Below, piece by piece: positions 1 to 64,000 of a stretch of 64,000 nt of DNA. Where the stretch lies: assembly GCA_009922615.1 (NCBI GenBank), contig RFVF01000023.1:1-64000 (forward strand), given 5' to 3'. A program made the translations under genes and the position numbers. Origin of the DNA: Pseudomonadota bacterium (lineage in GTDB: Bacteria; Verrucomicrobiota; Verrucomicrobiia; Limisphaerales; SXTU01). Below the pieces are notes generated by a model, which was given only the letters and a program-made list of their open reading frames with translations, did no database searches and was not told the origin of the DNA. Positions within the stretch are counted from its first letter, which is position 1. Each line of letters begins with the position of its first letter.

Positions 1-267
1 TGATTTTGTTGAACTAAAAGGAGGAACTTTATCTTTAAAAACTTCTTTCATTGCTTCAATTTCTTTTGTATCTCCCACAGGAGTGGAAGTTCCGTGAGTA
101 TTAACGTAATCAATTTTAGAATGTCTTAAACTTTGCATAGACATTTTCATGCATCTAACAGCCCCTTCCCCAGAAGGAGCGACCATATCATAACCATCAG
201 AAGTAGCTCCATAACCCGTAATTTCGGCTAGAATTTTAGCTCCTCTGGCTTTGGCGTGTTCATACTC
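1..267 (-). CDS. fabB: FabB-type 3-oxoacyl-ACP synthase, internal fragment of foreign origin
   Basis: The minus strand is open through all of this stretch, with no start or stop. It reads as the C-terminal half of a beta-ketoacyl-ACP synthase I, the fatty-acid elongation condensing enzyme. Visible family blocks, in order, are [35 protein letters not shown], a Tyr-Val-Asn followed by HGTSTPVGD (which carries a catalytic His), and a final SSTK that carries the conserved Lys. The wording matches FabB rather than FabF. The piece is plainly AT-rich, while everything after about position 270 is GC-rich. Similarity to FabB stops abruptly there, and upstream codons continue into Calx-beta sequence. 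An AT-rich proteobacterium such as a Pelagibacter-like alphaproteobacterium would fit, but that is a guess. The fragment is almost certainly not native to the rest of the window. Confidence 0.9.
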
Positions 268-271
268 TATG
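262..271. other. Chimeric junction between fabB fragment and verrucomicrobial DNA
   Basis: FabB homology on the minus strand runs up to about 265 and Calx-beta homology on the plus strand starts at about 263-272. The two overlap by only a few bases, so a short microhomology may lie at the join. Base composition changes sharply at the same point. No integrase, transposase or terminal repeat is visible, which favours a library or assembly join over insertion in the cell. Confidence 0.8.
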
Positions 272-3200
272 GCCGATGGCACCGCGACCAACGGTCTGGA
301 TTATACCGGCTTGCCCGGCGTGTTGAATTTTGGCGACGGCGAGACAGCCAAGACCATCACGGTGCAGATGATCGTGGACAATCTGTTCGAGTCAGATGAA
401 ACCTTCCAAGTCATCCTGTCCAACCCCACCGGAGGAGCGGTGTTGGGTGCGGCCAGCAATGCCGTGGTGACCATCACGGACGTGGTGCTCGGTTTCCCCA
501 CAAACAACTTCGTCGTCAACGAGGCAGCGTTGAACGGCATCATCACGATCTTCCGGGCCAACCCGAATAACACGAACAACTCTGCGAGCGTGACCTTCTC
601 CACGTTGCCGGGTGGCACGGCAGTTCCGGGGGTGGACTACACGCCGACGACTCAGACGGTGACGTTTGCCAGCGGTGAGCTTTCCAAGACCGTGCTGGTG
701 CCGTTGGTGGATGACTTGGTCGGCCGTGGGTCGCGCACCGTGTTTTTGCAGTTGGCCAACACGACGGGGGGCGCGTCGCTGGCGCGGTCCAGTGCGGTGA
801 TGACGATAGAAGACAATGACCCGACGGTGGTGGATTACGTCTGGTCGTCCGGCAATGCCATCGTGCTCAACAACGGCAGCGTCGCAAGTCCGTATCCGGC
901 CCTCATCACGGTGGTGGGAGTGCCCGGGGCGATCAGCAATGTGGCGCTCACGTTGAGCAACTTCACTCACTCGATGCCCTCTGGTCTGGATTTGCTGCTC
1001 GTCGGTCCGCAGGGGCAGAGCGTGGTGGTGATGTCTGGTGCGGGGGGCACGAATGCCGTCGCGGGCGTCACGTTTACGTTGGATGATCTGGCGCCGGTGC
1101 ACATCCCGCAGGCTGGCCCGCTGGTCAACGCGTCTTACAAGACGACCAGTTATGCCACGACGAACTTCTTCCCTGCGCCAGCGCCAACGGGGCCGTTTGG
1201 TGCGGACATGTCGGTGTTCTACGGTTCTAATCCCAATGGCGTATGGCGGCTTTACGCGGTGGATGAGGTGACCGGTGCGGCGGGCGTCATTACCAACGGC
1301 TGGTCGCTGAAGTTCAGCATGCTCGTGCCCGCGCTCACCAACGATCTGGTGGTGGCGGTTTCCGGTTCGGCGGACACGGTGAACGTGGGTTCCAACTACA
1401 CTTATACGGCGGCCGTGTTTAACACCGGCTCGCGCCCGGCCAACAATGTGACCTTGTTCAACGTGCTTTCGCCGGGCTTGGTCATCAACTCCATCACGCC
1501 TTCGCAGGGCACGACCACCGTCACCAATGGCGTGCTGGTGCACTCGGTGGGCGTCATCCCGGTGGGCGGGGCGGCCACGCTACGCATCAATGTGACGCCG
1601 CTGTTCGTGGGCACGGCGAGCGACTCGGTCTCGGTGATCGGGGCTGAATATGATAATAATCTGGCCAACAACTCGGCCGTGCAGACCACCACGGTGGTGC
1701 CGGCGGGAGCGGCCATTGGCGGGTCCAATGGTTTTGTCATCACCCCCACGACAAATGCAGCCACGCTGGGCGCGGCGCTGATTGCCACCAACTCCGGGCT
1801 GACGGTCACGGCCACTTCCGTCTCGGCATCAACTCGGCCCGGAGGGCAATCAGCGATCGGCACCTTCACCGCTGGATCCGGTTCTCCGTATAACCTGTCC
1901 GGAACGGGAATTATTCTCAGCAGCGGTGATGTGAGTGCGTATGGTGCTGGTCCTAACAGCACCACCAACACATTCTCCTATTTTACTCCGGCCACCGCGA
2001 ATCAGCAGGCCTTGCTCGGGCCCATCAGCGGTGTCTCGAATCACTTTGACGTCGCCGAGTTTAATGTCGTGTTCGATGTGGGGACGAACGTTTCCCGGGT
2101 CGCGTTTGAAGTGGTTTATGGATCGGAGGAGTATCCGACCTTTGTGGGGACGCCGTTCATTGATCCATTCGGCTTGTATTTGAATGGTGTGAACATTGCA
2201 TTCACCCCGGATGGCCGGCCGGTGAACATCAACAATCCCGGCATGACTAATCTGGCCGGAACCGAATTGAATGGCGTGCTCGTCGTAGGCGGCAGCGCGA
2301 TACTGACCTTTAGCGCACCGGTTACCCCCGGCTCGGTGAATAACCGGCTTACCTTCATCCTGGGCGATGCTTCGGACACCCAGTTGGACACCACAGTCTA
2401 TATCTCAGGTTTGCGTGCAGTGGTCGCACCGGCGGTGGATGGGGCCTTGACCATGACGGCTTCCACCAATGCGATCGTTGTTGGCGACAGCATTACCTAT
2501 ACGATTGCGGTAAACAATAACTCATCCGCTAACACGATCACGGGTGCAATTTTGACGAACCCGCTGCCGACGGGCGTGACCTTCCTCGGCGCCGCCACTT
2601 CGCAGGGGACGGTGGTGCAATCCAATGGCGTGCTGACCGCTGCGCTGGGGGACATCGGTCCCTCACAAAGCGCGTTCGTGACGTTGACCCTCAGTGCTTC
2701 CACGGTGGGCTCGCTGACGAACCTGGCGGGATTGACCTATCTTTCTTCCGGGCTGACCACGAACAAGACGACCGCGCTGGTGGCGACGGTGGGCCAGCGC
2801 TTGACGACTTTTGTCGGGGCCACATTCCCGCTGGCGGATGCGGGGCCGGCCTTCACTTACCCAGCCACGATCAATGTGCTGGGCTTGACCGGCGTGGTGG
2901 ATCAGGTCTCGGTTACGTTGAGCAATCTGAGCCATACGTTCCCGGCGGATTTCGATATTCTGCTGGTCGGGCCGCAGGGCCAGTCCGTGGTGCTGATGTC
3001 CGACTGCGGGGCTAATTTCCTCATGACGAATGCCACGCTGACCTTCAGTGCCACTGTTACCAACTACCTGCCGGCCAGCAACTCCATCGTCTCCGGAACC
3101 TACCTGCCGACTGATTATTCCATCGGTTCGCCGGATGTCTTCCCTACGCCAGCGCCCGCCGGGCCTTACAGCACCAGCATGGCGGTCTTCGGCAACACCG

Positions 3201-3532
3201 ATCCCAATGGTCTCTGGAAGCTCTACATCGTGGACGATCAGGGCGGCGACGTGGGAACCCTTGCCGGTGGCTGGTTCCTGACTTTCACCAGCACGGTGGC
3301 ACCGAGCGCGCCGCCAGTTTCACCGCAGTTGGTGACGCGGGTCAGTCCGGGAATGATCTCCTTCAGTTGGCCTACCAACGCCGTCGGTTTTTCGTTGGAG
3401 TCCAGTCCCTTGGGGCGGCTCACGCCGGTCTGGACTACGGTTCCGATTTTTCCGAGCGTCATCGGCAGTAATTTTAACGTAACCGTCAACACGATCGGTG
3501 GGCCGTTGATCTTCCGGCTGCGCCACCCGTGA
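269..3532 (+). CDS. Large exported multidomain protein (Calx-beta, P-domain, DUF11, choice-of-anchor L), N-terminus missing
   Basis: The frame is open from the junction to a TGA at 3530-3532, so about 1,087 residues are present and the true start is lost. A TTG at 251 lies in the fabB piece and is not a real start. Domains in order: two Calx-beta repeats (to about 820); a proprotein-convertase P-domain-like beta sandwich (about 830-1320, with [16 protein letters not shown]); a DUF11-type repeat (about 1335-1700); a choice-of-anchor L domain (about 1710-2420, with the typical [18 protein letters not shown]); a second DUF11 repeat (about 2430-2780); and a second P-domain-like module (about 2790-3290, with [16 protein letters not shown]). 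It closes with a verrucomicrobial C-terminal domain starting SFSWPTN and ending FRLRHP. All modules are extracellular types, so a surface or secreted adhesive protein is likely. The next gene begins at or just after its stop. Confidence 0.85.
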
Positions 3533-3558
3533 TTTTTTTGCGACTGATACTCGTTTAC

Positions 3559-6500
3559 ATGCAACGAACATTTAATCCGCGACCCCAGGGTCGATCCCAA
3601 GTGTCTGGCCCGCGTGCGGGCGTGGGGCGGACACTTTTGACGCTGGCGTGTCTCTGGCTGGCCACGCTGGGGCTGTCGGCGCAGACGATTTCATTTTTGC
3701 CCGGCCAGCCCGTGAGTTTCAGCGAAGGGGCCACCAACGCTGTCATCACGATTATCCGCAGCCCCGTCACCGGCGTGGCGAGCGTCAACTACGCCACGAC
3801 CAATGGAACGGCGACGGCAGGTTTGGACTACGTGACGGTGTCCGGCACCTTGAGGTTCGCCAACGGCGAGGGATCCAAGACCGTGACGATTCCGATTCTA
3901 CAGGACAACATTGCGGAGCCGACGGAAACCTTCTTCCTGGTGTTGAGCAATCCCTTCGGCGCGTCGCTCGCCACCAATGTGTTGGCGCTGTCGATTTTGG
4001 ACGATGACACGTTCTTCCAGTTCTCCTCGCCAACTTACTCGGTGAGCGAAGGGGCGACGAATGCCGTGGTGACTGTTTTACGCACGGGCGGGGCGCCGGG
4101 GCCGGCCTCGGTGGATGTGGTCACCAGCGACATCACGGCGACCAATGGCTTGGACTACACGAACGTGTCGCTGACGCTGTCCTTTGCCACCGGCCAGACG
4201 CAGGCGAACGTGAGTATCTCGATCGTCGATGATTTTTTGATTGAAGGGCCCGAGACCTTCCGGGTTTCGCTGACCAACGCGGTGGGCGCGGCCATCGCCG
4301 GCGGCGGGTCCGCCGTGGTGACCATCATCGACAATGACGGTCCGGGGGGCACCATCGGTTTTGCGGTCTTCAACCAGCAGGTAGCGGAGGGCTCCAATGT
4401 GGTGATCACAGTTACGCGGACTGGGTCAACGGCCCTGCCGGTCGGCGTGGATGTCGTCGTGCTGAACCCGAACCTCAATCCCGTTCAGCCGGTTTCCACC
4501 AACGCGATTTACGGGACCGATTACACTCTGTCGTCCGGACGCGGAGGGACCAACGTTGCGGTGGTCACCAACTTCACGGTCACGCTCAACCTGTTTTTCC
4601 CGGCCGGGTCGGGCTTTCAAACCTTTACCCTGAATGCGCTGAACGACACAGCGGTGGAGGTGTTTGAAACCGTGTTGTTGAGCCTGCAAAACGCCACAAA
4701 CGGGGCCGTCATTGATCCGCCTCGCAGCCAGATGCGGGTGGACATCAATTTCGATCAGCAACCTCCGGGGGCGGCGGATCGCCAGCACAACTTCAGTTCG
4801 GTCACCAATCCCAACCCTGGTGCCAATAACGCGGTGTATGCCAGCGCTGCTTACACGAACGCGACCAGCACGAATTTTGGCAAGGTCGTCATCGTGGGCG
4901 ACTTCACGGCCGTGAATTCGAATGTGCGCAATCGCATCGCCCGGTTGAATGTCGATGGGTCGCTGGACGGCACGTTCGATCCCGGCACCGGCACGGATGC
5001 CTACATCAAAGCGGTCGTGATTCAGCCAGACGAAAAGATTCTGATTGCCGGTGGGTTTCAATCTTTCAACAGCGTCGGCCGCGCCGGTGTGGCGCGGGTC
5101 AATGACAACGGTTCGCTGGATGGTTCGTTTGCTCCGGGCATCGGTGCGGATGGCCCTGTCACGGCGATGGCCTTGCAGGCGGATGGGAACATTCTGTTGG
5201 CGGGTGATTTCACGCACTTCAACAACATCACGCGGAACGGTTTGGTGCGGCTCGCTCCCGACGGGACTGTGGATGCTAGCTTTGACGCTGGCACGGGGCC
5301 CAACGGCTCGGTGTATGCGTTGGCACTTTCTTCGGGAGGCAATTTCTCCGTGCCAGTTTCCGCCAGCGGCGGTGGTAGAGGAAGTGACACCAACATCGTC
5401 AACCTTGGCGTCAGCCAAGGGGTGCTAAATCTGGCCGTCGATAATTTACTCATTCCAGACAATGTTCGCGTGTATTACGGCACCAACTTGTTGTTGGACG
5501 TTACCTTCGCTGGCGTCACCAATCTAACGGTTCCGTTTGGTCCCGGGGCGGCCACCACGGTGACCATCATCATGAATGAGGGCAATCCCGCTGCCTCGGC
5601 TTGGAGTTATACCGGGACGATTGGGGTGACCGCTTCAACCGTGCAAACGATTTATCTGGCCGGTGATTTTACCAGCGTGGCGGGCAGTCCGCGCCCGCGC
5701 GTGGCGCGGCTCCTGCCGGGTGGCTCGGTGGATCCGGCCTTCGCTCCGGCATCCGGGCCCGATAACACCGTGTTTGCCCTGCTACCCGGGGTGAGCTCGA
5801 TTTTGCTCGGCGGTGCTTTCACTACTTACGACGGTGTGTCGCGCGGTGGCCTCGCTCGGATCAATTTGAACGGTTCGCTCGACACGACCTTTTATCCTGG
5901 GTCAGGCGTGGTGGGCTCCGTTTATTCCATCGTTACGCAGACCAACGGCCAGCCCATCATTGGCGGCGAGTTTATCAGCTACAACGGCACACCGCGCACG
6001 AATCTGACGCGGCTCTACAGCAATGGCGTGCTGGACACGAGCTTCCTGGAGCGGTTCTACAACCAAACCCAGCCCGGGCCCAATGGATCAGTGCAGACGG
6101 TCAATGTGCTTCCGTCCGGCAGCGTCCTGATCGGTGGCGTGTTCAGCTTAGTGGGCGGCGGGTTTACCGGTCAGCAAGTGCTGCCTCGCTACAACGTCGC
6201 CCAGTTGGTTGGTGGCGACATCCTTCCTGCTCGCAACATGGCGGGTAATATCGGGTTCAGCACAAATTCCTTCACGATTGACGAGAACGTGGTAAGCGGT
6301 GCGGTGGCGGTCCGGCTGACTCGGGCCAATGGTGAACTCGGGCAGGTCACCGTGAATTACCAGACGGTGGATGGCACCGCCATCGCGGGCCGGGATTACG
6401 TGAACACGGCAGGTTCCGTGAGTTGGGCGGATTCCGACACGTTTGTGGACCGGCTCATCTTCGTGCCCATCATCGACAACAGCGTGGTGGACGGCAACCG

Positions 6501-9500
6501 GGCCTTCACGATCAAACTCACGTCGGTGACTTCCGGCGGCTGGGGCACGGACCCGGCGCTGGATTTCTTGGACACGACCACGGTGACGATTGTCGATGAT
6601 GATTCCACGCCCGGCGTGTTGGGTTTCAGTGCACCGTTTTATCGGGTGGATGAAAGTGTGGGGAATGCCACGATCACGGTGGTGCGGACCAATGGCTCGG
6701 TCGGTGCGGTCAGCGTGCAATATGCCACCAGCCCGGGCACGGCGACTGCGGGGGCAGATTATTCGAGCCGCAGCGGAACGCTTTCGTTCGCGTCGGGTCA
6801 AACCAGCCGGACGTTCACGGTGCCGATCCTCAATGACACCATTGTGGAGTTCGAGGAGACCGTTTTATTGACGCTGTCGTCCGTTTCCGGCGGGGCCAAG
6901 CTGGGGCTGACCAATTCGATGATCCTGATCGAGAGCGACGACGGTGGACCGGGTTCAATCGGTTTCTTGACCAACCAGTTCGTCGTGGCTGAGGCCTCCG
7001 GACAGGCAGTGCTGACCGTGATTCGCACCAGCGGCACAGTCGGGACGGCCACGGTTGATCTGCTCACGTATGATTTGCCGCCCGCGAGTTCCGGCGTGGC
7101 CCGTGCGGGGCTGGATTACACCGCCGTGAGCAACCGGCTCACGTTTGCCTCCGGAGTGGGCACTCAGACCGTGGTGGTGCCCATCACTGTGGACCGGTTG
7201 GTGGAGGGGGATGAAGTGTTCGGCGTGCGACTGACCAATGTGACCGGCGGGGCGAATCTGGGGGCGTTGTCCAATGTGCCGGTGGTGATTCGGGATGCCA
7301 ATTCGTTCGGTTCACTTTCGTTGATCAGCACCAACTTCGTGGTCAATGAACGCACGAATGCGATTTACCTCACGGTGGTGCGCTCCGGGGGAGATACCGA
7401 TGCGGTGTCCGTGCGATATTTTACCACAGCCGGCTCGGCGTTGCCGGGGGTGCGCTACGTGGCCACGAACGGCACGCTGCTCTTTCCGGATTTAGTGACC
7501 ACGCAGTATATCGTGGTGCCCATCATCCAGGATGTGATCGCCAATCCCGCGCTGTCCTTCTCGGTCACTCTGTCGAATTTTGTGAAGGCAGCGGCCGGAC
7601 CGAATACCAATGCCGTCATCACGGTTTACGATCAGCAATCCTTGGCAGCGGCGGCCGGGACGGTGGATACGAGTCTGGATACCTCCGCTGCCGCTTCCGG
7701 TTCGGTGAGTGCGATCGCGGTGCTGGCCAGTGGCAAGCTGGTCATTGGCGGTAGCTTCACCAATTTTAACGGCATTCCCGTCGGGCGCATCGCCCGGGTG
7801 AACGACGACGGCACCGTGGACCAAACCTTCTTGTCAGGCAGCGGAGCCAACGCGGTGATCAACAGCGTCGTGGTGCAGGCGGATCAGAAAATCCTCATCG
7901 GCGGCGTTTTCACCAACTACAACGGCTCGGGCCGGACTTCGCTGGCACGTTTGCTCTCGGATGGCACGTTGGACACGTCATTCAATCCGGGCAGCGGTCC
8001 TGACAACGCGGTCAACAGTCTGGCGTTGGGGGCTGGCGGGCGCATTTACGTCGGTGGTGCCTTCACGACGTTCAACGGCGTGACGCGGCCGGGCTTGGTG
8101 GCTTTGAATTCCGGGGGAGCGGTGGACAGCTCGTTCAACACTGGTTCTGGCGTGGCGGGCAAGGTCTTTGTGGTTGCGCTGCAAGCCGATGGCAAGGTCA
8201 TCGTCGGCGGCGATTTTGCGGTGGTGAACAATACGAGTCGTGGCGGGGTGGCCCGGTTGAATGCGGATGGGTCACTGGACAACACCTTCATGGCTGGCTT
8301 GAGTGGTGCGGATTCTGCCGTGCGCACCGCGGTGGTGCAATCCGATGGCAAGGTGGTGATCGGTGGTTCCTTCACCACGGTGAACGGAGTGCCTCGCGCC
8401 GGCTTGGCTCGGCTCAATGCGGATGGCAGCCTGGATGCAGCGTTCCTCGCCAGCGGTCAGGTCGCGGATGCGGTGGTGCTCGCGCTGGCGGCCCAGCCCG
8501 ATGGTCGGTTGCTGGTGACGGGCGATTTCCAGAATTTCGGTGGCGTGCCTCGCAATCGCGTGGTCCGGTTGAACACGGATGGCTCGGTGGACCCGACCTT
8601 CAACACCGGCTCAGGAGCCAATGGGGTGATCAACGCGGTCGCTTTGCAACTGGATGAGAAGATTGTGCTGGGTGGCAGTTTCACCCTGTTCGATGGCGTG
8701 GCGCGGCAGAACTTGGTCCGGCTAATGGGGGGAAGCAATTTGGGCGCGGGATCGTATGGTTTTGAAGCGCCGGTGTTCACTGTGTCGGAAAGCGGGACCA
8801 ACGCGCTGATCACGGTGCGCCGCAGTCTTGGGTTGGCGGCGGATTCGACCGTGGCCTTCGCGACCGCGCCCGGAACGGCACTGGCCAGCCATTTTGGGGC
8901 CACCAACGGCGTGCTGAGTTTTCCCACGAACGTGGTATTTGCCACGTTCACCGTGGGCGTGTCAAACACAGCGCTGGTGGAAGGGGATCGCACCGTGATC
9001 CTGTCGCTTACCGCGCCCACGGCGGGCGCGGTGCTGGGAAACATCAGTAACGCCACGCTGATCATCTTGGAGGACGATAGCGCGATCGGGTTCAGCACGG
9101 CCTCTTACAGCATCGGCGAAAACGTTCCTGGCGGTCAGGCGGCGATCAGCGTGACGCGCACAGGCAACACCAACAGCACAGTCAGCGTCCTAGCGCAGAC
9201 CATCAGCGGCGGGACGGCCGGCGCGGGCATCCGGTATCTGGCCACCAACACCGTATTGACCTTTGCCCCTGGAGACACAACCCGGCTTTTCCTGGTGCCG
9301 GTGATTGATGACTTGATTGCCGAGGGTGATGAGACCGTGCTGATGAGCCTGACGAACTTTCAGGCGACGGGAACGGCCACGGCCCTCGGCGTCGCGGGTT
9401 TGACCAATGCAACGTTGCTGATTCTGGACAACGAGTTTGGGCCCGGTTCGTTTGCGTTCGCGTTGGGCACGCAGTCAGTGAGTGAGGCGGCGGGTTCCGT

Positions 9501-12500
9501 CACCGTTTCGGTGAACCGATTGAACGGCAGTTCAGGGGTGACGACAGTGCGGTTCACCACCGCCGATGGGACCGCGACGGCGGGGGCCGATTACGTGGCC
9601 ACCAACGGAGTGTTGACCTTCGCCTCGGGTGACTTGGTGAAGAATTTTGTGGTTCAAATTCTTCAGGATCAACTCGTCGAGGGAAATGAAACCTTCCAGA
9701 TTTCTTTGTCCAACCCCACCGGCGGAGCGACTGTTCAGCCGACGAACACGTTGTCGGTGGTGATCTTGGATGACGACAGCCAAATTTCCTTCAGCGCGGC
9801 GGCGTATGCGGTGGCCGAGGATGCGGGCACGTTGAACGTTCCGGTGCTACGCACGGGGGGGACGAACACCACGGTCACGGTCACTTTAAACACCGTCTCC
9901 GGCACTGCGCTGGCGGGCGTGGACTTCGTGAGCGTGCAGACGAATCTCACCTTCCTGCCGGGGCAGACGAATCTTAATTTCAACTTCACGCCGATTGACG
10001 ACAATCTGCTGGAGGGCAACGAAACGCTTTCGCTCACTTTGTCCAACGCGGTTTCCACACCGACTGGGTCGGCGTTTTTCGGTATTTCCAACGCCGTGGT
10101 CACGATTCTCGATAACGAGATCGTGCTCGCCTTCAGTTCGGCCACCTACAGCGTGGCCGAAAACGCGGGTCGCGCCAGCATCTCCGTTATTCGCCTGGGC
10201 GTGACCAATGCGGCGGTGGCGGTGGATTTTGCCACCTCGAATTTGACTGCGATCGCCGGACTGGATTACGTGGTGACCAACGGCACGTTGTCCTTTGCGG
10301 CTGGGGTCACGAACCTTTCGTTTGATGTTTTGGTTACTGACAATGACCAAGTCAACTCGCCCAAGTCGGTCCAGCTCTCCCTGTTCAACGCCGTCGGACC
10401 GCTGGGAGTGCTGCTCGGCACCATCACCAACGCCACGTTGCTGATCAACGACAATGACTTAAACAGCCCCGTGGCCGGATCGTTGGACGTTTCTTTCGGA
10501 GCGAATCTGGGGGCCAATGGACCGGTGTATGCCATGGCGTTTCATACCAACGGCCAACTGGTGCTGGGCGGCGGCTTTACGACGGTCAACGGCGGCTTGG
10601 TCAATCGCATCGCCCGGCTGAATGTGGATGGCACGCTGGATCAGAATTTCAATCCCGGTCAGGGGGCCAATACCAACGTTTACGCCGTTGCAGTGCAGTC
10701 GGACGGCTCGGTCTTGGTCGGCGGCCGGTTTGACAGCGTCGGGGGCGCTGGGCTTGCCCGGGTGGCTCGGTTGACTCCGAGTGGCACGCTGGATCTCAGC
10801 TTTGATCCAGGTCTTGGGGCAGATAACGATGTGTATGCCTTGGCCGTGCAGGTGGATGGCTCGGTTCTGGTGGGCGGTGCGTTCACCAATTTTGCGGGTC
10901 AGGGTTTGAGCCGTATTGCGCGGCTAACTTCCGCCGGGGCTGTGGATGCTACGTTCTCCGTTGGTTCCGGGGCCAATGGTGCGGTTAGGTCCATCGCCGT
11001 GATGACCGATGGGCGCATCGTGATCGCGGGTGACTTTACGACCTACAATGGCGTGGCAGTGCCGCGCATCGCCCGGCTGACCGCTGCCGGTGCACTGGAC
11101 GTCACCTTCAATCCAGGAGCGGGAGCTGACAACACGGTTTACTCGGTGGCTGTTCAGACGAATGGCAGCGTGGTGGTCGGAGGAACCTTCACCACTTTTG
11201 CCGGCCTAACAAAGAACGGGCTCACGCGGTTGAATATCGACGGGACGTTGGATGCGACGTTCAACAGCGGAGTGGGGGCCAATGGACCGGTGTTCAGTGT
11301 GGGGCTCCGCAGCAATGGCAAGGTCATGGTAGCTGGGGCGTTTACCACGATCAACGGTGTGTCGCGAAATCGGTATGCCCGGCTGAATGCCGATGGTGGT
11401 TTGGATGCGGTTTTCGATCCGGGGACCGGGGCCAACAACGTCGTTGATTCGCTGGCCGTTTACATTCCGCCGCCGGTGGTTCCGGTGGGGGTTTTTGCCT
11501 CAGCTACGTTCGGGTTTTTTCCGTTGGCTCAGACCAATGTCGTGGACAGCGGCGGAACCTCCGGAGTAGTGAGCCTCACCTTGACTTCCAGTCCGTTCTT
11601 CTTCCGAGGCGTGGATAACCTCCGGATTTATTATCAAGGGACGCAACTGCTCAACACCAACTTGGCCACGTCGAATTCGTTCTCGGTGCCATACGGTCCC
11701 GGCACCTCCACCGTGGTGACCATTATCATGAACGAGGGGGTTTTGTCTTCTTTGCAACAATGGAGCTACGTCGGTTCCATTGTGCCGGATAGCACGGCGG
11801 TTGAGCGGGTGGTGGTTGGTGGCGACTTCACGGCGATCAATGGAGTAAACCGGGACCGGGTGGCGCAGCTTACGGAAGGAGGGCCGATGGACGCCACCTA
11901 CGGCCTCGGATCGGGCAGCAGCATCGTGCTGGCAGTGGGGGTCAACACCAACTACGCGCAGCCTACATTGCTGGGTAAATCAGTGGTCGGCGGCAATTTC
12001 ACCACCCTCAACGGGGCCAACGTCAGCCGAGTGGCTCGGCTCAATCTGGATGGTTCCTTGGATTTGAGCTTTGCGATCGGAACGGGGGCTAACGACACCG
12101 TCAACGCACTGGTGGTGCAGCCGGACGGCAAGGTAATCATCGGCGGCTTTTTCACCAACTTCAACGCGTTGTCACGTGGACGCCTCGCCCGTCTAAATGC
12201 CAACGGTTCAGTGGATGCGGGGTTTGACACTTCCATCGGGGCAAACAACGTGGTGCTGACGGTGGCACTCCAACCTGACGGGCGTTCGTTGGTGGGGGGG
12301 TTGTTCACCAGTCTTAATGGCACTGCCCGCAATTTCATCGCCCGTCTGAATCCCGACGGCACGGTGGATTCCACGTTCAACACCAGCGTGGGAGCGGACG
12401 GGGCGGTGCGGGCGATCGCCGTGCAACCCGATGGAAAGGTGCTCGTGGGGGGCGACTTCAACACGATGAACGGCGTCGCGCGCAGTCGGCTGGCCCGGCT

Positions 12501-15500
12501 GAACACGGACGGAAGCCTGGACTTGGGCTTCAACAACTCGGGTGCTGGTTTCAACGGATTTGTCAGCGCGTTGGCTGTTGACGCCAGTGGGCGCATTTTG
12601 GCCGGTGGTGCGTTTACCTCGGTGAGCGGCACAAGTCGCAGCCGCATCGTCCGTTTGACAAGCGCTGCCGGAGCCGTGGACGGAACTTTCGACCCTGGCA
12701 CGGGCTTTGACGAATACGTAAGCACGGTGACGGTGCAGCCCGATGGCAAGCTGCTGTTGGTGGGCGGGTTCACCGCTTTTGATGGGCTGCAGGCGAACCG
12801 CATCGCTCGCCTCAATCCCGACGGTTCCATAGATACGACCGTTAACTTTGGGACTGGGGCAGATAACTTTGTGTCGGCCATGGCGGTTCAGCCTTGGGAT
12901 CAAAAAATCATCATAGGCGGCGCGTTTACGAAGGTGGATGGCCAAGCTCGCAACGGCGTAGCCCGGGTCAATGCCGGCGCGAATGGGGCAGGGGGAGGCA
13001 GTTTTGAATTCACGGCTTTGACCTATCTGGTGGATGAGAATGCCACCAACGCGACGGTGTCCGTCGTGCGGCGCGGCGGGTTGACGGGCACGGCCACGGT
13101 GCAACTTGCCACCAGCGATGGCACGGCATTGCAGGGAGTGGATTACGTGGGCATTACCAGCACGCTAACCTTTGTAAACGGGCAAAACTTGACGAACTTG
13201 TTCGTCCGGATTCTGGACAATCTAGTCCCGAATCCAAATAAGACGGTGAACTTGACCCTCTTGAATCCGTCACCGGGTTCTGGCTTGGGCACGGTGAACC
13301 CGGCGACCATTACCATTGTGGACAACGACAGCGTGCTGGAATTTTCGGCGGCAACTTACTCGGTTAGCGAGAGTTCCTCCAACGCCACCATCATCGTGGT
13401 TCGCAACGGCGGCGGGGCTGGTGCCGTGTCTGTCGCCTACTCCACAGCCGGTGGCACGGCGACCGAGGGTGTGGATTTCATCATGGTCACCAACCAGTTG
13501 TTCTGGGCCGCAGGTGACGTGGCTCCCAAGTCTTTCAACGTGCCCATCATCTCTGATAGCTTGGTGGAGGGCAACGAGACGGTGCTTCTGACGCTTTCCA
13601 ACCCGGGTGGTTCAGCGACATTGGGGCGCTCGACGGCGGTGCTGACGATTGTCGATGATGATTTTTCACCCGGCGTGCTTGGCTTTTCCACGAATAGCTA
13701 TGTTGCCATGGAAAATTCGGGCACGGCCGTCATCACCGTGGTTCGCACCAACGGCACCACCGGTCCGGTTTCGGTTCAGTTCGGCACCGCGAATGGTTCG
13801 GCCATTGCGGGTGTGCGGTATTTGGCCACAAACGGCTTCCTCAATTTTTCCGATGGCCAGACGACCAAGACATTCAGCGTCCCGTTAATCAACGACAGCG
13901 TCTCCCAAGGCGATCAGTCTGTTCTGTTGATATTGTCCAATCCCGGCAACGGGGCTGCCTTAGGCCTGACGAACGCTGCTTTGCTCATTCGTGACGACGA
14001 GATCAGTAATGGCATACTCACCTTCAGCAGCACCAATTACGTGGTGGTTGAAAATGTCGGAGCCGCCGCCATCACGGTCATTCGCACCAACGGAAGCCAG
14101 GGAACGGTGACGGCCAATTTCACCACCGCAGACGGAACGGCCAAGGCCGGTTCGGATTACACCACGACCAGCGGAACACTCATCTTCGCGGATGGGGTGA
14201 CCAATGTGACATTCAATATTCCGATACTGGATGACACGATCATTGAGCCCACGGAAGTGCTTAACCTGTATTTGAGTAACCCCACCGGCGGAGCGACGCT
14301 TGGGCTGGCGAGCGCGACGCTCACTATTGTGGATGATGATTATCATCCCGGGAGCTTTACGTTCACGGCCGCAACTTACTTGGTGAAAGATACCGAATCC
14401 ACTAACACGCATTACTTCGATGACAATACAGCCTACGATGGGTTCTACGGACTGTTTACCGGTTCGCCGGGAACAATCCTTTATAGCAATCGTCACCACA
14501 ACATTCCGGGGGCCTTGATAACCGTGACGCGCACGGGGGGGGCTGATGGGGTGGTCAGTGTGGATTTCGCCACTCGTAACAGCACGAATGTTATCTCTAC
14601 CAACATTTTTTCAACGAACTTTTTCTTGATCACTAGCAATGCTCAGGCAGGGGTCGATTATGTCGCCACGAGCGGAACGCTTACTTTCATGGACCATGAA
14701 ATGGCCAAGAGTTTCATCGTGCCGATCATTGCAAACAATACGTTCCTTTTTTCAAGAACCAACAGCTTGATACCTTTCGAATATCTTCCGTTTGATGTCG
14801 TATTGAGCAATGCGACCGGTGGAGCAACTTTAGGCGGCCTCACCTCAGCCCAAGTGATGATCGAGCGGATCGCGGACACCACCTCATATCGCTGGTCTCG
14901 CAAACATTTCCGAGTCCGTGAGGATATCGGGGTCGCTCGGCTCTTCGGTTTCGGACCGGCTACGACTACGTTGATTATCTCATTCAACGATCCCAAAAAC
15001 GGCACCAATCTTTGGACCGTAGGAGGCTTCTTTAACACCATCGAGACCCTGCAACAGGCTGGCTCTGACTGGGCGTATAATGGGAATCCAGCGGGCAACA
15101 CGGTAACTGGTGACTATGACGGGAGGACCCAGACGATTTCCGTGGGTAATGTTTGGGCGGTGAGTGTTCCTATTTACGACGATTTAATTGCTGAGTTTAA
15201 TGAAGACTTTGTTGCTCAGTTGCATCATGCAAATTCTGCTGCGATTGATGATGAGGCGTCCGTGACCATTCTGGACAATGACGATCCTCCGGGTGCTTTT
15301 GACAGGGATTATAATCCCGACTTTGACGACAAGACTGTGCCGCCGCAGAACTCGGTGCCGGGCGCGAATAATACCGTGTTTGCCGTGGCGGTTCAGGATG
15401 ATGGCAAGGCGGTCATCGGAGGTGATTTCACGGCGGTGAACACCTTCCAGCGGAGTCGGATCGCGCGAATGAATCTGGATGGGTCATTGGATACCTCGTT

Positions 15501-18500
15501 CAATCCCGGGGTGGGGGCGAACGACTTTGTGGCGGCGGTTGGCGTGTATCCGGCCACCACCAACTCGTCGATTGTGTTTGATACAAACGGAGTGGCGATC
15601 GCGACGAATCTCGTGGTGAGCACCAATGCCGGTAAGATTATCTTGGGCGGCGGCTTTTCGTCCTATAATGGGACATCACGCAATTTCATTGCCCGGGTGG
15701 ATACCAACGGTGTGTTGGATGCTTCGTTTAATCCGGGCATTGGAGCCAATGCCGCGATCCGTGCCCTGCGGGTCTACACCAATGGTGCGTTCAATGGACG
15801 GGTGCTGATTGCTGGTGATTTCACCAGCTATTACGGGACCAATCGCAACCATATCGCTCGCATCAACGAGGATGGCACACTCGACACGGGTTTCAATCCC
15901 GGCACGGGTGCCAACGGTCCGATCTATGCCATGGTGATTCAGGCAGACGGCAAGGTGATTATTGGCGGCGAGTTTACTACTTTTAACGGGGTGCCGCGTA
16001 ATCGTGTGGCCCGGCTTACGGCAACGGGGGCGCTGGATTCAACCTTCAACCCCAGCGCAGGAGCGGATGGAACTGTCTATGCGCTTGGATTGGAGCGACC
16101 GGCCGGAATCATCAATGTAAACCGCACGGCATCGGGCGGCGCAGCCGAGGATGATTTCATTGTCAATCTCGGAACTGCCACGGCGGGCACGATCACAATC
16201 AACTATGACTTTTACTTCATCCCTGACCAGCTTCGGGTCTATTATGGCAGCAGCCGCATCCCGGCCAACCGGATATATGACACTGGGGTCACGAATGGGG
16301 CAAACACCGTGACGATTCCATTTGGTCCTGGGACGAATAACACCCTGCTCATCGTGATGAACGAGGGGAGTGCCTTTGACCCCAGCACACAATGGACATA
16401 CGACGCTACGGTATTTCCAACAGCCAGCGCAGCGGAGCGGATCATTCTGGGTGGGGAGTTCAACAACTTTGATTTGCGCAGACGCAACAAGGTGGCACGA
16501 CTGAACTCCGATGGTTCGTTGGACACTTCGTTTGCGACGGGCAGCGGTTTCAATGACACCGTGTATGCCATCGCGATGACTTCGTCCGGCCAGGCGGTGT
16601 TTGGTGGGCAATTTACTGATTTTAACAACACACGGCGCATTGGTATGGCCCGCCTGTTGTTGAACGGCACGCTCGACACCACGTTCATGGACACGTCGTT
16701 CAATCAGTTTATCGGACTGATCAACCTGACCAACGGTCAGCCACGGAATTTTGTTTCCGCGATCGCGATCCAGCCGGCAACAAACACGATTTCTGTAAGT
16801 AACGGCACGAACGCCTTTTCAATCACTAACCTCACCGAGGATTTCATCATCGGCGGATCATTCCAGCAGGGCGGTGGCGGAAACCGCGATCTGGCCAATT
16901 CCGTGGCCCCGGGATTCACCAGCACCAACAGTGGTCGGCGGGTGCTCGCGGGTTTCGATCGGAGTGACAAGTTGGCAAAGCCAGGAGAGTGGCCGCGGGC
17001 TGACATCCGAAAGCGGAGCAATGTGGCCCGCGTGAAGGGCGGCACCACTCGCGGCCCAGGTAATATCGACTTCACGTTGCCGAATTACGCACTGGATGAG
17101 GGCGGTGGAAGCATTTTCATAACGTTGAACCGCACCAACGGTGGCTACGATAACGGCAGCTTTACGGAACGCCCCATCGGCCCGGCCGCAGTAAGTTTCA
17201 ATACGGTTGATGCCCCCTTTGGTCCGGGGGCTGCCACGGCTGGGGTTGATTATATTACTGCCCGCCGCCAACCGATCTGGGTGCTGGAGGGGCCCCGTCC
17301 TAGCGATGGCACTACCGGGGCGAATAATGTGCTGCGCGGTGCGACTGATGTTTTTGTGGCGGTGCAGGAAGATACCTTGATTGAGGGTAATGAGATCGTC
17401 GACCTCGTGCTCTCCATTCCTCAAGGGCAATTGTTCCTGAACGGTGAGCGCGTCGCAACCGGAGTGGCACTGGGGGTTTCTCACTCCACGCTGACCATCG
17501 TGGATAACGATTTTAATCCGGGGGTTCTGACGTTTCCGCAGAGTGTTTTCCGGGTGGACGAAAACGTCGGGGCGGCGGTCATTACAGTAATCCGCACTAA
17601 CGGAAGTGCGGGGCCTATTTCCTGCGACTATTCGACTGTTGAAATCGGTAGCACCTCAACCGTGGGGGCCGATTATGTAGCGACGTTTGGGTCCATCGCC
17701 TTTGCCTCCGGCCAGTTGACCAATACGTTCTCCGTTCAGATTATAGACGATACGATCGTTGAATTAGATGAAACAATTGTAATTCGCCTCAGCAACCCGC
17801 GCGGTGGTGCTACCTTGGGGCTGACCAATGCGGCGATCTTGATCATTGACAATGATTTTGCGGCTGGCCGGCTGAATTTTTCGCAGACGAATTACACTGT
17901 TTCGGAATCTGGGGGCACGGCCTTGATCACCGTGCAGCGGTCCGGCGGCAGCCAGGGCGCGGTCACGGTTCAGGCTACGGTGAGCGATGGCACGGCTGTC
18001 TCACCTGTCGATTATGCGGCCGCAACTAACACATTGGTGTGGGCAGCGGGGGAAACTGCCAGCAAGGTGTTCCCAGTCTCAATCGTGAACAACCTGATCG
18101 TGGATGGCAACCGGACGGTGAATCTTGCACTGGCCAATTCTTCGATTCCTGGCGCTCTGGGCACGGTTACCAACGCCGTTTTGACCATAGTGGATGACGA
18201 TGTCTACGGTGGGCTGGCATTCAGCCAGTCGGCTTACACGGTTAACGAAAATGGTGGGCAAGCCATCATCACGGTAGTGCGCTTGGGTGGCGTGGCGGGG
18301 ACGGTCGGTGCCCGCTTTGACACGGTGGTGGGTGGCACAGCCAGGGCAGGCGTTGACTATGTGACCACCAACGGGACGGTGACGATGGTGCCCGGGCAGA
18401 CGAGCACCAATTTCATCGTCAGGATTCTCGACAATACCATTGCCGATGGGACGCGCACGGTAAATTTGCTGCTTTCCAGCCCGACCAATGGAACCTTGAC

Positions 18501-21500
18501 CTTCCCTACCACGGCCATCCTTTCAATCATCGACGATGAGTCAGCGAACATCCCGGCCGGTTCACTAGATACCACCTATACATCCTCGGGAGCTGACAGC
18601 GCGATATACACGCTGGCGCTCCAGCCGGATGGAAATCTGCTGGTCGGTGGTGATTTCACCGGCGTCAACGGCGTTTCGCGCAACCGGCTCGCTCGGTTGA
18701 ATGCGACCGGGGCGCTGGATCCGGTATTCAATCCCGGTGGAGCAAACGGGTCGATTCGTTCAATTTTGGTGTATGATCACGGGTTCAACACCGGGCGCAT
18801 TTTGGTGTCTGGCTTCTTTACCCAAGTCAGTGGAACGAATCGCTCCCGAATTGCGCGTCTGAATCAGGGTGGCTCGGTGGATTTGACGTTCGATCCCGGA
18901 GCGGGTGCGGACAATGCGATTTACGCCGTCGCTTTGCAGCCGGATGACAAGGTGGTGATTGGCGGCGGATTTAGCACGTTTAACGGGATTGGGCGGAACT
19001 TCATTGCCCGCCTGAATGAGAATGGCACGCTTGATAACACGTTTGATCCCGGCACGGGTGCCAACGGTCCGGTTTACGCCGTGGCGGTGCAGCCAGACGG
19101 CAAGGTGCTGATCGGCGGCGATTTCACGATGGTCAACGGAGTTGCTCTGACGAACCTAGCCCGGTTGAACGGAAACGGCTCGGTAGACACAAGCTTCAAC
19201 ATCGGGTCCGGTGCCAGCAGCACGGTTCGCTCTTTGCTTGTCCAGACCGACGGTAAGATTCTTATGGCTGGCTCGTTTACGAATTACGCTGGTAATGCGG
19301 TCGGTCGGGTGGCCCGGCTGGATGCGGCGGGCGGGCTGGACACCAGCTTCAACACTGGTGGTGTGGGGGCTGATAACGCGGTGTTTTTCATGACTGTGCA
19401 GCGGGATGGCAAGATGCTACTGGGTGGCGACTTCACCCGTTTCAACGGAGTGAGTCGCAACCGATTTACCCGCTTGAATCCTGATGGCACCACCGATCCG
19501 ACCATCAATATAGGAACCGGCGCTAATAATTTCATTGCCGCCATCGCGTTGCAGACGGATGACAAGATCATTTTGGCGGGCGGATTTACCACCTTCAACA
19601 GTGTGCCCAAGAACTATCTTGTCCGGCTCAACGGCGGGGTGATCGCCGGCTCCGGCAGCTTGGAGTTTACCTCTGCAAATTACTCGGTAGCGGAGAACGC
19701 AGGGTCGGGCACGATTGTCGTGCGTCGCGTGGGCGGCACGACTGGATCAGCATCGGTATTCTTCACGACCTCGGATGGCACGGCTACCACCAATGGCATC
19801 CACTATACGAATGTGGCTGCCACGCTGAACTTCCCGCAGGGCGAGACGTTTGTGGCGACGAATATATCCATCGTGGACGACCAGATCGTCAACGCTGATC
19901 GCTATGTTAACTTAACGCTTTCCAATTTTGTGGGGGCGGCTCCCGGCGGTCAGACAAACGCCTTGTTGACTATTGTGAACGATGACGGGCGCATCGGTTT
20001 CAGTGCTCCGACTTACAACGTCAGTGAAGTGGTTCCGAGTGGCAGTGCGACGATCACCGTATTGCGAAACGGTGGCGCCACCGGGCAGGTGGCAGTGCAG
20101 TTTGCAACTACGACAAACGGCACGGCTGCACCCAATCAACGGTTTACACCGGTCAGTGGCACCTTGGTATTTGCCCCGGGCGAGACGAACAAGACCTTCA
20201 GCGTGCCGATCATCGATGATCTGCTCTTAAATGGAAATCAGACTATCGAATTGGTGTTGACTAACCTCACGGGCAACGCCGTGCCCGGTCAAATGACGGC
20301 ACTGCTCACGATCATCGACAACGATGTGGCTCCCGGGGTCTTCAACTTTGAGCGCGGCAATTATGTGACCAATGAAAGCGACACGATCGTGTTAGCGCAG
20401 ATCACAGTCACGCGCACCAATGGCAGCACTGGGGTGGTGTCGGTGGATTATCGCACGGGGAATGGCACAGCCATAGCTGGACAAGATTATCTCACGAGTA
20501 TTGGGACGCTGTCTTTTGCGGACGGAGAAACCTTTAAGACTTTCACGGTGCCCATCCTGCCCGACACGGTTCAGGAAACAAACGAGACGGTTTTCTTGGA
20601 TCTGCTCAATCCTACAGGCGGGGCCACCATTGGGTTTCAAAACTCTGCTATTCTAACCATTGTTAACAATGACATTTTGATTTTCGGCAACTTGGTCTTC
20701 AGCAGTGCCACTTACACGAACCGGGAGGATGACGGAGCAGCGGTGATCACCGTCCGCCGTATAGGCGGAACGACCGGAAGCATTGGAGTGTCATACGCCA
20801 CCACCAACACAGGGACCGCCATCCCGGGTTTCCATTATACCCCGGCAAGCGGTTCATTGACTTGGGGAGATGGAGATGCCAGCCCGCGATCTTTTGTAAT
20901 TCCGCTCTTCAATAATACTATCGTGGACGGCAACCGGACCGTGGACTTGGTTTTGCTGAATCCCACCAATGGCGCGAGTCTCAACATACCCAGCCTGGCG
21001 ACCTTGACGATTTTGGATGATGACTCAGCGCCCGGGGTGCTCGGATTTAGTGCGCCCATTTTCAACGTGCTGGAGAGTGCCTCCAATGCAGTCATCACGG
21101 TTACGCGCACGAATGGTTTTACCGGTTCCGTTTCCGTTCAATATGCGACTTTCACCAATGTTAACGACGGAGCGGTGGCCTACTCCGGCGGAGTGGTTCT
21201 TCCCGGGGTTCACTCCTATACCAATACCTTTGGCACGCTGACTTTCACCAATGGCATCATCAGCCAGAGCTTCGTGGTGCCGATGATTGACAACAACCTA
21301 CAGGATGGTAACCGGACCTTCAGCATCCGGTTGTTTGGAGAATCTGGCGGAGCGCTATTGGGCTTGAGCAATGCCACGGTGCGCATCGTGGATAACGAAA
21401 ACGCCGCGGGTTCCGTGGACACCGGCTTCATTACCGGCTCTGGGGCGAATGGAACCGTTTTCTCCATTGTCTTGGCGACGAACGGGCAGGCGGTCTTGGG

Positions 21501-24500
21501 AGGTGACTTCACATCTTTCAATGGCTCGCCCCGGCAAAATGTTGCGCGCGTCAATTTGGACGGAACCTTGGATAATGGTTTCGATCCGGGCTCCATCGTC
21601 TTCGGCACCAACGCCGGAATTGTGCGGGCGGTGGGCGTTTACACGAATGGCGTTAATGCCAACAAGGTAGTCATCGGCGGACTTTTCACCTTGGTGGGCA
21701 ATGCCTCCCGCACCAATGTCGCTCGGCTCAACTCAGATGGCACGCCGGACACGACCTTCGATCCGGGGACCGGGGTCAACAACGCCGTCAACAGCGTGGC
21801 GATTCAAAACAACGGCCGGGTGCTGCTTGGGGGGACGTTCACGGCAGTCAATGGCACCAATCGCAACTTCATTGCCCGCCTGAATTTTGATGGCAGCTTG
21901 GACACGACTTTCAGTGCGGGCGGCGGTCCCGATGCGCAGGTCCGGGTGGTGGTGCCGTTGAATGATGGCACGGTGCTCATCGCGGGTGACTTTGATTCCG
22001 TGGCGGGTGTTCCAAACCGACGAGTGGCTCGGTTGAATGCAGATGGCAGCCCCGATTCTAGCTTCATCTCACGCGGGATGATCACGAACGGTGCAATTTA
22101 CAGCATGGTGCTGCAAATCAATGGCCAGATTTTGATTGGCGGCACGTTCACGGCGACCAACGGTGCCGGGGCGGTGCGAGTCAATGTGGCGCGTTTGAAC
22201 GCTGACGGGACTTTGGATCCCACTTTCGATCCCGCCACTGGCCCGGATGATTTTGTGGATGCGCTGGCAGTTCAGCCCGATGGCAAGATCATCGTTGGCG
22301 GCGCCTTTGCGAATTTTGCTGGTTACAGCCGCAGCCGGCTGGCCCGTTTGGACCTCAATGGAGGAGTGGATCCGACCATCAACATTGGCACCGGGGCTGA
22401 CAACCTCGTGGCCGCCCTAGCGCTGCAAAACGACGGAAAGATTCTCGTGGGTGGCGCGTTCACTAGTTTCAACCGGGTGCCGCAGAATCACTTCACTCGG
22501 TTGCATGGCGGCCAGAATTATGGCGCGGGCTTGGTGGTGTTTGGTGCGTCCCAGTTTACGGTGAGCGAGGCCGGCACGAACGCGATCATCAGTGTCTTGC
22601 GCACTGGCGGGACGAGCAACTTCGTGTCGGTGGATTATTCTGTGATTGCGGGGGGGACGGCGGTGCCTGGGGTTGATTATCTGCCCGTAGGCGGCACGTT
22701 GTTCTTCGGGCAGGGCGAGACACTGCGCACGTTTGTTTTGCCGATCATCGATGACACGCTGGTCAAGCCGGACCGTACTGTATTCCTCACGCTGTCCAAC
22801 GTGACCGGTGGCGCGGCGCTGGATATTCCTCCGACGGCGGTGCTCACGATCACGGAGAATGACTCACAATTGAGCTTCTCATCCGGTGCATTCAGCGTCG
22901 CGGAGAACGGGACGAATGCCGTGGTCACCGTGGTTCGCCTTGGGGGCACCAACGAGCTGGTCTTCGTGGATTATTTCACGGCTGGGATCACGGCCACTCC
23001 GCTGCTGGATTTCACCAATGTGTCGGGCACGTTGACGTTCCTGCCCGGCGTAAGCACGCAGACCTTCCTCGTGCCGGTGGTGGATGACATTTTGGTGGAG
23101 GGCAGCGAAACGGTCGCCTTGTTCCTGACCAATGCTGGACCGATCGGCATCGCAGCCGTCGGCGGCGTGACCAATTCGACGTTGACCATCGTGGACAACG
23201 ACTTTGGCGTGGGCGTGCTGGGTTTTGCTGCCACGAATTTCAATGCGCTCGAAAATGCTGGGTTCGCCGTCATTACCGTGGTGCGCACGAATGGCAGCTC
23301 CGGGGCAGTGACCGTCACCTTTGCCACGGTGGATGGCGTGGGGAACGCTACGCCCGGGGTGGATTATCTCAGCACCAACGGCATCCTGACTTTCGGTGAT
23401 GGAGAGACTTCCAAGACGTTCAACGTGCCCATCATTGATGACCCGCTTGTCGAGGGGCCCGAGACGGTGGCGTTGCAGTTGGTGGCCACGACCGGCGGGG
23501 CCGGTCTGGGGCTGACGAACGCGACCATGACCATTGTGGACGATGATTCCTACGGCACCTTCCAGTTCAGCACGAACAGCTACTTTGTATCGGAGTCAGT
23601 GGGTAGCGTCACGGTCACGGTTTTGCGGACGGGGGGCACCGTAGGCGCGGTCTCGGTGGATTTTGCCACGGTGGGCGGAACCGCTACTCCGGGGGTGGAC
23701 TACTTCCCTGTTGCTCAAGTGTTGCGGTTTGCTCAAGGGCAGAGTTCGAGCAACGTGACGGTGCAGATCATCAATGATCAGATCGTTGAGCCTCAGGAGT
23801 CCATCGGTTTGATCCTCACCAATGCCACGGCAGGGGCAGTGCTGGGTTCCCTGACCAATTCGACGATCTTGATCGCCGACGATGACATGCAGTTCAGCTT
23901 CATCCAGACCAACTACTTGGTGGTGGAGAACGCCGGCACTGCGGTGGTGACGGTGAGCCGCTACGGGGTGACCAATCTGGTCGGCAGCGTGACCTACGCC
24001 ACCAGCGATGGCTCGGCGCTCAACGGGGTGGACTACCTTGGCGTGACGAACACGCTCGTCTTCCGGCCCGGAGTCACGAGCTCCAACTTCTCGGTGCCGA
24101 TCCTCGACAATCAGGTTGTGCAACTGAACCGCACGCTTAACCTGACGTTGTCCAACGCCACTTCGACCTCGAACAACATCGTTTCCACCAACAACGCGAG
24201 CGTGGGCACCAATGGCGTGGCCACGCTCACTATTCTGGATAACGACAACACCTTCAGCTTCAATGCCACTGACTACACCGTCAGCGAATCTGCGGGCCAG
24301 TTGCAGGTCACGGTGGTGCGGTCGGGCCAAAATACCGGCGTGGTGTCCGTGGTCTGCGCCACCGTCCCGCTCTCGATCCCGAATGCGGCCACGCCGAATG
24401 CGGACTACAGCGCCGTCTCCGCCACCCTTTCGTTCAGCCCGGGCCAATCGAACGTCCTGTTCTCCGTGCCGATCATTGCCGACACCTTGCCGGAAGGTAA

Positions 24501-26580
24501 CGAATTCTTCGGTCTGATCTTGACCAATCCCTTACCGGTCGGCGCGGCGTTGCTGGGGCAGACCAACAAAGCCACCGTGACCATCGTGGATGACGACATC
24601 GGTATCGGCTTCAGCACCAATGCTTACTCGGTCAGCGAAACTTCCGGGGCGGCGACGATCACGATCACGCGCTCGGGCGTCACCAACACCTCCGTGAGCG
24701 TGGCCTTCGCCACCACCAACGGCACGGCTCCGTTGGGCGTGCGCTACTTGGCCACCAACGCGGTGTTCACCTTCGCTCCGGGCGTCACCAGCCGGACATT
24801 TACCGTGCCGGTCATTGACGATCGCATCATTGAGCCGCCGCAGACGGTCAACCTCGTGTTGTCGAACCCCACGGGTGGTGCGTTCCTGACCGTCAGCAAC
24901 GCGGTGCTCACCATTTTGGACAGCGTCGGCTCAGTGGGCTTTACCGCCACCAACTTCCTCGTCGGGGAAAGCAGTTCCAATGGGGTGGTGTCAGTGTCGC
25001 GCACTGGCGGTAGTTCCGGCCCGATCACGGTGCAGTATTTCACCGCCGCCGGCACGGCCACCAGCGGGCTGGATTATGCCGACGTCAGCGGAATCCTGAG
25101 CTGGACCAATGGGGAGACTGGGCCCAAGAGCTTCTTGGTGCCGGTGTTCAATGACCAGTTGGTGGAGAACACGGAGACCATCCTGCTGCGCCTCACCAAC
25201 ATCACGGGCGGCGGAACCTTTGGCCTGAGCAACGCCACCTTGAGCATCGTGGACAACGACGGCCCCGGCGGTGTGGATTTCACCTTCGATCCCTCGACCG
25301 GCTTTGACAGCTCGGTGTATGCGGTCGTCCAGCAGACCAACGGGCAGTTGGTGGCCGCGGGCCGATTTACCGCCTTCAATGGCACCGGCCGCGCCCGGAT
25401 AGCGCGGCTGAACATCGATGGCACACTCGACACCTCGTTCAATCAAGGTCTGGGGCCGGACAACAGCGTCAACGCGCTCGCCTTGCAGCCGGATGGCCGG
25501 TTTATCATTGTCGGTGACTTCACCTCGGTCGGCGGCACATTGCGCAGCCGGGTGGCGAGGCTGCTGGCCGACGGCACCTTGGACAGCTCGTTCTCCGTGG
25601 GCGGTGGTGCGAACAACTCGATCAATGCCTTGGCGCTGCAATCCGATGGCAAGGTGATCATCGGCGGCAGCTTCACCAACTACAGCGGCGTGTCGCGCGG
25701 GCGTGTCGCGCGCTTGAATACCAGCGGCACCCTAGACGCGACCTTTAATCCTGGCACGGGCGCAAATGGAATCGTCTTTTGTGTCAACGTCTATGCGTCC
25801 GGCACCAACAGCGGCAAGATTTTGGTCGCCGGATCATTCACCACCTTCAACGGGGTTACGGTCAATCGGCTGGTTCGGTTGAACGCGGATGGTTCACAGG
25901 ACCCGACATTCAACACGGGAACCGGGGCCAACAGCGCGGTAGAATCACTGAGTATCCAGCCGGACGGGAAGGTCCTCATCGGTGGCCTGTTCAGCACTTT
26001 CAACGGTGTGTCGCGTTCGCGGCTGGCCCGCTTGAATCACGATGGCTCGCTGGACTTGAACTTCTTCCCGGTGATGAACGACACCGTCCTCAGCACGGCG
26101 GTGCAGCCGGACGGGCGCATAATAGTCGGTGGCGCGTTTACCTTCGTCAACGGCGACACCGGCACCCCGCCGGCTCCGGGTTCCGGTGTCATCTCCAAGC
26201 AGCGGACGGGCAATGTCGTCACCTTGGCCACCTCCGGTGGGCACGGTCTGGCCATCGGCTCGCACGTCACGATTGCAGGAGTGGGTGTGGGCTTTGACGG
26301 GGCTTTCACGGTGACGGGCATTGGTTCCATCACCAATTTCAGCTACGCCTCGGTGGGGGCCGATGTGGTGACCACGGCGGTCACGCCGGCCGGCACGTTC
26401 ACGCCGACGGGCACGCCGGCGGGACGCATCACGCGGCTGCTGGCGGATGGCTCGGTGGATGCCTCGTTTATCACTGGGGCCGGGGCGGACAATCTGGTGT
26501 TCTCCGTGCTGCTCCAGTCTGATTTGAAAGTGGTGCTGGGCGGCGATTTCTCCACCGTCAACAGCGCGGTCCGCGGGTGA
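3559..26580 (+). CDS. Giant exported protein of alternating Calx-beta and delta-60 repeat blocks
   Basis: About 7,670 residues. I chose the ATG at 3559; a GTG at 3529 overlaps the previous stop. No Shine-Dalgarno site is seen at either. The N-terminus has a basic stretch, a hydrophobic core (TLLTLACLWLATLGLSA) and a likely cleavage before QTISF. Three Calx-beta repeats follow, then delta-60 repeats (the GGDFT...RIARLN.DGSLD.SF motif of DUF5122 propellers) at about 4780-6220, 7650-8740, 10475-12990, 15300-17045, 18550-19650, 21415-22520 and 25270-26580. The spaces between these hold 4, 5, 6, 4, 5 and 8 Calx-beta repeats, about 35 in all. Acidic turns such as DDDT and DNDG at each Calx-beta end suggest calcium binding. 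Delta-60 blocks 1, 3 and 4 carry an extra P-domain-like insert. The frame stops in mid-propeller at 26578-26580, and a matching C-terminal domain follows in another frame. Probable role: cell-surface or secreted structural protein or adhesin. No catalytic domain was recognised. Confidence 0.9.
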   Translation: MQRTFNPRPQGRSQVSGPRAGVGRTLLTLACLWLATLGLSAQTISFLPGQPVSFSEGATNAVITIIRSPVTGVASVNYATTNGTATAGLDYVTVSGTLRFANGEGSKTVTIPILQDNIAEPTETFFLVLSNPFGASLATNVLALSILDDDTFFQFSSPTYSVSEGATNAVVTVLRTGGAPGPASVDVVTSDITATNGLDYTNVSLTLSFATGQTQANVSISIVDDFLIEGPETFRVSLTNAVGAAIAGGGSAVVTIIDNDGPGGTIGFAVFNQQVAEGSNVVITVTRTGSTALPVGVDVVVLNPNLNPVQPVSTNAIYGTDYTLSSGRGGTNVAVVTNFTVTLNLFFPAGSGFQTFTLNALNDTAVEVFETVLLSLQNATNGAVIDPPRSQMRVDINFDQQPPGAADRQHNFSSVTNPNPGANNAVYASAAYTNATSTNFGKVVIVGDFTAVNSNVRNRIARLNVDGSLDGTFDPGTGTDAYIKAVVIQPDEKILIAGGFQSFNSVGRAGVARVNDNGSLDGSFAPGIGADGPVTAMALQADGNILLAGDFTHFNNITRNGLVRLAPDGTVDASFDAGTGPNGSVYALALSSGGNFSVPVSASGGGRGSDTNIVNLGVSQGVLNLAVDNLLIPDNVRVYYGTNLLLDVTFAGVTNLTVPFGPGAATTVTIIMNEGNPAASAWSYTGTIGVTASTVQTIYLAGDFTSVAGSPRPRVARLLPGGSVDPAFAPASGPDNTVFALLPGVSSILLGGAFTTYDGVSRGGLARINLNGSLDTTFYPGSGVVGSVYSIVTQTNGQPIIGGEFISYNGTPRTNLTRLYSNGVLDTSFLERFYNQTQPGPNGSVQTVNVLPSGSVLIGGVFSLVGGGFTGQQVLPRYNVAQLVGGDILPARNMAGNIGFSTNSFTIDENVVSGAVAVRLTRANGELGQVTVNYQTVDGTAIAGRDYVNTAGSVSWADSDTFVDRLIFVPIIDNSVVDGNRAFTIKLTSVTSGGWGTDPALDFLDTTTVTIVDDDSTPGVLGFSAPFYRVDESVGNATITVVRTNGSVGAVSVQYATSPGTATAGADYSSRSGTLSFASGQTSRTFTVPILNDTIVEFEETVLLTLSSVSGGAKLGLTNSMILIESDDGGPGSIGFLTNQFVVAEASGQAVLTVIRTSGTVGTATVDLLTYDLPPASSGVARAGLDYTAVSNRLTFASGVGTQTVVVPITVDRLVEGDEVFGVRLTNVTGGANLGALSNVPVVIRDANSFGSLSLISTNFVVNERTNAIYLTVVRSGGDTDAVSVRYFTTAGSALPGVRYVATNGTLLFPDLVTTQYIVVPIIQDVIANPALSFSVTLSNFVKAAAGPNTNAVITVYDQQSLAAAAGTVDTSLDTSAAASGSVSAIAVLASGKLVIGGSFTNFNGIPVGRIARVNDDGTVDQTFLSGSGANAVINSVVVQADQKILIGGVFTNYNGSGRTSLARLLSDGTLDTSFNPGSGPDNAVNSLALGAGGRIYVGGAFTTFNGVTRPGLVALNSGGAVDSSFNTGSGVAGKVFVVALQADGKVIVGGDFAVVNNTSRGGVARLNADGSLDNTFMAGLSGADSAVRTAVVQSDGKVVIGGSFTTVNGVPRAGLARLNADGSLDAAFLASGQVADAVVLALAAQPDGRLLVTGDFQNFGGVPRNRVVRLNTDGSVDPTFNTGSGANGVINAVALQLDEKIVLGGSFTLFDGVARQNLVRLMGGSNLGAGSYGFEAPVFTVSESGTNALITVRRSLGLAADSTVAFATAPGTALASHFGATNGVLSFPTNVVFATFTVGVSNTALVEGDRTVILSLTAPTAGAVLGNISNATLIILEDDSAIGFSTASYSIGENVPGGQAAISVTRTGNTNSTVSVLAQTISGGTAGAGIRYLATNTVLTFAPGDTTRLFLVPVIDDLIAEGDETVLMSLTNFQATGTATALGVAGLTNATLLILDNEFGPGSFAFALGTQSVSEAAGSVTVSVNRLNGSSGVTTVRFTTADGTATAGADYVATNGVLTFASGDLVKNFVVQILQDQLVEGNETFQISLSNPTGGATVQPTNTLSVVILDDDSQISFSAAAYAVAEDAGTLNVPVLRTGGTNTTVTVTLNTVSGTALAGVDFVSVQTNLTFLPGQTNLNFNFTPIDDNLLEGNETLSLTLSNAVSTPTGSAFFGISNAVVTILDNEIVLAFSSATYSVAENAGRASISVIRLGVTNAAVAVDFATSNLTAIAGLDYVVTNGTLSFAAGVTNLSFDVLVTDNDQVNSPKSVQLSLFNAVGPLGVLLGTITNATLLINDNDLNSPVAGSLDVSFGANLGANGPVYAMAFHTNGQLVLGGGFTTVNGGLVNRIARLNVDGTLDQNFNPGQGANTNVYAVAVQSDGSVLVGGRFDSVGGAGLARVARLTPSGTLDLSFDPGLGADNDVYALAVQVDGSVLVGGAFTNFAGQGLSRIARLTSAGAVDATFSVGSGANGAVRSIAVMTDGRIVIAGDFTTYNGVAVPRIARLTAAGALDVTFNPGAGADNTVYSVAVQTNGSVVVGGTFTTFAGLTKNGLTRLNIDGTLDATFNSGVGANGPVFSVGLRSNGKVMVAGAFTTINGVSRNRYARLNADGGLDAVFDPGTGANNVVDSLAVYIPPPVVPVGVFASATFGFFPLAQTNVVDSGGTSGVVSLTLTSSPFFFRGVDNLRIYYQGTQLLNTNLATSNSFSVPYGPGTSTVVTIIMNEGVLSSLQQWSYVGSIVPDSTAVERVVVGGDFTAINGVNRDRVAQLTEGGPMDATYGLGSGSSIVLAVGVNTNYAQPTLLGKSVVGGNFTTLNGANVSRVARLNLDGSLDLSFAIGTGANDTVNALVVQPDGKVIIGGFFTNFNALSRGRLARLNANGSVDAGFDTSIGANNVVLTVALQPDGRSLVGGLFTSLNGTARNFIARLNPDGTVDSTFNTSVGADGAVRAIAVQPDGKVLVGGDFNTMNGVARSRLARLNTDGSLDLGFNNSGAGFNGFVSALAVDASGRILAGGAFTSVSGTSRSRIVRLTSAAGAVDGTFDPGTGFDEYVSTVTVQPDGKLLLVGGFTAFDGLQANRIARLNPDGSIDTTVNFGTGADNFVSAMAVQPWDQKIIIGGAFTKVDGQARNGVARVNAGANGAGGGSFEFTALTYLVDENATNATVSVVRRGGLTGTATVQLATSDGTALQGVDYVGITSTLTFVNGQNLTNLFVRILDNLVPNPNKTVNLTLLNPSPGSGLGTVNPATITIVDNDSVLEFSAATYSVSESSSNATIIVVRNGGGAGAVSVAYSTAGGTATEGVDFIMVTNQLFWAAGDVAPKSFNVPIISDSLVEGNETVLLTLSNPGGSATLGRSTAVLTIVDDDFSPGVLGFSTNSYVAMENSGTAVITVVRTNGTTGPVSVQFGTANGSAIAGVRYLATNGFLNFSDGQTTKTFSVPLINDSVSQGDQSVLLILSNPGNGAALGLTNAALLIRDDEISNGILTFSSTNYVVVENVGAAAITVIRTNGSQGTVTANFTTADGTAKAGSDYTTTSGTLIFADGVTNVTFNIPILDDTIIEPTEVLNLYLSNPTGGATLGLASATLTIVDDDYHPGSFTFTAATYLVKDTESTNTHYFDDNTAYDGFYGLFTGSPGTILYSNRHHNIPGALITVTRTGGADGVVSVDFATRNSTNVISTNIFSTNFFLITSNAQAGVDYVATSGTLTFMDHEMAKSFIVPIIANNTFLFSRTNSLIPFEYLPFDVVLSNATGGATLGGLTSAQVMIERIADTTSYRWSRKHFRVREDIGVARLFGFGPATTTLIISFNDPKNGTNLWTVGGFFNTIETLQQAGSDWAYNGNPAGNTVTGDYDGRTQTISVGNVWAVSVPIYDDLIAEFNEDFVAQLHHANSAAIDDEASVTILDNDDPPGAFDRDYNPDFDDKTVPPQNSVPGANNTVFAVAVQDDGKAVIGGDFTAVNTFQRSRIARMNLDGSLDTSFNPGVGANDFVAAVGVYPATTNSSIVFDTNGVAIATNLVVSTNAGKIILGGGFSSYNGTSRNFIARVDTNGVLDASFNPGIGANAAIRALRVYTNGAFNGRVLIAGDFTSYYGTNRNHIARINEDGTLDTGFNPGTGANGPIYAMVIQADGKVIIGGEFTTFNGVPRNRVARLTATGALDSTFNPSAGADGTVYALGLERPAGIINVNRTASGGAAEDDFIVNLGTATAGTITINYDFYFIPDQLRVYYGSSRIPANRIYDTGVTNGANTVTIPFGPGTNNTLLIVMNEGSAFDPSTQWTYDATVFPTASAAERIILGGEFNNFDLRRRNKVARLNSDGSLDTSFATGSGFNDTVYAIAMTSSGQAVFGGQFTDFNNTRRIGMARLLLNGTLDTTFMDTSFNQFIGLINLTNGQPRNFVSAIAIQPATNTISVSNGTNAFSITNLTEDFIIGGSFQQGGGGNRDLANSVAPGFTSTNSGRRVLAGFDRSDKLAKPGEWPRADIRKRSNVARVKGGTTRGPGNIDFTLPNYALDEGGGSIFITLNRTNGGYDNGSFTERPIGPAAVSFNTVDAPFGPGAATAGVDYITARRQPIWVLEGPRPSDGTTGANNVLRGATDVFVAVQEDTLIEGNEIVDLVLSIPQGQLFLNGERVATGVALGVSHSTLTIVDNDFNPGVLTFPQSVFRVDENVGAAVITVIRTNGSAGPISCDYSTVEIGSTSTVGADYVATFGSIAFASGQLTNTFSVQIIDDTIVELDETIVIRLSNPRGGATLGLTNAAILIIDNDFAAGRLNFSQTNYTVSESGGTALITVQRSGGSQGAVTVQATVSDGTAVSPVDYAAATNTLVWAAGETASKVFPVSIVNNLIVDGNRTVNLALANSSIPGALGTVTNAVLTIVDDDVYGGLAFSQSAYTVNENGGQAIITVVRLGGVAGTVGARFDTVVGGTARAGVDYVTTNGTVTMVPGQTSTNFIVRILDNTIADGTRTVNLLLSSPTNGTLTFPTTAILSIIDDESANIPAGSLDTTYTSSGADSAIYTLALQPDGNLLVGGDFTGVNGVSRNRLARLNATGALDPVFNPGGANGSIRSILVYDHGFNTGRILVSGFFTQVSGTNRSRIARLNQGGSVDLTFDPGAGADNAIYAVALQPDDKVVIGGGFSTFNGIGRNFIARLNENGTLDNTFDPGTGANGPVYAVAVQPDGKVLIGGDFTMVNGVALTNLARLNGNGSVDTSFNIGSGASSTVRSLLVQTDGKILMAGSFTNYAGNAVGRVARLDAAGGLDTSFNTGGVGADNAVFFMTVQRDGKMLLGGDFTRFNGVSRNRFTRLNPDGTTDPTINIGTGANNFIAAIALQTDDKIILAGGFTTFNSVPKNYLVRLNGGVIAGSGSLEFTSANYSVAENAGSGTIVVRRVGGTTGSASVFFTTSDGTATTNGIHYTNVAATLNFPQGETFVATNISIVDDQIVNADRYVNLTLSNFVGAAPGGQTNALLTIVNDDGRIGFSAPTYNVSEVVPSGSATITVLRNGGATGQVAVQFATTTNGTAAPNQRFTPVSGTLVFAPGETNKTFSVPIIDDLLLNGNQTIELVLTNLTGNAVPGQMTALLTIIDNDVAPGVFNFERGNYVTNESDTIVLAQITVTRTNGSTGVVSVDYRTGNGTAIAGQDYLTSIGTLSFADGETFKTFTVPILPDTVQETNETVFLDLLNPTGGATIGFQNSAILTIVNNDILIFGNLVFSSATYTNREDDGAAVITVRRIGGTTGSIGVSYATTNTGTAIPGFHYTPASGSLTWGDGDASPRSFVIPLFNNTIVDGNRTVDLVLLNPTNGASLNIPSLATLTILDDDSAPGVLGFSAPIFNVLESASNAVITVTRTNGFTGSVSVQYATFTNVNDGAVAYSGGVVLPGVHSYTNTFGTLTFTNGIISQSFVVPMIDNNLQDGNRTFSIRLFGESGGALLGLSNATVRIVDNENAAGSVDTGFITGSGANGTVFSIVLATNGQAVLGGDFTSFNGSPRQNVARVNLDGTLDNGFDPGSIVFGTNAGIVRAVGVYTNGVNANKVVIGGLFTLVGNASRTNVARLNSDGTPDTTFDPGTGVNNAVNSVAIQNNGRVLLGGTFTAVNGTNRNFIARLNFDGSLDTTFSAGGGPDAQVRVVVPLNDGTVLIAGDFDSVAGVPNRRVARLNADGSPDSSFISRGMITNGAIYSMVLQINGQILIGGTFTATNGAGAVRVNVARLNADGTLDPTFDPATGPDDFVDALAVQPDGKIIVGGAFANFAGYSRSRLARLDLNGGVDPTINIGTGADNLVAALALQNDGKILVGGAFTSFNRVPQNHFTRLHGGQNYGAGLVVFGASQFTVSEAGTNAIISVLRTGGTSNFVSVDYSVIAGGTAVPGVDYLPVGGTLFFGQGETLRTFVLPIIDDTLVKPDRTVFLTLSNVTGGAALDIPPTAVLTITENDSQLSFSSGAFSVAENGTNAVVTVVRLGGTNELVFVDYFTAGITATPLLDFTNVSGTLTFLPGVSTQTFLVPVVDDILVEGSETVALFLTNAGPIGIAAVGGVTNSTLTIVDNDFGVGVLGFAATNFNALENAGFAVITVVRTNGSSGAVTVTFATVDGVGNATPGVDYLSTNGILTFGDGETSKTFNVPIIDDPLVEGPETVALQLVATTGGAGLGLTNATMTIVDDDSYGTFQFSTNSYFVSESVGSVTVTVLRTGGTVGAVSVDFATVGGTATPGVDYFPVAQVLRFAQGQSSSNVTVQIINDQIVEPQESIGLILTNATAGAVLGSLTNSTILIADDDMQFSFIQTNYLVVENAGTAVVTVSRYGVTNLVGSVTYATSDGSALNGVDYLGVTNTLVFRPGVTSSNFSVPILDNQVVQLNRTLNLTLSNATSTSNNIVSTNNASVGTNGVATLTILDNDNTFSFNATDYTVSESAGQLQVTVVRSGQNTGVVSVVCATVPLSIPNAATPNADYSAVSATLSFSPGQSNVLFSVPIIADTLPEGNEFFGLILTNPLPVGAALLGQTNKATVTIVDDDIGIGFSTNAYSVSETSGAATITITRSGVTNTSVSVAFATTNGTAPLGVRYLATNAVFTFAPGVTSRTFTVPVIDDRIIEPPQTVNLVLSNPTGGAFLTVSNAVLTILDSVGSVGFTATNFLVGESSSNGVVSVSRTGGSSGPITVQYFTAAGTATSGLDYADVSGILSWTNGETGPKSFLVPVFNDQLVENTETILLRLTNITGGGTFGLSNATLSIVDNDGPGGVDFTFDPSTGFDSSVYAVVQQTNGQLVAAGRFTAFNGTGRARIARLNIDGTLDTSFNQGLGPDNSVNALALQPDGRFIIVGDFTSVGGTLRSRVARLLADGTLDSSFSVGGGANNSINALALQSDGKVIIGGSFTNYSGVSRGRVARLNTSGTLDATFNPGTGANGIVFCVNVYASGTNSGKILVAGSFTTFNGVTVNRLVRLNADGSQDPTFNTGTGANSAVESLSIQPDGKVLIGGLFSTFNGVSRSRLARLNHDGSLDLNFFPVMNDTVLSTAVQPDGRIIVGGAFTFVNGDTGTPPAPGSGVISKQRTGNVVTLATSGGHGLAIGSHVTIAGVGVGFDGAFTVTGIGSITNFSYASVGADVVTTAVTPAGTFTPTGTPAGRITRLLADGSVDASFITGAGADNLVFSVLLQSDLKVVLGGDFSTVNSAVRG

Positions 26581-26741
26581 CGGCCGAGCCGGGCCGGGCT
26601 TATCGCATCGACTACTCCACCGATCTGAAGACGTGGAACGTGCTCACGCCTGTCAACAGCGGCTACGGCGTGGTGAATTTCACCGACCCGGCATCGGTTG
26701 GCAATGTGCGTCGCTATTACCGCGTGATCCAGTTGCCGTAG
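26577..26741 (+). pseudogene. Detached C-terminal domain of the giant repeat protein (frame -1)
   Basis: Directly overlapping the stop of the giant gene, another frame runs 54 codons to a TAG at 26739-26741. It reads VTAEPGRAYRIDYSTDLKTW and ends YYRVIQLP, the Ig-like domain that usually closes delta-60 proteins in Verrucomicrobia (STDL..W..., then YYR near the end). It has no start codon context or ribosome site of its own. The simplest reading is that a deletion or indel around 26570-26580 moved it out of frame. The normal remainder of the last delta-60 repeat (ARLN.DG) is also missing, so more than one base may have been lost. Confidence 0.75.
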
Positions 26742-26873
26742 GCGGTGCAGCGCACAGGGTTTTTCTCCACGATAGCCCGGCGTGTGCTTTTGAACCTCAC
26801 GTGACAAGCTGGCTGTCGCTCGCTACCCTCCGTCGATGTTCGCGTTGTTGGATTTGATCCGGTTGCTAGCTTG
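26742..26873. other. Intergenic spacer, nothing recognised
   Basis: This short gap separates the giant surface-protein locus from the LptF/G-type gene. I see no convincing hairpin with a T tract, no repeat and no credible short gene. Confidence 0.5.
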
Positions 26874-28022
26874 ATGAGGACGTTGCATTTCTATGTCCTG
26901 CGGCAGGTGCTGGCTACGCTGGCCATGACTGTGGCGGTGTTTACGGGCCTGTTTCTCATCGTCAATGCGCTCAAGGAAATCCTGCCGCTGCTGGTGCGGC
27001 ACGTGCCGCTGGCCAACGTGATCGAGGTGGTCGCGATGCTCTTGCCCTTCGGTTTGGTCTTTGCGCTACCGATGGGATTGCTGACGGCGACACTGCTGGT
27101 GTTCGGCCGGCTCGGAGCCGATCAGGAGCTCACGGCGGTCCGCTCGGGTGGGGTGAGCCTCATCTCGCTGATCCTACCGATCATTGGCTTGAGTGTGGTC
27201 GCAAGCGGGGTGGCGGCCTTTTTGAATCTCGAACTGGCTCCGTGGTGCCGCGTGCGCTCCAAGGAATTGCTTTACGAACTGGGTGTGGCGCGGCCCACGG
27301 CCTTGCTGGTCGAGCAACGCTTCATCACGGAATTTCCGGGCTGGACAATTTACCTCGGCAAGCGCACGGGCGAGGCCGAGTTCGAGCAGGTGCGGCTTTA
27401 TGAGTTGAAGCAGGATCAGTTGACCCAGCGCATCCATGCCCGCCGGGGACAGGTCACGACGGACCCAGCGACGCGGCAGGTTGTGTTCCGGCTCTTTGAA
27501 GCCGAGGTCTTCACCAAGTCTCTCCTCTCAACCAACGCAACGGCGGGCGGATCCGTCACCAATTCGACACTGGCCGGGGCGGGCGAATGGAACATGGTTT
27601 TCTTTGATGAGGCACCGCCGGTGAAGCTCGATTTGTCAGGCACGCAGCCGAGCGAGGGAAAGCCTAAGCTCAGTGAAATGTCCTTTCGTCAATTACTGGC
27701 CGAGTTGCGTGAGCGTCGGCACCAAGGGGTCGAGGTGACGCCCGTGCTGGTCCACCTTAATCGGCAGGTGTCATTCTCCTTTGCGTGCATCGGGTTCACG
27801 CTCATCGGCATTCCGCTGGGCATTCGCGGGCATCGGCGGGAAACGAGTTTTGGCATTGCGGCGGCGTTGGGGCTGACGGCGGTTTATTACAGCTTCATCA
27901 TTGTGGGCCAGTCGTGGGAGTTGCGCCCGCACCTGCATCCGCAACTGATCGTCTGGGTGCCGAACTTTCTATTTCAAGGAATCGGCGGCTGGCTTTTGTG
28001 GCGGGCGAACCGTGGGCTTTGA
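26874..28022 (+). CDS. LptF/LptG family permease (YjgP/YjgQ)
   Basis: A protein of 382 residues, near the usual family length of 350-400. The ATG at 26874 is preferred; a TTG lies immediately before it. The N-terminal half has the family's membrane segments (about residues 15-35, 55-80 and 100-125) and the conserved ELTAVRSGGVSL stretch. A periplasmic beta-jellyroll region follows (about 125-270), then three more membrane helices at the C-terminus beginning VHLNRQVSFSFACIGF. LptF and LptG form the inner-membrane part of the LptB2FG exporter that pulls lipopolysaccharide towards the outer membrane. Whether this copy is F or G cannot be settled from one gene, and no partner lies next to it. A jellyroll gene next to cell-envelope glycosyl genes fits an outer-membrane organism. 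Confidence 0.88.
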   Translation: MRTLHFYVLRQVLATLAMTVAVFTGLFLIVNALKEILPLLVRHVPLANVIEVVAMLLPFGLVFALPMGLLTATLLVFGRLGADQELTAVRSGGVSLISLILPIIGLSVVASGVAAFLNLELAPWCRVRSKELLYELGVARPTALLVEQRFITEFPGWTIYLGKRTGEAEFEQVRLYELKQDQLTQRIHARRGQVTTDPATRQVVFRLFEAEVFTKSLLSTNATAGGSVTNSTLAGAGEWNMVFFDEAPPVKLDLSGTQPSEGKPKLSEMSFRQLLAELRERRHQGVEVTPVLVHLNRQVSFSFACIGFTLIGIPLGIRGHRRETSFGIAAALGLTAVYYSFIIVGQSWELRPHLHPQLIVWVPNFLFQGIGGWLLWRANRGL

Positions 28023-28061
28023 CGCGTTTTCGCCGTTGACGTTTTCCCGGGTGGGGGTTGA

Positions 28062-29654
28062 ATGCCCGCCATGAACCCTGCCTCTTCCATCCGCTTTTCC
28101 ACCTGGATGTCCCTGGCTGTTGTCTCGCTCTGTCCTGTGTTGCACGCCGACGTGAAACTCCCGGGAGTTTTCTCCGACCACATGGTTCTCCAACGCGATC
28201 AGTCACTCACATTCTGGGGCTGGGCGGATGAGGGGGAAATGGTGACGATCGAGTTTCAAGGTCAAAAGGCTACGGCTACCGCCTTCCGGCAACTCCCCAA
28301 CCCGTTGAGCCGCTGGCAGGTCAAACTCGGGCCTTTCAAGGTCAGCACCACTCCCGCCTCACTCATCGTGCAGGGCAAGAACCGCGTCGAGCGCAAGGAT
28401 GTGCTCGTGGGCGATGTGTGGATTTGCAGTGGCCAGTCGAACATGGAGTTTCCCCTGGCCCGGTCCGCCGACGCCGAGAAGGAGCTGCCCGTCGCCAGCC
28501 TGCCGTTGGTCCGGCTTTTCACCGTTCCGCGCACCAAGGCCGCCGAGCCGGTGGGGGATGTGCGTGCCACCTGGCAGGAGTGCCGCACTCCGGGCAGCTT
28601 TTCAGCGGTGGGTTACTACTTCGGGCGCGACCTGCAAAAAGCCCTTGGTGTGCCCATCGGGCTGATTGGCACCTACTACGGCGGCACACCAGCCGAGGCG
28701 TGGGCCACGCGTAACACGATGAATAACCACCCAGACCTGCGCCGCGATTTCTCTGAGCGCATCGACAAGCTGCGCAACGATTACGCGGGGGCTGTGCAGA
28801 AGTTCAATGCCGACGCCGAGGAGTTGAAGAAGAAGGGCAAGCGCCCGACCGCTCCGCCGCCGAAGGCCCCGGTGATCCCCGCCTGGCAAGGGTCGGAACT
28901 ATATAATGGCATGGTTGCTCCGCTGGTGCCCTATGGCCTTCGCGGCGTCATCTGGTATCAAGGTGAATCCAATGCCGACCGCGCGGCGCAGTATAACGTG
29001 CTGTTTCCCGAGCTTATCAAAGGCTGGCGCGCGGCCTGGGAACTGGGCGATTTTCCGTTCCTCGCCGTGCAACTCGCGCCCTTCGACAAGGGCCGCAATC
29101 GTCCGGTGGAGCAAATCATGGCCACACCAGAAGACTCCGACTGGGCGCGGCTCCGCGAGGTGCAGCTGCAGACGGGCAAGGCTGTGCCAAACTACGCCTG
29201 CGTCGTCACCACCGATGTGGGCGACAAGGATGACATCCACCCGAACCGGAAGGAACCCGTGGGCGCGCGGCTCGCGCTCGCGGCGCGAGCCCTAACCTAC
29301 GGCGAGAAGCTGGTGGCAACCGGGCCGACTTTCAAGGAGCAGATCATTCAAGGTGAAAAAGTTCTGCTGCGCTTCGACAGCGTCGGCACGGGGTTGGTGG
29401 CGCGCGGCGACAAACTTACGGGCTTCGCGATCTGTGGCGAGGACAAGCAGTTCGTCTGGGCGGACGCACAGATCCAGGCGGATAACACCGTTCTCGTGAG
29501 CGCCTCAACGGTGAAGAAGCCGGTTGCCGTGCGGTATGGCTGGGCTGATTTCCCGGTGGTGAATCTGTTCAACAAGGAGGGCCTTCCCGCCTCGCCCTTC
29601 CGCACGGATAACTTTCCGCCGCCGCCGCCGTTGCCGGTCAAGGCGAAGAAGTGA
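28062..29654 (+). CDS. Sialate O-acetylesterase-like SGNH hydrolase, secreted
   Basis: 530 residues from the ATG at 28062, which has a G-rich GGGTGGGGG just upstream; an in-frame ATG at 28071 is also possible. The N-terminus is a signal peptide (WMSLAVVSLCPVLHA). The mature part starts with a beta-sandwich containing GVFSDHMVLQRDQ, typical of this family. Next is the catalytic block ICSGQSNMEFPL, with the nucleophile Ser near residue 126, then GVIWYQGESNA, and DDIHPNRK carrying the Asp-His pair. The C-terminal part is another beta-rich domain. The family removes O-acetyl groups from sialic acids or other acetylated glycans outside the cytoplasm. In Verrucomicrobia such enzymes often act on polysaccharides, so the exact substrate is open. 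Confidence 0.9.
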   Translation: MPAMNPASSIRFSTWMSLAVVSLCPVLHADVKLPGVFSDHMVLQRDQSLTFWGWADEGEMVTIEFQGQKATATAFRQLPNPLSRWQVKLGPFKVSTTPASLIVQGKNRVERKDVLVGDVWICSGQSNMEFPLARSADAEKELPVASLPLVRLFTVPRTKAAEPVGDVRATWQECRTPGSFSAVGYYFGRDLQKALGVPIGLIGTYYGGTPAEAWATRNTMNNHPDLRRDFSERIDKLRNDYAGAVQKFNADAEELKKKGKRPTAPPPKAPVIPAWQGSELYNGMVAPLVPYGLRGVIWYQGESNADRAAQYNVLFPELIKGWRAAWELGDFPFLAVQLAPFDKGRNRPVEQIMATPEDSDWARLREVQLQTGKAVPNYACVVTTDVGDKDDIHPNRKEPVGARLALAARALTYGEKLVATGPTFKEQIIQGEKVLLRFDSVGTGLVARGDKLTGFAICGEDKQFVWADAQIQADNTVLVSASTVKKPVAVRYGWADFPVVNLFNKEGLPASPFRTDNFPPPPPLPVKAKK

Positions 29655-29669
29655 AATCCAAGCCAGAAT

Positions 29670-29689
29670 AGCGGGTTAATTCTCCCGCT
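29670..29689. terminator. Short hairpin between convergent genes
   Basis: AGCGGG and CCCGCT, separated by eight bases, can form a 6-bp stem. It sits in the 21-bp gap between two convergent genes and overlaps the end of the minus-strand gene. There is no clear T tract, so a terminator role is only possible. Confidence 0.25.
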
Positions 29690-31064
29690 TGAAGAAGCGT
29701 TGCACCGCTCCTTTGTGGCGGGGGAGAAGTTGCTGGACGTTCGCCGCGCCGCCGCCGGCTTCGGCTCCGGCCAGTGCGCCGGCGGAGGCGGTCTCCTTGT
29801 CGCCGGTCACTTCGGGCGCGCTGCGGCTGATGCCCACAAGCTGCGCATCCTTCAAGCCGTTGAGCGGCCCCATCGGCAGCGCGGTGTCCTTGAATTTCAT
29901 GCCGGACTCGTCAGACGGGTCCGTCCACGTGAGCGGGGCGTCGCCGCGACCGCGATCCACGCCACCTTGGCCATAGGACTGCACGACCATGAGGACGGAA
30001 TCGAGGTTCGCACCGTTCTCGGCGAGGAAGGCGGCGAGGCCGGCGGGGTTCGGGCACTGGCCGGCGTTCTTGCAGGCTTCGAGGAGCTTCGGGTCAATCA
30101 TCTTGAGGTTCGCAAGCTTGTTGAGGATATCGCCGAGCTTCTCCTTCTTGCCTTGGAGGGCCTTCATCAATTCCTTGAGCTGCTCGGCGTTGAGCTTGCC
30201 TTCCTTCGCGGCCTTGAGGAGTTCCTCTGGGAGCTTCGCGGCGAGGACGCCTTGCTCGAGCTTCGCCTGCTGAAGGAGCGACGCAAGGTCTTGCATGGAT
30301 CGTTCCAGCAGCGATGAAGCTGAGTCCGGCAGAAGGCGCAGCGCGGCGGCGAGTGTTTCGGCCTGCTTCATGGCTTCAGTCTTCTGGATGGTCTCCTCGG
30401 CGGCCTGCTTGGCGAGGTCTGCGTTGGATTGTTTGAGGTGGTCGAGGGATTCCCAGGTCTTGGCCGGGTCTTTGGCGGCAGATTCTTTCCCGAGGCGGGC
30501 CAGCTCTTTCTTGAGTTCAAGCGCCTTGTCCTCCGGCAAAATCTTTTCCTCCTCCAACGCCGTGATCTGCTCGGTCAACTCGGTGACCAGCCTGCCCACG
30601 TCCAGCGGACGCTGTGCTGCGCCGACAATGAACCGCTCAGGCATCAGCATGGACGCGCCGAGGAAGAGCGCTGCCGCGCAGAAGAGCGTCAGCGGCCGGC
30701 CACTGCTCCAGCGCAAGACGGGCTGCGTGGGTTTGGAGTCCTTTTGCCACGCCGAGACATCGGCTTGTGCAGCGGCCATGATTAGACCACCGGCGTGATT
30801 GTGGCGGTCCATCGCCGCACGCACGGCGGCGAGTAGCGGCCGGCGCTGCCATTCGATCCACGCGGCGACAGCGACGACCGGCACCAATCCGACCAATCCG
30901 CCGATGAGCCAGTGCGACGCCACCAAACCTGTCACGCGCGCCACGAGCACAGCGACACCCACGGCCAGCAACCAGACAGTCGCGCAGCGCAAGGCGGTGC
31001 GGAACATGAGCACGAACGCGAGGCGTTGGGCGAACTCGCGGATGGCTGGCTCGCTGGAGTTCAT
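29676..31064 (-). CDS. Membrane-anchored coiled-coil protein of unknown function
   Basis: 462 residues. The first ~95 residues hold two hydrophobic segments (about 27-45 and 50-70). A third lies near 128-148 (LFCAAALFLGASMLM). A long charged, Lys/Glu/Ala/Leu-rich stretch of about residues 155-340 should form coiled coil (repeats such as ALEEEKILPEDKALELKKEL). The C-terminal ~100 residues are Gly/Ala-rich and contain RGRGDAPLTWTDPSDESGMK. Similar proteins occur in verrucomicrobial and planctomycete gene sets around MoxR/DUF58 loci, but no such partners are visible here. I recognise no enzyme motif. The start has no clear ribosome site. Confidence 0.65.
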   Translation of the reverse strand: MNSSEPAIREFAQRLAFVLMFRTALRCATVWLLAVGVAVLVARVTGLVASHWLIGGLVGLVPVVAVAAWIEWQRRPLLAAVRAAMDRHNHAGGLIMAAAQADVSAWQKDSKPTQPVLRWSSGRPLTLFCAAALFLGASMLMPERFIVGAAQRPLDVGRLVTELTEQITALEEEKILPEDKALELKKELARLGKESAAKDPAKTWESLDHLKQSNADLAKQAAEETIQKTEAMKQAETLAAALRLLPDSASSLLERSMQDLASLLQQAKLEQGVLAAKLPEELLKAAKEGKLNAEQLKELMKALQGKKEKLGDILNKLANLKMIDPKLLEACKNAGQCPNPAGLAAFLAENGANLDSVLMVVQSYGQGGVDRGRGDAPLTWTDPSDESGMKFKDTALPMGPLNGLKDAQLVGISRSAPEVTGDKETASAGALAGAEAGGGAANVQQLLPRHKGAVQRFFKREN

Positions 31065-31129
31065 TGGATTAAGTTGTGCGCAACTTAGAAGCGGGGCAGG
31101 TGAGCGTCAAGTGTGGCTACGATTTCTCC

Positions 31130-31190
31130 CTCTTGCTCGTAATCCTAATAGCAATCCTGCTCCTCTCAGAGGCGCGTCGAGGAGCAAGAG
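31130..31190. repeat. Inverted repeat with period-6 core
   Basis: In the gap between two minus-strand genes, CTCTTGCTC (31130-31138) is repeated inverted as GAGCAAGAG (31182-31190). The interval contains hexamer-like copies (AATCCT, AATAGC, AATCCT, GCTCCT). It looks like an interspersed repeat rather than a gene. A role as a transcript end is possible, but there is no T tract. Confidence 0.5.
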
Positions 31191-31212
31191 ATAGATCGAG
31201 AACCCGACGAGT

Positions 31213-32190
31213 TCACTTGTTCTGCGAATACCGTTGCTTGCCCGTGAGCAAGCCAACCGCCGTGCCGACAAAGCCGACGAAGAAGAGATACACGTTGAAG
31301 AACGGCAGGTAGACCCAGGTTTTCCACGACTTCACGCGCCACGATTCCATGTTGCTCAAGTTGCTGCCGATGATGATGGCGAGCGCGGCGGGCACGCAGA
31401 ATTGCGGCACCAGCAGCAACGGGACGAGGCAGTAAAGATACTTGGCGAGGTGATGCGTCCAGTGGCCGGCGTAGGGAATGCGGCGCAGGCCGAAGCCCCA
31501 CGTGCGGAAGAGTGCGCCGAACGATTCGGCGACCTGATAATGCTTGCGGAACAGGTGCTGCCAGCTCGTTTTCAGCGACTGGAAATGGTAGTGGATGATT
31601 TCCACGTCGCTGACGAAGACCTCGCCCTTCTGGCTGAGGCGCATGAAGAGGTCCATGTCCTCGCCCGCGAAGTGGAATTGCGCGGTGTTGTAGCAACCGA
31701 TGCTGCGATACACGTCCGCGCGGTGTAGGTCGAACTTCCCGCTGATGCCCTGTCGGATGCGCCCGATCCACCGGGCCATGAGCACCTGGCCCCAGAAGTT
31801 GTATTGCAGGAAGTTCTCCATCGGCAGCGTGACCAGCGCGACGACGGACACGCGACCCGGCACTTCGTGGAGCTGCTGCATCATTCGCTCCAACGCGCCC
31901 TTGTCCTCCGGCACGCAGTCCTGCTGCATGTTCAGGATGTAATCGCCGGTGGCTTCCTTGGCGCCGAGGTTGTAGTCCCAGCTCAAGGCCACATCCACCG
32001 GGTTCTTGACGAGGCGCGTGCCCGGCGGCGGGTTGTCGATGGGCTTGGGGCTGCTGTCCACGAGAATGATCTCGTGCGGGCTGAGCGTCTGCGCTTGGAG
32101 CGCGTCGATGAGCCGGGGCAAATCGCCGGCCTTCCCGTAGATGGGAATGATGACGGAAACTTTCGGATGGGCCGGGACGTTGCTGCTCAT
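31213..32190 (-). CDS. Family 2 glycosyltransferase with C-terminal membrane segments
   Basis: 325 residues from the ATG at 32190, chosen because the GT-A fold begins a few residues later (KVSVIIPIYGKAGDLPRLI). An upstream ATG at 32274 would add 28 residues unlike the family. Motifs: ILVDSSPKP in place of the usual DD-S, LNMQQDCVPEDK at the nucleotide-sugar DxD position, and GEDMDLFMRLSQKG, the acidic ED block of the catalytic site. The C-terminal third has hydrophobic stretches (LVPLLLVPQFCVPAALAIII and FFVGFVGTAVGLL), so it is probably membrane-attached. It likely transfers a sugar to a lipid-linked or surface glycan. The substrate cannot be read from sequence, and no polysaccharide operon surrounds it. 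Confidence 0.82.
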   Translation of the reverse strand: MSSNVPAHPKVSVIIPIYGKAGDLPRLIDALQAQTLSPHEIILVDSSPKPIDNPPPGTRLVKNPVDVALSWDYNLGAKEATGDYILNMQQDCVPEDKGALERMMQQLHEVPGRVSVVALVTLPMENFLQYNFWGQVLMARWIGRIRQGISGKFDLHRADVYRSIGCYNTAQFHFAGEDMDLFMRLSQKGEVFVSDVEIIHYHFQSLKTSWQHLFRKHYQVAESFGALFRTWGFGLRRIPYAGHWTHHLAKYLYCLVPLLLVPQFCVPAALAIIIGSNLSNMESWRVKSWKTWVYLPFFNVYLFFVGFVGTAVGLLTGKQRYSQNK

Positions 32191-32277
32191 GGCGCTGTTC
32201 AGCGTGGCGCTGGAACGCGCGGAAGTTACCGGGTGAATGAAGCGTGTCGAGGGGAAAGGCGAAGCCGCGAACACACT

Positions 32278-32688
32278 TCAATTCGCCCGGAAACTATCCG
32301 CCCCGCACAGCCCGCGCACGGCCGACATCAGTTCTCGCACCCCAAACGGCTTGGGCAGCAAGAAGTCCACCCCATGCGCCGCGAGGGTGCGCTTGTCGGG
32401 TAGGGTCAGGGCACTGCCAGTGATGAGCACTACCTTGGCGCGCGGTGCCAGGGCGCGGACGTGGCGGGCAAGTTCTAGGCCATTCATGCCGGGCATGTTC
32501 AGGTCGGTGACGAGGAGTTCCAGCTCATCGGGTGCCGTGCGCATGTCATCGAGCGCCTCGCACGGATCCGCGCAGCCGCGCACATCGGCGACGGAGAACT
32601 TGCGGAGGACTTGCTCTGTCAGGTTAAGAATGGGGGATTCGTCATCGACGACAAACCAGCGTGGGGTGGGGAGAGTGGGCGAGTTCAT
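32278..32688 (-). CDS. Single-domain response regulator (CheY-like receiver)
   Basis: 136 residues, just one receiver domain. FVVDDESPIL supplies the acidic pocket, LLVTDLNMPGMNG the phosphate-accepting Asp, LITGSAL the switch Ser/Thr position and LLPKPFG the conserved Lys. No output domain follows. No histidine kinase is adjacent, so it is an orphan that may serve as a phosphate relay or bind a partner protein. Downstream lies the glycosyltransferase on the same strand, about 90 bp away. Upstream is a divergent PQQ-like gene. The start is followed at once by the fold, so the length is right. Confidence 0.88.
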   Translation of the reverse strand: MNSPTLPTPRWFVVDDESPILNLTEQVLRKFSVADVRGCADPCEALDDMRTAPDELELLVTDLNMPGMNGLELARHVRALAPRAKVVLITGSALTLPDKRTLAAHGVDFLLPKPFGVRELMSAVRGLCGADSFRAN

Positions 32689-32890
32689 GCGGTTCCTTTG
32701 GTCTTATGCACGCGAAACCTTTCCCACGAACTTAGGCGTTGGGAAATGCGGACGTTTCATTAGGGGCGGCCCACTAAGGTGAATTGGGGAGAGGAAAGGT
32801 CGTTGAGTGTTCACGGTCCGCGTCCCGTCCAAGCCCCGCTTCGCACGGGCGGGTTGCCCTGCGGGGGAAGCTTTGCCTAAACTTGCGCCC

Positions 32891-34207
32891 ATGAAATTCG
32901 TCTCGATGCTCTCCACTCTGGCCTGCACGGTCACCTTCGCTCTCGCGGCCGACAACTGGCCGCAGTTCCGCGGCCCCAACGGCGATGGCAAGTCCTCCGC
33001 CACCGGCCTGCCGCTCAAGTGGAGCGAGACCGAGAACGTGAAATGGAAAACGCCCATCCACGACAAGGGCTGGTCCCAGCCCGTCATCTGGGGCGACCAA
33101 ATCTGGCTCACCACCGCCACGAGCAACGGCACCGCGCTCTTTGTCCTCACGCTCGACAAGAACTCGGGCAAGATCATCCGCGACGTGAAGCTCTTCGACG
33201 CGCAGCAGCCGGAGTTGTGGATGAAATACAACAGCTACGCCTCACCCACGCCGGTGATCGAAGAGGGGCGCGTGTATGTGAGCTTCGGCGAGGCGGGCAC
33301 AGCATGCCTCGACACCAAGACCGGCGCGAAGCTGTGGGAACGCCGCGACTTGAAGTGCAACCACTATCGCGGTGCGGGGTCGTCTCCCATCCTGTTCAAC
33401 AACCTGCTCATCCTTCATTTCGACGGCGCGGATGACCAGTTTGCCGTCGCGCTCGACAAGGCGACGGGCAAGGACGTGTGGAAGGTGAAGCGCTCGACGG
33501 ATTACCGCGACCTCGACGCCGCCGGCAAGCCGAAGGCCGAGGGTGATCTCCGCAAGGGCTACGCCACCCCGCAGATCGCGATGATCGAGGGCAAGCCCGT
33601 CCTCCTGAGCAACGGCGCGAAGGCGCATTACGGTTACGACCCGCTCACGGGCAAGGAGCTGTGGCAAGTGGAGAACCAGCCGTTCCACTCGACGGGCTCG
33701 CGGCCGATCTACGCTCACGGGTTGATTTACTTCGCCGCTGGTTTTTCCAAGGGGCATTTCTACGCCATCAAGCCCCCGCCTGCGTCCGCGTGGAAGGCAG
33801 GCAACATCCTCGACGCCTCGAAGGACAGCGAGGCCGTGGCCGGTAAACCGCAGCTCGTGTGGAAGTTGATCAAGGGCGTGCCCGAGACGCCTTCGCCCAT
33901 CTTGAATGGCGACCTGCTCTTCCTCGTGGACAACGGCGGCTTCGCCAGCGCGGTTGAGGCCAAGACCGGGAAGATCGTGTGGGCCGAGCGCACGCCGTTG
34001 AAGGCCGTGTATGCCTCGCCCGTGTTCGCCGAAGGTCGCATCTACGCTGCTGACCGCGAGGGCCGCTGCGTTGTGTTCGCCGCCGCGCCCGAGTTCAAGT
34101 TACTCGGCGAGAGCAAACTTGACGGCCCCATCGAGGCCTCGCCCGCCATCAGCGGCAAGGCGCTCTACCTGCGCACGGCGAAGTCGCTGTATCGGATCGA
34201 GCAGTGA
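32891..34207 (+). CDS. Secreted PQQ-type beta-propeller protein
   Basis: 438 residues from the ATG at 32891, chosen because a signal peptide follows directly (MKFVSMLSTLACTVTFALAA, cleavage near ADN). An upstream ATG at 32807 would add a non-homologous leader. The mature protein opens with NWPQFRGPNGDGKS, the hallmark of planctomycete and verrucomicrobial outer-membrane-assembly-like propellers. It then shows repeated blades such as YVSFGEAGTACLDTKTGAKL and GYDPLTGKELWQV. These proteins resemble PQQ dehydrogenases and BamB, but the short blades and missing quinone and metal motifs give no proof of enzyme activity. Likely role: periplasmic scaffold or redox-related propeller. The gene stands alone, divergent from the response regulator. 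Confidence 0.85.
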   Translation: MKFVSMLSTLACTVTFALAADNWPQFRGPNGDGKSSATGLPLKWSETENVKWKTPIHDKGWSQPVIWGDQIWLTTATSNGTALFVLTLDKNSGKIIRDVKLFDAQQPELWMKYNSYASPTPVIEEGRVYVSFGEAGTACLDTKTGAKLWERRDLKCNHYRGAGSSPILFNNLLILHFDGADDQFAVALDKATGKDVWKVKRSTDYRDLDAAGKPKAEGDLRKGYATPQIAMIEGKPVLLSNGAKAHYGYDPLTGKELWQVENQPFHSTGSRPIYAHGLIYFAAGFSKGHFYAIKPPPASAWKAGNILDASKDSEAVAGKPQLVWKLIKGVPETPSPILNGDLLFLVDNGGFASAVEAKTGKIVWAERTPLKAVYASPVFAEGRIYAADREGRCVVFAAAPEFKLLGESKLDGPIEASPAISGKALYLRTAKSLYRIEQ

Positions 34208-34233
34208 GCGGGGAGCACACGCACCTCCCAAGT

Positions 34234-35028
34234 TTATCTGCCGATCAGGAACGGCAGGATCACCAAATTCACGTAGACCGCCGCGAGTAGGTCATCCACC
34301 GTCACGCCCCAGCCGCCGGGGAGTGACTGGCTTTGATGCACGGGCCAGGGCTTCCAGACGTCGAAGAGGCGGAAGGCGGCGAAGACGGCAACGACTCCGA
34401 ACAAGCGGTTGCTGCTGAAGAAGTGTGCGACAGTTGGCATCTTGCTGGTGTCATTCGTCACAGCCAGCACCCACGCGCTGAAGCACAGCGGCACGGCGAT
34501 GATTTCATCCAGCACGACGGAACCGGGGTCTTTCTGGCCGAGAACTTTTTCCGCGATACCACAAGCCGCAACAGACACAGGAACGCTTAGGAGTATCCCA
34601 CCGAAAAACATCCACAGTGAACCCGGCACCAACAGAGCGGCGAACCAGATCAGGCCGATGACTGAACCCCAGGTGCCGGGACCGGGTTTCAGGCTGCCCG
34701 TCCCGAAACCTTGGGCGAGCCACACAATGGGGTCGAGGTCGGTGCGTTCGGGGTAGGGGATTTCGATACGGGGTGAGCTACTTAAATCAGCCGGCTCGCG
34801 TTGCTTGCCGCCAATGGGACTCCTTAGTTCGTCAATTCCTAACTTGAAACCCCGAATAAACATTTTCGGACGAAGCACGCCGAGCAGGACCAGCAAGACC
34901 ACTGCGATCAGGACAAGTTCGCCTCCCGAAATGCCGATCATGGCTAGCTGTGAGATTGAGAATTGCGCTGTGATGGACATCAGCTTCGCGCCGTTGCGAG
35001 TTGAATGTTGCTGTGGCGTGTTCCCCAC
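34234..35028 (-). CDS. pgpA: Phosphatidylglycerophosphatase A with extra TatA-like N-terminus
   Basis: 264 residues from 35028; an internal ATG at 34980 would give 248. PgpA removes phosphate from phosphatidylglycerol phosphate, the last step of phosphatidylglycerol synthesis. Family blocks are clear: GTGSLKPGPGTWGS, VVLDEIIAVPLCF, FRLFDVWKPWPV and GGWGVTVDDLLAAV. Classical PgpA is about 160-170 residues; here about 90 extra residues precede it. That extension holds a hydrophobic helix after Gly-Glu-Leu (GELVLIAVVLLVLLG) and an amphipathic stretch (KMFIRGFKLGIDELR), the layout of a TatA/TatB protein. pgsA, the enzyme of the preceding step, ends only 9 bp upstream, so the two are surely co-transcribed. 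Confidence 0.9.
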   Translation of the reverse strand: MGNTPQQHSTRNGAKLMSITAQFSISQLAMIGISGGELVLIAVVLLVLLGVLRPKMFIRGFKLGIDELRSPIGGKQREPADLSSSPRIEIPYPERTDLDPIVWLAQGFGTGSLKPGPGTWGSVIGLIWFAALLVPGSLWMFFGGILLSVPVSVAACGIAEKVLGQKDPGSVVLDEIIAVPLCFSAWVLAVTNDTSKMPTVAHFFSSNRLFGVVAVFAAFRLFDVWKPWPVHQSQSLPGGWGVTVDDLLAAVYVNLVILPFLIGR

Positions 35029-35037
35029 GCTGCTATC

Positions 35038-35682
35038 TCACATGTCTTCGAGGTAAATCTGCCGGTTCTTCCACAGGTAGAGCGCGCCGGAGGTGAAGGT
35101 CAAGAAGACCGTGACCCAGAGCGCGATTGCGGGGAACCACGGCATGAGCAGGCCAAAGAAGTCCCGCAGCCACGGCCACCACTCCACGTGCGCGTCCAGC
35201 ACCAGCACTGCGATGATGGCGGTGATCTGCGAAATGGTCTTGTGCTTGCCGTAGCGTTCGGCGGCGAGCGTCACGCCCTTTGACGCGGCGAGCAGGCGCA
35301 GACCGGTGATGGCCAGCTCGCGAGCAACGATGAGGACAACCATCCACGCCTCGACGCCCACGGCCGGCAGCGCGCCGGTGTCCGGGTTGAACTTGCTGCG
35401 CTCGACCAGCGCGATGAACGCCGAGCAGGTAAGAATCTTGTCCGCCAGCGGGTCCATGAGGATGCCGAAGCTGGTGATGAGCTTGCGCTCTCGGGCAATC
35501 TTGCCGTCGAAGTAGTCTGTCAGGCTGGCGATGCTGAAGAGGATCAGCGCGATAGTGTCGTTGACGGGCGAGCGCGAGAACATCGCGACGAGAAACAACG
35601 CCGTGAGGACGAAGCGCGAGACGGTGAGTTTGTTGGGCAGGTTCACGCCAGTGTCCCGAGTTTCCTTAAATCGGCTCCGCAA
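35038..35682 (-). CDS. pgsA: CDP-diacylglycerol--glycerol-3-phosphate 3-phosphatidyltransferase
   Basis: 214 residues. It transfers the phosphatidyl group of CDP-diacylglycerol to glycerol 3-phosphate, making phosphatidylglycerol phosphate. The CDP-alcohol phosphotransferase signature DG-x2-AR-x8-G-x3-D-x3-D is complete at about residues 59-81 (DGKIAR ... GILMDPLAD). The N-terminal LPNKLTVSRF is also typical of PgsA. Membrane helices cover most of the rest. From the ATG at 35682 the gene overlaps the rimO 3' end by 17 bp. A GTG at 35646 directly before NLPNKLTVSRF gives no overlap and matches family length better. It lies between rimO and pgpA, all in one direction. Confidence 0.93.
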   Translation of the reverse strand: MRSRFKETRDTGVNLPNKLTVSRFVLTALFLVAMFSRSPVNDTIALILFSIASLTDYFDGKIARERKLITSFGILMDPLADKILTCSAFIALVERSKFNPDTGALPAVGVEAWMVVLIVARELAITGLRLLAASKGVTLAAERYGKHKTISQITAIIAVLVLDAHVEWWPWLRDFFGLLMPWFPAIALWVTVFLTFTSGALYLWKNRQIYLEDM

Positions 35683-37405
35683 TCAAGTCGTAGTCCGTGT
35701 GGCCGATGATTTTCACCTTGGCGAAGTTGCCGACCGGCAACTGTCCGCGCACATAGACGCGGCCATCAATGTCGGGCGCATCCGCCTCGCCACGGGCGAT
35801 CAAGTAACGGCCTTTGAGTTGCGCGAGATCTTCGTCGGTGCCCCGAATCAACCCATGCTCCCACGACGCGACCTTGGCTGCCTTGAGATCCTTGGCCGAA
35901 GCCCCGCCCTCAATCAGCACCTTGAGCGTTCGGCCGACAAAGCCTTCCGAGATGGCGCGGGCGACTTCGTGCTGCGCGGCCATCGCTTGCTCGCGGCGGC
36001 GTTGCTTCACCTTGTCGGTGAGCTGGCTTGCCATCTTGCCGGCGATGGTGCCTTCCTCCTGCGAGTAGGCGAAAATGCCGAGGCGCTCGAACTTCGTCTC
36101 GCTGATGAAGTCGAGGAGCGTGGCGAAGGCTGCCGCCGTCTCACCGGGGAAGCCGACGATGAACGTGGTGCGCAGCGCGATGCCCGGCACGCCGGCGCGG
36201 ATGTGGGCGATGAGGTCGCGGATGTATTGGCCGCTGGTCTCGCGGCGCATCCGGGCGAGCATGTCGTCGTGGATGTGCTGGAGTGGCATGTCCACGTAGC
36301 GCGCGACCTTGGGGCATTCGGCGATGGTGCGGATGAGTTCGTCGGTCCAGTGCGCGGGGTGCGTGTAGAGCAGGCGAATCCAGAAGTCGCCTTTGAGCGC
36401 GTTCAACTCGCGGAGCAGCGAGCAAAGCGTCGTGGCGTCGGCAGGAAGCGAGCTTGCGGCGGCGCGGAACTTCTCGGGCGAGGAAATGGCGCGGCTGTGG
36501 TTCGCGCGGAGGTCGAGCCCGTAGTAGGTCGAGTCCTGCGAAATCAGGTTCAGCTCCTTCACGCCGTCTTTGATGAGCCCCTTAGCCTCGGCGACGACAT
36601 CGGCCTGCGTGCGGCTGCGGTGGCTGCCGCGCATTCGGGGGATGATGCAGAAGCTGCACGGGTGGTTGCAGCCTTCGGCGATCTTCACGTAGGCGAAGTG
36701 GCGCGGGGTGAGGCGGAAGCGCGGCGTCTCGTAGTCCGGGATGTAGATGGGGCGAGTGGTGACGTCGAAGACGGGTTGGGAGTTGAGAGCTGAATGCTGA
36801 GAGGGCGGGGTCAGGACGGTCTTGGTTTTGCCGAAGGTGTCTTTGCCCCGGACGGATTCGTCATGGTCGTGCCCGGCGGGCTTGGCCTTGTCCAACTCGG
36901 CGATGGCTTGGGCCACTATGGACTTTGGGCTTTGGACTTTGGCCTGGGTTGGGTTTTGAACTTTCGCCTTCCGCCGCTCCATCGCCTCGCGGACGAGTTC
37001 TCCAACTTGCGCGACCTGGTCAATGCCCATGAACGCGTCCACTTCGGGCAGCAGCTTGGGCAGTTCCTCGCGGAAGCGCTGGCTGAGGCAGCCGGAAACG
37101 ATGAGTGCCTGGCCGCGGTGATTCGCTTCGCGCACGGCGGCGGAATCTAGGATGGCATCCACGCTCTCCTCCTGCGCGGCGTCGATGAAAGAGCAGGTGT
37201 TGACGATGACGGCGTCGGCAGCGGCGGGGTCGTTCGTGATTTCCGCGCCGGACTTGAGGAGCGAGCCAAGCATGATCTCGGCGTCTACGAGGTTCTTGGC
37301 GCAGCCGAGGGAGATCATGCCCACGCGCACGGGGCGGGCGGCAGGTCTGGATTTTTTACTGGTCACAGGAGGGCCGACGCTAGGCGAAGGACACCGCACC
37401 GGCAA
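35666..37405 (-). CDS. rimO: Ribosomal protein S12 methylthiotransferase RimO, enlarged by a repeat-coded linker
   Basis: 579 residues against about 430-450 usual for RimO, which adds a methylthio group to an Asp of ribosomal protein S12. MISLGCAKNLVDAE starts the UPF0004 domain with cluster cysteines near residues 35, 71 and 106. The radical-SAM core has CNHPCSFC (246-253). A C-terminal TRAM domain ends the protein (GRVYVRGQLPVGNFAKVKII). Between the first two domains, residues ~145-215 form a polar linker not expected in the family. It contains KVQNPTQAKVQSPKS and QHSALNSQP, coded by two arrays of 7-bp period. A second small insertion lies around 295-335. The start is uncertain: GTG at 37366 would remove 13 residues. 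It heads the rimO-pgsA-pgpA operon. Confidence 0.93.
   Translation of the reverse strand: MPVRCPSPSVGPPVTSKKSRPAARPVRVGMISLGCAKNLVDAEIMLGSLLKSGAEITNDPAAADAVIVNTCSFIDAAQEESVDAILDSAAVREANHRGQALIVSGCLSQRFREELPKLLPEVDAFMGIDQVAQVGELVREAMERRKAKVQNPTQAKVQSPKSIVAQAIAELDKAKPAGHDHDESVRGKDTFGKTKTVLTPPSQHSALNSQPVFDVTTRPIYIPDYETPRFRLTPRHFAYVKIAEGCNHPCSFCIIPRMRGSHRSRTQADVVAEAKGLIKDGVKELNLISQDSTYYGLDLRANHSRAISSPEKFRAAASSLPADATTLCSLLRELNALKGDFWIRLLYTHPAHWTDELIRTIAECPKVARYVDMPLQHIHDDMLARMRRETSGQYIRDLIAHIRAGVPGIALRTTFIVGFPGETAAAFATLLDFISETKFERLGIFAYSQEEGTIAGKMASQLTDKVKQRRREQAMAAQHEVARAISEGFVGRTLKVLIEGGASAKDLKAAKVASWEHGLIRGTDEDLAQLKGRYLIARGEADAPDIDGRVYVRGQLPVGNFAKVKIIGHTDYDLIAEPI
36776..36803. repeat. Period-7 array inside rimO (first arm)
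   Basis: Four heptamers in direct tandem: TTGGGAG, TTGAGAG, CTGAATG, CTGAGAG. On the coding (minus) strand this gives a Ser/Gln/Asn-rich linker (QHSALNSQP) just before the radical-SAM domain. Confidence 0.8.
36919..36946. repeat. Period-7 array inside rimO (second arm)
   Basis: Four heptamers: TGGACTT, TGGGCTT, TGGACTT, TGGCCTG, followed by a degenerate continuation (GGTTGGG, TTTTGAA). Read on the coding strand it gives KVQSPKS-like sequence. It is about 115 bp from the other array in the same gene. Confidence 0.82.
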
Positions 37406-37554
37406 TCAGGGAATGTGACGGCCAAACAGATCTGCTGCGGCAACATTTTGCCAAGCCGCGCGATCTCGGCACGACAGTTGCGTTATGGGATACTGTCGGC
37501 CTGCGTGCCGATTTGTGCGGTGATGGCGGAAAATACTGATTAAGATTTGCCCGC

Positions 37555-39018
37555 GTGAACGAAACAAGACAGGCCATGTTGCTGCAAGGCTACCAACCGG
37601 AAAATTTCTTCGATGAGATGCTGGAGGCACCGGGGGCGGCTCGGCCTCACTACCGCAAGTTTCGCCAGCACTTCGCCGCGCTTTCACCCGAGGAACTGGA
37701 GCACAAACGCCGTTCGTTGGATGTGGCGTTTCTGAGGCAGGGCATCACCTTCAACGTCTATGGTGACTCGGCGGGCACGGAGAAGATTTTCCCCTTCGAC
37801 CTGCTGCCGCGCATCATCCCGGCGAAGGAGTGGGATTACCTCGAACGCGGCCTGACGCAGCGCATCACGGCGCTGAACCTCTTCCTCCACGACATCTACC
37901 ACGAGCAGCGCATCCTCAAGGACGGCGTCATCCCGCCGCACTACGTTCTATCGGGAAAACATTTCCGGCGCGAGTTCGCGGGGTTCAACGTGCCCAAGGA
38001 CATTTACATCCACGTCTGCGGCACGGACCTCATCCGCGATAGCTCGGGGCAATGGCTGGTGCTGGAGGACAACGGGCGTTGTCCCAGCGGCGTGAGCTAC
38101 GTGCTGGAGAACCGCCGCGCGATGAAGCGGTCGTTCCCCGGCATGTTCGAGGACATCGGCGTGCGGCCGGTGGAGGATTACCCGCGTGAGCTGCTGCGGA
38201 TGCTCAACCACATTGCTCCCGCCGGCGTGGCGGACCCGACGGTGGTGCTGCTGACGCCGGGCGCTTACAACTCGGCTTACTTCGAGCACACCTATCTCGC
38301 GCGGCAGATGGGCATTGAAATCGTCGAAGGCCGCGACCTCGTGGTGCGTGACGCGCGCGTCTTCATGCGCACGACCAAGGGCCTGCAGCCAGTGCACGTC
38401 ATCTACCGGCGCATTGATGACGACTTCATAGACCCGACGGTTTTCCGGCGCGACTCAATGCTCGGTGTGCCTGGTCTCGTGCGGGCCTACCGCGCCGGCA
38501 ATGTCAGCCTCGCCAACTCCATTGGCACTGGCATCGCCGACGACAAGGTGATGTATTACTTCGTGCCGCGGATGATTAAGTATTACCTCGATCAGGAGCC
38601 CATCATCCCGAACGTCGAGACCTACCTCGCCAGTGAGGAGGCGGACAAGAAACACATTCTCGAAAACCTCAACAAGCTCGTCGTGAAGGCCGCGAACGAA
38701 TCCGGCGGCTACGGGATGCTCATGGGCCCCAAAGCCTCGAAGGACGAAATTGAATCCTTCCGCAAAGCCATCGAAGCCGACCCGCGCAACTACATCGCGC
38801 AGCCGATGATTTCGCTCTCCCGCCACCCGACGCAGGTGGACGGCAGCGCTTTCGAGGGCCGGCACATTGACCTGCGGCCCTACATCATCTATGGCGAGAA
38901 GATTGTCATCGTCCCCGGCGGCCTCACGCGCGTAGCGCTGCGGAAAGGCTCGCTCGTCGTCAACTCATCACAGGGCGGCGGCAGCAAGGACACGTGGGTG
39001 CTATATGGAGACGAGTGA
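37555..39018 (+). CDS. Circularly permuted ATP-grasp protein (peptide-ligase type)
   Basis: 487 residues from the GTG at 37555. The protein belongs to the circularly permuted ATP-grasp group (DUF404/DUF407 type). Visible blocks are [84 protein letters not shown], then [15 protein letters not shown] and a closing [13 protein letters not shown]-grasp enzymes join a carboxylate to an amine or thiol with ATP. For this subgroup an amide or peptide ligase activity has been predicted from gene context, not shown. It is the first gene of the island. The alpha-E gene follows 89 bp later with an inverted period-7 repeat between them. The same domain occurs again, fused to alpha-E, at 44288-46840. Confidence 0.9.
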
Positions 39019-39021
39019 AGA

Positions 39022-39101
39022 AGTAATTAGTGATCAGTCATTAGTCATGCACTCCACCCGCCACGCGCCGCACAGCCAGCTAATCGCTAATTACTAATCA
39101 C
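39022..39101. repeat. Inverted pair of period-7 arrays between ATP-grasp and alpha-E genes
   Basis: Left arm 39022-39049: AGTAATT, AGTGATC, AGTCATT, AGTCATG. Right arm 39081-39101: TAATCGC, TAATTAC, TAATCAC. The right arm is close to the reverse complement of the left, leaving a unique GC-rich spacer of about 31 bp. It occupies nearly the whole gap between the two genes. In RNA it could fold into a hairpin, but it lies inside what should be one operon. Confidence 0.85.
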
Positions 39102-39107
39102 TTTTCC

Positions 39108-40148
39108 ATGCTCTCCCGCGTCGCCAACTGCCTCTACTGGATGGCTCGTTACATCGAGCGCGCCGAGAACATCGCGCGCATCGTAGACGTGAACCTCCAG
39201 CTCCTCCTCGACTTCCGCACGCTCAACGATCAGCGCCTAGCGGACCATTGGATGCCCATCGTCCAGAGCACCGGTGACGAGGAGGCATTCCTCCAGCTCT
39301 ATAAGAAAGCCACCGGCAAGAACGTCACCGAGTTCCTCGTTTTCCAGATGGAGAACCCTAACTCGCTCGTCGCCTCCATCTGCCAGGCGCGCGAGAACGC
39401 CCGCATGGTGCGCGACCAAATCACCAGCGAGCTGTGGGAGGAACTCAACCGCCTCTACCTCTTCGTCCGTTCACCGCAAGCGCGCCAGACCTGGAAGGAA
39501 AGCCCGACGGAATTCTTCCAGCAGGTCAAAGCGTCGTCGCTCATCCTCATCGGCCTCAGCCGCGCCACGGCCATTCGCAACGAAGGCTGGAACTTCAGCG
39601 AGGCCGGCAAGTTCATCGAGCGCGCGGACAAGACCTCGCGCATCCTCGACCTCCGCTACCAGACCTTGCCGGAGAAGGGCGCGCCCACGTCCGTCAGCCA
39701 GACCGAGGCGCTCGAATGGTCTGCCATCCTGCGCTCGTGCAGCGCGTGGGACGCCTACAAATCCATCCACAGCGCCGAGGTGCATCCGGTGCTCGTGGCC
39801 GAGTTCCTCCTGCTCAACGAGGATTTTCCGCGCTCCGCCCGCTTCTGCGTGAAGGAGCTGAACCTCTCGCTCCGGCGCATCTCCGGCGTGCCGAGCGGTC
39901 GCTTCTCCAACGATGCCGAGAAGCTCGCCGGCCGCCTCGAAGCCGAGCTTCAGTTCAGCACCGTGGACGACATCTTTGCCCAAGGCCTGCACCTCTACCT
40001 TGACCAGTTCCAGCTCAAGCTCAACGCCATCGGCGACGCGCTCTTCAACGCCTACTTCTTCCAATCCATCGCCAGCATGGACGAGCAGATGCTCGTGCAG
40101 CAGGAAGAGCAGCAGCAGCAGGGGAAGTGTTCAGTGTTCAGTAATTAG
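39108..40148 (+). CDS. Alpha-E domain protein (DUF403)
   Basis: 346 residues. The start MLSRVANCLYWMARYIERAENIARI is the canonical opening of alpha-E proteins, which are almost wholly helical and nearly always sit beside circularly permuted ATP-grasp genes. Further family signs are ICQARENARMVRDQITSELW and LFVRSPQARQTW. No catalytic motif is known; it is thought to work as a partner of the ATP-grasp enzyme. Its last codons lie inside a 7-bp-period array (40126-40146), which supplies the tail CSVFSN and the stop codon. This tail was probably added by the repeat. The gene follows the ATP-grasp gene on the same strand. Confidence 0.9.
   Translation: MLSRVANCLYWMARYIERAENIARIVDVNLQLLLDFRTLNDQRLADHWMPIVQSTGDEEAFLQLYKKATGKNVTEFLVFQMENPNSLVASICQARENARMVRDQITSELWEELNRLYLFVRSPQARQTWKESPTEFFQQVKASSLILIGLSRATAIRNEGWNFSEAGKFIERADKTSRILDLRYQTLPEKGAPTSVSQTEALEWSAILRSCSAWDAYKSIHSAEVHPVLVAEFLLLNEDFPRSARFCVKELNLSLRRISGVPSGRFSNDAEKLAGRLEAELQFSTVDDIFAQGLHLYLDQFQLKLNAIGDALFNAYFFQSIASMDEQMLVQQEEQQQQGKCSVFSN
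40126..40146. repeat. Period-7 array at the 3' end of the alpha-E gene
   Basis: Three heptamers, AGTGTTC, AGTGTTC, AGTAATT. The array overlaps the alpha-E stop codon and lies upstream of the unrecognised gene at 40173. It is inverted relative to the array at 40698-40725: CAGTGTTCAGT here is the reverse complement of ACTGAACACTG there. Confidence 0.82.
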
Positions 40149-40172
40149 GGGTAGGCGGCTTCGCACATCACC

Positions 40173-40658
40173 ATGGCATTCATCCTATCAGCGCAGAGAG
40201 AGCCTGAGACGATAGTGACAGCTTTCGCACAATATCGCGCGTATGTCGCCGGCAACGCTGCGAGGTTCCCCCGAGGTGCTTATGCGCTCGCCGCATCTGA
40301 GTGGTATTTCGACCCACGCGACCACCGTTGCCCACACGATGCTTGGCTGGAGAGCGTCACAATTGCAGAGCCTGCGCCTGTAGAGCGGAGCGAGCAGCGC
40401 GTTACGGCGATTCGAGTTCGGTTGTTGGGGGCTTACCACGACGGCTTCATCGAGTTGTTTTACTCGCGGGTGATTCGATACTCGTTGAGCAGTCCATCGT
40501 CTGCGCGCGGTTTGGGTGACTGGCTCTACGATGAGTTTCGCGTTGCTACGGGCGGCCATCTGATTCACGAGATTGAGTGGGCTGGCTTTCCTAGTGACGA
40601 GGGTTCGCGATGGGTTATCGAGGCATCGGACGTAGAGTTTCAATGGATTCCACGATGA
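40173..40658 (+). CDS. Unrecognised small protein, apparent insert in the ATP-grasp/transglutaminase island
   Basis: 161 residues, no family recognised. The protein is aromatic-rich and soluble-looking, with an N-terminal helix and then strand-like stretches. Eye-catching words are ASEWYFDPRDHRCPHDAWLE, LLGAYHDGFIELFY, WLYDEFR and HEIEWAG. No signal peptide or membrane segment is present. His, Asp and Cys in DPRDHRCPHD could bind metal, which is only a suggestion. Its base composition and codon use look less GC-rich than the genes on both sides. It is bracketed by inverted period-7 arrays (40126-40146 and 40698-40725) and separates two genes that normally form one cluster. Together this suggests a gene inserted between repeats. 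Confidence 0.65.
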   Translation: MAFILSAQREPETIVTAFAQYRAYVAGNAARFPRGAYALAASEWYFDPRDHRCPHDAWLESVTIAEPAPVERSEQRVTAIRVRLLGAYHDGFIELFYSRVIRYSLSSPSSARGLGDWLYDEFRVATGGHLIHEIEWAGFPSDEGSRWVIEASDVEFQWIPR

Positions 40659-40697
40659 CGCTGCCTAATTTGTGTCGCCAACTACCACCAGTGCCTC

Positions 40698-40725
40698 ACT
40701 GAATACTGAAGACTGAACACTGGTT
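40698..40725. repeat. Period-7 array downstream of the inserted gene
   Basis: Four heptamers, ACTGAAT, ACTGAAG, ACTGAAC, ACTGGTT, ending 10 bp before the transglutaminase-DUF2126 start codon. It is inverted relative to the array at 40126-40146 and so closes the bracket around 40173-40658. Confidence 0.85.
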
Positions 40726-40735
40726 GCTCTCCCCC

Positions 40736-43700
40736 ATGTCCATCCACATCGCCCTCCACCACCGGACGCACTACGCTTACGACCGCCTCGTCACGCTCGG
40801 TCCGCAAATCGTCCGCCTGCGCCCGGCACCGCATTGCCGGACGCGCATCCTGAGCTACTCGCTGCGCGTCACGCCTGAGAAGCACTTCATCAACTGGCAG
40901 CAGGACCCGCAGTCCAACTACCTCGCCCGCCTCGTCTTCCCGGAGCCGACGCGCGAGTTCTGCGTCGAGGTGGACCTCGTGGCCGAGATGTCGGTGCTGA
41001 ACCCGTTCGACTTCTTCCTCGAGCCGCAGGCGGAGAATTTCCCGTTTCACTACGACCGCACGCTCGACCACGAGCTGGAGCCGTTTCAACTCAAGTGCCC
41101 GCTCTCGCCCAAGTTTCAGGCCTACCTCGCCTCGGTAACGCGCGACGCGCTGGGCGAGAACATTACGTTCCTGAACCGCCCCCACGCGCCGGTGCCACAC
41201 TCGGAAGTCGCCGAGGATGTCCACGCGCACGGCCACATGCCCGAGGTCGGCCAGCTTCACCCGGAGAAGGAGAAGGACACGCGTCCGCGCACGATTGATT
41301 TCCTCGTCGCCTTCAACCAGCGGCTGTGGAAGGACATCAAGTATCTCATCCGCCTGGAGCCGGGCGTGCAGACGCCGGAGCAGACTTTGACAACCCTCAG
41401 CGGCTCGTGCCGCGACTCCGCGTGCCTGCTGGTGCAGCTCTTCCGTCACTGCGGACTCGCGGCGCGCTTCGTCAGCGGCTACCTGATTCAGCTCAAGCCG
41501 GACGTGAAGTCGCTCGACGGCCCCAGCGGCGCGGAACAGGACTTCACCGACCTGCACGCGTGGTGCGAAGTCTATCTCCCCGGCGCGGGCTGGATTGGCC
41601 TCGACCCGACTAGCGGGCTGCTCGCGGGCGAAGGCCATATCCCACTCGCCGCCACGCCTGACCCTTCGAGTGCCGCGCCCATCAGCGGCGGCGTGGACGA
41701 GTGCAAGTGCGAGTTCAAGGTGGACATGAAGGTCACGCGCATCCACGAGTCGCCGCGCGTCACGAAGCCTTACACCGAGGAGCAGTGGAAGGAGATTGAG
41801 CGCCTCGGCCACGCCGTGGACGCCGATCTCGTGAAACACGACGTGCGGCTCACGATGGGCGGCGAGCCAACGTTTGTGAGCATTGATGACATAGACGGCG
41901 CGGAGTGGAACATCGCCGCGCTCGGTCCGACGAAGCGCCCGCTCGCGGACGAGCTCATCCGCCGCCTACAGAAGCGCTTCGCGCCCGGCGCGCTGCTGCA
42001 TTACGGCCAAGGCAAGGCGTATCCCGGCGAGTCGTTACCGCGCTGGGCCTTCGCCTGCTACTGGCGCAAGGACGGCCATCCTGTTTGGGAAAATCCCGCG
42101 CTCATTGCCGACGAGAAAACCGCCTACGGCCACACCACGGACCACTCCGCGCGCTTCATCGCCGCGCTGGCTGACCGCATCCAAGCGGACCCGCAGTGGA
42201 TCATGCCCGGCTACGAAGACCCGTTCTATCACCTGTGGAAAGAGCGCCGCCTGCCCGCGAATGTGGACCCGCACAAGGCGAACTTGAAGGACGAGGAAGA
42301 ACGCGCGCGCCTCGCGAAGGTGCTGGAGCGCGGGTTGGACCGCGTCGTTGGCCACGCGCTGCCCGTGCAACGCGCGTGGCGCAACTGCTTCCCGGTATGG
42401 GCCAGCGGGCCGTGGTTTCTGCGCGCGGAAAAGCTTTTTCTGTTCCCCGGCGATTCGCCGATGGGCTTCCGCCTGCCGCTCGATTCGCTCCCGTGGGTGA
42501 GCGAGTCGGACTATCCCTACCTCAACTCACTCGACCCGACCGCGCCGCGTCCGCCGCTGCCGGAGCGCGCGGAGTTCCGCCAGCGTTACCTGCAAGTCAG
42601 CACGCCCGCGCGCAAAAAAGCCGCCGCGCTCCGGCGTCGCGGCCAGACCGAGGAAGAAGCGCGCAAGGCCGAGTTGCTCGACGACCCGACGCGCGAGCCG
42701 GCTCGCGGCGAATCCGCCGCGTGGATTATCCGCACCGCGCTCTGCGTCGAGCCGCGCGGCGGACGGCTGCACGTCTTCATGCCGCCGGTGGCGACGCTGG
42801 AAGATTACTTGGAACTCGTCGCCGCCGTGGAGGACACCGCTGCGCAGTTGAACACGCCGGTCGTCATCGAGGGCTACACGCCGCCGCATGACCCGCGCCT
42901 GAATGTGCTCAAGGTCACGCCCGATCCCGGCGTCATCGAGGTCAACATGCACCCGACCGCGACGTGGGACGAGATGGTCAAGCAGACCACGACGCTCTAC
43001 GAGGAGGCGCGGCAAACGCGGCTCGGCACGGAGAAGTTCATGCTCGACGGCCGCCACACCGGCACCGGCGGCGGCAACCACATCGTCATCGGCGGCGCGA
43101 CGCCATCGGACTCGCCGCTGCTGCGCCGGCCTGACTTGCTCAAGAGCCTCATCGCCTACTGGCAGAATCACCCGTCGCTGTCGTTCCTCTTCAGCAGCCT
43201 GTCCATCGGCCCGACGAGCCAAAGCCCGCGCATTGACGAGGCGCGCAACGACTCGCTCTACGAGTTGGAAGTCGCCTTCAAGCAAATCAAGGACTTCGCG
43301 CCCGTGCCGCCGTGGATGACCGACCGGCTCTTCCGCAACCTGCTCATTGACGCCACCGGCAACACGCACCGCGCCGAGTTCTGCATCGACAAGCTCTACT
43401 CGCCCGACAGCAGCAGCGGGCGGCTCGGCTTGCTGGAGATGCGCGCGTTCGAGATGCCGCCGCACGCGGAGATGAGCCTCGCACAGCAGCTTCTCCTGCG
43501 CACGTTGGTCGCGAAGTTTTGGCAGCAGCCCTACAACGCGAAACTCGTGCGCTGGGGCACGCAGATTCACGACCGCTGGATGCTGCCGCACTTCGTCTGG
43601 TCGGACTTGGAGGATGTGGTCGCCGACTTGAAGGACGCGGGCTACGCGATGAAGGCCGAGTGGTTTGCGCCGCACTTCGAGTTCCGCTTTCCGCAATTTG

Positions 43701-44227
43701 GCGACATCGAGCTGCGCAACACCGCGCTCGAACTCCGCCAGGCCTTGGAGCCATGGCACGTCCTCGGCGAAGAACCCGGTGGTGGCGGCACGGTGCGCTA
43801 CGTGGACTCATCGCTCGAACGCGTGCAGGTCAAGGCGCGCGGCCTCATCGACTCGCGCCACGTCATCACCTGCAACGGCCACGCCATCCCGCTCCACCCG
43901 ACCGGCACGCACGGCGAATACATCGCTGGCGTCCGCTACCGCGCGTGGCATCCGGCGAGTTGCCTGCAACCGACTATCGGTGTCCACGCGCCGCTCACGT
44001 TCGACGTGGTGGACTCGTGGAATGGGAAGAGTATCGGCGGCTGCACTTACCACGTCGCGCATCCCGGCGGGCGCAACTACACGACGTTCCCCGTGAACGC
44101 CTACGAAGCCGAGAGCCGCCGCCTCGCCCGCTTCTTCCGCCTAGGCCACACGCCCGGGCCGATGCAGGTGAAGCCGGCGGAGGTGAACCCGGAGATGCCC
44201 TTCACGCTGGATTTGCGGAATGTGTAA
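40736..44227 (+). CDS. Transglutaminase-like protein fused to DUF2126
   Basis: 1,163 residues from the ATG at 40736; an upstream ATG at 40724 lies in the repeat tail and is less likely. The N-terminal ~90 residues form the bacterial transglutaminase N-domain (HHRTHYAYDRLVTLGPQIV). The transglutaminase core follows with a complete triad: Cys ~225 in LSGSCRDSACLL, His ~274 in DLHAWCEVYLPGAGW, and Asp ~290 in GLDPTSG. From about residue 350 the protein is DUF2126, beginning VRLTMGGEPTFVSIDD and including GGGNHIVIGGATPSDSPLLR. The Cys-His-Asp fold could cleave or form amide bonds. The fused domain is of unknown function and occurs almost only beside circularly permuted ATP-grasp and alpha-E genes, as here. 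Confidence 0.92.
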   Translation: MSIHIALHHRTHYAYDRLVTLGPQIVRLRPAPHCRTRILSYSLRVTPEKHFINWQQDPQSNYLARLVFPEPTREFCVEVDLVAEMSVLNPFDFFLEPQAENFPFHYDRTLDHELEPFQLKCPLSPKFQAYLASVTRDALGENITFLNRPHAPVPHSEVAEDVHAHGHMPEVGQLHPEKEKDTRPRTIDFLVAFNQRLWKDIKYLIRLEPGVQTPEQTLTTLSGSCRDSACLLVQLFRHCGLAARFVSGYLIQLKPDVKSLDGPSGAEQDFTDLHAWCEVYLPGAGWIGLDPTSGLLAGEGHIPLAATPDPSSAAPISGGVDECKCEFKVDMKVTRIHESPRVTKPYTEEQWKEIERLGHAVDADLVKHDVRLTMGGEPTFVSIDDIDGAEWNIAALGPTKRPLADELIRRLQKRFAPGALLHYGQGKAYPGESLPRWAFACYWRKDGHPVWENPALIADEKTAYGHTTDHSARFIAALADRIQADPQWIMPGYEDPFYHLWKERRLPANVDPHKANLKDEEERARLAKVLERGLDRVVGHALPVQRAWRNCFPVWASGPWFLRAEKLFLFPGDSPMGFRLPLDSLPWVSESDYPYLNSLDPTAPRPPLPERAEFRQRYLQVSTPARKKAAALRRRGQTEEEARKAELLDDPTREPARGESAAWIIRTALCVEPRGGRLHVFMPPVATLEDYLELVAAVEDTAAQLNTPVVIEGYTPPHDPRLNVLKVTPDPGVIEVNMHPTATWDEMVKQTTTLYEEARQTRLGTEKFMLDGRHTGTGGGNHIVIGGATPSDSPLLRRPDLLKSLIAYWQNHPSLSFLFSSLSIGPTSQSPRIDEARNDSLYELEVAFKQIKDFAPVPPWMTDRLFRNLLIDATGNTHRAEFCIDKLYSPDSSSGRLGLLEMRAFEMPPHAEMSLAQQLLLRTLVAKFWQQPYNAKLVRWGTQIHDRWMLPHFVWSDLEDVVADLKDAGYAMKAEWFAPHFEFRFPQFGDIELRNTALELRQALEPWHVLGEEPGGGGTVRYVDSSLERVQVKARGLIDSRHVITCNGHAIPLHPTGTHGEYIAGVRYRAWHPASCLQPTIGVHAPLTFDVVDSWNGKSIGGCTYHVAHPGGRNYTTFPVNAYEAESRRLARFFRLGHTPGPMQVKPAEVNPEMPFTLDLRNV

Positions 44228-44287
44228 TCAAGTTCTGCTCTCCGCGCTCGCCTCCTCGGCGCGACTTCGCTACAACCAACCTACGCA

Positions 44288-46840
44288 ATGAGCGACCCCG
44301 CCGCGCCAGCGCACGCCGAGCGCCACTTCGACTTGCTGGCGAATTACTCGCCGGCGGCGGCGGCGTTTGACGAGTTGCTCACGGCGGACGGCGAGCCGCG
44401 TGAGCACTACCTGCCGTTGCTGAGTCACCTCGATTCCCTCGGCCACGATGAGCTCAAGCGCCGCGCCGACACCTGCCGCCGCCTGCTGCACGAGGGCGGC
44501 ATCACCTACAACGTCTATGGCGACGCGCGCGGCATGGAGCGCCCGTGGCAGCTCGACCCGGTGCCCTTCGTCATCGCCGCTGCCGAGTGGCGCAGGCTGG
44601 AGACTGCGCTCGTCCAGCGCGCGACGCTGCTTAATCGCGTGCTCGCCGACTGCTACGGCTCGCAAGAACTCATCCGCTCCGGTCGCCTGCCGCCTGCGCT
44701 CGTCTTCGCGCAGCCGGACTTTCTGCGCCCCTGTCACGGCATCAAGCCGCCGCGCGAGAGCTTTCTCCACTTCTACGCCGCCGATCTCACGCGCTCGGCG
44801 GACGGCCAGTGGTGGGTCGTCTCCGACCGCACAGCCATCCCCACCGGTGCGGGCTACGCGCTCGCGAACCGCCTCATCACCTCGCGCCTGCTACCCGAGC
44901 CCTTCCGCGACGGAAATGTGCAACGGCTCGCCGGTTTCTTCCGCGAAGTCCGCAACTCCCTCGCTCACCTCGCCGCGCGCCACACGGACAATCCGCGCGT
45001 CGTGCTGCTCACGCCGGGGCCTTACAACGAGACTTACTTCGAGCAGGCCTACCTCGCGCGCTACCTCGGCTACATGCTTGTCGAGGGTCAGGACCTCACC
45101 GTCCGCGACGACCGCGTGTATCTGAAAACGCTTTCGGGCCTCGAGCCGGTAGACGTGATTCTGCGTCGCGTTGACGATGACTTCTGCGACCCGCTCGAAC
45201 TCCGCAACGATTCGATGCTCGGCGTGCCCGGTCTCGTGGAAGCCTTGCGCGCGGGCAACGTCGCGGTCGCCAACACGCTCGGGAGCGGCTTGCTGCAACG
45301 GCCCGCGTTCCTCGGCTTCCTGCCGGGCCTCTGCCGTCACTTGCTCGGCGAGGAACTCAAGCTGCCGTCCGTTGCGACGTGGTGGTGCGGCCAGGAGAAC
45401 GCGCGCAAATACGTGCTGGAACATCTCGACGAGCTGTTCGTGAAGCCCGCCTTCCGCAGCCGCGTGAACGGCTCGCGCGTCGAACGCGACCTGACCTCCG
45501 CCGAACGCGACGCCTTGGCCCGGGCCATCCGCTTCCAGCCGCATCAATTCGTGGCGCAGGAGCGCGCCGTGCTCTCCGTCGCGCCCGCGTGGGGTGAGCA
45601 TGGCTTGAGCGCGCGGCCCGTCACGGTGCGCGTGTATCTCGTCGCCACGGAGAAGGGCTACCAGCTCATGCCCGGCGGCCTCACGCGCGTGGCTAGCGAG
45701 ACCAGCGGCAGCTCCGTCTCGATGCAACGCGGCGGCGCGAGCAAGGACACGTGGGTCCTCAGCGACGCGCCGGTCGAGGCGACTTCGCTCCTCAGCACGC
45801 GCGGCCAGCCCATTGAGCTGCGCCGTGTCGGCAACAACCTGCCGAGCCGCATGGCGGACAATTTCTACTGGCTGGGCCGCTACGCGGAACGCGCGGACTT
45901 CACCACGCGCATGTTGCGTGCCGCGCTGTTGCGCTTCGGCCCGGAGGCCTCGGGCGGTTCGCTGCCTTTTCTCGAACCCTTGCTGCGAACGCTGGAAACG
46001 CAGGGCCAGCTCACGCCCGGCGATGCTGGTCGGGACATCCGCGCGAACCACGAGGCGCTCGAGGCGGACTTGCTCGCGGCCATCTTCGACCCGAAGCGCC
46101 CCGGCAGCCTGCGGCGCATCGCGGAGAACTTGCAGCGGCTTGCGATGCTGGTGCGCGATCGCACCTCGAACGAAGTCTGGCGCGTGCTGAGTTCGCTCGA
46201 CGACCTGCTCGCACGGCCCGCGTCCGGCGTGATGCTCACCGGCGATGCCGTGGGCATCCTGCATCAGGCGATGCTCACGCTCGCGGCCTTCAGCGGTCTG
46301 GCCCGCGAAAACATGACGCGCGCTCACGGTTGGCGCTTTCTCGACATGGGTCGGCGCATCGAGCGTGGCGTGTATCTCTGCACCTTGCTAGAGAACGCGC
46401 TGGCCTCGCCCGAGGCGGACAACCCGAGCGTTTTGGAGTCCGTGCTGGATGTGTGCGACTGCGCCATCACCTACCGCGCCCGCTACAACCTGCTGCCGAA
46501 CATCGTCGCCGTTTACGACCTCGTCCTGCTCGACGACACCAACCCGCGCTCGCTGCTCTTCCAGCTCAACCAACTCGTGAAGCACGTGGACCGCCTGCCA
46601 CAGGAGCGTGAGAGCGCGCTGCCGAGCGCGGGCCAACGTGTGCTCATTGAAAGCGTCGGGCGCCTGCGCCTGCTCGACCCGCGCGAGCTGAATACACTCG
46701 ACGGCGGCTGGCACGACTCCGAGACCGGCACGGTCGTGAGTGCCACGCTGCGCGACCTGCCGCGACTGAGCGACGCGATTGCCGTGAGTTACTTCGCGCA
46801 CTCGACGATTTCCCGCGCCGACCAGGGAGGCTCGCCGTGA
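44288..46840 (+). CDS. Circularly permuted ATP-grasp fused to alpha-E domain
   Basis: 850 residues, one polypeptide carrying both functions that the two upstream genes (37555-39018 and 39108-40148) carry separately. Residues ~1-500 are ATP-grasp: [71 protein letters not shown] and GGASKDTWVL. Residues ~515-840 are alpha-E, opening NNLPSRMADNFYWLGRYAER. It presumably couples ligation with the helper domain on one chain. The next gene starts with GTG overlapping this stop by 4 bp, after a good GGAGG ribosome site, so translation is coupled. Sequence differs clearly from the split copy, so these are old paralogs. Confidence 0.92.
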   Translation: MSDPAAPAHAERHFDLLANYSPAAAAFDELLTADGEPREHYLPLLSHLDSLGHDELKRRADTCRRLLHEGGITYNVYGDARGMERPWQLDPVPFVIAAAEWRRLETALVQRATLLNRVLADCYGSQELIRSGRLPPALVFAQPDFLRPCHGIKPPRESFLHFYAADLTRSADGQWWVVSDRTAIPTGAGYALANRLITSRLLPEPFRDGNVQRLAGFFREVRNSLAHLAARHTDNPRVVLLTPGPYNETYFEQAYLARYLGYMLVEGQDLTVRDDRVYLKTLSGLEPVDVILRRVDDDFCDPLELRNDSMLGVPGLVEALRAGNVAVANTLGSGLLQRPAFLGFLPGLCRHLLGEELKLPSVATWWCGQENARKYVLEHLDELFVKPAFRSRVNGSRVERDLTSAERDALARAIRFQPHQFVAQERAVLSVAPAWGEHGLSARPVTVRVYLVATEKGYQLMPGGLTRVASETSGSSVSMQRGGASKDTWVLSDAPVEATSLLSTRGQPIELRRVGNNLPSRMADNFYWLGRYAERADFTTRMLRAALLRFGPEASGGSLPFLEPLLRTLETQGQLTPGDAGRDIRANHEALEADLLAAIFDPKRPGSLRRIAENLQRLAMLVRDRTSNEVWRVLSSLDDLLARPASGVMLTGDAVGILHQAMLTLAAFSGLARENMTRAHGWRFLDMGRRIERGVYLCTLLENALASPEADNPSVLESVLDVCDCAITYRARYNLLPNIVAVYDLVLLDDTNPRSLLFQLNQLVKHVDRLPQERESALPSAGQRVLIESVGRLRLLDPRELNTLDGGWHDSETGTVVSATLRDLPRLSDAIAVSYFAHSTISRADQGGSP

Positions 46841-47715
46841 ACTACCGCATCGTCCATCGCACGACTTACGACTACAGCGAGCCGGTCACGGTTTCGCATC
46901 ACGCGGCTCGCTTGAAGCCGCGCTCGCTCGGGCACCAGCAGCGGCTGGAGTTTGTATCGCACATCACCATCACGCCGGAACCGCTGGTGCGGAAGGTCCG
47001 CACTGACTATTTCGGGAATCGCGTTTGCTTCTTTAGCATCCAGGAGTTGCACCAGCGGTTTGAAGTCATCGCGGAAAGCCTCGTGAGCATGACGGAAACG
47101 ACGCCGCCGGTAGCGTCGCTCTCGCCACCGTGGGACCAGGTGGCAACGCTATTTTCCGACCCGGTCTCGCCTGCCGTAGCCGAGCCTTACCAATTCGTCT
47201 TCGATTCGCCCGGCGCGCGCGCGATGCAGGAGCTGGCTGACTACGCGCAGCCCAGCTTCGCCGCCGGCACGCCGCTCTTGGTCGCCGTGGCGGACCTGAA
47301 CCGCCGCATCCACGCGGATTTCACCTACGACCCGGTGGCTACGACGGTCGCGACGCCGCTGGAGGAAGTCATCGCGCAACGGCGCGGCGTTTGTCAGGAC
47401 TTCGCGCATCTGGCGATTGCTACGCTTCGTTCGCTCGGCGTGCCTGCGCGCTACGTGAGCGGCTACTTGCGCACGCAGCCACCGGCGGGGAAGGAACGTC
47501 TCGTCGGTGCGGACGCGTCGCACGCGTGGTTCTCCGCGTTCTGCCCGGACCTCGGCTGGGTGGACTTTGACCCGACGAACAATCTCCAACCCGGCGCAGA
47601 GCACATCACCGTCGCTTACGGCCGCGACTACGGCGACGTGAGTCCCATCAGCGGCATTCTCACCGGCGGCGGCGAGCACGTGGTGAAAGTGTCGGTAGAC
47701 GTGGCGCCAGCGTGA
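46837..47715 (+). CDS. Transglutaminase-like protein with bacterial N-domain
   Basis: 292 residues from the GTG at 46837, which overlaps the previous stop (GTGA). A GGAGG lies at the right distance, which settles the start. The N-terminal ~85 residues are the bacterial transglutaminase-associated beta domain (MNYRIVHRTTYDYSEPVTVS). The core has Cys186 (RRGVCQDFAHLA), His229 (ADASHAWFSAF) and Asp245 (DFDPTNNL), a full triad. Such proteins in this cluster type are probably peptidases or amide-forming enzymes acting on the product of the ATP-grasp enzymes. No signal peptide is seen, so it should act in the cytoplasm. The C-terminus ends soon after DVSPISGILTGGG, a typical family end. Confidence 0.92.
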   Translation: MNYRIVHRTTYDYSEPVTVSHHAARLKPRSLGHQQRLEFVSHITITPEPLVRKVRTDYFGNRVCFFSIQELHQRFEVIAESLVSMTETTPPVASLSPPWDQVATLFSDPVSPAVAEPYQFVFDSPGARAMQELADYAQPSFAAGTPLLVAVADLNRRIHADFTYDPVATTVATPLEEVIAQRRGVCQDFAHLAIATLRSLGVPARYVSGYLRTQPPAGKERLVGADASHAWFSAFCPDLGWVDFDPTNNLQPGAEHITVAYGRDYGDVSPISGILTGGGEHVVKVSVDVAPA

Positions 47716-47733
47716 GGCGCGCCGCACCTCCTC

Positions 47734-48564
47734 ATGAAGTGGGACATCCTCCATCGCACGCGCTTCAGCTATGCGTCGCCGGTGCGCGACAGCTTCAACG
47801 AGGTGCGTCTCCAGCCGCCGAGCAACGACCGGCAAACGGTCGAGTCGTTTTTGTTGAAGGTGCTGCCGGCCGCGCGACTGCGGCACTACGCGGACTTTTA
47901 CCACAACACCATCCACCACTTCGAAATCCCCGAACCACATTCGTCGCTGATGGTGGACAGCCAATGCCGCGTGACGACGCGTTCGCCAAACTTGCTCGCG
48001 GACAACGCGACACCGTTTCCGCTGGCGCGCATTGACGAGGCGTTGCGCTGGGAGCGGAGCTACGACTTCCTTCAGCCGAGCCGTTTCGTGGACACCTTGC
48101 CGCAGACGTGGCGGCTTGCGCTCGATGTGCTCGGCGACCAGCAGGACACTTGGCAGGCAGCGCTGGCGCTGATGCGCTTCGTCCACACGCACCTGACCTA
48201 CGTGACCGCTTCGACCCACGTCCACACGCACATGCAGGACGTGCTGACGCAACGGCGCGGCGTTTGTCAGGACTTCGCGCACGTGCTGCTCGGCCTGTGC
48301 CGCGCAGTGAAAATCCCGGCGTGCTACGTGAGCGGTTACCTCGCCACGGAAGCTGCCAGCGCGACGCACGCGTGGACGGAAGTGCTCATCCCCGGCATCG
48401 GCTGGCGCGCGCTGGACCCGACGCATAACTGCCAGCCGGACGAGTGTTACGTGAAGATCGCTGTGGGCCGCGACTATGCGGACGTCGCGCCCGTCAGTGG
48501 GCATTACGTCGGGAACACGCAACGCTCACTGGAGGTCAGCGTGCAGATTCGGGCGGTGGAGTGA
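47734..48564 (+). CDS. Second transglutaminase-like protein
   Basis: 276 residues from the ATG at 47734, 18 bp after the previous gene and with no Shine-Dalgarno site. It has the same layout as its neighbour: N-domain (KWDILHRTRFSYASPVRDS), then core with Cys178 (RRGVCQDFAHVL), His212 (ATHAWTEVLIPG) and Asp228 (ALDPTHN), and the closing DVAPVSGHYVG. The two are paralogs but differ throughout, so the duplication is not recent. It is the last gene of the island. The next gene is convergent, 14 bp away. Confidence 0.92.
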   Translation: MKWDILHRTRFSYASPVRDSFNEVRLQPPSNDRQTVESFLLKVLPAARLRHYADFYHNTIHHFEIPEPHSSLMVDSQCRVTTRSPNLLADNATPFPLARIDEALRWERSYDFLQPSRFVDTLPQTWRLALDVLGDQQDTWQAALALMRFVHTHLTYVTASTHVHTHMQDVLTQRRGVCQDFAHVLLGLCRAVKIPACYVSGYLATEAASATHAWTEVLIPGIGWRALDPTHNCQPDECYVKIAVGRDYADVAPVSGHYVGNTQRSLEVSVQIRAVE

Positions 48565-48578
48565 ACCTTTGCGGCCGC

Positions 48579-48791
48579 TCACGTCAGCGGCGTGCTCGTG
48601 CCGGTGAGCGACTTGCGGACGATTTTTTTCACCGTCTCTAGGTTTTTCGTCAGCTCGTAGGTGGCCTTGAGCAACTCGTCCTGCGCGGCGGGATTGCCCA
48701 GCGCGCGGATGGCCGGCTGGAGTTTCAGCGTGGCCTTCGAGATTTCGTCGCAAGTCAGTTTAATCGAGTCGGAGGCTTCGGTGGGAGTCAT
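48579..48791 (-). CDS. Small charged helical protein, unknown
   Basis: 70 residues, no family recognised. The composition (EASDSIKLTCDEISKATLKL, then ELLKATYELTKNLETVKKIV) suggests two amphipathic helices, possibly a dimer or coiled coil. There is no signal peptide. It lies 9 bp after the sulfite-oxidase-like gene on the same strand, so the two may form an operon. Confidence 0.55.
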   Translation of the reverse strand: MTPTEASDSIKLTCDEISKATLKLQPAIRALGNPAAQDELLKATYELTKNLETVKKIVRKSLTGTSTPLT

Positions 48792-48800
48792 AGGAGCAGT

Positions 48801-49433
48801 TCAGGAGAAACGGTCTTCCGTCCACGGATCAGCGGTGTTCGAGTAGCCGCGCAATTCCCAGAAGCCGAGAATGTCGCGGTCGAGGAACGTGATCTCGCGC
48901 ACCCACTTCGCACCCTTCCACGCGTAGCGCTTGGGGACGATCACTCGCGCGGGCCCGCCGTGTTCGATGGACAACGGTTGGCCGTTCCACGTGTGCGCGA
49001 TGAGCACGTCGTCGTCGAGGCAGACGTCGAGCGGGTTGTTCGTGGAGTAGCCGTCGTGGCTCTTGAAGAAGACATGCGTGGCGCTGGCCTTCGTCTTCAC
49101 CAGATCGGCAAGCGTGAAGAACGCCACGCCACTGAACACCATGTCGAACTGGCTCCAAGTCGTGACGCAGTGAAAGTCGCTCGTGTCCGTGAACTGCGGC
49201 AGCGCGAGGAAGTCCGGCCAACTCAACGTCACCGGATTCTCCACATGGCCGCCGATCTTCAGCTCCCATTTGTCAAGCGGCACCTCGATGTGCTGACCGA
49301 GATCTAGCACGGGGAAGTTGTGCACCTGCCGTTGGCCGGGCGGGAGCCGGTCCGTGGAGCGCACGGACGGCTTCTCCTGGCCCGCCATCTTGCGCGCCCA
49401 GCGCTCCTTCCGCGCGATGTAGTCATTGTTCAT
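48801..49433 (-). CDS. Sulfite-oxidase-like molybdopterin oxidoreductase
   Basis: 210 residues, the length of the short soluble group within the sulfite oxidase/MsrP fold. Its molybdenum-cofactor domain is visible from WELKIGGHVENPVTLSW onward. The Cys that binds molybdenum is Cys89 in DFHCVTTWSQ. Further blocks are YSTNNPLDVCLDDDVLIAH, EHGGPARVIVPKRYAWKGAK and a final FWELRGYSNTADPW. No Tat signal, haem domain or membrane partner is present, so it should be cytoplasmic. The natural substrate of this group is generally unknown, so sulfite oxidation should not be assumed. No molybdenum cofactor genes are nearby. Confidence 0.88.
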   Translation of the reverse strand: MNNDYIARKERWARKMAGQEKPSVRSTDRLPPGQRQVHNFPVLDLGQHIEVPLDKWELKIGGHVENPVTLSWPDFLALPQFTDTSDFHCVTTWSQFDMVFSGVAFFTLADLVKTKASATHVFFKSHDGYSTNNPLDVCLDDDVLIAHTWNGQPLSIEHGGPARVIVPKRYAWKGAKWVREITFLDRDILGFWELRGYSNTADPWTEDRFS

Positions 49434-49566
49434 CGGACGCGCAAACGGTGCGGCAGGGCAGGGGAGCTGGCAAGCGTGCAGGCGGCACGGTCGAATAGTG
49501 CCGAGGTCCGCGCGTCCGGGATTGGTGTCTCGTAACCGTGATCGTCAACTGAATCGAATCTGCACC

Positions 49567-50583
49567 ATGCGCCTCACCGCCCTTGCCGCCCTCACTCTCA
49601 CCGCCTTGCTTCTGCCCGCCCGCGCCGCCGAATGGAAGCCCGTCGCCGACTGGCTCAAGCTCCCCGAAGGCCGCCCCCAGCTTGGTAACATGCACGGGGA
49701 TATCGCCGTCAGCTCCAAGGGCGACGTTTACGTCAGCACGCAGGATACCAAGGCCGGCGTGCAAGTTTACGGCCCCGACGGCAAGTGGCTCCGCAACCTC
49801 CCGGACGCCCCCGCTGACTTCCATGGCTTCGTCATCAAGAAGCAGGCCGACGGCGAATTCATCTACGGCCCGCGCCTCTCCGGCCAGACCATCCTCAAGC
49901 TCACCCTCGAAGGGAAAAAGGTTTTGGAAATCCACGCCTCCGCCATCCCTGACGAGTTCAAAAACAAGACCGGTCCCGGCAAGAAGAAGAACGACAAGGG
50001 CGAAGCCATCAAGGACCCCAACGAAGGCAAATCCTTCGTGCGTCTCACCGGCATGGACGTCGCGCCCAACGGCGAATGGTTCGTCACCGATGGCTACTCC
50101 ACCAGCTACGTCCACCGCTTCGACAAGGATGGCAAATACCTGAAATCCTTCGGCGGCAAGAAAGCCCCCTACAACTTCACCACGCTGCACAAGATCGCCG
50201 TGGACACCCGCTTCACGCCCAACCGCATCATCGCCTGCGACCGCGAGGCTCTGCGCGTCGTGCACATGTCCCTCGATGGCGAGCTGCTCGGCGTCGTCGC
50301 CAAGGACCTGCTCGCGCCCGCGGCCATCACCGTGCAGGGCGACTACGCCCTCGTCGGTGAAATCGGCGGCGCGGTGAGTGTGCTGGACAAGGAGGGCAAG
50401 CTCGTTGCCCGGCTCGGTCTGAACACCGAGAAGGCCGAGGTGAAGAACAACCAGACCAAGCCCGAAGTCTGGCGCACCGGCTTCGTCACCGCGCCGCACG
50501 GCGTGGCCTTCAATGCCGCCGGCGACGTCTTCGTGGCCGAATACAACGTCTACGGCCGCGTTCACCGCTGGAACAAGTTGTAG
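49567..50583 (+). CDS. Secreted NHL-type beta-propeller protein
   Basis: 338 residues from the ATG at 49567, chosen because a clean signal peptide follows (MRLTALAALTLTALLLPARA, cleavage before AEW). Longer frames upstream are not homologous. The mature protein has about six blades, e.g. GDIAVSSKGDVYVSTQD, GMDVAPNGEWFVTDGY and GVAFNAAGDVFVAEYN, the pattern of NHL/peptidylglycine-lyase-like propellers. A Lys/Gly-rich loop (GPGKKKNDKGEAIKDPNEGK) extends one blade. Secreted NHL proteins are frequent in Verrucomicrobia and Planctomycetes, and their partners are mostly unknown. No enzyme motif is seen. It is divergent from the molybdoenzyme. Confidence 0.82.
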   Translation: MRLTALAALTLTALLLPARAAEWKPVADWLKLPEGRPQLGNMHGDIAVSSKGDVYVSTQDTKAGVQVYGPDGKWLRNLPDAPADFHGFVIKKQADGEFIYGPRLSGQTILKLTLEGKKVLEIHASAIPDEFKNKTGPGKKKNDKGEAIKDPNEGKSFVRLTGMDVAPNGEWFVTDGYSTSYVHRFDKDGKYLKSFGGKKAPYNFTTLHKIAVDTRFTPNRIIACDREALRVVHMSLDGELLGVVAKDLLAPAAITVQGDYALVGEIGGAVSVLDKEGKLVARLGLNTEKAEVKNNQTKPEVWRTGFVTAPHGVAFNAAGDVFVAEYNVYGRVHRWNKL

Positions 50584-50637
50584 CCATTGGTGGTGATCGC
50601 CAAGGCTCGCGAACAATCCTCAAGATCAAACTGCGGC

Positions 50638-51177
50638 TCACCGGGCTTCCGCGTGAGTTTCCACCCAGCGGGCAAACAGCCAGAGCAAATCAGCGAGGCG
50701 GTTGAGGTAGATGATGATCTCGGAGTTCTGCAATTGCCCCGCCTCGTGCAGCGCGCACACGTGCCGCTCGGCGCGGCGGCACACGGTGCGCGCGACATCC
50801 AGCGCCGCGCTGTTCAGCGTTGCGCCCGGCGTGGCCCAACCCTTGAAGGTGATGCTTTGTTTTTCGATTTCACCGACGAGTTGATCCAGCTTTGCCGTTA
50901 GTTCCGCGCTCACCAAGGTGAAGCCGTCTTTCGCGTAGCGCGGCAAATCCTCCGAGCCGGTGGCCAGCTCGCCCATCAACGTCACGAGGTCTTGCTGGAT
51001 CGCGAGCAGGTTGCCGCTGACAAAAGCGTGCTGGGCTGAGGCCCGCGCAAGGCCGAGCGCGGCGTTCAACTCATCCACGGACCCGTAGGCTTCCACGCGC
51101 GGGTGGCACTTGGACACGCGGCGGTTATACATCAGGCCGGTGGTGCCGTTGTCGCCGGTTTTGGTTGCGATACTCAT
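50638..51177 (-). CDS. ATP:cob(I)alamin adenosyltransferase (PduO/MMAB type)
   Basis: 179 residues from the ATG at 51177, directly before SIATKTGDNGTTGL, the normal N-terminus of the family. The enzyme transfers adenosyl from ATP to cob(I)alamin, making coenzyme B12. Motifs: TKTGDNGTTGL for ATP binding, EAYGSVDELNAALG, TFKGWATPGATLNSAALDVA, and VCRRAERHVCAL, whose Arg and Glu residues are conserved. It closes with the helix of YLNRLADLLWLFARW. No B12-dependent enzyme or transporter is adjacent, so the pathway it serves is not visible here. Confidence 0.93.
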   Translation of the reverse strand: MSIATKTGDNGTTGLMYNRRVSKCHPRVEAYGSVDELNAALGLARASAQHAFVSGNLLAIQQDLVTLMGELATGSEDLPRYAKDGFTLVSAELTAKLDQLVGEIEKQSITFKGWATPGATLNSAALDVARTVCRRAERHVCALHEAGQLQNSEIIIYLNRLADLLWLFARWVETHAEAR

Positions 51178-51302
51178 GGGCGCGGAGGGTAAGGCGATTA
51201 CCCCAGCGCGCAAGCGTGCCGCGGGGGCGGCGGAAAAATCGTCGACTGCGGACTGGCCACGGACGCAAGAGTTGCTACGGTCCCGGGGGTCCGATTACGA
51301 AC

Positions 51303-51548
51303 ATGAAACTCCTCCTGAAAATCGCCTTCCTGCTGTTCGTCCTTTACGTCCTCGTGCTGTTGGGCCGAGAGAATCGTGGGACAGTTGACTTCACCCTGCC
51401 ACCGTTGCTGCCCAGCAAAATCACCTTGCCTTCCGCGATTATGTATTACGTGTTCTTTGCGGTGGGCGTGGTGACGGGCTCCATCCTCACCGCCGGCATG
51501 AGCAAGGGCGAGGGCAAGGGCGGCGGGGCTGGCAAGTCGGGCAAGTAA
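51303..51548 (+). CDS. Small two-helix membrane protein, LapA/DUF1049-like
   Basis: 81 residues from the ATG at 51303. Two membrane helices are present (LLLKIAFLLFVLYVLVLL and AIMYYVFFAVGVVTGSIL), joined by a short loop with ENRGTVDFTLPPLLPS. The C-terminus is Gly/Lys-rich (KGEGKGGGAGKSGK). This layout resembles LapA-domain (DUF1049) proteins, which in some bacteria help assemble the envelope lipopolysaccharide, but the match is by shape only. The next gene begins 4 bp after its stop, so the two are probably co-transcribed. Confidence 0.6.
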   Translation: MKLLLKIAFLLFVLYVLVLLGRENRGTVDFTLPPLLPSKITLPSAIMYYVFFAVGVVTGSILTAGMSKGEGKGGGAGKSGK

Positions 51549-51551
51549 CTT

Positions 51552-52487
51552 GTGAGGCTGCGACTCGAAGTCCTGATCGCGCTGCTTTCGTGCATGTGGA
51601 CTGCGGCAGCGCAGCCCAAGCCGCCGGCGGATGCGTGGCTGGCCGAGCGCCCGGTTTATCCTTCAGGGCTGGGCTCCAACGCGTCGTCTCCCGAGGCTTT
51701 CCTGACTTTGAGCGCCGAGCTGGTCGCCGAGCAGTTGAAAGTCCGCTGGCTAGCCTCGCCCGCCTCGGCTCCAGTCCAAGTGCTCCTCTACTACAGCGCG
51801 GATGTGCCGGGACACTGGCCGGCTCGCGATTGGCGTGCGGTGCCCATGCCCCGCCGGGGCGAGGCTTGGGAGGCTACGCTGCCGGTGGATGATCTGGATG
51901 TGCCGTTGGTTTATTTTGTCAGCGACGCCAGTGCCACTCCGGCGCGGTGCTCGCCCATGCGCGTTGTCTCGCCGCGGCTGGCGGGGATGGAAAAACCTTC
52001 ACGGGTCTTTTGGCCGTTTCTGGATGGGTTCGAGGATGGCCTCGCGGGCTGGCAACTCGTGACGCCCGATGCTCCCGCCTTGCGAATCTCGCCCCAAGCT
52101 CACGATGGTAACGCCGCGCTGGCCGTCACGCTGCCGGCCGGTCGGCAAACCGTCTCGGTGAGCACGCCGCGCGTGCGCGGATGGCATTACTCGCTGCAGC
52201 TTGCCACTGGCGTGCGTGTGTGGTTGCGCGCGCCGGGCGGCACTGGTGAGGCACGTTTCACTTTGCACGCCCACGCAGGAACCACGAATGCTCTCGCCAC
52301 CGCCTCAACCATCGTCGCTCCGCTGAACGACCAGTGGCAGCGGGTGGATTTGGCGTTTGGCTCATTCTCCAACTTTCCGGTCGCCAGCACCGACAGGTTT
52401 AGCATCGAATTCCGGGGCGACGGGCCGCGTGAATTCCTGGTGGATGACTTGCAACTGCTGGGGCGCTGGAAACTGCCGGGGAACTGA
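51552..52487 (+). CDS. Unrecognised secreted protein with beta-sandwich domains
   Basis: 311 residues from the GTG at 51552, 4 bp after the small membrane gene. The N-terminus is a signal peptide (LRLEVLIALLSCMWTAAA, cut before QPKPPADA). The first part is an Ig-like beta domain (EAFLTLSAELVAEQLKVRWL ... VPLVYFVSDASATPARCSP). The rest looks like a carbohydrate-binding-type jellyroll: GFEDGLAGWQLVTPDAPALR, then DQWQRVDLAFGSF and a final EFLVDDLQLLG. Such folds bind sugars, but no ligand residues could be checked. No enzyme domain is present. Confidence 0.65.
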   Translation: MRLRLEVLIALLSCMWTAAAQPKPPADAWLAERPVYPSGLGSNASSPEAFLTLSAELVAEQLKVRWLASPASAPVQVLLYYSADVPGHWPARDWRAVPMPRRGEAWEATLPVDDLDVPLVYFVSDASATPARCSPMRVVSPRLAGMEKPSRVFWPFLDGFEDGLAGWQLVTPDAPALRISPQAHDGNAALAVTLPAGRQTVSVSTPRVRGWHYSLQLATGVRVWLRAPGGTGEARFTLHAHAGTTNALATASTIVAPLNDQWQRVDLAFGSFSNFPVASTDRFSIEFRGDGPREFLVDDLQLLGRWKLPGN

Positions 52488-52561
52488 CCGCGACTTCGCG
52501 TTTCCTGCAATAGTTCCAGTCGCTGGGTTGCCTGCCCGATTTATGTCACCTGCTGGGCAGT

Positions 52562-53584
52562 TCAATTCCCGTTCGGGTCGCGCAGCATGCGCCGGCCGGA
52601 GGGATTGAAGTAGGGGCGGGTGTCGTAGGAGGGCTTCGGATCGTTCGGTGAAGTGGGGTTGGCCGGATCGCGCAGATCGAAGAGCGCCTTGGTGGTATTG
52701 CGCGCCTTGGTCTCGTAATCCGAGGCGCTGTCGTAGTCGGAGCGCGGATTGTTCGGTGCCTCCACCGCATCCCAGAATGAGGCGGAACGCAGGCGTCGCA
52801 CGGGCTTGGCGGCTGCGACGGAAGCGGCGGTGGTGTCGCGGATACCGCTTTCGTTGGTCCGCACGAAGAGGCGCATCATGCCGGGGTCATTCGCGATCAG
52901 GGGGTTCTTCAACAACTCGGCGGGCGCGGTGAAAAGCAGCGGCGGGCCGGAATAATCATATTGCGGCCGCTCGTGGTTTGGTTCCTCGATGTGCGGTTTT
53001 TGCGGGCGCAACCAAGCATACCCATCAAGCGTCAGTGAGGGCGGACGCGTGCCGGGATGGATGATGTCGGGCGGCTGGTTTTGCGCATATTGGCGCAACG
53101 TGCGGTCGAACTTGGGCTTGATGATGTCGGGATCCTGCACTGGCGGGAAATAACCTACTCGCCGGTTAAGTCTTTCATTCGCCTCGCGGGTCAGCCCGGG
53201 TTGCAGCCGCCGCATCATCGCGGCATCGTCCGGCTTGGCCACCATTCCCTTGGTCGTCAAGCCGGGCAACAACGGCCAGGTCGCAACGGTCATGGATTCC
53301 AGCGTGGCGGGGAAGGCCCGGTTGTCGATGGTGCTGCGTTCTGCCCGGGGCGTCTTGTCGAGGTGCCCGAGCGCGGACAAGCCCTGATAAATGGTGCCCG
53401 CGTTGAACGTCAGCGGGTCTTCAAGGGCGATGCGTGAGCCGGTTTCGTTGATGATGCGCAGCGACACGCTATCGGGCGCAAAGCAGACATGCACGGCTGT
53501 GCTCGCGAGGAGCAGCGTCATCGTGAACTTGGCCAGCCGGGGGCGCACGCTGGTCTTGGTGCCAGAACTTGGCCCGGTTGGCAA
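52562..53584 (-). CDS. Unrecognised exported protein, Asp/Asn/Pro-rich
   Basis: 340 residues; an internal ATG at 53521 directly before LLLASTAVHVCFA is the more probable start, giving a normal signal sequence and 319 residues. The rest is hydrophilic, with many prolines, and lacks membrane segments. The C-terminal ~70 residues are low-complexity (NNPRSDYDSASDYETK, DPANPTSPNDPKPSYDTRP). I recognise no domain. The upstream type I phosphodiesterase gene ends 18 bp before, on the same strand, so an operon is plausible. Confidence 0.6.
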   Translation of the reverse strand: MPTGPSSGTKTSVRPRLAKFTMTLLLASTAVHVCFAPDSVSLRIINETGSRIALEDPLTFNAGTIYQGLSALGHLDKTPRAERSTIDNRAFPATLESMTVATWPLLPGLTTKGMVAKPDDAAMMRRLQPGLTREANERLNRRVGYFPPVQDPDIIKPKFDRTLRQYAQNQPPDIIHPGTRPPSLTLDGYAWLRPQKPHIEEPNHERPQYDYSGPPLLFTAPAELLKNPLIANDPGMMRLFVRTNESGIRDTTAASVAAAKPVRRLRSASFWDAVEAPNNPRSDYDSASDYETKARNTTKALFDLRDPANPTSPNDPKPSYDTRPYFNPSGRRMLRDPNGN

Positions 53585-53601
53585 CGCTTATCCCGGCCCG
53601 T

Positions 53602-54972
53602 TCACCGTGCGGATGGTTGTGCCAGCGCCTCGGTCAGCACGCGGCCCTCGACGTTCTCCATCTTCAAACCGAGCAATGCGGCCACTGTCGGGGCCACGTC
53701 CACGTTGCGGATGTCGCCGAGTTGTGCGCCGCGCTTCACGCCGTGGCCCCACGCGACGAACATCCCGTTCAGTTTCGCGTCGCTCGCGAGGTAGCCGTGA
53801 TGGCCGGGATAAACCTCTGGCGTCAAGTCCGTCACCGCCTCGTCGCCGGTGGGCTGATGCGTGAACGCGTAGCCGTCCTTCGCCACGATGAAGAGGTCGG
53901 CCATCTGGTCGTTCTGCGCCGGCGTGGGCAGGCCGAGCGACGCGTATTCCGCCGGCTCGTAGATGCGCTCGACGCCTTCGAGCTTGCCGAGCAAGTCCTT
54001 CAACTTAGGCGTGAGCGTCGCGAGCTTCGCCTTGTCCGGCACGTAGATCATCGCCGAGCCGCCCAGCGTGTTGGCCACGGCGTCGCACGTCGCGACCGTC
54101 GGGCCTTGCACGCGGAGGAGGCCGGCCTGCCGCAGCGCGACGTTCGGGCGGATGATGCGCTTGGCCGACTTGAAGCCGTGGTCCGTGGTGATGACGAACG
54201 TGGCCTTGTCCGCCAAGCCCGCCGCCCGCACCGCGTCGAACAACTCGCGCAGACACGTGTCCGCGAAGGCAAAGGCCGACATGCTCGCCCAGGTGCCGGG
54301 GCCGGAGCGGTGATTGATGGCGTCGGTGTTGAGCAGGTGGAAGAGCAGGAGGTTCGGCTTGTGCTGCTTCACGATGTGGACACCGGCGCGAGTCCAGAAG
54401 ATATCGCGCCACGGCGGGTTGCGCTGGTTGAACTCCTTCAACTCCGTCTCGTTGATGAGTCCGGCGGCGAGCATCTCACGCTCGATGGGATTCGCCGCGT
54501 TGGGCCGCTCGCCGAACTCGAAGTGGAACGTCCCGGCGTTGGTCGTGGGAATCCAGTCCACGTGCGCGGTTTTGAGGCCAGCCTTGAAGGCGACGTCATA
54601 CACCGTCGGCACGCGGATGAGTTCGGCCTTGTCCTTCCACGGTTCGAGCTTGAGCGGCTCGTTCGGCCCCTGGCGCACCATCATGCCGTTGAAGAGCACG
54701 CCGTGCCGCGCGGGCGTGACGCCGGTGACGAGCGTGGTGTGGTTGGGCCAAGTGATGGCGGGGTTGGCGATAGTCATCGTCTTGGCCACCGCACCTTCGT
54801 GCGCGAGCTTTTGGAGGAAGGGCATCGGCAACGCCGGGTCGTTCCAAATCCACGCGGGGAAGCCGTCAATCGTCACCAGCACGACGAGGCGGTCCTTGGC
54901 GGGGACTGTGGCAGCGCAGGCAGGGGCAAGTGAGGCCAGCAGGACGAGGAGGAGAAAAGCGCGATGCAACAT
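53602..54972 (-). CDS. Secreted type I phosphodiesterase / nucleotide pyrophosphatase
   Basis: 456 residues, alkaline-phosphatase superfamily. A signal peptide (FLLLVLLASLAPACA) starts it. Metal and active-site blocks: VLVTIDGFPAWIW with the first metal Asp; TWPNHTTLVTGVTPARHGVL, which contains the catalytic Thr/Ser position; DAINHRSGPG; FVITTDHGFKSAKR; and PGHHGYLASD. The family hydrolyses phosphodiester or pyrophosphate bonds of nucleotides or lipid headgroups outside the cytoplasm. The presence of FNGMMVRQGPNEPLKLEPW before the cap region is usual for the bacterial group. The natural substrate is unknown. Confidence 0.9.
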   Translation of the reverse strand: MLHRAFLLLVLLASLAPACAATVPAKDRLVVLVTIDGFPAWIWNDPALPMPFLQKLAHEGAVAKTMTIANPAITWPNHTTLVTGVTPARHGVLFNGMMVRQGPNEPLKLEPWKDKAELIRVPTVYDVAFKAGLKTAHVDWIPTTNAGTFHFEFGERPNAANPIEREMLAAGLINETELKEFNQRNPPWRDIFWTRAGVHIVKQHKPNLLLFHLLNTDAINHRSGPGTWASMSAFAFADTCLRELFDAVRAAGLADKATFVITTDHGFKSAKRIIRPNVALRQAGLLRVQGPTVATCDAVANTLGGSAMIYVPDKAKLATLTPKLKDLLGKLEGVERIYEPAEYASLGLPTPAQNDQMADLFIVAKDGYAFTHQPTGDEAVTDLTPEVYPGHHGYLASDAKLNGMFVAWGHGVKRGAQLGDIRNVDVAPTVAALLGLKMENVEGRVLTEALAQPSAR

Positions 54973-55076
54973 GCGGGAGTTTTGTCGCAGCGGAACAAGT
55001 CGGCGGCAAGTCTCAAGTCCCGTATTTAAAGGTCTAAAGCAGGCTGCCGATCGCTATAGGTGTGACGGAAAGTCTC
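54973..55076. other. Spacer, nothing recognised
   Basis: This is the start of a gap of about 625 bp without a credible gene. Before the 21-bp array I see only unstructured sequence and, at about 55056-55076, a weak extra repeat unit. Confidence 0.4.
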
Positions 55077-55391
55077 ACTTTGGCGGAGCGGAACGATACT
55101 TTCGGATCCAAAAGCACGGTTTTTCCCCGTCGGAATAGGGCTTTCGGTTCGGAAAATGGGGTTCTGGCCAAGCTGAATGGCACTTTCAGACCTGAAAGCG
55201 CGGTTTTGGCTGACCGGAGTGGGGCTTTCCGTCCTGAAAGGGGGCATTTGATCGAGCGGATGGGGGTCTTCGGGACTGTCTGAGGGCATCCGGCCGACAG
55301 AAAGGGGGTCTTCGGGGTTGTTTTATGGCATTCGGCCGGCCGGATAGGGGTTTTCGGGACTGTCGGATGGCATTTTCCTAGCTGGATATGC
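55077..55391. repeat. Tandem array of fifteen degenerate 21-bp units
   Basis: Fifteen consecutive 21-bp units run without a gap. Most start with a pyrimidine-rich TTTCGG-like stretch and end GGAANRGG-like, for example ACTTTCGGATCC at 55098, GCTTTCGGTTCGG at 55140, ACTTTCAGACCTG at 55182 and GCTTTCCGTCCTG at 55224. From 55245 units alternate CATT- and GTYTTCGG-type starts, so the higher-order period is 42 bp. Because 21 is a multiple of three, both strands can read long frames here with 7-residue peptide repeats; I do not treat those as genes. There is no Cas gene and no conserved repeat with unique spacers, so it is not CRISPR. Confidence 0.85.
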
Positions 55392-55465
55392 CCCGACAGG
55401 ATTGCAGCGAGGCATCTCGTGAGCAGCAGGCGGGGCGTCGGAATGGGAAGGCACCGGTATTGCCC

Positions 55466-55513
55466 AGCCCTTTAGGGCTTGGTGGCTGCCCCACCCAGCC
55501 ATAAATGGCTGGG
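55466..55513. repeat. Two adjacent hairpins
   Basis: AGCCC-TTTA-GGGCT (55466-55479) is followed by CCCAGCCAT-AA-ATGGCTGGG (55494-55513), a 9-bp stem. They lie about 85 bp past the end of the metalloprotease gene, which runs on the minus strand. They could serve as a transcript end for it or belong to an interspersed repeat family; there is no strong T tract. Confidence 0.55.
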
Positions 55514-55598
55514 CTAGTATCAAAGCAGTTTGTTGTGCTTTCCTTGGGCTTTCCCCGCTGGCTTAGCAGACGTTTCGCGTGGGTGGTTGGCCCCTCAC

Positions 55599-56774
55599 TC
55601 ACCGGGCGCGCGGGCGGGTGACGTGGATGACGCGTTGCAAGGAAGGTTCCGTGGCCGTGCCGGAGCTGAGGGCGGCGGGTTTCAGGCCGGGAACCACGGG
55701 CGGGTTCTTGACGAGGCGAAAGTATTTTTGCGAGCCGGTGCTCGCGGCGGTCGCCGGGGTGGTGCCGCCGCTGGCGGCTGTGGTCCACGTGCCACCACCG
55801 AAGAGCGTGCGTTCTTGCAGCACGAAGCCGGTAAAGTTGCTCGGCCACGAGAGAGTTACTTGATTCACGCCGCTGGCGGCAATGTTCAGCGTGGGCCGGG
55901 TGCTGGCCAGTGTGTAGCCGATCACGTCGAGGATCGCGAGTTCGTTGGGGCCTTCGTCTTGAAACACGCCCGGCCCGGCGAAGGCGTCCTGCACCTGCGC
56001 CGCCGGGGTGGTGCCCGGCGGGCTCCAGGTGCCGGTCTTGCTCCAGAAGTCGCCGTAGTCGCCGTCGGGCTGCTGGTTGAAGCGCGCGAGGAGGTTCGTC
56101 CCGTCGATGGAAAAATAGGCGTCGTCGCCGTTGGTGGTCCAAGTGCGGACGAGATTGGTGGTGTAACGGAACAAATCAATGGGGGCGATGGGGCCGGTCG
56201 GGCCGGTGCCCGGGCCAAGGTTCGAGGAGGAGCCGAGGACTTCGTTGATTTCGTGCTCGGCCGTGGCGATAAGGTCGTATTTGTTCGGGTCAATGCTGGA
56301 CCGGGTGAAGTTCATGATCGTCGTGTTCAACGAGATCGTGGAGTCAAACCCATCGGACCCGAAATTGGCGGTGAGTCCCAGGAGGCGGCCGAGCGGCAGC
56401 GTCATGTGAATCTGGCTGTTGTTGGCCAACGGGTCGGTGGTGGTAGCGGGGGTCTTGCTGAGGGCCAGGGCGTCGTTGCGGCTCGTTGCCCGAGCCTGTA
56501 AGGCCGAAAGATAGTCGGAGTAGGGCCAGTTGTTAAACCAGGTCGAGCTCTGTCCCAGACCGATGTTGGCATCGCTGACGAAGAGAATTTTCACCGTCAG
56601 GTCGTCGGTGAGGTTGGACTGTAGGTTTTGAATGGCGACGTTGATCGCGTTGGTAATGGCCACGGCCTGGGCGGCGTTGGTGATGGAGCCATCGTAGGTG
56701 GGAACGATGGTGAGGGCCGAGCCTGAAGTAGTCCCGGCTAGAATCAGCACGAGTGAAAGGAGGTGAGATTTCAT
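55599..56774 (-). CDS. Secreted metalloprotease-like protein (NF038122-like)
   Basis: 391 residues from the ATG at 56774, preferred because MKSHLLSLVLILAGTTSGSA is a good signal peptide; an ATG at 56783 and another at 56837 are longer options. The middle carries AEHEINEVLGSSS, which fits the zinc-binding HExxxEVLG variant of a secreted metalloprotease family, and ELAILDVIGYTL, which usually ends that domain. The C-terminal part is a verrucomicrobial domain (VTLSWPSNFTGFVLQE ... YFRL), of the same type as that ending the protein at 269-3532. About 30 more residues follow it. Protease activity is inferred. The third zinc ligand could not be fixed. Confidence 0.75.
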   Translation of the reverse strand: MKSHLLSLVLILAGTTSGSALTIVPTYDGSITNAAQAVAITNAINVAIQNLQSNLTDDLTVKILFVSDANIGLGQSSTWFNNWPYSDYLSALQARATSRNDALALSKTPATTTDPLANNSQIHMTLPLGRLLGLTANFGSDGFDSTISLNTTIMNFTRSSIDPNKYDLIATAEHEINEVLGSSSNLGPGTGPTGPIAPIDLFRYTTNLVRTWTTNGDDAYFSIDGTNLLARFNQQPDGDYGDFWSKTGTWSPPGTTPAAQVQDAFAGPGVFQDEGPNELAILDVIGYTLASTRPTLNIAASGVNQVTLSWPSNFTGFVLQERTLFGGGTWTTAASGGTTPATAASTGSQKYFRLVKNPPVVPGLKPAALSSGTATEPSLQRVIHVTRPRAR

Positions 56775-56843
56775 GGTTGTCATGGTGCAAGCCGTTTCAA
56801 CGCGCCCCAGCCTCGCAACCGGCCGTGTCGGGAACAAGGAAGA

Positions 56844-57584
56844 TTAGCGCGCGGCGCGCGGGCGGGGAGTGCGGCGCAGGCCGTTTTGAAACCACAGTTT
56901 CCACACCATCAGAAGCGCTTCCTTCACGATGCCCTTGGACATCTTCGAGTTCCCCTGGAAGCGGTCAGTGAAGATGATCGGCACCTCGGCGATGCGCATC
57001 CCCTGCCGCCAGACGCGGTGCGACATCTCAATCTGGAAGCTGTAGCCGTTGGACTGCACGGTATCGAGGCCGAGCGCTTGCAGCGTGGCGCGACGGAAGC
57101 ATTTGAAGCCGCCGGTCGGGTCGCTCAACGGCAGGCCGGTGATGACGCGCACATACTTCGCCGCGCCCAGCGAAAGCACGAGGCGATTGAGCGGCCAGTT
57201 GATGACGCGGATGCCGTTGCAGTAGCGCGAGCCGATGACGAGGTCGGCGGACTGCGCGGCGGCGAGGAACTTCGGGATGTCGTCCGGGTTGTGCGAGAAG
57301 TCGCCATCCATCTCCATGATGAACTCGTAGTCACGGTCGAGTGCCCATTTGAAGCCGGCGATGTAGGCGCGGCCCAAGCCGTTCTTCTCCGCGCGATGCA
57401 GGACGTGGATGGACGGGTGCTTCGCGGCGAGTTCGTCCGCCAGTTTGCCGGTGCCGTCGGGGGAATTGTCGTCCACCACGAGCAGGTCGATGGGCGTGGG
57501 CAATCCCAGGATGTGTGCGGCGAGCGGGGGAAGGTTCTCCCGCTCGTTGTAGGTCGGCACGATGACAAGGGCGCGCTGGCTCAT
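56844..57584 (-). CDS. Dolichol-phosphate mannosyltransferase-like family 2 glycosyltransferase
   Basis: 246 residues from the ATG at 57584, placed just before RALVIVPTYNERENLPPL, the usual N-terminus; frames starting further upstream cross a palindrome. Motifs: LVVDDNSPDGTGKLADEL for the nucleotide, MEMDGDFSHNPDDIPKFL with the DxD, and GSRYCNGIRV ... DPTGGFKCFRR. Family members move mannose or glucose from a nucleotide sugar to polyprenyl phosphate on the cytoplasmic side, providing a lipid-linked donor for surface glycans or protein glycosylation. There is no C-terminal membrane domain, as in the short DPM1 type. The gene lies between the metalloprotease and the cytochrome. Confidence 0.9.
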   Translation of the reverse strand: MSQRALVIVPTYNERENLPPLAAHILGLPTPIDLLVVDDNSPDGTGKLADELAAKHPSIHVLHRAEKNGLGRAYIAGFKWALDRDYEFIMEMDGDFSHNPDDIPKFLAAAQSADLVIGSRYCNGIRVINWPLNRLVLSLGAAKYVRVITGLPLSDPTGGFKCFRRATLQALGLDTVQSNGYSFQIEMSHRVWRQGMRIAEVPIIFTDRFQGNSKMSKGIVKEALLMVWKLWFQNGLRRTPRPRAAR

Positions 57585-57648
57585 GCTGCTTGGGCGGCAA
57601 GCGTCCGCGAAGCGGCGGGGCAACTCAAGCCGGGATTCCCTGTAGGCG

Positions 57649-57692
57649 CTGTAGCGGCGGTCTATGACGGCGGTCACAGACCTCTGCTACAG
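57649..57692. repeat. Imperfect palindrome (interspersed repeat element)
   Basis: CTGTAGCGGCGGTCT (57649-57663) pairs with AGACCTCTGCTACAG (57678-57692), 13 of 15 positions, and the inner bases (ATGAC / GTCAC) extend the stem. The left arm recurs at 63841-63860. It lies between the two divergent genes, glycosyltransferase and cytochrome. Confidence 0.75.
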
Positions 57693-57746
57693 AACCGCGC
57701 GCTTCCCAAGACGAATCTGGCGGCTCAGGCTGCGTCTGACACCGTG

Positions 57747-60700
57747 ATGCCCGACGTGAATCGCAGCTCCAAGCTCCAAGCCCCAAGCCCCCGAGAAGTT
57801 GCAACTCTCAAGCGCCAAGGTGCCTGCACGGTGGTCCGCTTGTTGTTTGGAGTTTGGTGTTTCTTTGGAGCTTGGAGCGTGGGCTATGGAGCTTCCGCAT
57901 CCGGCGAGTTCGACTTTTTCGAGCGTCGCATCCGGCCCGTGCTCACGCAGCATTGCTACGAGTGTCATAGCGCGACGAGCAAGTCGCTCAAGGCTGGCTT
58001 GCGCGTGGACACACGCGATGGGCTGCGTCTCGGTGGCAAGTCCGGCGAGCCGGCCGTCGTCCCCGGCGACGTGGAGAAAAGTCTTTTACTTAAAGCCATC
58101 CGCCACGCGAGCGCGGACTTGCAGATGCCGCCGAAGAAGCAGCTCTCGGCACAGCAAATCTCCGACATCGAGACGTGGATTCGCAGTGGCGCGCCGGATC
58201 CGAGGGATGAAGTTCAAGGTCCAAAGTCCAAAGTCCAAAGTCCAAAGTCTCACTGGGCGTTCGTGCCGCCGAAGGTCCAGCCGTTGCCGAAGGTGAAGGA
58301 CAAGGCTTGGCCGCAGTCGCCGGTGGACCACTTCATCCTGGCGAAGCTGGAGGCCAACGGATTGAAGCCCTCTCCGGCGGCTGACCCGCGCACCTTGATT
58401 CGTCGGATGACTTACGACCTCACCGGCCTGCCGCCGAGCGCGGAGGAGGTCGAGGCGTTTGCAAAGGCCTGCTCCAGCGGCAATCGGCAATCGGCAATCG
58501 GCAACCTAGTCGAGCGTCTCCTCGCCAGTCCGCACTACGGCGAGCGCTGGGCCCGGCACTGGCTGGACGTCGCGCGCTACGCGGACACCAAGGGCTACGT
58601 CTATGCGCGCGAGGAACGTTTTTTTGTCCACAGCCACGCCTACCGTGACTGGGTCGTCCGCGCGTTGAATAACGACATGCCCTACGACCGCTTCCTGCTG
58701 CTTCAGATTGCCGGAGATCAGCTAGTCGAAGGGTTCAAGGTTCAAGGTTCAAAGTCCAAAGTCGCCGAGGGCGCAACGAGCACCGCAGCCGACTCTCAAC
58801 TCTCAACTCTCAACTCTCAGCCGTCGCGCAGCGACCTCGCCGCCTTGGGCTTCCTCACGACCGGCCGCCGCTTCATCGGCGTGACGCACGAGATCATTGA
58901 CGACCGCATTGACGTGGTGACGCGCGGCACGATGGGCCTGACCGTGCAGTGCGCCCGCTGCCACGACCACAAATACGATCCTATTTCGACGGCCGATTAT
59001 TACTCGCTCTACGGCGTCTTCCAAAGCACCGCAGACGAAATGGTGCAGATCGAGTTCCCAGAAAAGTCCGATGCGCTGGCCGCCTTCGAGAAGGAATATC
59101 GCACGCGCCTCGACAAGCTGAACACCACGATGGCCACGCGCCGCGCCGAAACCGCCGCGCGCATCCGCGCCCGTGTGACGGACTACCTGCTCGCACAGTT
59201 CGAGCTGCACAAGTATCCCGAGGAAGGCTTCGACCAAATCCTCACCGACAAAGACCTCATCCCCGCGACTGTCCGCCGCTGGCAAGCGTATCTGGAGCAG
59301 GCGAAGAAACGTGGCGACCCGGTGTGGGCGTTGTGGCACGCCTACGCGAGCCGGCCGGAGAAGGCATTTGCCGCCGATGCCGCCCAACTCCCAGCCTCCA
59401 ACTCCCATCTCCAAGCCGCCTTCGCCTCTCCGCCGAAGTCCATGCGCGAAGTCGCCGAGCGCTATGGCAAGGTGTTGACCGCCGTCGAGCAGCAGTGGCA
59501 GGCCGCGCTGGCCGCCGCGAAGACGAACAACGCTCCGCCGCCTAGCTCGCTACCTGACCAAGAGGCTGAGGCGCTCCGACAAGTTCTCTACGCGGACACT
59601 TCGCCTGCCGTCGTGCCGGATGTTGGCATCGTGAACAACGAGCTGCTCTTCACCACGCGGGCCTGCGAAGAGCTGTGGAAGTTGCAGGGCGAAGTGGACC
59701 GCCATCTCATTCGCACCCCTGCTTCGCCAGCCCACGCGCTTATCGTCACCGACCGCGAGCCAAACGGAAACCCGCGCGTCTTCCTGCGCGGCGACCCGAA
59801 GCAGAAAGGTGTGGAAGTCCCGCGCCAATTTCTGCAAGTCGTCGCCGGTCCACAGCGCCAGCCCTTCACGCACGGCAGCGGTCGCCTCGAACTCGCCCGG
59901 GCCATTGCCAGCCCGGACAATCCGCTCACGGCGCGCGTGATGGTGAATCGCCTTTGGCTTCACCACTTCGGTGCAGGCCTGGTGAAAACACCGAGCGACT
60001 TCGGTCTTCGCGCCGAGATCCCGAGCCATCCCGAGCTGCTCGACTGGCTCGCGCGCCGGTTCGTGACCGAGGGATGGAGTTTGAAGGCGATGCACCGGCT
60101 GCTGCTGACCAGCGCTGCGTATCAGCAGGCTAGTGAGGTCGAGGGGCGCACCCGTCCGGCTCTCGCCGCTCGACCCTCGACCCTCGACCCGGACAACCGC
60201 CTGCTCTGGCGCGCGAACCGCCAGCGGCTCGATTTCGAGGAGCTGCGCGATTCCCTGCTCGTGGCGAGTGGTGAACTCGATCTCGCCGCCGGCGGCAAGC
60301 CCGTGGACATGTTCACCAGCAAACGCCGCAGCCTTTACGGCCTCGTGGACCGTCAGTATCTGCCCGGAGTTTTCCGCGTCTTCGATTTCGCCAATCCCGA
60401 CCTGCACATCCCCCAGCGGCACGAAACCACGGTGTCGCAGCAGGCGCTGTTCTTCCTCAATCACCCGTTTGTCGCGGCCCGGGGCAAGGCGCTCGCGTCG
60501 CGCGCGGATTTCAAGGCCCTCAGTTCGCCCGAGGAAAAGGTCCGCCTTCTCTATCGCGCGCTTTATCAGCGCGAGCCATCGCCCGCGCAAGCCGCCGCTG
60601 CCGTGCGCTTCATCGCAGACGCCGAGGCGAACCAGCCGCAAGCCCCGAAGCCGCCGCCAGAGAACCAATGGCGCTACGGCTACGGCGAGTTCGACGAGGT

Positions 60701-61274
60701 TATGCGCAAGCTCAAGAGCTTCGCTGCGCTGCCGCACTTCACGGGCAAGGCCTGGCAGGGCGGACCGAACTGGCCGGATGCAAAGCTCGGCTGGGCGCAA
60801 CTCACCGCTGAGGGCGGCCACGCGGGCAACGATGTCCAACACGCCGTCATCCGCCGGTGGATTGCGCCGCGCGATTGCGTGGTGAGTATCGCGGGCCGCA
60901 TCGCGCATGAGACGAGCGCGGGCGACGGCGTGCGGGCGTTCATCGTGCACAGCCAGCTTGGCCAGCTCCGCACCGTGACGGTGCATAACTCCGCCGAGGA
61001 CATGCGTGTGACTTCGACTGTCGTGAAGAGCGGCGACACGCTCGACTTCGTTGTGGACTACCGCGCGAACCTGAATAGCGACGAGTTCAAGTGGTCGCCG
61101 GTCATCACGGAACTGAATACCGCTGCCGCAGCGGGCGCTCCCGTGTTGGTGAAGGAGTGGGATGCGAAGAAAGACTTCCGCGGGGTGGACATGCCGTCGC
61201 TGCCGCCGCTTCAACCGTGGGAGCAGCTTGTGCAGGTGCTGCTCTCGGCGAACGAGTTTCTCTTTGTGGACTGA
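57747..61274 (+). CDS. DUF1549/DUF1553 planctomycete-type cytochrome protein
   Basis: 1,175 residues from the ATG at 57747; longer frames run into the antisense glycosyltransferase gene. A signal peptide-like hydrophobic stretch lies at about residues 29-50. CYECH (70-74) binds haem c and is followed by AGLRVDTRDGLRLGG, the PSCyt1 domain. DUF1549 follows (VDHFILAKLEANGLKPSP, then HYGERWARHWLDVARYADT), with CARCHDHKYDPI as a second CxxCH. DUF1553 fills the C-terminal half (PLTARVMVNRLWLHHFGAGL, DFGLRAEIPSHPELLDWLA). Such proteins are abundant in Planctomycetes and Verrucomicrobia and are thought to take part in extracellular polymer breakdown; the partner DUF1501 gene is absent here. Period-7 arrays lie inside the coding region at six or more places and encode polar loops. 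Confidence 0.9.
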   Translation: MPDVNRSSKLQAPSPREVATLKRQGACTVVRLLFGVWCFFGAWSVGYGASASGEFDFFERRIRPVLTQHCYECHSATSKSLKAGLRVDTRDGLRLGGKSGEPAVVPGDVEKSLLLKAIRHASADLQMPPKKQLSAQQISDIETWIRSGAPDPRDEVQGPKSKVQSPKSHWAFVPPKVQPLPKVKDKAWPQSPVDHFILAKLEANGLKPSPAADPRTLIRRMTYDLTGLPPSAEEVEAFAKACSSGNRQSAIGNLVERLLASPHYGERWARHWLDVARYADTKGYVYAREERFFVHSHAYRDWVVRALNNDMPYDRFLLLQIAGDQLVEGFKVQGSKSKVAEGATSTAADSQLSTLNSQPSRSDLAALGFLTTGRRFIGVTHEIIDDRIDVVTRGTMGLTVQCARCHDHKYDPISTADYYSLYGVFQSTADEMVQIEFPEKSDALAAFEKEYRTRLDKLNTTMATRRAETAARIRARVTDYLLAQFELHKYPEEGFDQILTDKDLIPATVRRWQAYLEQAKKRGDPVWALWHAYASRPEKAFAADAAQLPASNSHLQAAFASPPKSMREVAERYGKVLTAVEQQWQAALAAAKTNNAPPPSSLPDQEAEALRQVLYADTSPAVVPDVGIVNNELLFTTRACEELWKLQGEVDRHLIRTPASPAHALIVTDREPNGNPRVFLRGDPKQKGVEVPRQFLQVVAGPQRQPFTHGSGRLELARAIASPDNPLTARVMVNRLWLHHFGAGLVKTPSDFGLRAEIPSHPELLDWLARRFVTEGWSLKAMHRLLLTSAAYQQASEVEGRTRPALAARPSTLDPDNRLLWRANRQRLDFEELRDSLLVASGELDLAAGGKPVDMFTSKRRSLYGLVDRQYLPGVFRVFDFANPDLHIPQRHETTVSQQALFFLNHPFVAARGKALASRADFKALSSPEEKVRLLYRALYQREPSPAQAAAAVRFIADAEANQPQAPKPPPENQWRYGYGEFDEVMRKLKSFAALPHFTGKAWQGGPNWPDAKLGWAQLTAEGGHAGNDVQHAVIRRWIAPRDCVVSIAGRIAHETSAGDGVRAFIVHSQLGQLRTVTVHNSAEDMRVTSTVVKSGDTLDFVVDYRANLNSDEFKWSPVITELNTAAAAGAPVLVKEWDAKKDFRGVDMPSLPPLQPWEQLVQVLLSANEFLFVD
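57765..57879. repeat. Inverted pair of period-7 arrays at the start of the cytochrome gene
   Basis: Left arm 57765-57792: AGCTCCA, AGCTCCA, AGCCCCA, AGCCCCC. Right arm 57845-57879: GTTTGGA, GTTTGGT, GTTTCTT, TGGAGCT, TGGAGCG. The right arm is largely the reverse complement of the left (CTTGGAGC vs GCTCCAAG). The right arm encodes FGVWCFFGAWSVG, the core of the signal peptide. Confidence 0.85.
58211..58252. repeat. Period-7 array within the cytochrome gene
   Basis: Six heptamers: AGTTCAA, GGTCCAA, AGTCCAA three times, AGTCTCA. Encodes EVQGPKSKVQSPKSH between the cytochrome and DUF1549 domains. Confidence 0.9.
58479..58506. repeat. Period-7 array within the cytochrome gene
   Basis: GGCAATC three times, then GGCAACC. 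Encodes GNRQSAIGN, a short polar loop inside DUF1549. Confidence 0.88.
58732..58820. repeat. Two period-7 arrays close together in the cytochrome gene
   Basis: 58732-58766: GGTTCAA three times, AGTCCAA, AGTCGCC. 58793-58820: CTCTCAA three times, CTCTCAG. They encode KVQGSKSKV and DSQLSTLNSQP in a surface-loop position before a conserved LGFLTTGRRF. Confidence 0.88.
59385..59412. repeat. Period-7 array within the cytochrome gene
   Basis: CAACTCC, CAGCCTC, CAACTCC, CATCTCC. Encodes QLPASNSHLQ, between DUF1549 and the next helical region. Confidence 0.75.
60135..60194. repeat. Period-7 array and short inverted partner in the cytochrome gene
   Basis: 60167-60194 reads CGCTCGA, CCCTCGA, CCCTCGA, CCCGGAC. 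About 20 bp before it, GAGGTCGAGGGG (60135-60146) is the inverted theme. Together they encode an EVEGR ... ARPSTLDPDN loop in DUF1553. Confidence 0.78.
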
Positions 61275-61275
61275 C

Positions 61276-63024
61276 TCAGTCGAGGGTTGCCTGCCCGCTG
61301 ACGACGCGGGCGTAGTAGCCGCCTTGCGCCACCAGTTCCGTGTGGGTGCCGCTCTCACTGACGCGCCCGTCTTCGAGCACCAGAATCTTGTCCAAGTTGC
61401 GGATGGTGGAGAGCCGGTGGGCGACGATCAGCGTGGTGCGGCCCCGCATCAACCGCTGGAGGCTTTCGACCACGAGCGCCTCGCTCTCGGCGTCGAGCGC
61501 ACTGGTCGGTTCGTCGAGCAGGAGGATGGGCGCGTCCTTCAGGAAGGCGCGCGCGAGGTTGAGGCGCTGCCGTTCGCCGACGCTCAGGCGTGCCGATCCA
61601 TCGCCGACGAGGGTGTCGAACTTCTGCGGCAGCCGCTCGATGAAGACGTGCGCGTTGGCCGCTTTCGCTGCGGCCTCGATTTCCGCGCGTGTCGCGCCGG
61701 GGCGGCCGTAGGCGATGTTTTCGGCAATGCTCGTGGGCAGCAGAATCGGCTCCTGTAAGACGATGCCCACGTGTGCGCGCAGGTCGCGGACGCGAAGTGA
61801 GCGCAGGTCCGCGCCGTCGAGCTGGATGGTGCCGCCGGTGGGGTCGAAGAAGCGCGGGACCAAGTTGAGCAACGTGGTCTTGCCCACGCCGCTCGGGCCG
61901 ATGATGGCGGCGGACTGGCCGGGCGCGAGGGTGAAGCTGACGCCCCGCAGGATTTCGCGGTCATCGGAGTAACGGAAGGTCACCGCGGAGAAGGCGAGTT
62001 CGCCGCGCAGGCTGGAGCGAACGACTGTTTTGGCATCCGGCGCGTCCTTCACTTCCTCCGGCGTGTCGAGGATTTCAAAGACCCGCTTCGCACCGACGCT
62101 GGCATTGGCGATGGTCGCGCCAACGTGGGAGAGCTGGTTGAGCGGCTCGTAGAACTGTGCGAGGTAGGCGAGGAAGACGAGCAGTTCGCCGATGGTGAGC
62201 TTGCCCTGCACGACTTGGTCAGCTCCGAGCCAGAGGATGCCCGCCGCACCCAGACCGAGCACGGCCGTGACGGCGCCCCAGTAGGCTACTTCCCAGCCGT
62301 GTTGCGCGAGGCGGCGTTCCTGCGCCTGCTCCGTGTGCGTGCCGAAGCGCGCGGCTTCGTGCTCCTCCCGGGTGTAGCTCTGCACGAGCGGCAGCGCCGT
62401 GATGCTCTGCTGCACGAGGGAGGTGACCTGGCTGTCGGCCTGCTGGGCCGTGGCTCCCTGCTCGGTCATGCGCTGGCTGAAGGCGCGGATGACCAGCACC
62501 AGCAGCGGCACCGTGAGGAGCGCGATGAGGGTGAGCCGGACATTCAACCGCGCCATCACCACGACCATGAGCACGAACGAAAGCACCGCGCTCGCCGTGG
62601 TCATCAGCCCTTGCTGGAAGAGCGTCTGGAACGAATAGGTGTCCCACGCTGCGCGGTGGATGAGGTCGCCGGTGTTGCGGCCTTGATGGAAGCGCAGCGA
62701 GAGACGCTGGAGCTTGTCGAAGATCTCGTTGCGCACGCGGCGCAGGCCCTGCAGGCCGATGGCGATGGCGAAGTAGTTTTGCAGCGCGTTCAAGCCCCCT
62801 TGCAGGACGGTGATGAGCAGCAAGCAAACGGCGAAGACCAAGGGGCTAAACCGCCCGTCCTGGAGGCCCGGCGGTTGAATGCCATTCAACGCATCCACCA
62901 CCATCGCCACCGGCCACGGCTTGAGCAGGTTCGCGCCGATCCCCGCGAGCATGAGCGCCAGCACGCCGACGATGCGCGTGCGCTCGGGGCGGAAGAATCG
63001 CAGGGCGCGGAGGAGCGTGCTCAC
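61276..63024 (-). CDS. MsbA-like ABC exporter half-transporter
   Basis: 582 residues, the full length of a half-size exporter: membrane domain ~1-320 with six helices, nucleotide-binding domain ~335-582. Walker A GPSGVGKTT is at 376-384, Q-loop at GIVLQEPILLP, signature LSVGERQRL at 480-488 (LSVGE in place of the common LSGGQ), Walker B ILLLDEPT at 500-507, and H-loop IVAHRLSTIRNLD. As a homodimer it should pump a lipid or drug out of the cytoplasm at ATP cost. The lipid-type cargo is inferred only from resemblance. It is convergent with the cytochrome gene, with a 1-bp gap. The LON-domain gene lies 9 bp upstream on the same strand. Confidence 0.93.
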   Translation of the reverse strand: MSTLLRALRFFRPERTRIVGVLALMLAGIGANLLKPWPVAMVVDALNGIQPPGLQDGRFSPLVFAVCLLLITVLQGGLNALQNYFAIAIGLQGLRRVRNEIFDKLQRLSLRFHQGRNTGDLIHRAAWDTYSFQTLFQQGLMTTASAVLSFVLMVVVMARLNVRLTLIALLTVPLLVLVIRAFSQRMTEQGATAQQADSQVTSLVQQSITALPLVQSYTREEHEAARFGTHTEQAQERRLAQHGWEVAYWGAVTAVLGLGAAGILWLGADQVVQGKLTIGELLVFLAYLAQFYEPLNQLSHVGATIANASVGAKRVFEILDTPEEVKDAPDAKTVVRSSLRGELAFSAVTFRYSDDREILRGVSFTLAPGQSAAIIGPSGVGKTTLLNLVPRFFDPTGGTIQLDGADLRSLRVRDLRAHVGIVLQEPILLPTSIAENIAYGRPGATRAEIEAAAKAANAHVFIERLPQKFDTLVGDGSARLSVGERQRLNLARAFLKDAPILLLDEPTSALDAESEALVVESLQRLMRGRTTLIVAHRLSTIRNLDKILVLEDGRVSESGTHTELVAQGGYYARVVSGQATLD

Positions 63025-63033
63025 GGGAAAAAC

Positions 63034-63750
63034 TCAGTCGGCCGACGGCGGCTCGGGCGACTCCGCAGTGACCAGCAACTGGTAAAGATGCTGCAACCGC
63101 TGCTCCACCTGGGGCGTGGCCAGGAGGATCTGCCGCGCCCACGGATCACCGATCAACGTGCTCGCCACGAGATCCACCAGTTGCTCGGGCGACTTCACGC
63201 GCGCGACCTGCCGCCCGAGTTGCGCGAGGGAAGCGTTCGCCAGCGCCTGCATCTGCTGAAACTTCTTCGCCTGCTCCGGGTCGGCCGGCGGCGTGAGCCC
63301 GAGGACAAAACCCTGCTTCACCCGCTGGCGGACCAGCGCGCGGACCTTGCGGGCCAGCGCCTGGGTCTCGGCCGCCTCCGCCGGGGGCGCGGCCACCGCG
63401 CGGATCGACTCGACGCGGTAGGGCTTGAGCTGAACGGGACCGAGGAACTCCACGCGCGCCAGGCCCAGCAGCGTGAGCAGGCTCGTGCCATCGGGCTGCT
63501 CGATCGCGGTGCTCACCAGCCCGAGGCCGCCGATGGACATGGGTGTCTCGCGCTTATACTTGGGATGCCGCAGCGCGACGGCAAACATCCGCCCGCCCTC
63601 CAGCACCTCGGCGAGCATGCGCCGGTAGCGCGGCTCGAAGATGCGCAAGGGCAGCGTCATCTGCGGAAACAACGTAGTCTCCGGCAGGATCATCACGGGC
63701 ACTTCGGACGGCACTTTCACCAGCCCAAGTCTAGGCGCGACGCCGGGCAA
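63034..63750 (-). CDS. LON peptidase N-terminal-domain protein
   Basis: 238 residues, no AAA or peptidase domain. The LON substrate-binding fold starts near residue 17: VMILPETTLFPQMTLPLRIF and FEPRYRRMLAEVL. Then come FAVALRHPKY, GGLGLVSTAIEQPDG, LLTLLGLARVEFLG and a helical C-terminal half (QLLVTAESPEPPSAD at the end). Stand-alone LON-domain proteins are common in bacteria and may recruit unfolded proteins, but their role is unclear. A GTG at 63720 is an alternative start. It is probably co-transcribed with the ABC exporter downstream. Confidence 0.9.
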   Translation of the reverse strand: MPGVAPRLGLVKVPSEVPVMILPETTLFPQMTLPLRIFEPRYRRMLAEVLEGGRMFAVALRHPKYKRETPMSIGGLGLVSTAIEQPDGTSLLTLLGLARVEFLGPVQLKPYRVESIRAVAAPPAEAAETQALARKVRALVRQRVKQGFVLGLTPPADPEQAKKFQQMQALANASLAQLGRQVARVKSPEQLVDLVASTLIGDPWARQILLATPQVEQRLQHLYQLLVTAESPEPPSAD

Positions 63751-63840
63751 AGCAAGGAGCGGCGCGGTGGGGCGGGATCTTGAGGGTGCGTGAAGGGCGA
63801 GGGCGCGCGCACGGGGCGAGCTGATTCCTAGGCGCTGAAC

Positions 63841-63860
63841 CTGTAGCGGCGGTCTGTGAC
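63841..63860. repeat. Half of the palindromic interspersed repeat
   Basis: CTGTAGCGGCGGTCT, then GTGAC: it matches the left arm at 57649-57668 in 19 of 20 positions. The complementary right arm is not present; GC-rich 21-bp units start about 40 bp further on. Confidence 0.75.
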
Positions 63861-63901
63861 CGCCGACCGTGGCGTCCCTCGCGCGGAGGAGTCCGGGGGA
63901 C

Positions 63902-64000
63902 GTGGGTGCTCTCCCGGACCCGTCGCCGCCCCTCCGGGAAGCATCCCGGACTCCCCGGACTCAGTCCCGAACTTCCCGGAACCAGTCCCGGACCTCCCGG
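63902..64000. repeat. Second tandem array with 21-bp period, cut by the window end
   Basis: Four full units (starts 63902, 63923, 63944, 63965) and a partial one at 63986. The consensus is built from TCCCGGAC and TCCCGGA blocks with a closing CAG. The sequence is unrelated to the array at 55077-55391 but has the same period. It runs off the right edge. Nothing else is seen from 63751 to 63840. Confidence 0.75.

Follow-up and report, generated by a model that had tools for sequence, protein, structure and literature searches.

How can at least a dozen tandem arrays within 24 kb of a bacterial genome share a repeat period of seven nucleotides and differ in sequence? The window, which is the whole 64,000-nt stretch of DNA analyzed, comes from a host genus in Pedosphaerales/Limisphaerales (Verrucomicrobiota). 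It was screened by TRF, an ORF listing, a count of exact lag-7 runs (at least 10 matches) and a degenerate lag-7 scan. Between 36915 and 60190, TRF reported period-7 repeats at 13 separate places, of which the one at 56847 is a GC run; with the 12 that remain and two further arrays from the degenerate scan (36775-36800 and 39079-39102), the original prediction of at least twelve arrays was borne out. That prediction had been staked on an excess over shuffled sequence, and positions 36001-61000 hold seven exact runs compared with a mean of 0.03 in 30 dinucleotide shuffles, with none in 1-36000 or 61001-64000. In the same segment no other lag between 4 and 21 gave more than 2 runs, except the harmonic 14 with five. 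The arrays form two clusters at 36.8-40.7 and 57.8-60.2 kb, between which there are two 7-match runs, the GC run and nothing more. A 400-kb sample of the same genome, assembled from stretches of seven already-known contigs away from earlier matches and not strictly random, contains 18 lag-7 segments (score of at least 12), or 45 per Mb, against 2.9 per Mb as the average of seven control lags. An assembly artefact is unlikely, because separately assembled congeners carry arrays at the same sites. Searches of Rfam and for tRNAs returned no matches.

The units differ and the window's period is 7, as had been claimed, but some places share a unit (CAAAGTC-type at 36915, 58210 and 58750), and congeners have some period-8 arms (by eye) at the orthologous sites, so that period 7 is dominant, not exclusive. 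The claim that arrays lie both between and inside genes also stands, with examples at 39019-39106 (intergenic) and 58210-60192 (in a PSCyt gene). Absent from the earlier account are three pairs in the window that face each other in inverted orientation: 39022/39079, 40126/40697 and 57765/57847. We propose, with a probability of about 0.65, that short inverted-repeat elements of several families are dispersed in the genome and that many heptamer arrays are their arms, unpaired arrays being perhaps left-over or reworked arms. The shared period would then stem from several families whose heptamer-built arms are often inverted pairs.

One such element, of the AGTRATT family (39019..39106), spans the whole gap from stop to start codon downstream of a circularly permuted ATP-grasp gene (37555..39018, plus strand, Pfam). 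Its left arm reads AGTAATT AGTGATC AGTCATT AGTCAT (39022..39048, TRF) and its right arm GCTAATC GCTAATT ACTAATC ACT (39079..39102, degenerate scan), both on the plus strand, and the element folds as RNA with z -4.5. The Alpha-E domain gene that follows (39108..40148, plus strand; Pfam and ORF) sits between two intergenic elements, and its 3' end overlaps the left arm of the second at 40126. This AGTGTTC arm (40126..40142, exact run) and the right arm ACTGAAT ACTGAAG ACTGAAC (40697..40722, TRF), again both on the plus strand, have an inverted similarity of 6.3 of 7 and flank a small ORF.

Of 136 arrays across the genus, 48 lie no more than 600 bp from an inverted partner that scores at least 12 (12.8 expected), and 21 have a direct partner by the same measure (9.4 expected). 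Inverted similarity occurs in 17 of 56 neighbouring array pairs, compared with 4% of random pairs. Several results count against the element reading. Eighty-eight of the 136 arrays are without an inverted partner at score 12, and direct partners prevail by 10 to 8 at a score of at least 20 (null about 2-3) and by 4 to 0 at a score of at least 24 (null about 1-2); part of this excess at the highest scores comes from interrupted arrays that resume in the same orientation. Two pairs in the window do not fold (z +0.5 and -0.5). Different sites share units almost as rarely within one genome (4.9%) as between genomes (3.8%).

Two families, AAGCTCC and AGTRATT, are each dispersed with conserved ends or a conserved break, which argues for common descent within them. 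It had been supposed that something generates or spreads heptamers and that the arrays do not descend from one element; both parts hold across the arrays as a whole, but within these two families there is descent. Both AAGCTCC arms, about 55 nt each, are interrupted by a conserved AAAG, and alignment places the copy in the window (57765-57895) along the same consensus. Numbers per species are uneven, with 105 match pieces in genome G005, 48 in G004, 25 in G000 (the genome of the window) and 2-13 in eight others. Ten of 19 elements lie between the stop and start of co-directional ORFs (shifted control, 2/19), and the loops of 18 elements have four short matches among them. Strand order was identical in 18/18 elements as given by a script that reported opposite-strand pairs only, and for that reason the statement that the family is always inverted was withdrawn.

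The AGTRATT arm has the form GRGGGGAA-(AGTNNTY)3, the outer GRGGGGAA and the unit order being common to 39 entries (consensus by eye). Match pieces number 43 in G007, 24 in G002 and 2-18 in eight others, and the pattern AGTRATT x3 occurs in 6 of 387 genomes of the phylum including the window's own, a count for which the reversed control is uninformative, since reversing the unit only rotates it. A start codon stands beside 29 of 78 element sides, compared with 15 of 78 at a control offset. Loops at different places are unrelated: 725 non-orthologous pairs score a mean of 6.84 (shuffled 6.40) with none at 14 or above, while 16 pairs with orthologous flanks average 15.4.

Arms being kept complementary by pairing or arm-to-arm copying was considered and rejected, as arms within an element are not more alike in G005. 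In 18 G005 elements the values are 0.771 within and 0.815 across elements, a gap that is partly artificial, as it depends on which of the two arms had been matched; with arm roles kept, they are 0.771 and 0.798 (fraction 0.0008). Seven elements from the loci of the AAGCTCC match pieces, one of them from G005 and two representing the same place in G002, gave the opposite sign (0.769 vs 0.748). Facing AGTRATT units are equal in 19 of 117 cases and non-facing ones in 69 of 234 (Fisher 0.009, permutation 0.023), and whole-arm identity is not lower within an element (0.771 vs 0.758). There is a weak indication that identical facing units are avoided.

A comparison of orthologous loci with and without arrays, as had been advised, separates filled from empty sites. 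An overlapping stop/start junction, TGATG, is empty in G000, G001, G003 and G010, and in G005, G004, G002 and G006 it holds inserts of four different sequences. In one case, that of G005, the ends of the insert coincide with AAGCTCC arms, and ATGA, a candidate target duplication, flanks it on both sides; none could be resolved at the other stop/start junction compared. Such a duplication at one junction only, and a G005 insert with a full AAGCTCC right arm but a mere remnant of the left, count against the insertion reading. Different families also occupy one and the same site. Units are unrelated in 60 of 136 pairs of orthologous arrays, and where unlike units are compared across orthologous sites, their similarity (3.45, null 3.16) is too small to show gradual descent. 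Insertion and replacement of several families at the same tolerated places would explain much of the pattern of different sequences with the same period. Inside genes, arrays with stops are under-represented on the sense strand (7/97, compared with 37/97 antisense).

In this model degenerate tandem heptamers form an arm of some 30-55 nt, which is followed by a loop and then by an arm of the same kind in inverted orientation. The loop would be arbitrary sequence, mostly of 16-110 nt, at times with another repeat or a small ORF inside. Copying may be a transposition-like insertion with a short target duplication, carried out by a putative arm-reading enzyme for which the heptamers would be iterated recognition units. 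Point mutations and slippage would then make the units of an arm diverge, and the window's perfect arrays inside genes may have arisen by local expansion at a later stage.

Slippage has also been invoked for heptamer arrays as such, in a hypothesis attributed to Mrazek 2007 in passages of PMC4679880 and PMC4692102; the 7-nt footprint of a polymerase or of a repair step would lead to duplication of any heptamer in place. The dominance of lag 7 in samples of the order, the perfect in-gene arrays of the window and the heptanucleotide excess reported for many bacteria agree with this, but slippage does not make inverted pairs, and it accounts neither for arm ends and breaks conserved at unrelated sites nor for uneven numbers per species or inserts at junctions empty in congeners. 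Units also recur above the letter-shuffled level, as 108 arrays (orthologous RimO arrays included) fall into 70 unit families instead of 100.8, the top family having 9 members instead of at most 5. We regard slippage as an unlikely source. It is also quite unlikely that opposite-strand tandem heptamers are selected regulatory sites, either as DNA targets of a global regulator or nucleoid protein or, at the mRNA level, as ribosome-binding regions or hairpins between cistrons. Such a role would suit the location between stop and start codons, the folding of several copies, the avoidance of identity between neighbouring AGTRATT units (0.128 vs 0.359) and the readings given in passages on Geobacter and Maribeggiatoa; however, the TGATG junction is without an insert in 4 of 8 species and the other four inserts are unrelated, arrays occur inside genes too, and orthologous arrays often have unrelated units.

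A RAYT (Y1) transposase that mobilizes REPIN-like elements is a very unlikely explanation. A Y1_Tnp domain was found in 9 of 11 genomes searched, but not in G001 or G000, which is 92.6% complete and carries the families. The feet, judged by eye, are TGA-AAGCTCC and GRGGGGAA-AGT, and neither GTAG nor GGAG, an alternative REP foot tetranucleotide, lies at a fixed place in either family; GTAG is present in other hairpins of the same genomes. According to passages of PMC3116915 and PMC3733652, REPINs likewise are inverted doublets that form hairpins with a less conserved, variable spacer, are mostly extragenic, often touch stop codons and sometimes lie inside ORFs, and their foot is GTAG (PMC3733652). 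In contrast, the elements here have arms of iterated heptamers and loops that non-orthologous copies do not share. Finally, it might be the arms alone that are newly synthesized with every insertion. An enzyme carrying a short internal template would, like telomerase, extend both 3' ends with the same heptamers after a staggered break at a gene junction, and filler DNA would join the ends. If true, this would yield tandem heptamers, inverted arms with similar but non-identical unit order, unshared loops, a target duplication, and families from different templates; we consider it a long shot.

The dispersed-element reading extends into coding sequence. A RimO-like radical-SAM gene (35669..37405, minus strand; UPF0004, Radical_SAM and TRAM_2 by Pfam) contains two arrays in its linker, one of GTTGAGA type at 36775..36800 (degenerate scan; coding-strand peptide SQHSALNSQ) and one of GACTTTG at 36915..36945 (TRF; KVQSPKS). 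The frame is open in 9/9 full-length same-genus orthologs found, and the place of the second array holds different heptamers in other species.

A PSCyt1/PSCyt2/PSD1 gene (57831..61274; Pfam, ORFs and translation), on the plus strand like all the features in this region, has six array places besides an arm; its GTG start at 57831 is proposed by eye, and the frame is open from 56763. The left arm of the AAGCTCC element (57765..57817), with the internal break GAGAAG, scores 24 against the arm consensus (maximum 13 in 300 random stretches), and the right arm (57847..57895) scores 35 and encodes the hydrophobic N-terminus of the protein (FGVWCFFGAWSVGYGA). Positions 57760-57900 fold as RNA with z -3.7. 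The in-frame CAAAGTC array at 58210..58249 (TRF, orthologs) is replaced by AGCGGTC or AAAGTTC in other species at nearly equal total length. At 58211 this length is 158-162 nt in nine species, with or without a lag-7 signal, so at this site the units changed without visible insertion, which counts against the element reading; the window's frame is open. In phase-variable contingency repeats, gain or loss of a unit would shift the reading frame. Where the window has an in-frame CGGCAAT array (58478..58504; TRF, orthologs), four congeners have a longer period-8 hairpin (by eye). Two in-frame arrays, GGTTCAA/CAAAGTC (58732..58763; TRF, exact run) and ACTCTCA (58792..58819), form the left and right of a pair that is not complementary in the window, and a degenerate CCCAACT array follows in frame at 59383..59412 (TRF, orthologs). 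A CTCGACC array (60169-60190, TRF) with a short inverted remnant occupies 60140..60192; the window copy has no fold signal (z -0.5), and congeners have ATTCCGA, an ACTGAAC hairpin, a GTCGAGA/CTCGACC hairpin or a period-8 hairpin there. In genus-wide genes, such elements alter the sequence of protein linkers and of one N-terminus that resembles a signal peptide, and they would be a source of new protein sequence.

Heptamer repeats have long been catalogued in bacteria without a settled mechanism, and in Nostoc such short tandem heptamers are known as STRR. The statement that no named equivalent is known has to be given up, as heptanucleotide SSRs, the Geobacter 7/8-mers, TAACTGA and GGGAATC repeats are in print. 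Like heptanucleotide SSR/STRR as described in part of that literature, the arrays are short tandem heptamers beyond chance with 7 as a dominant unit, and the Helicobacter pylori GTGATTA (PMC4692102) and the AGTGATT of the present arrays are one necklace; unlike heptanucleotide SSR/STRR, many arrays here are arms with conserved ends and unrelated loops. Passages of PMC2700814 describe counterparts in Geobacter metallireducens, with tandem 7- or 8-mers paired on opposite strands at variable distance as here (classes 1-3), a 49-copy four-heptamer element that also lies inside genes, as here, and a proBA gap with a different multicopy sequence in a sister species. Those repeats form few classes, belong to another phylum with mostly other units, and are read as possible regulator-binding sites; the passages contain no empty-site comparison. 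AATTCAG-type units do occur here and might fit the Geobacter unit MTYCTGA (the others are GTTGCTYN and TCTCCGTS). In Maribeggiatoa, passages of PMC4679880 place few-unit TAACTGA arrays immediately upstream of start codons, where some of them also overlap the stop codon of the preceding gene, with a patchy taxonomic spread as here, but with one heptamer, mostly direct, whereas here there are many families, inverted pairs and many in-gene arrays. Borg tandem repeats, from passages of PMC9879509, similarly arise independently in and between genes and encode disordered protein stretches when in frame; they are archaeal, extrachromosomal, direct, and not arms of inverted elements. Copies of a MITE share their interior, and the AGTRATT and AAGCTCC elements are unlike ordinary MITEs because their loops are unrelated. 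For this little-studied kind of repeat, what appears new relative to print is that heptamer arrays form the arms of inverted elements whose ends are conserved and whose loops are unrelated. If arms are copied but the interior is not, the mobility is unusual, and the empty and filled junctions of congeners make insertion, replacement and drift separable.

The small ORF between the arms at 40126 and 40697 (161 aa; 40173..40658, plus strand) has no Pfam match. It is absent at the orthologous place in G004, G005 and G010, and G007 has a different sequence there. A cassette in which the arms are recombination sites that move this ORF was rejected, as its sole other copy among 40 genomes searched, in G004, has one weak score-7 stretch beside it and no adjoining heptamer array; we leave the ORF as an insertion into a loop. 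A first scan of 72 hairpins with many families mixed gave a lag-7 agreement of 0.378 overall and 0.404 in relatives; hairpins of the window's own genome alone (n = 19) gave 0.302, no excess, which counts against the element reading. Arm periods of 8, 9 or 11-12 (by eye) occur in further hairpin families of these genomes.

Among the heptamer arrays there are dispersed families, inverted pairs, junction inserts that have empty counterparts, replacements at orthologous sites and, inside genes, few stops. In the window they fall into two clusters, one at 36.8-40.7 kb, covering a RimO-like gene and both gaps of a gene row of ATP-grasp, Alpha-E and transglutaminase-DUF2126, and one at 57.8-60.2 kb in a single PSCyt/PSD1 gene (assignments from Pfam). 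Period-7 repeats were located by TRF at 13 distinct places between 36915 and 60190, a GC run among them. Exact runs of at least 10 base matches at offset 7 (lag-7) numbered seven in 36001-61000 and zero elsewhere in the window, against a dinucleotide-shuffle expectation of 0.03 per shuffle; within 36001-61000 the other lags from 4 to 21 gave at most two runs each, save the harmonic lag 14 with five. The lag scan found no exact lag-7 run of at least 8 matches in 1-36000. A single open reading frame of 7683 aa occupies 3529-26580 on the + strand, and TRF also placed imperfect tandem repeats at 55242-55374 (period 42, 3.2 copies) and 63911-64000 (period 21/41).

The window's own genome (G000) comprises 5.52 Mb in 331 contigs and was studied with ten further genomes of the genus (G001-G010); relatives carrying names are Verrucomicrobia subdivision 3, Limisphaerales and Pedosphaera MAGs. 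Density was sampled as lag-7 segments with a score of at least 12 and compared with the mean of seven control lags. Lag-7 segments reached 45 per Mb vs 2.9 for the control lags in a 400-kb sample from seven other contigs of the own genome, 56 vs 2.9 per Mb in 80 named loci (1.27 Mb), 37 vs 5.3 per Mb in order members (20 stretches of first contigs, 299 kb), and 17 vs 2.4 per Mb in 20 stretches from the phylum outside the order, where four of the five arrays came from one genome. Lags 6 and 9 were likewise elevated in several samples, as is expected from coding sequence. One locus of the phylum from outside the order (L275, genome G118) contains AGTGGTT and AACCACT arrays inverted to each other, together with a long array of GTGGGAC.

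An inverted partner (score ≥12, within 600 bp) was found for 48 of 136 arrays vs 12.8 expected and a direct partner for 21 vs 9.4, with expectations drawn from the flanks of other arrays, units of fewer than three letters dropped, and some direct partners being an interrupted array running on. At scores of at least 20 there were eight inverted vs 10 direct partners, and at 24 or more zero vs four. Among 56 neighbouring array pairs at most 700 bp apart, 17 were inverted-similar and five direct-similar, and inverted similarity is reached by 4% of random array pairs. RNA folding signals were strong at 39019-39106 (z -4.5), at 57760-57900 (z -3.7) and for the 40-kb gap as it stands in G005 and G004 (z -5.9 and -4.1), weaker for the RimO pair (z -2.2) and absent at 58728-58822 (z +0.5) and 60140-60192 (z -0.5).

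The AGTRATT family has nine matches in the own genome beyond the window copy, seven of them two-armed by eye with differing loops. Its consensus arm, GRGGGGAA-AGTGATT-AGTAATT-AGTGNTT-AGT, was drawn by eye from 39 genus entries, which include mutual orthologs and a few with loose likeness only. Loops with orthologous flanks had a mean score of 15.4 (16 pairs); the 725 other pairs all stayed below 14, and their mean was 6.84 vs 6.40 when loops were shuffled. Identical units made up 0.128 of 156 adjacent pairs in these arms vs 0.359 of 78 first-third pairs, an avoidance of identical neighbours which would fit selection, or else copies surviving because they are less unstable. For the AAGCTCC family, a search of G005 that took opposite-strand pairs only gave 18 pairs of uniform strand order from 20 arm-hit stretches. 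The arm there begins with about four heptamers, continues after a 4-nt break (AAAG) with about three further ones, and the loops measure 29-191 nt. Both sides of the window pair align with this arm across the break, scoring 24 and 35, where 300 random stretches scored 13 at most. Counted as match pieces and not elements, AAGCTCC gave at least 105 in G005, 48 in G004, 25 in G000 and 2-13 in each of the other eight genomes, and AGTRATT at least 43 in G007, 24 in G002 and 2-18 in each of the other eight searched. An AAGCTCC element was matched in 28 of 116 order genomes, and four of the 28 belong to this genus.

Filled and empty sites were compared along a 9.5-kb G005 stretch and ten congeners. 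The first junction, covered in eight species (all but G007, G008 and G009), is an overlapping stop/start, TGATG, empty in G000, G001, G003 and G010. In G005 it holds an insert of about 385 bp that is bounded by AAGCTCC arms and carries another dispersed hairpin in its loop; by eye, the units are GAATTAC and AACTCCT repeats in G004, TGACCAA-type arms with other repeats inside in G002, and, in G006, AGTRATT for the right arm opposite a left side that has decayed. All four inserts lie after the stop codon and before the downstream start; in G004 and G006 this start would be TTG. The second junction (ATGA overlap) has inserts in G005 and G006 and is empty in six other species, represented by eight matched loci. 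The G005 insert is flanked by ATGA on both sides, with an AAGCTCC right arm and a left remnant only; heptamer arms were not seen by eye in the G006 insert. Since both codons are kept on either side of the insert, a short target duplication is suggested. AAGCTCC elements lie between the stop and start of co-directional ORFs in 10 of 19 cases vs 2 of 19 when shifted by 40 nt as a control, and a start codon with 80 open codons behind it stands within 14 nt of 29 of 78 AGTRATT sides vs 15 of 78 when a control offset is used.

The 108 array clusters in the 11 genus genomes form 57 site groups, of which 22 were seen in at least two species and the other 35 in a single one. Among the 13 groups seen in at least five species, eight have arrays in 10/10, 9/10, 8/10, 6/10, 6/9, 6/8, 4/5 and 4/5 species, one in 2/9, and four in a single species. 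Once pairs that differed in array number had been removed, 136 orthologous array pairs remained in 11 site groups, and in 60 of them the units were unrelated (similarity <4.5 of 7); these pairs are not independent events, because some alleles are mosaic between congeners by flank identity. The gap at 40.1-40.7 kb has five versions in five species: AGTGTTC arms flanking a 161-aa ORF in the window, the AGTGTTC left arm with different sequence in G007, and hairpins of AGTAATT in G010, AAGCTCC in G005 and TTAGCGA/GCTAACA in G004. The stretch, possibly an ORF, that stands in G007 where the window has its 161-aa ORF lies between 2862 and 3614 of locus L159. At the 39.0-kb gap AGTNATT is common to the window, G007 and G010, with loops homologous by eye; the arms in G005 and G004 are of TTACG type, and their loops are different. 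Elsewhere, at a further gap, the loop is common to G010 and G007 and the units differ in both arms (AGTGTTC vs AGTAATT). Two processes therefore seem to act, whole-element replacement and drift within one element.

Ninety-seven of 143 arrays lie inside ORFs, which make up 91% of the sampled sequence, so that gaps are about 3.6-fold over-represented. In this in-gene set, which holds many mutual orthologs and ORFs called by length only, the unit yields a stop in 7/97 arrays in the sense reading and 37/97 in antisense, and hydrophilicity is higher in sense for 65/97. The right arm at 57847-57895 encodes an N-terminus that looks like a signal peptide. In RimO orthologs the same linker holds heptamer-derived peptides encoded by differing heptamers (KVQSPKS, NAQRSTP, RSQKPEA, SQLSTLN, TQHATRN and others). 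The RimO matches of four order members (L020, L024, L026 and L032) have one in-frame stop apiece. RimO loci in four records titled Akkermansia muciniphila (L053, L056, L066 and L081) are 69-73% identical to this Pedosphaerales query, and their titles look misassigned.

As to mechanism, we lean towards reading the 7-bp arm period as iterated recognition units, and slippage may later expand some arrays. Y1_Tnp was found in nine of 11 genomes searched and not in G000 and G001. In cyanobacteria, small dispersed repeats sit within heptamer arrays, and the Nostoc tRNA-Leu intron contains heptamer hairpins. No description of heptamer arrays as arms of inserted inverted repeats in Verrucomicrobiota was found among the titles and abstract openings searched, mostly without subscription papers; PMC3711429, the sole paper combining Verrucomicrobi-, tandem repeats and heptamer, stands outside that negative.

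Other dispersed elements were also seen. In G005 locus L326, an element of about 155 bp of the GGGAGAGGG hairpin type (7706-7868) sits inside the loop of one AAGCTCC element, another of about 155 bp lies at 1770-1930, and both have many matches genus-wide. Further dispersed hairpin families (L119, L179, L180, L188, L189, L191 and others) include GTAG-footed palindromes, ACACAGAG octamer arms, and ACACAGATGAA and ACGCAAAGA arms.
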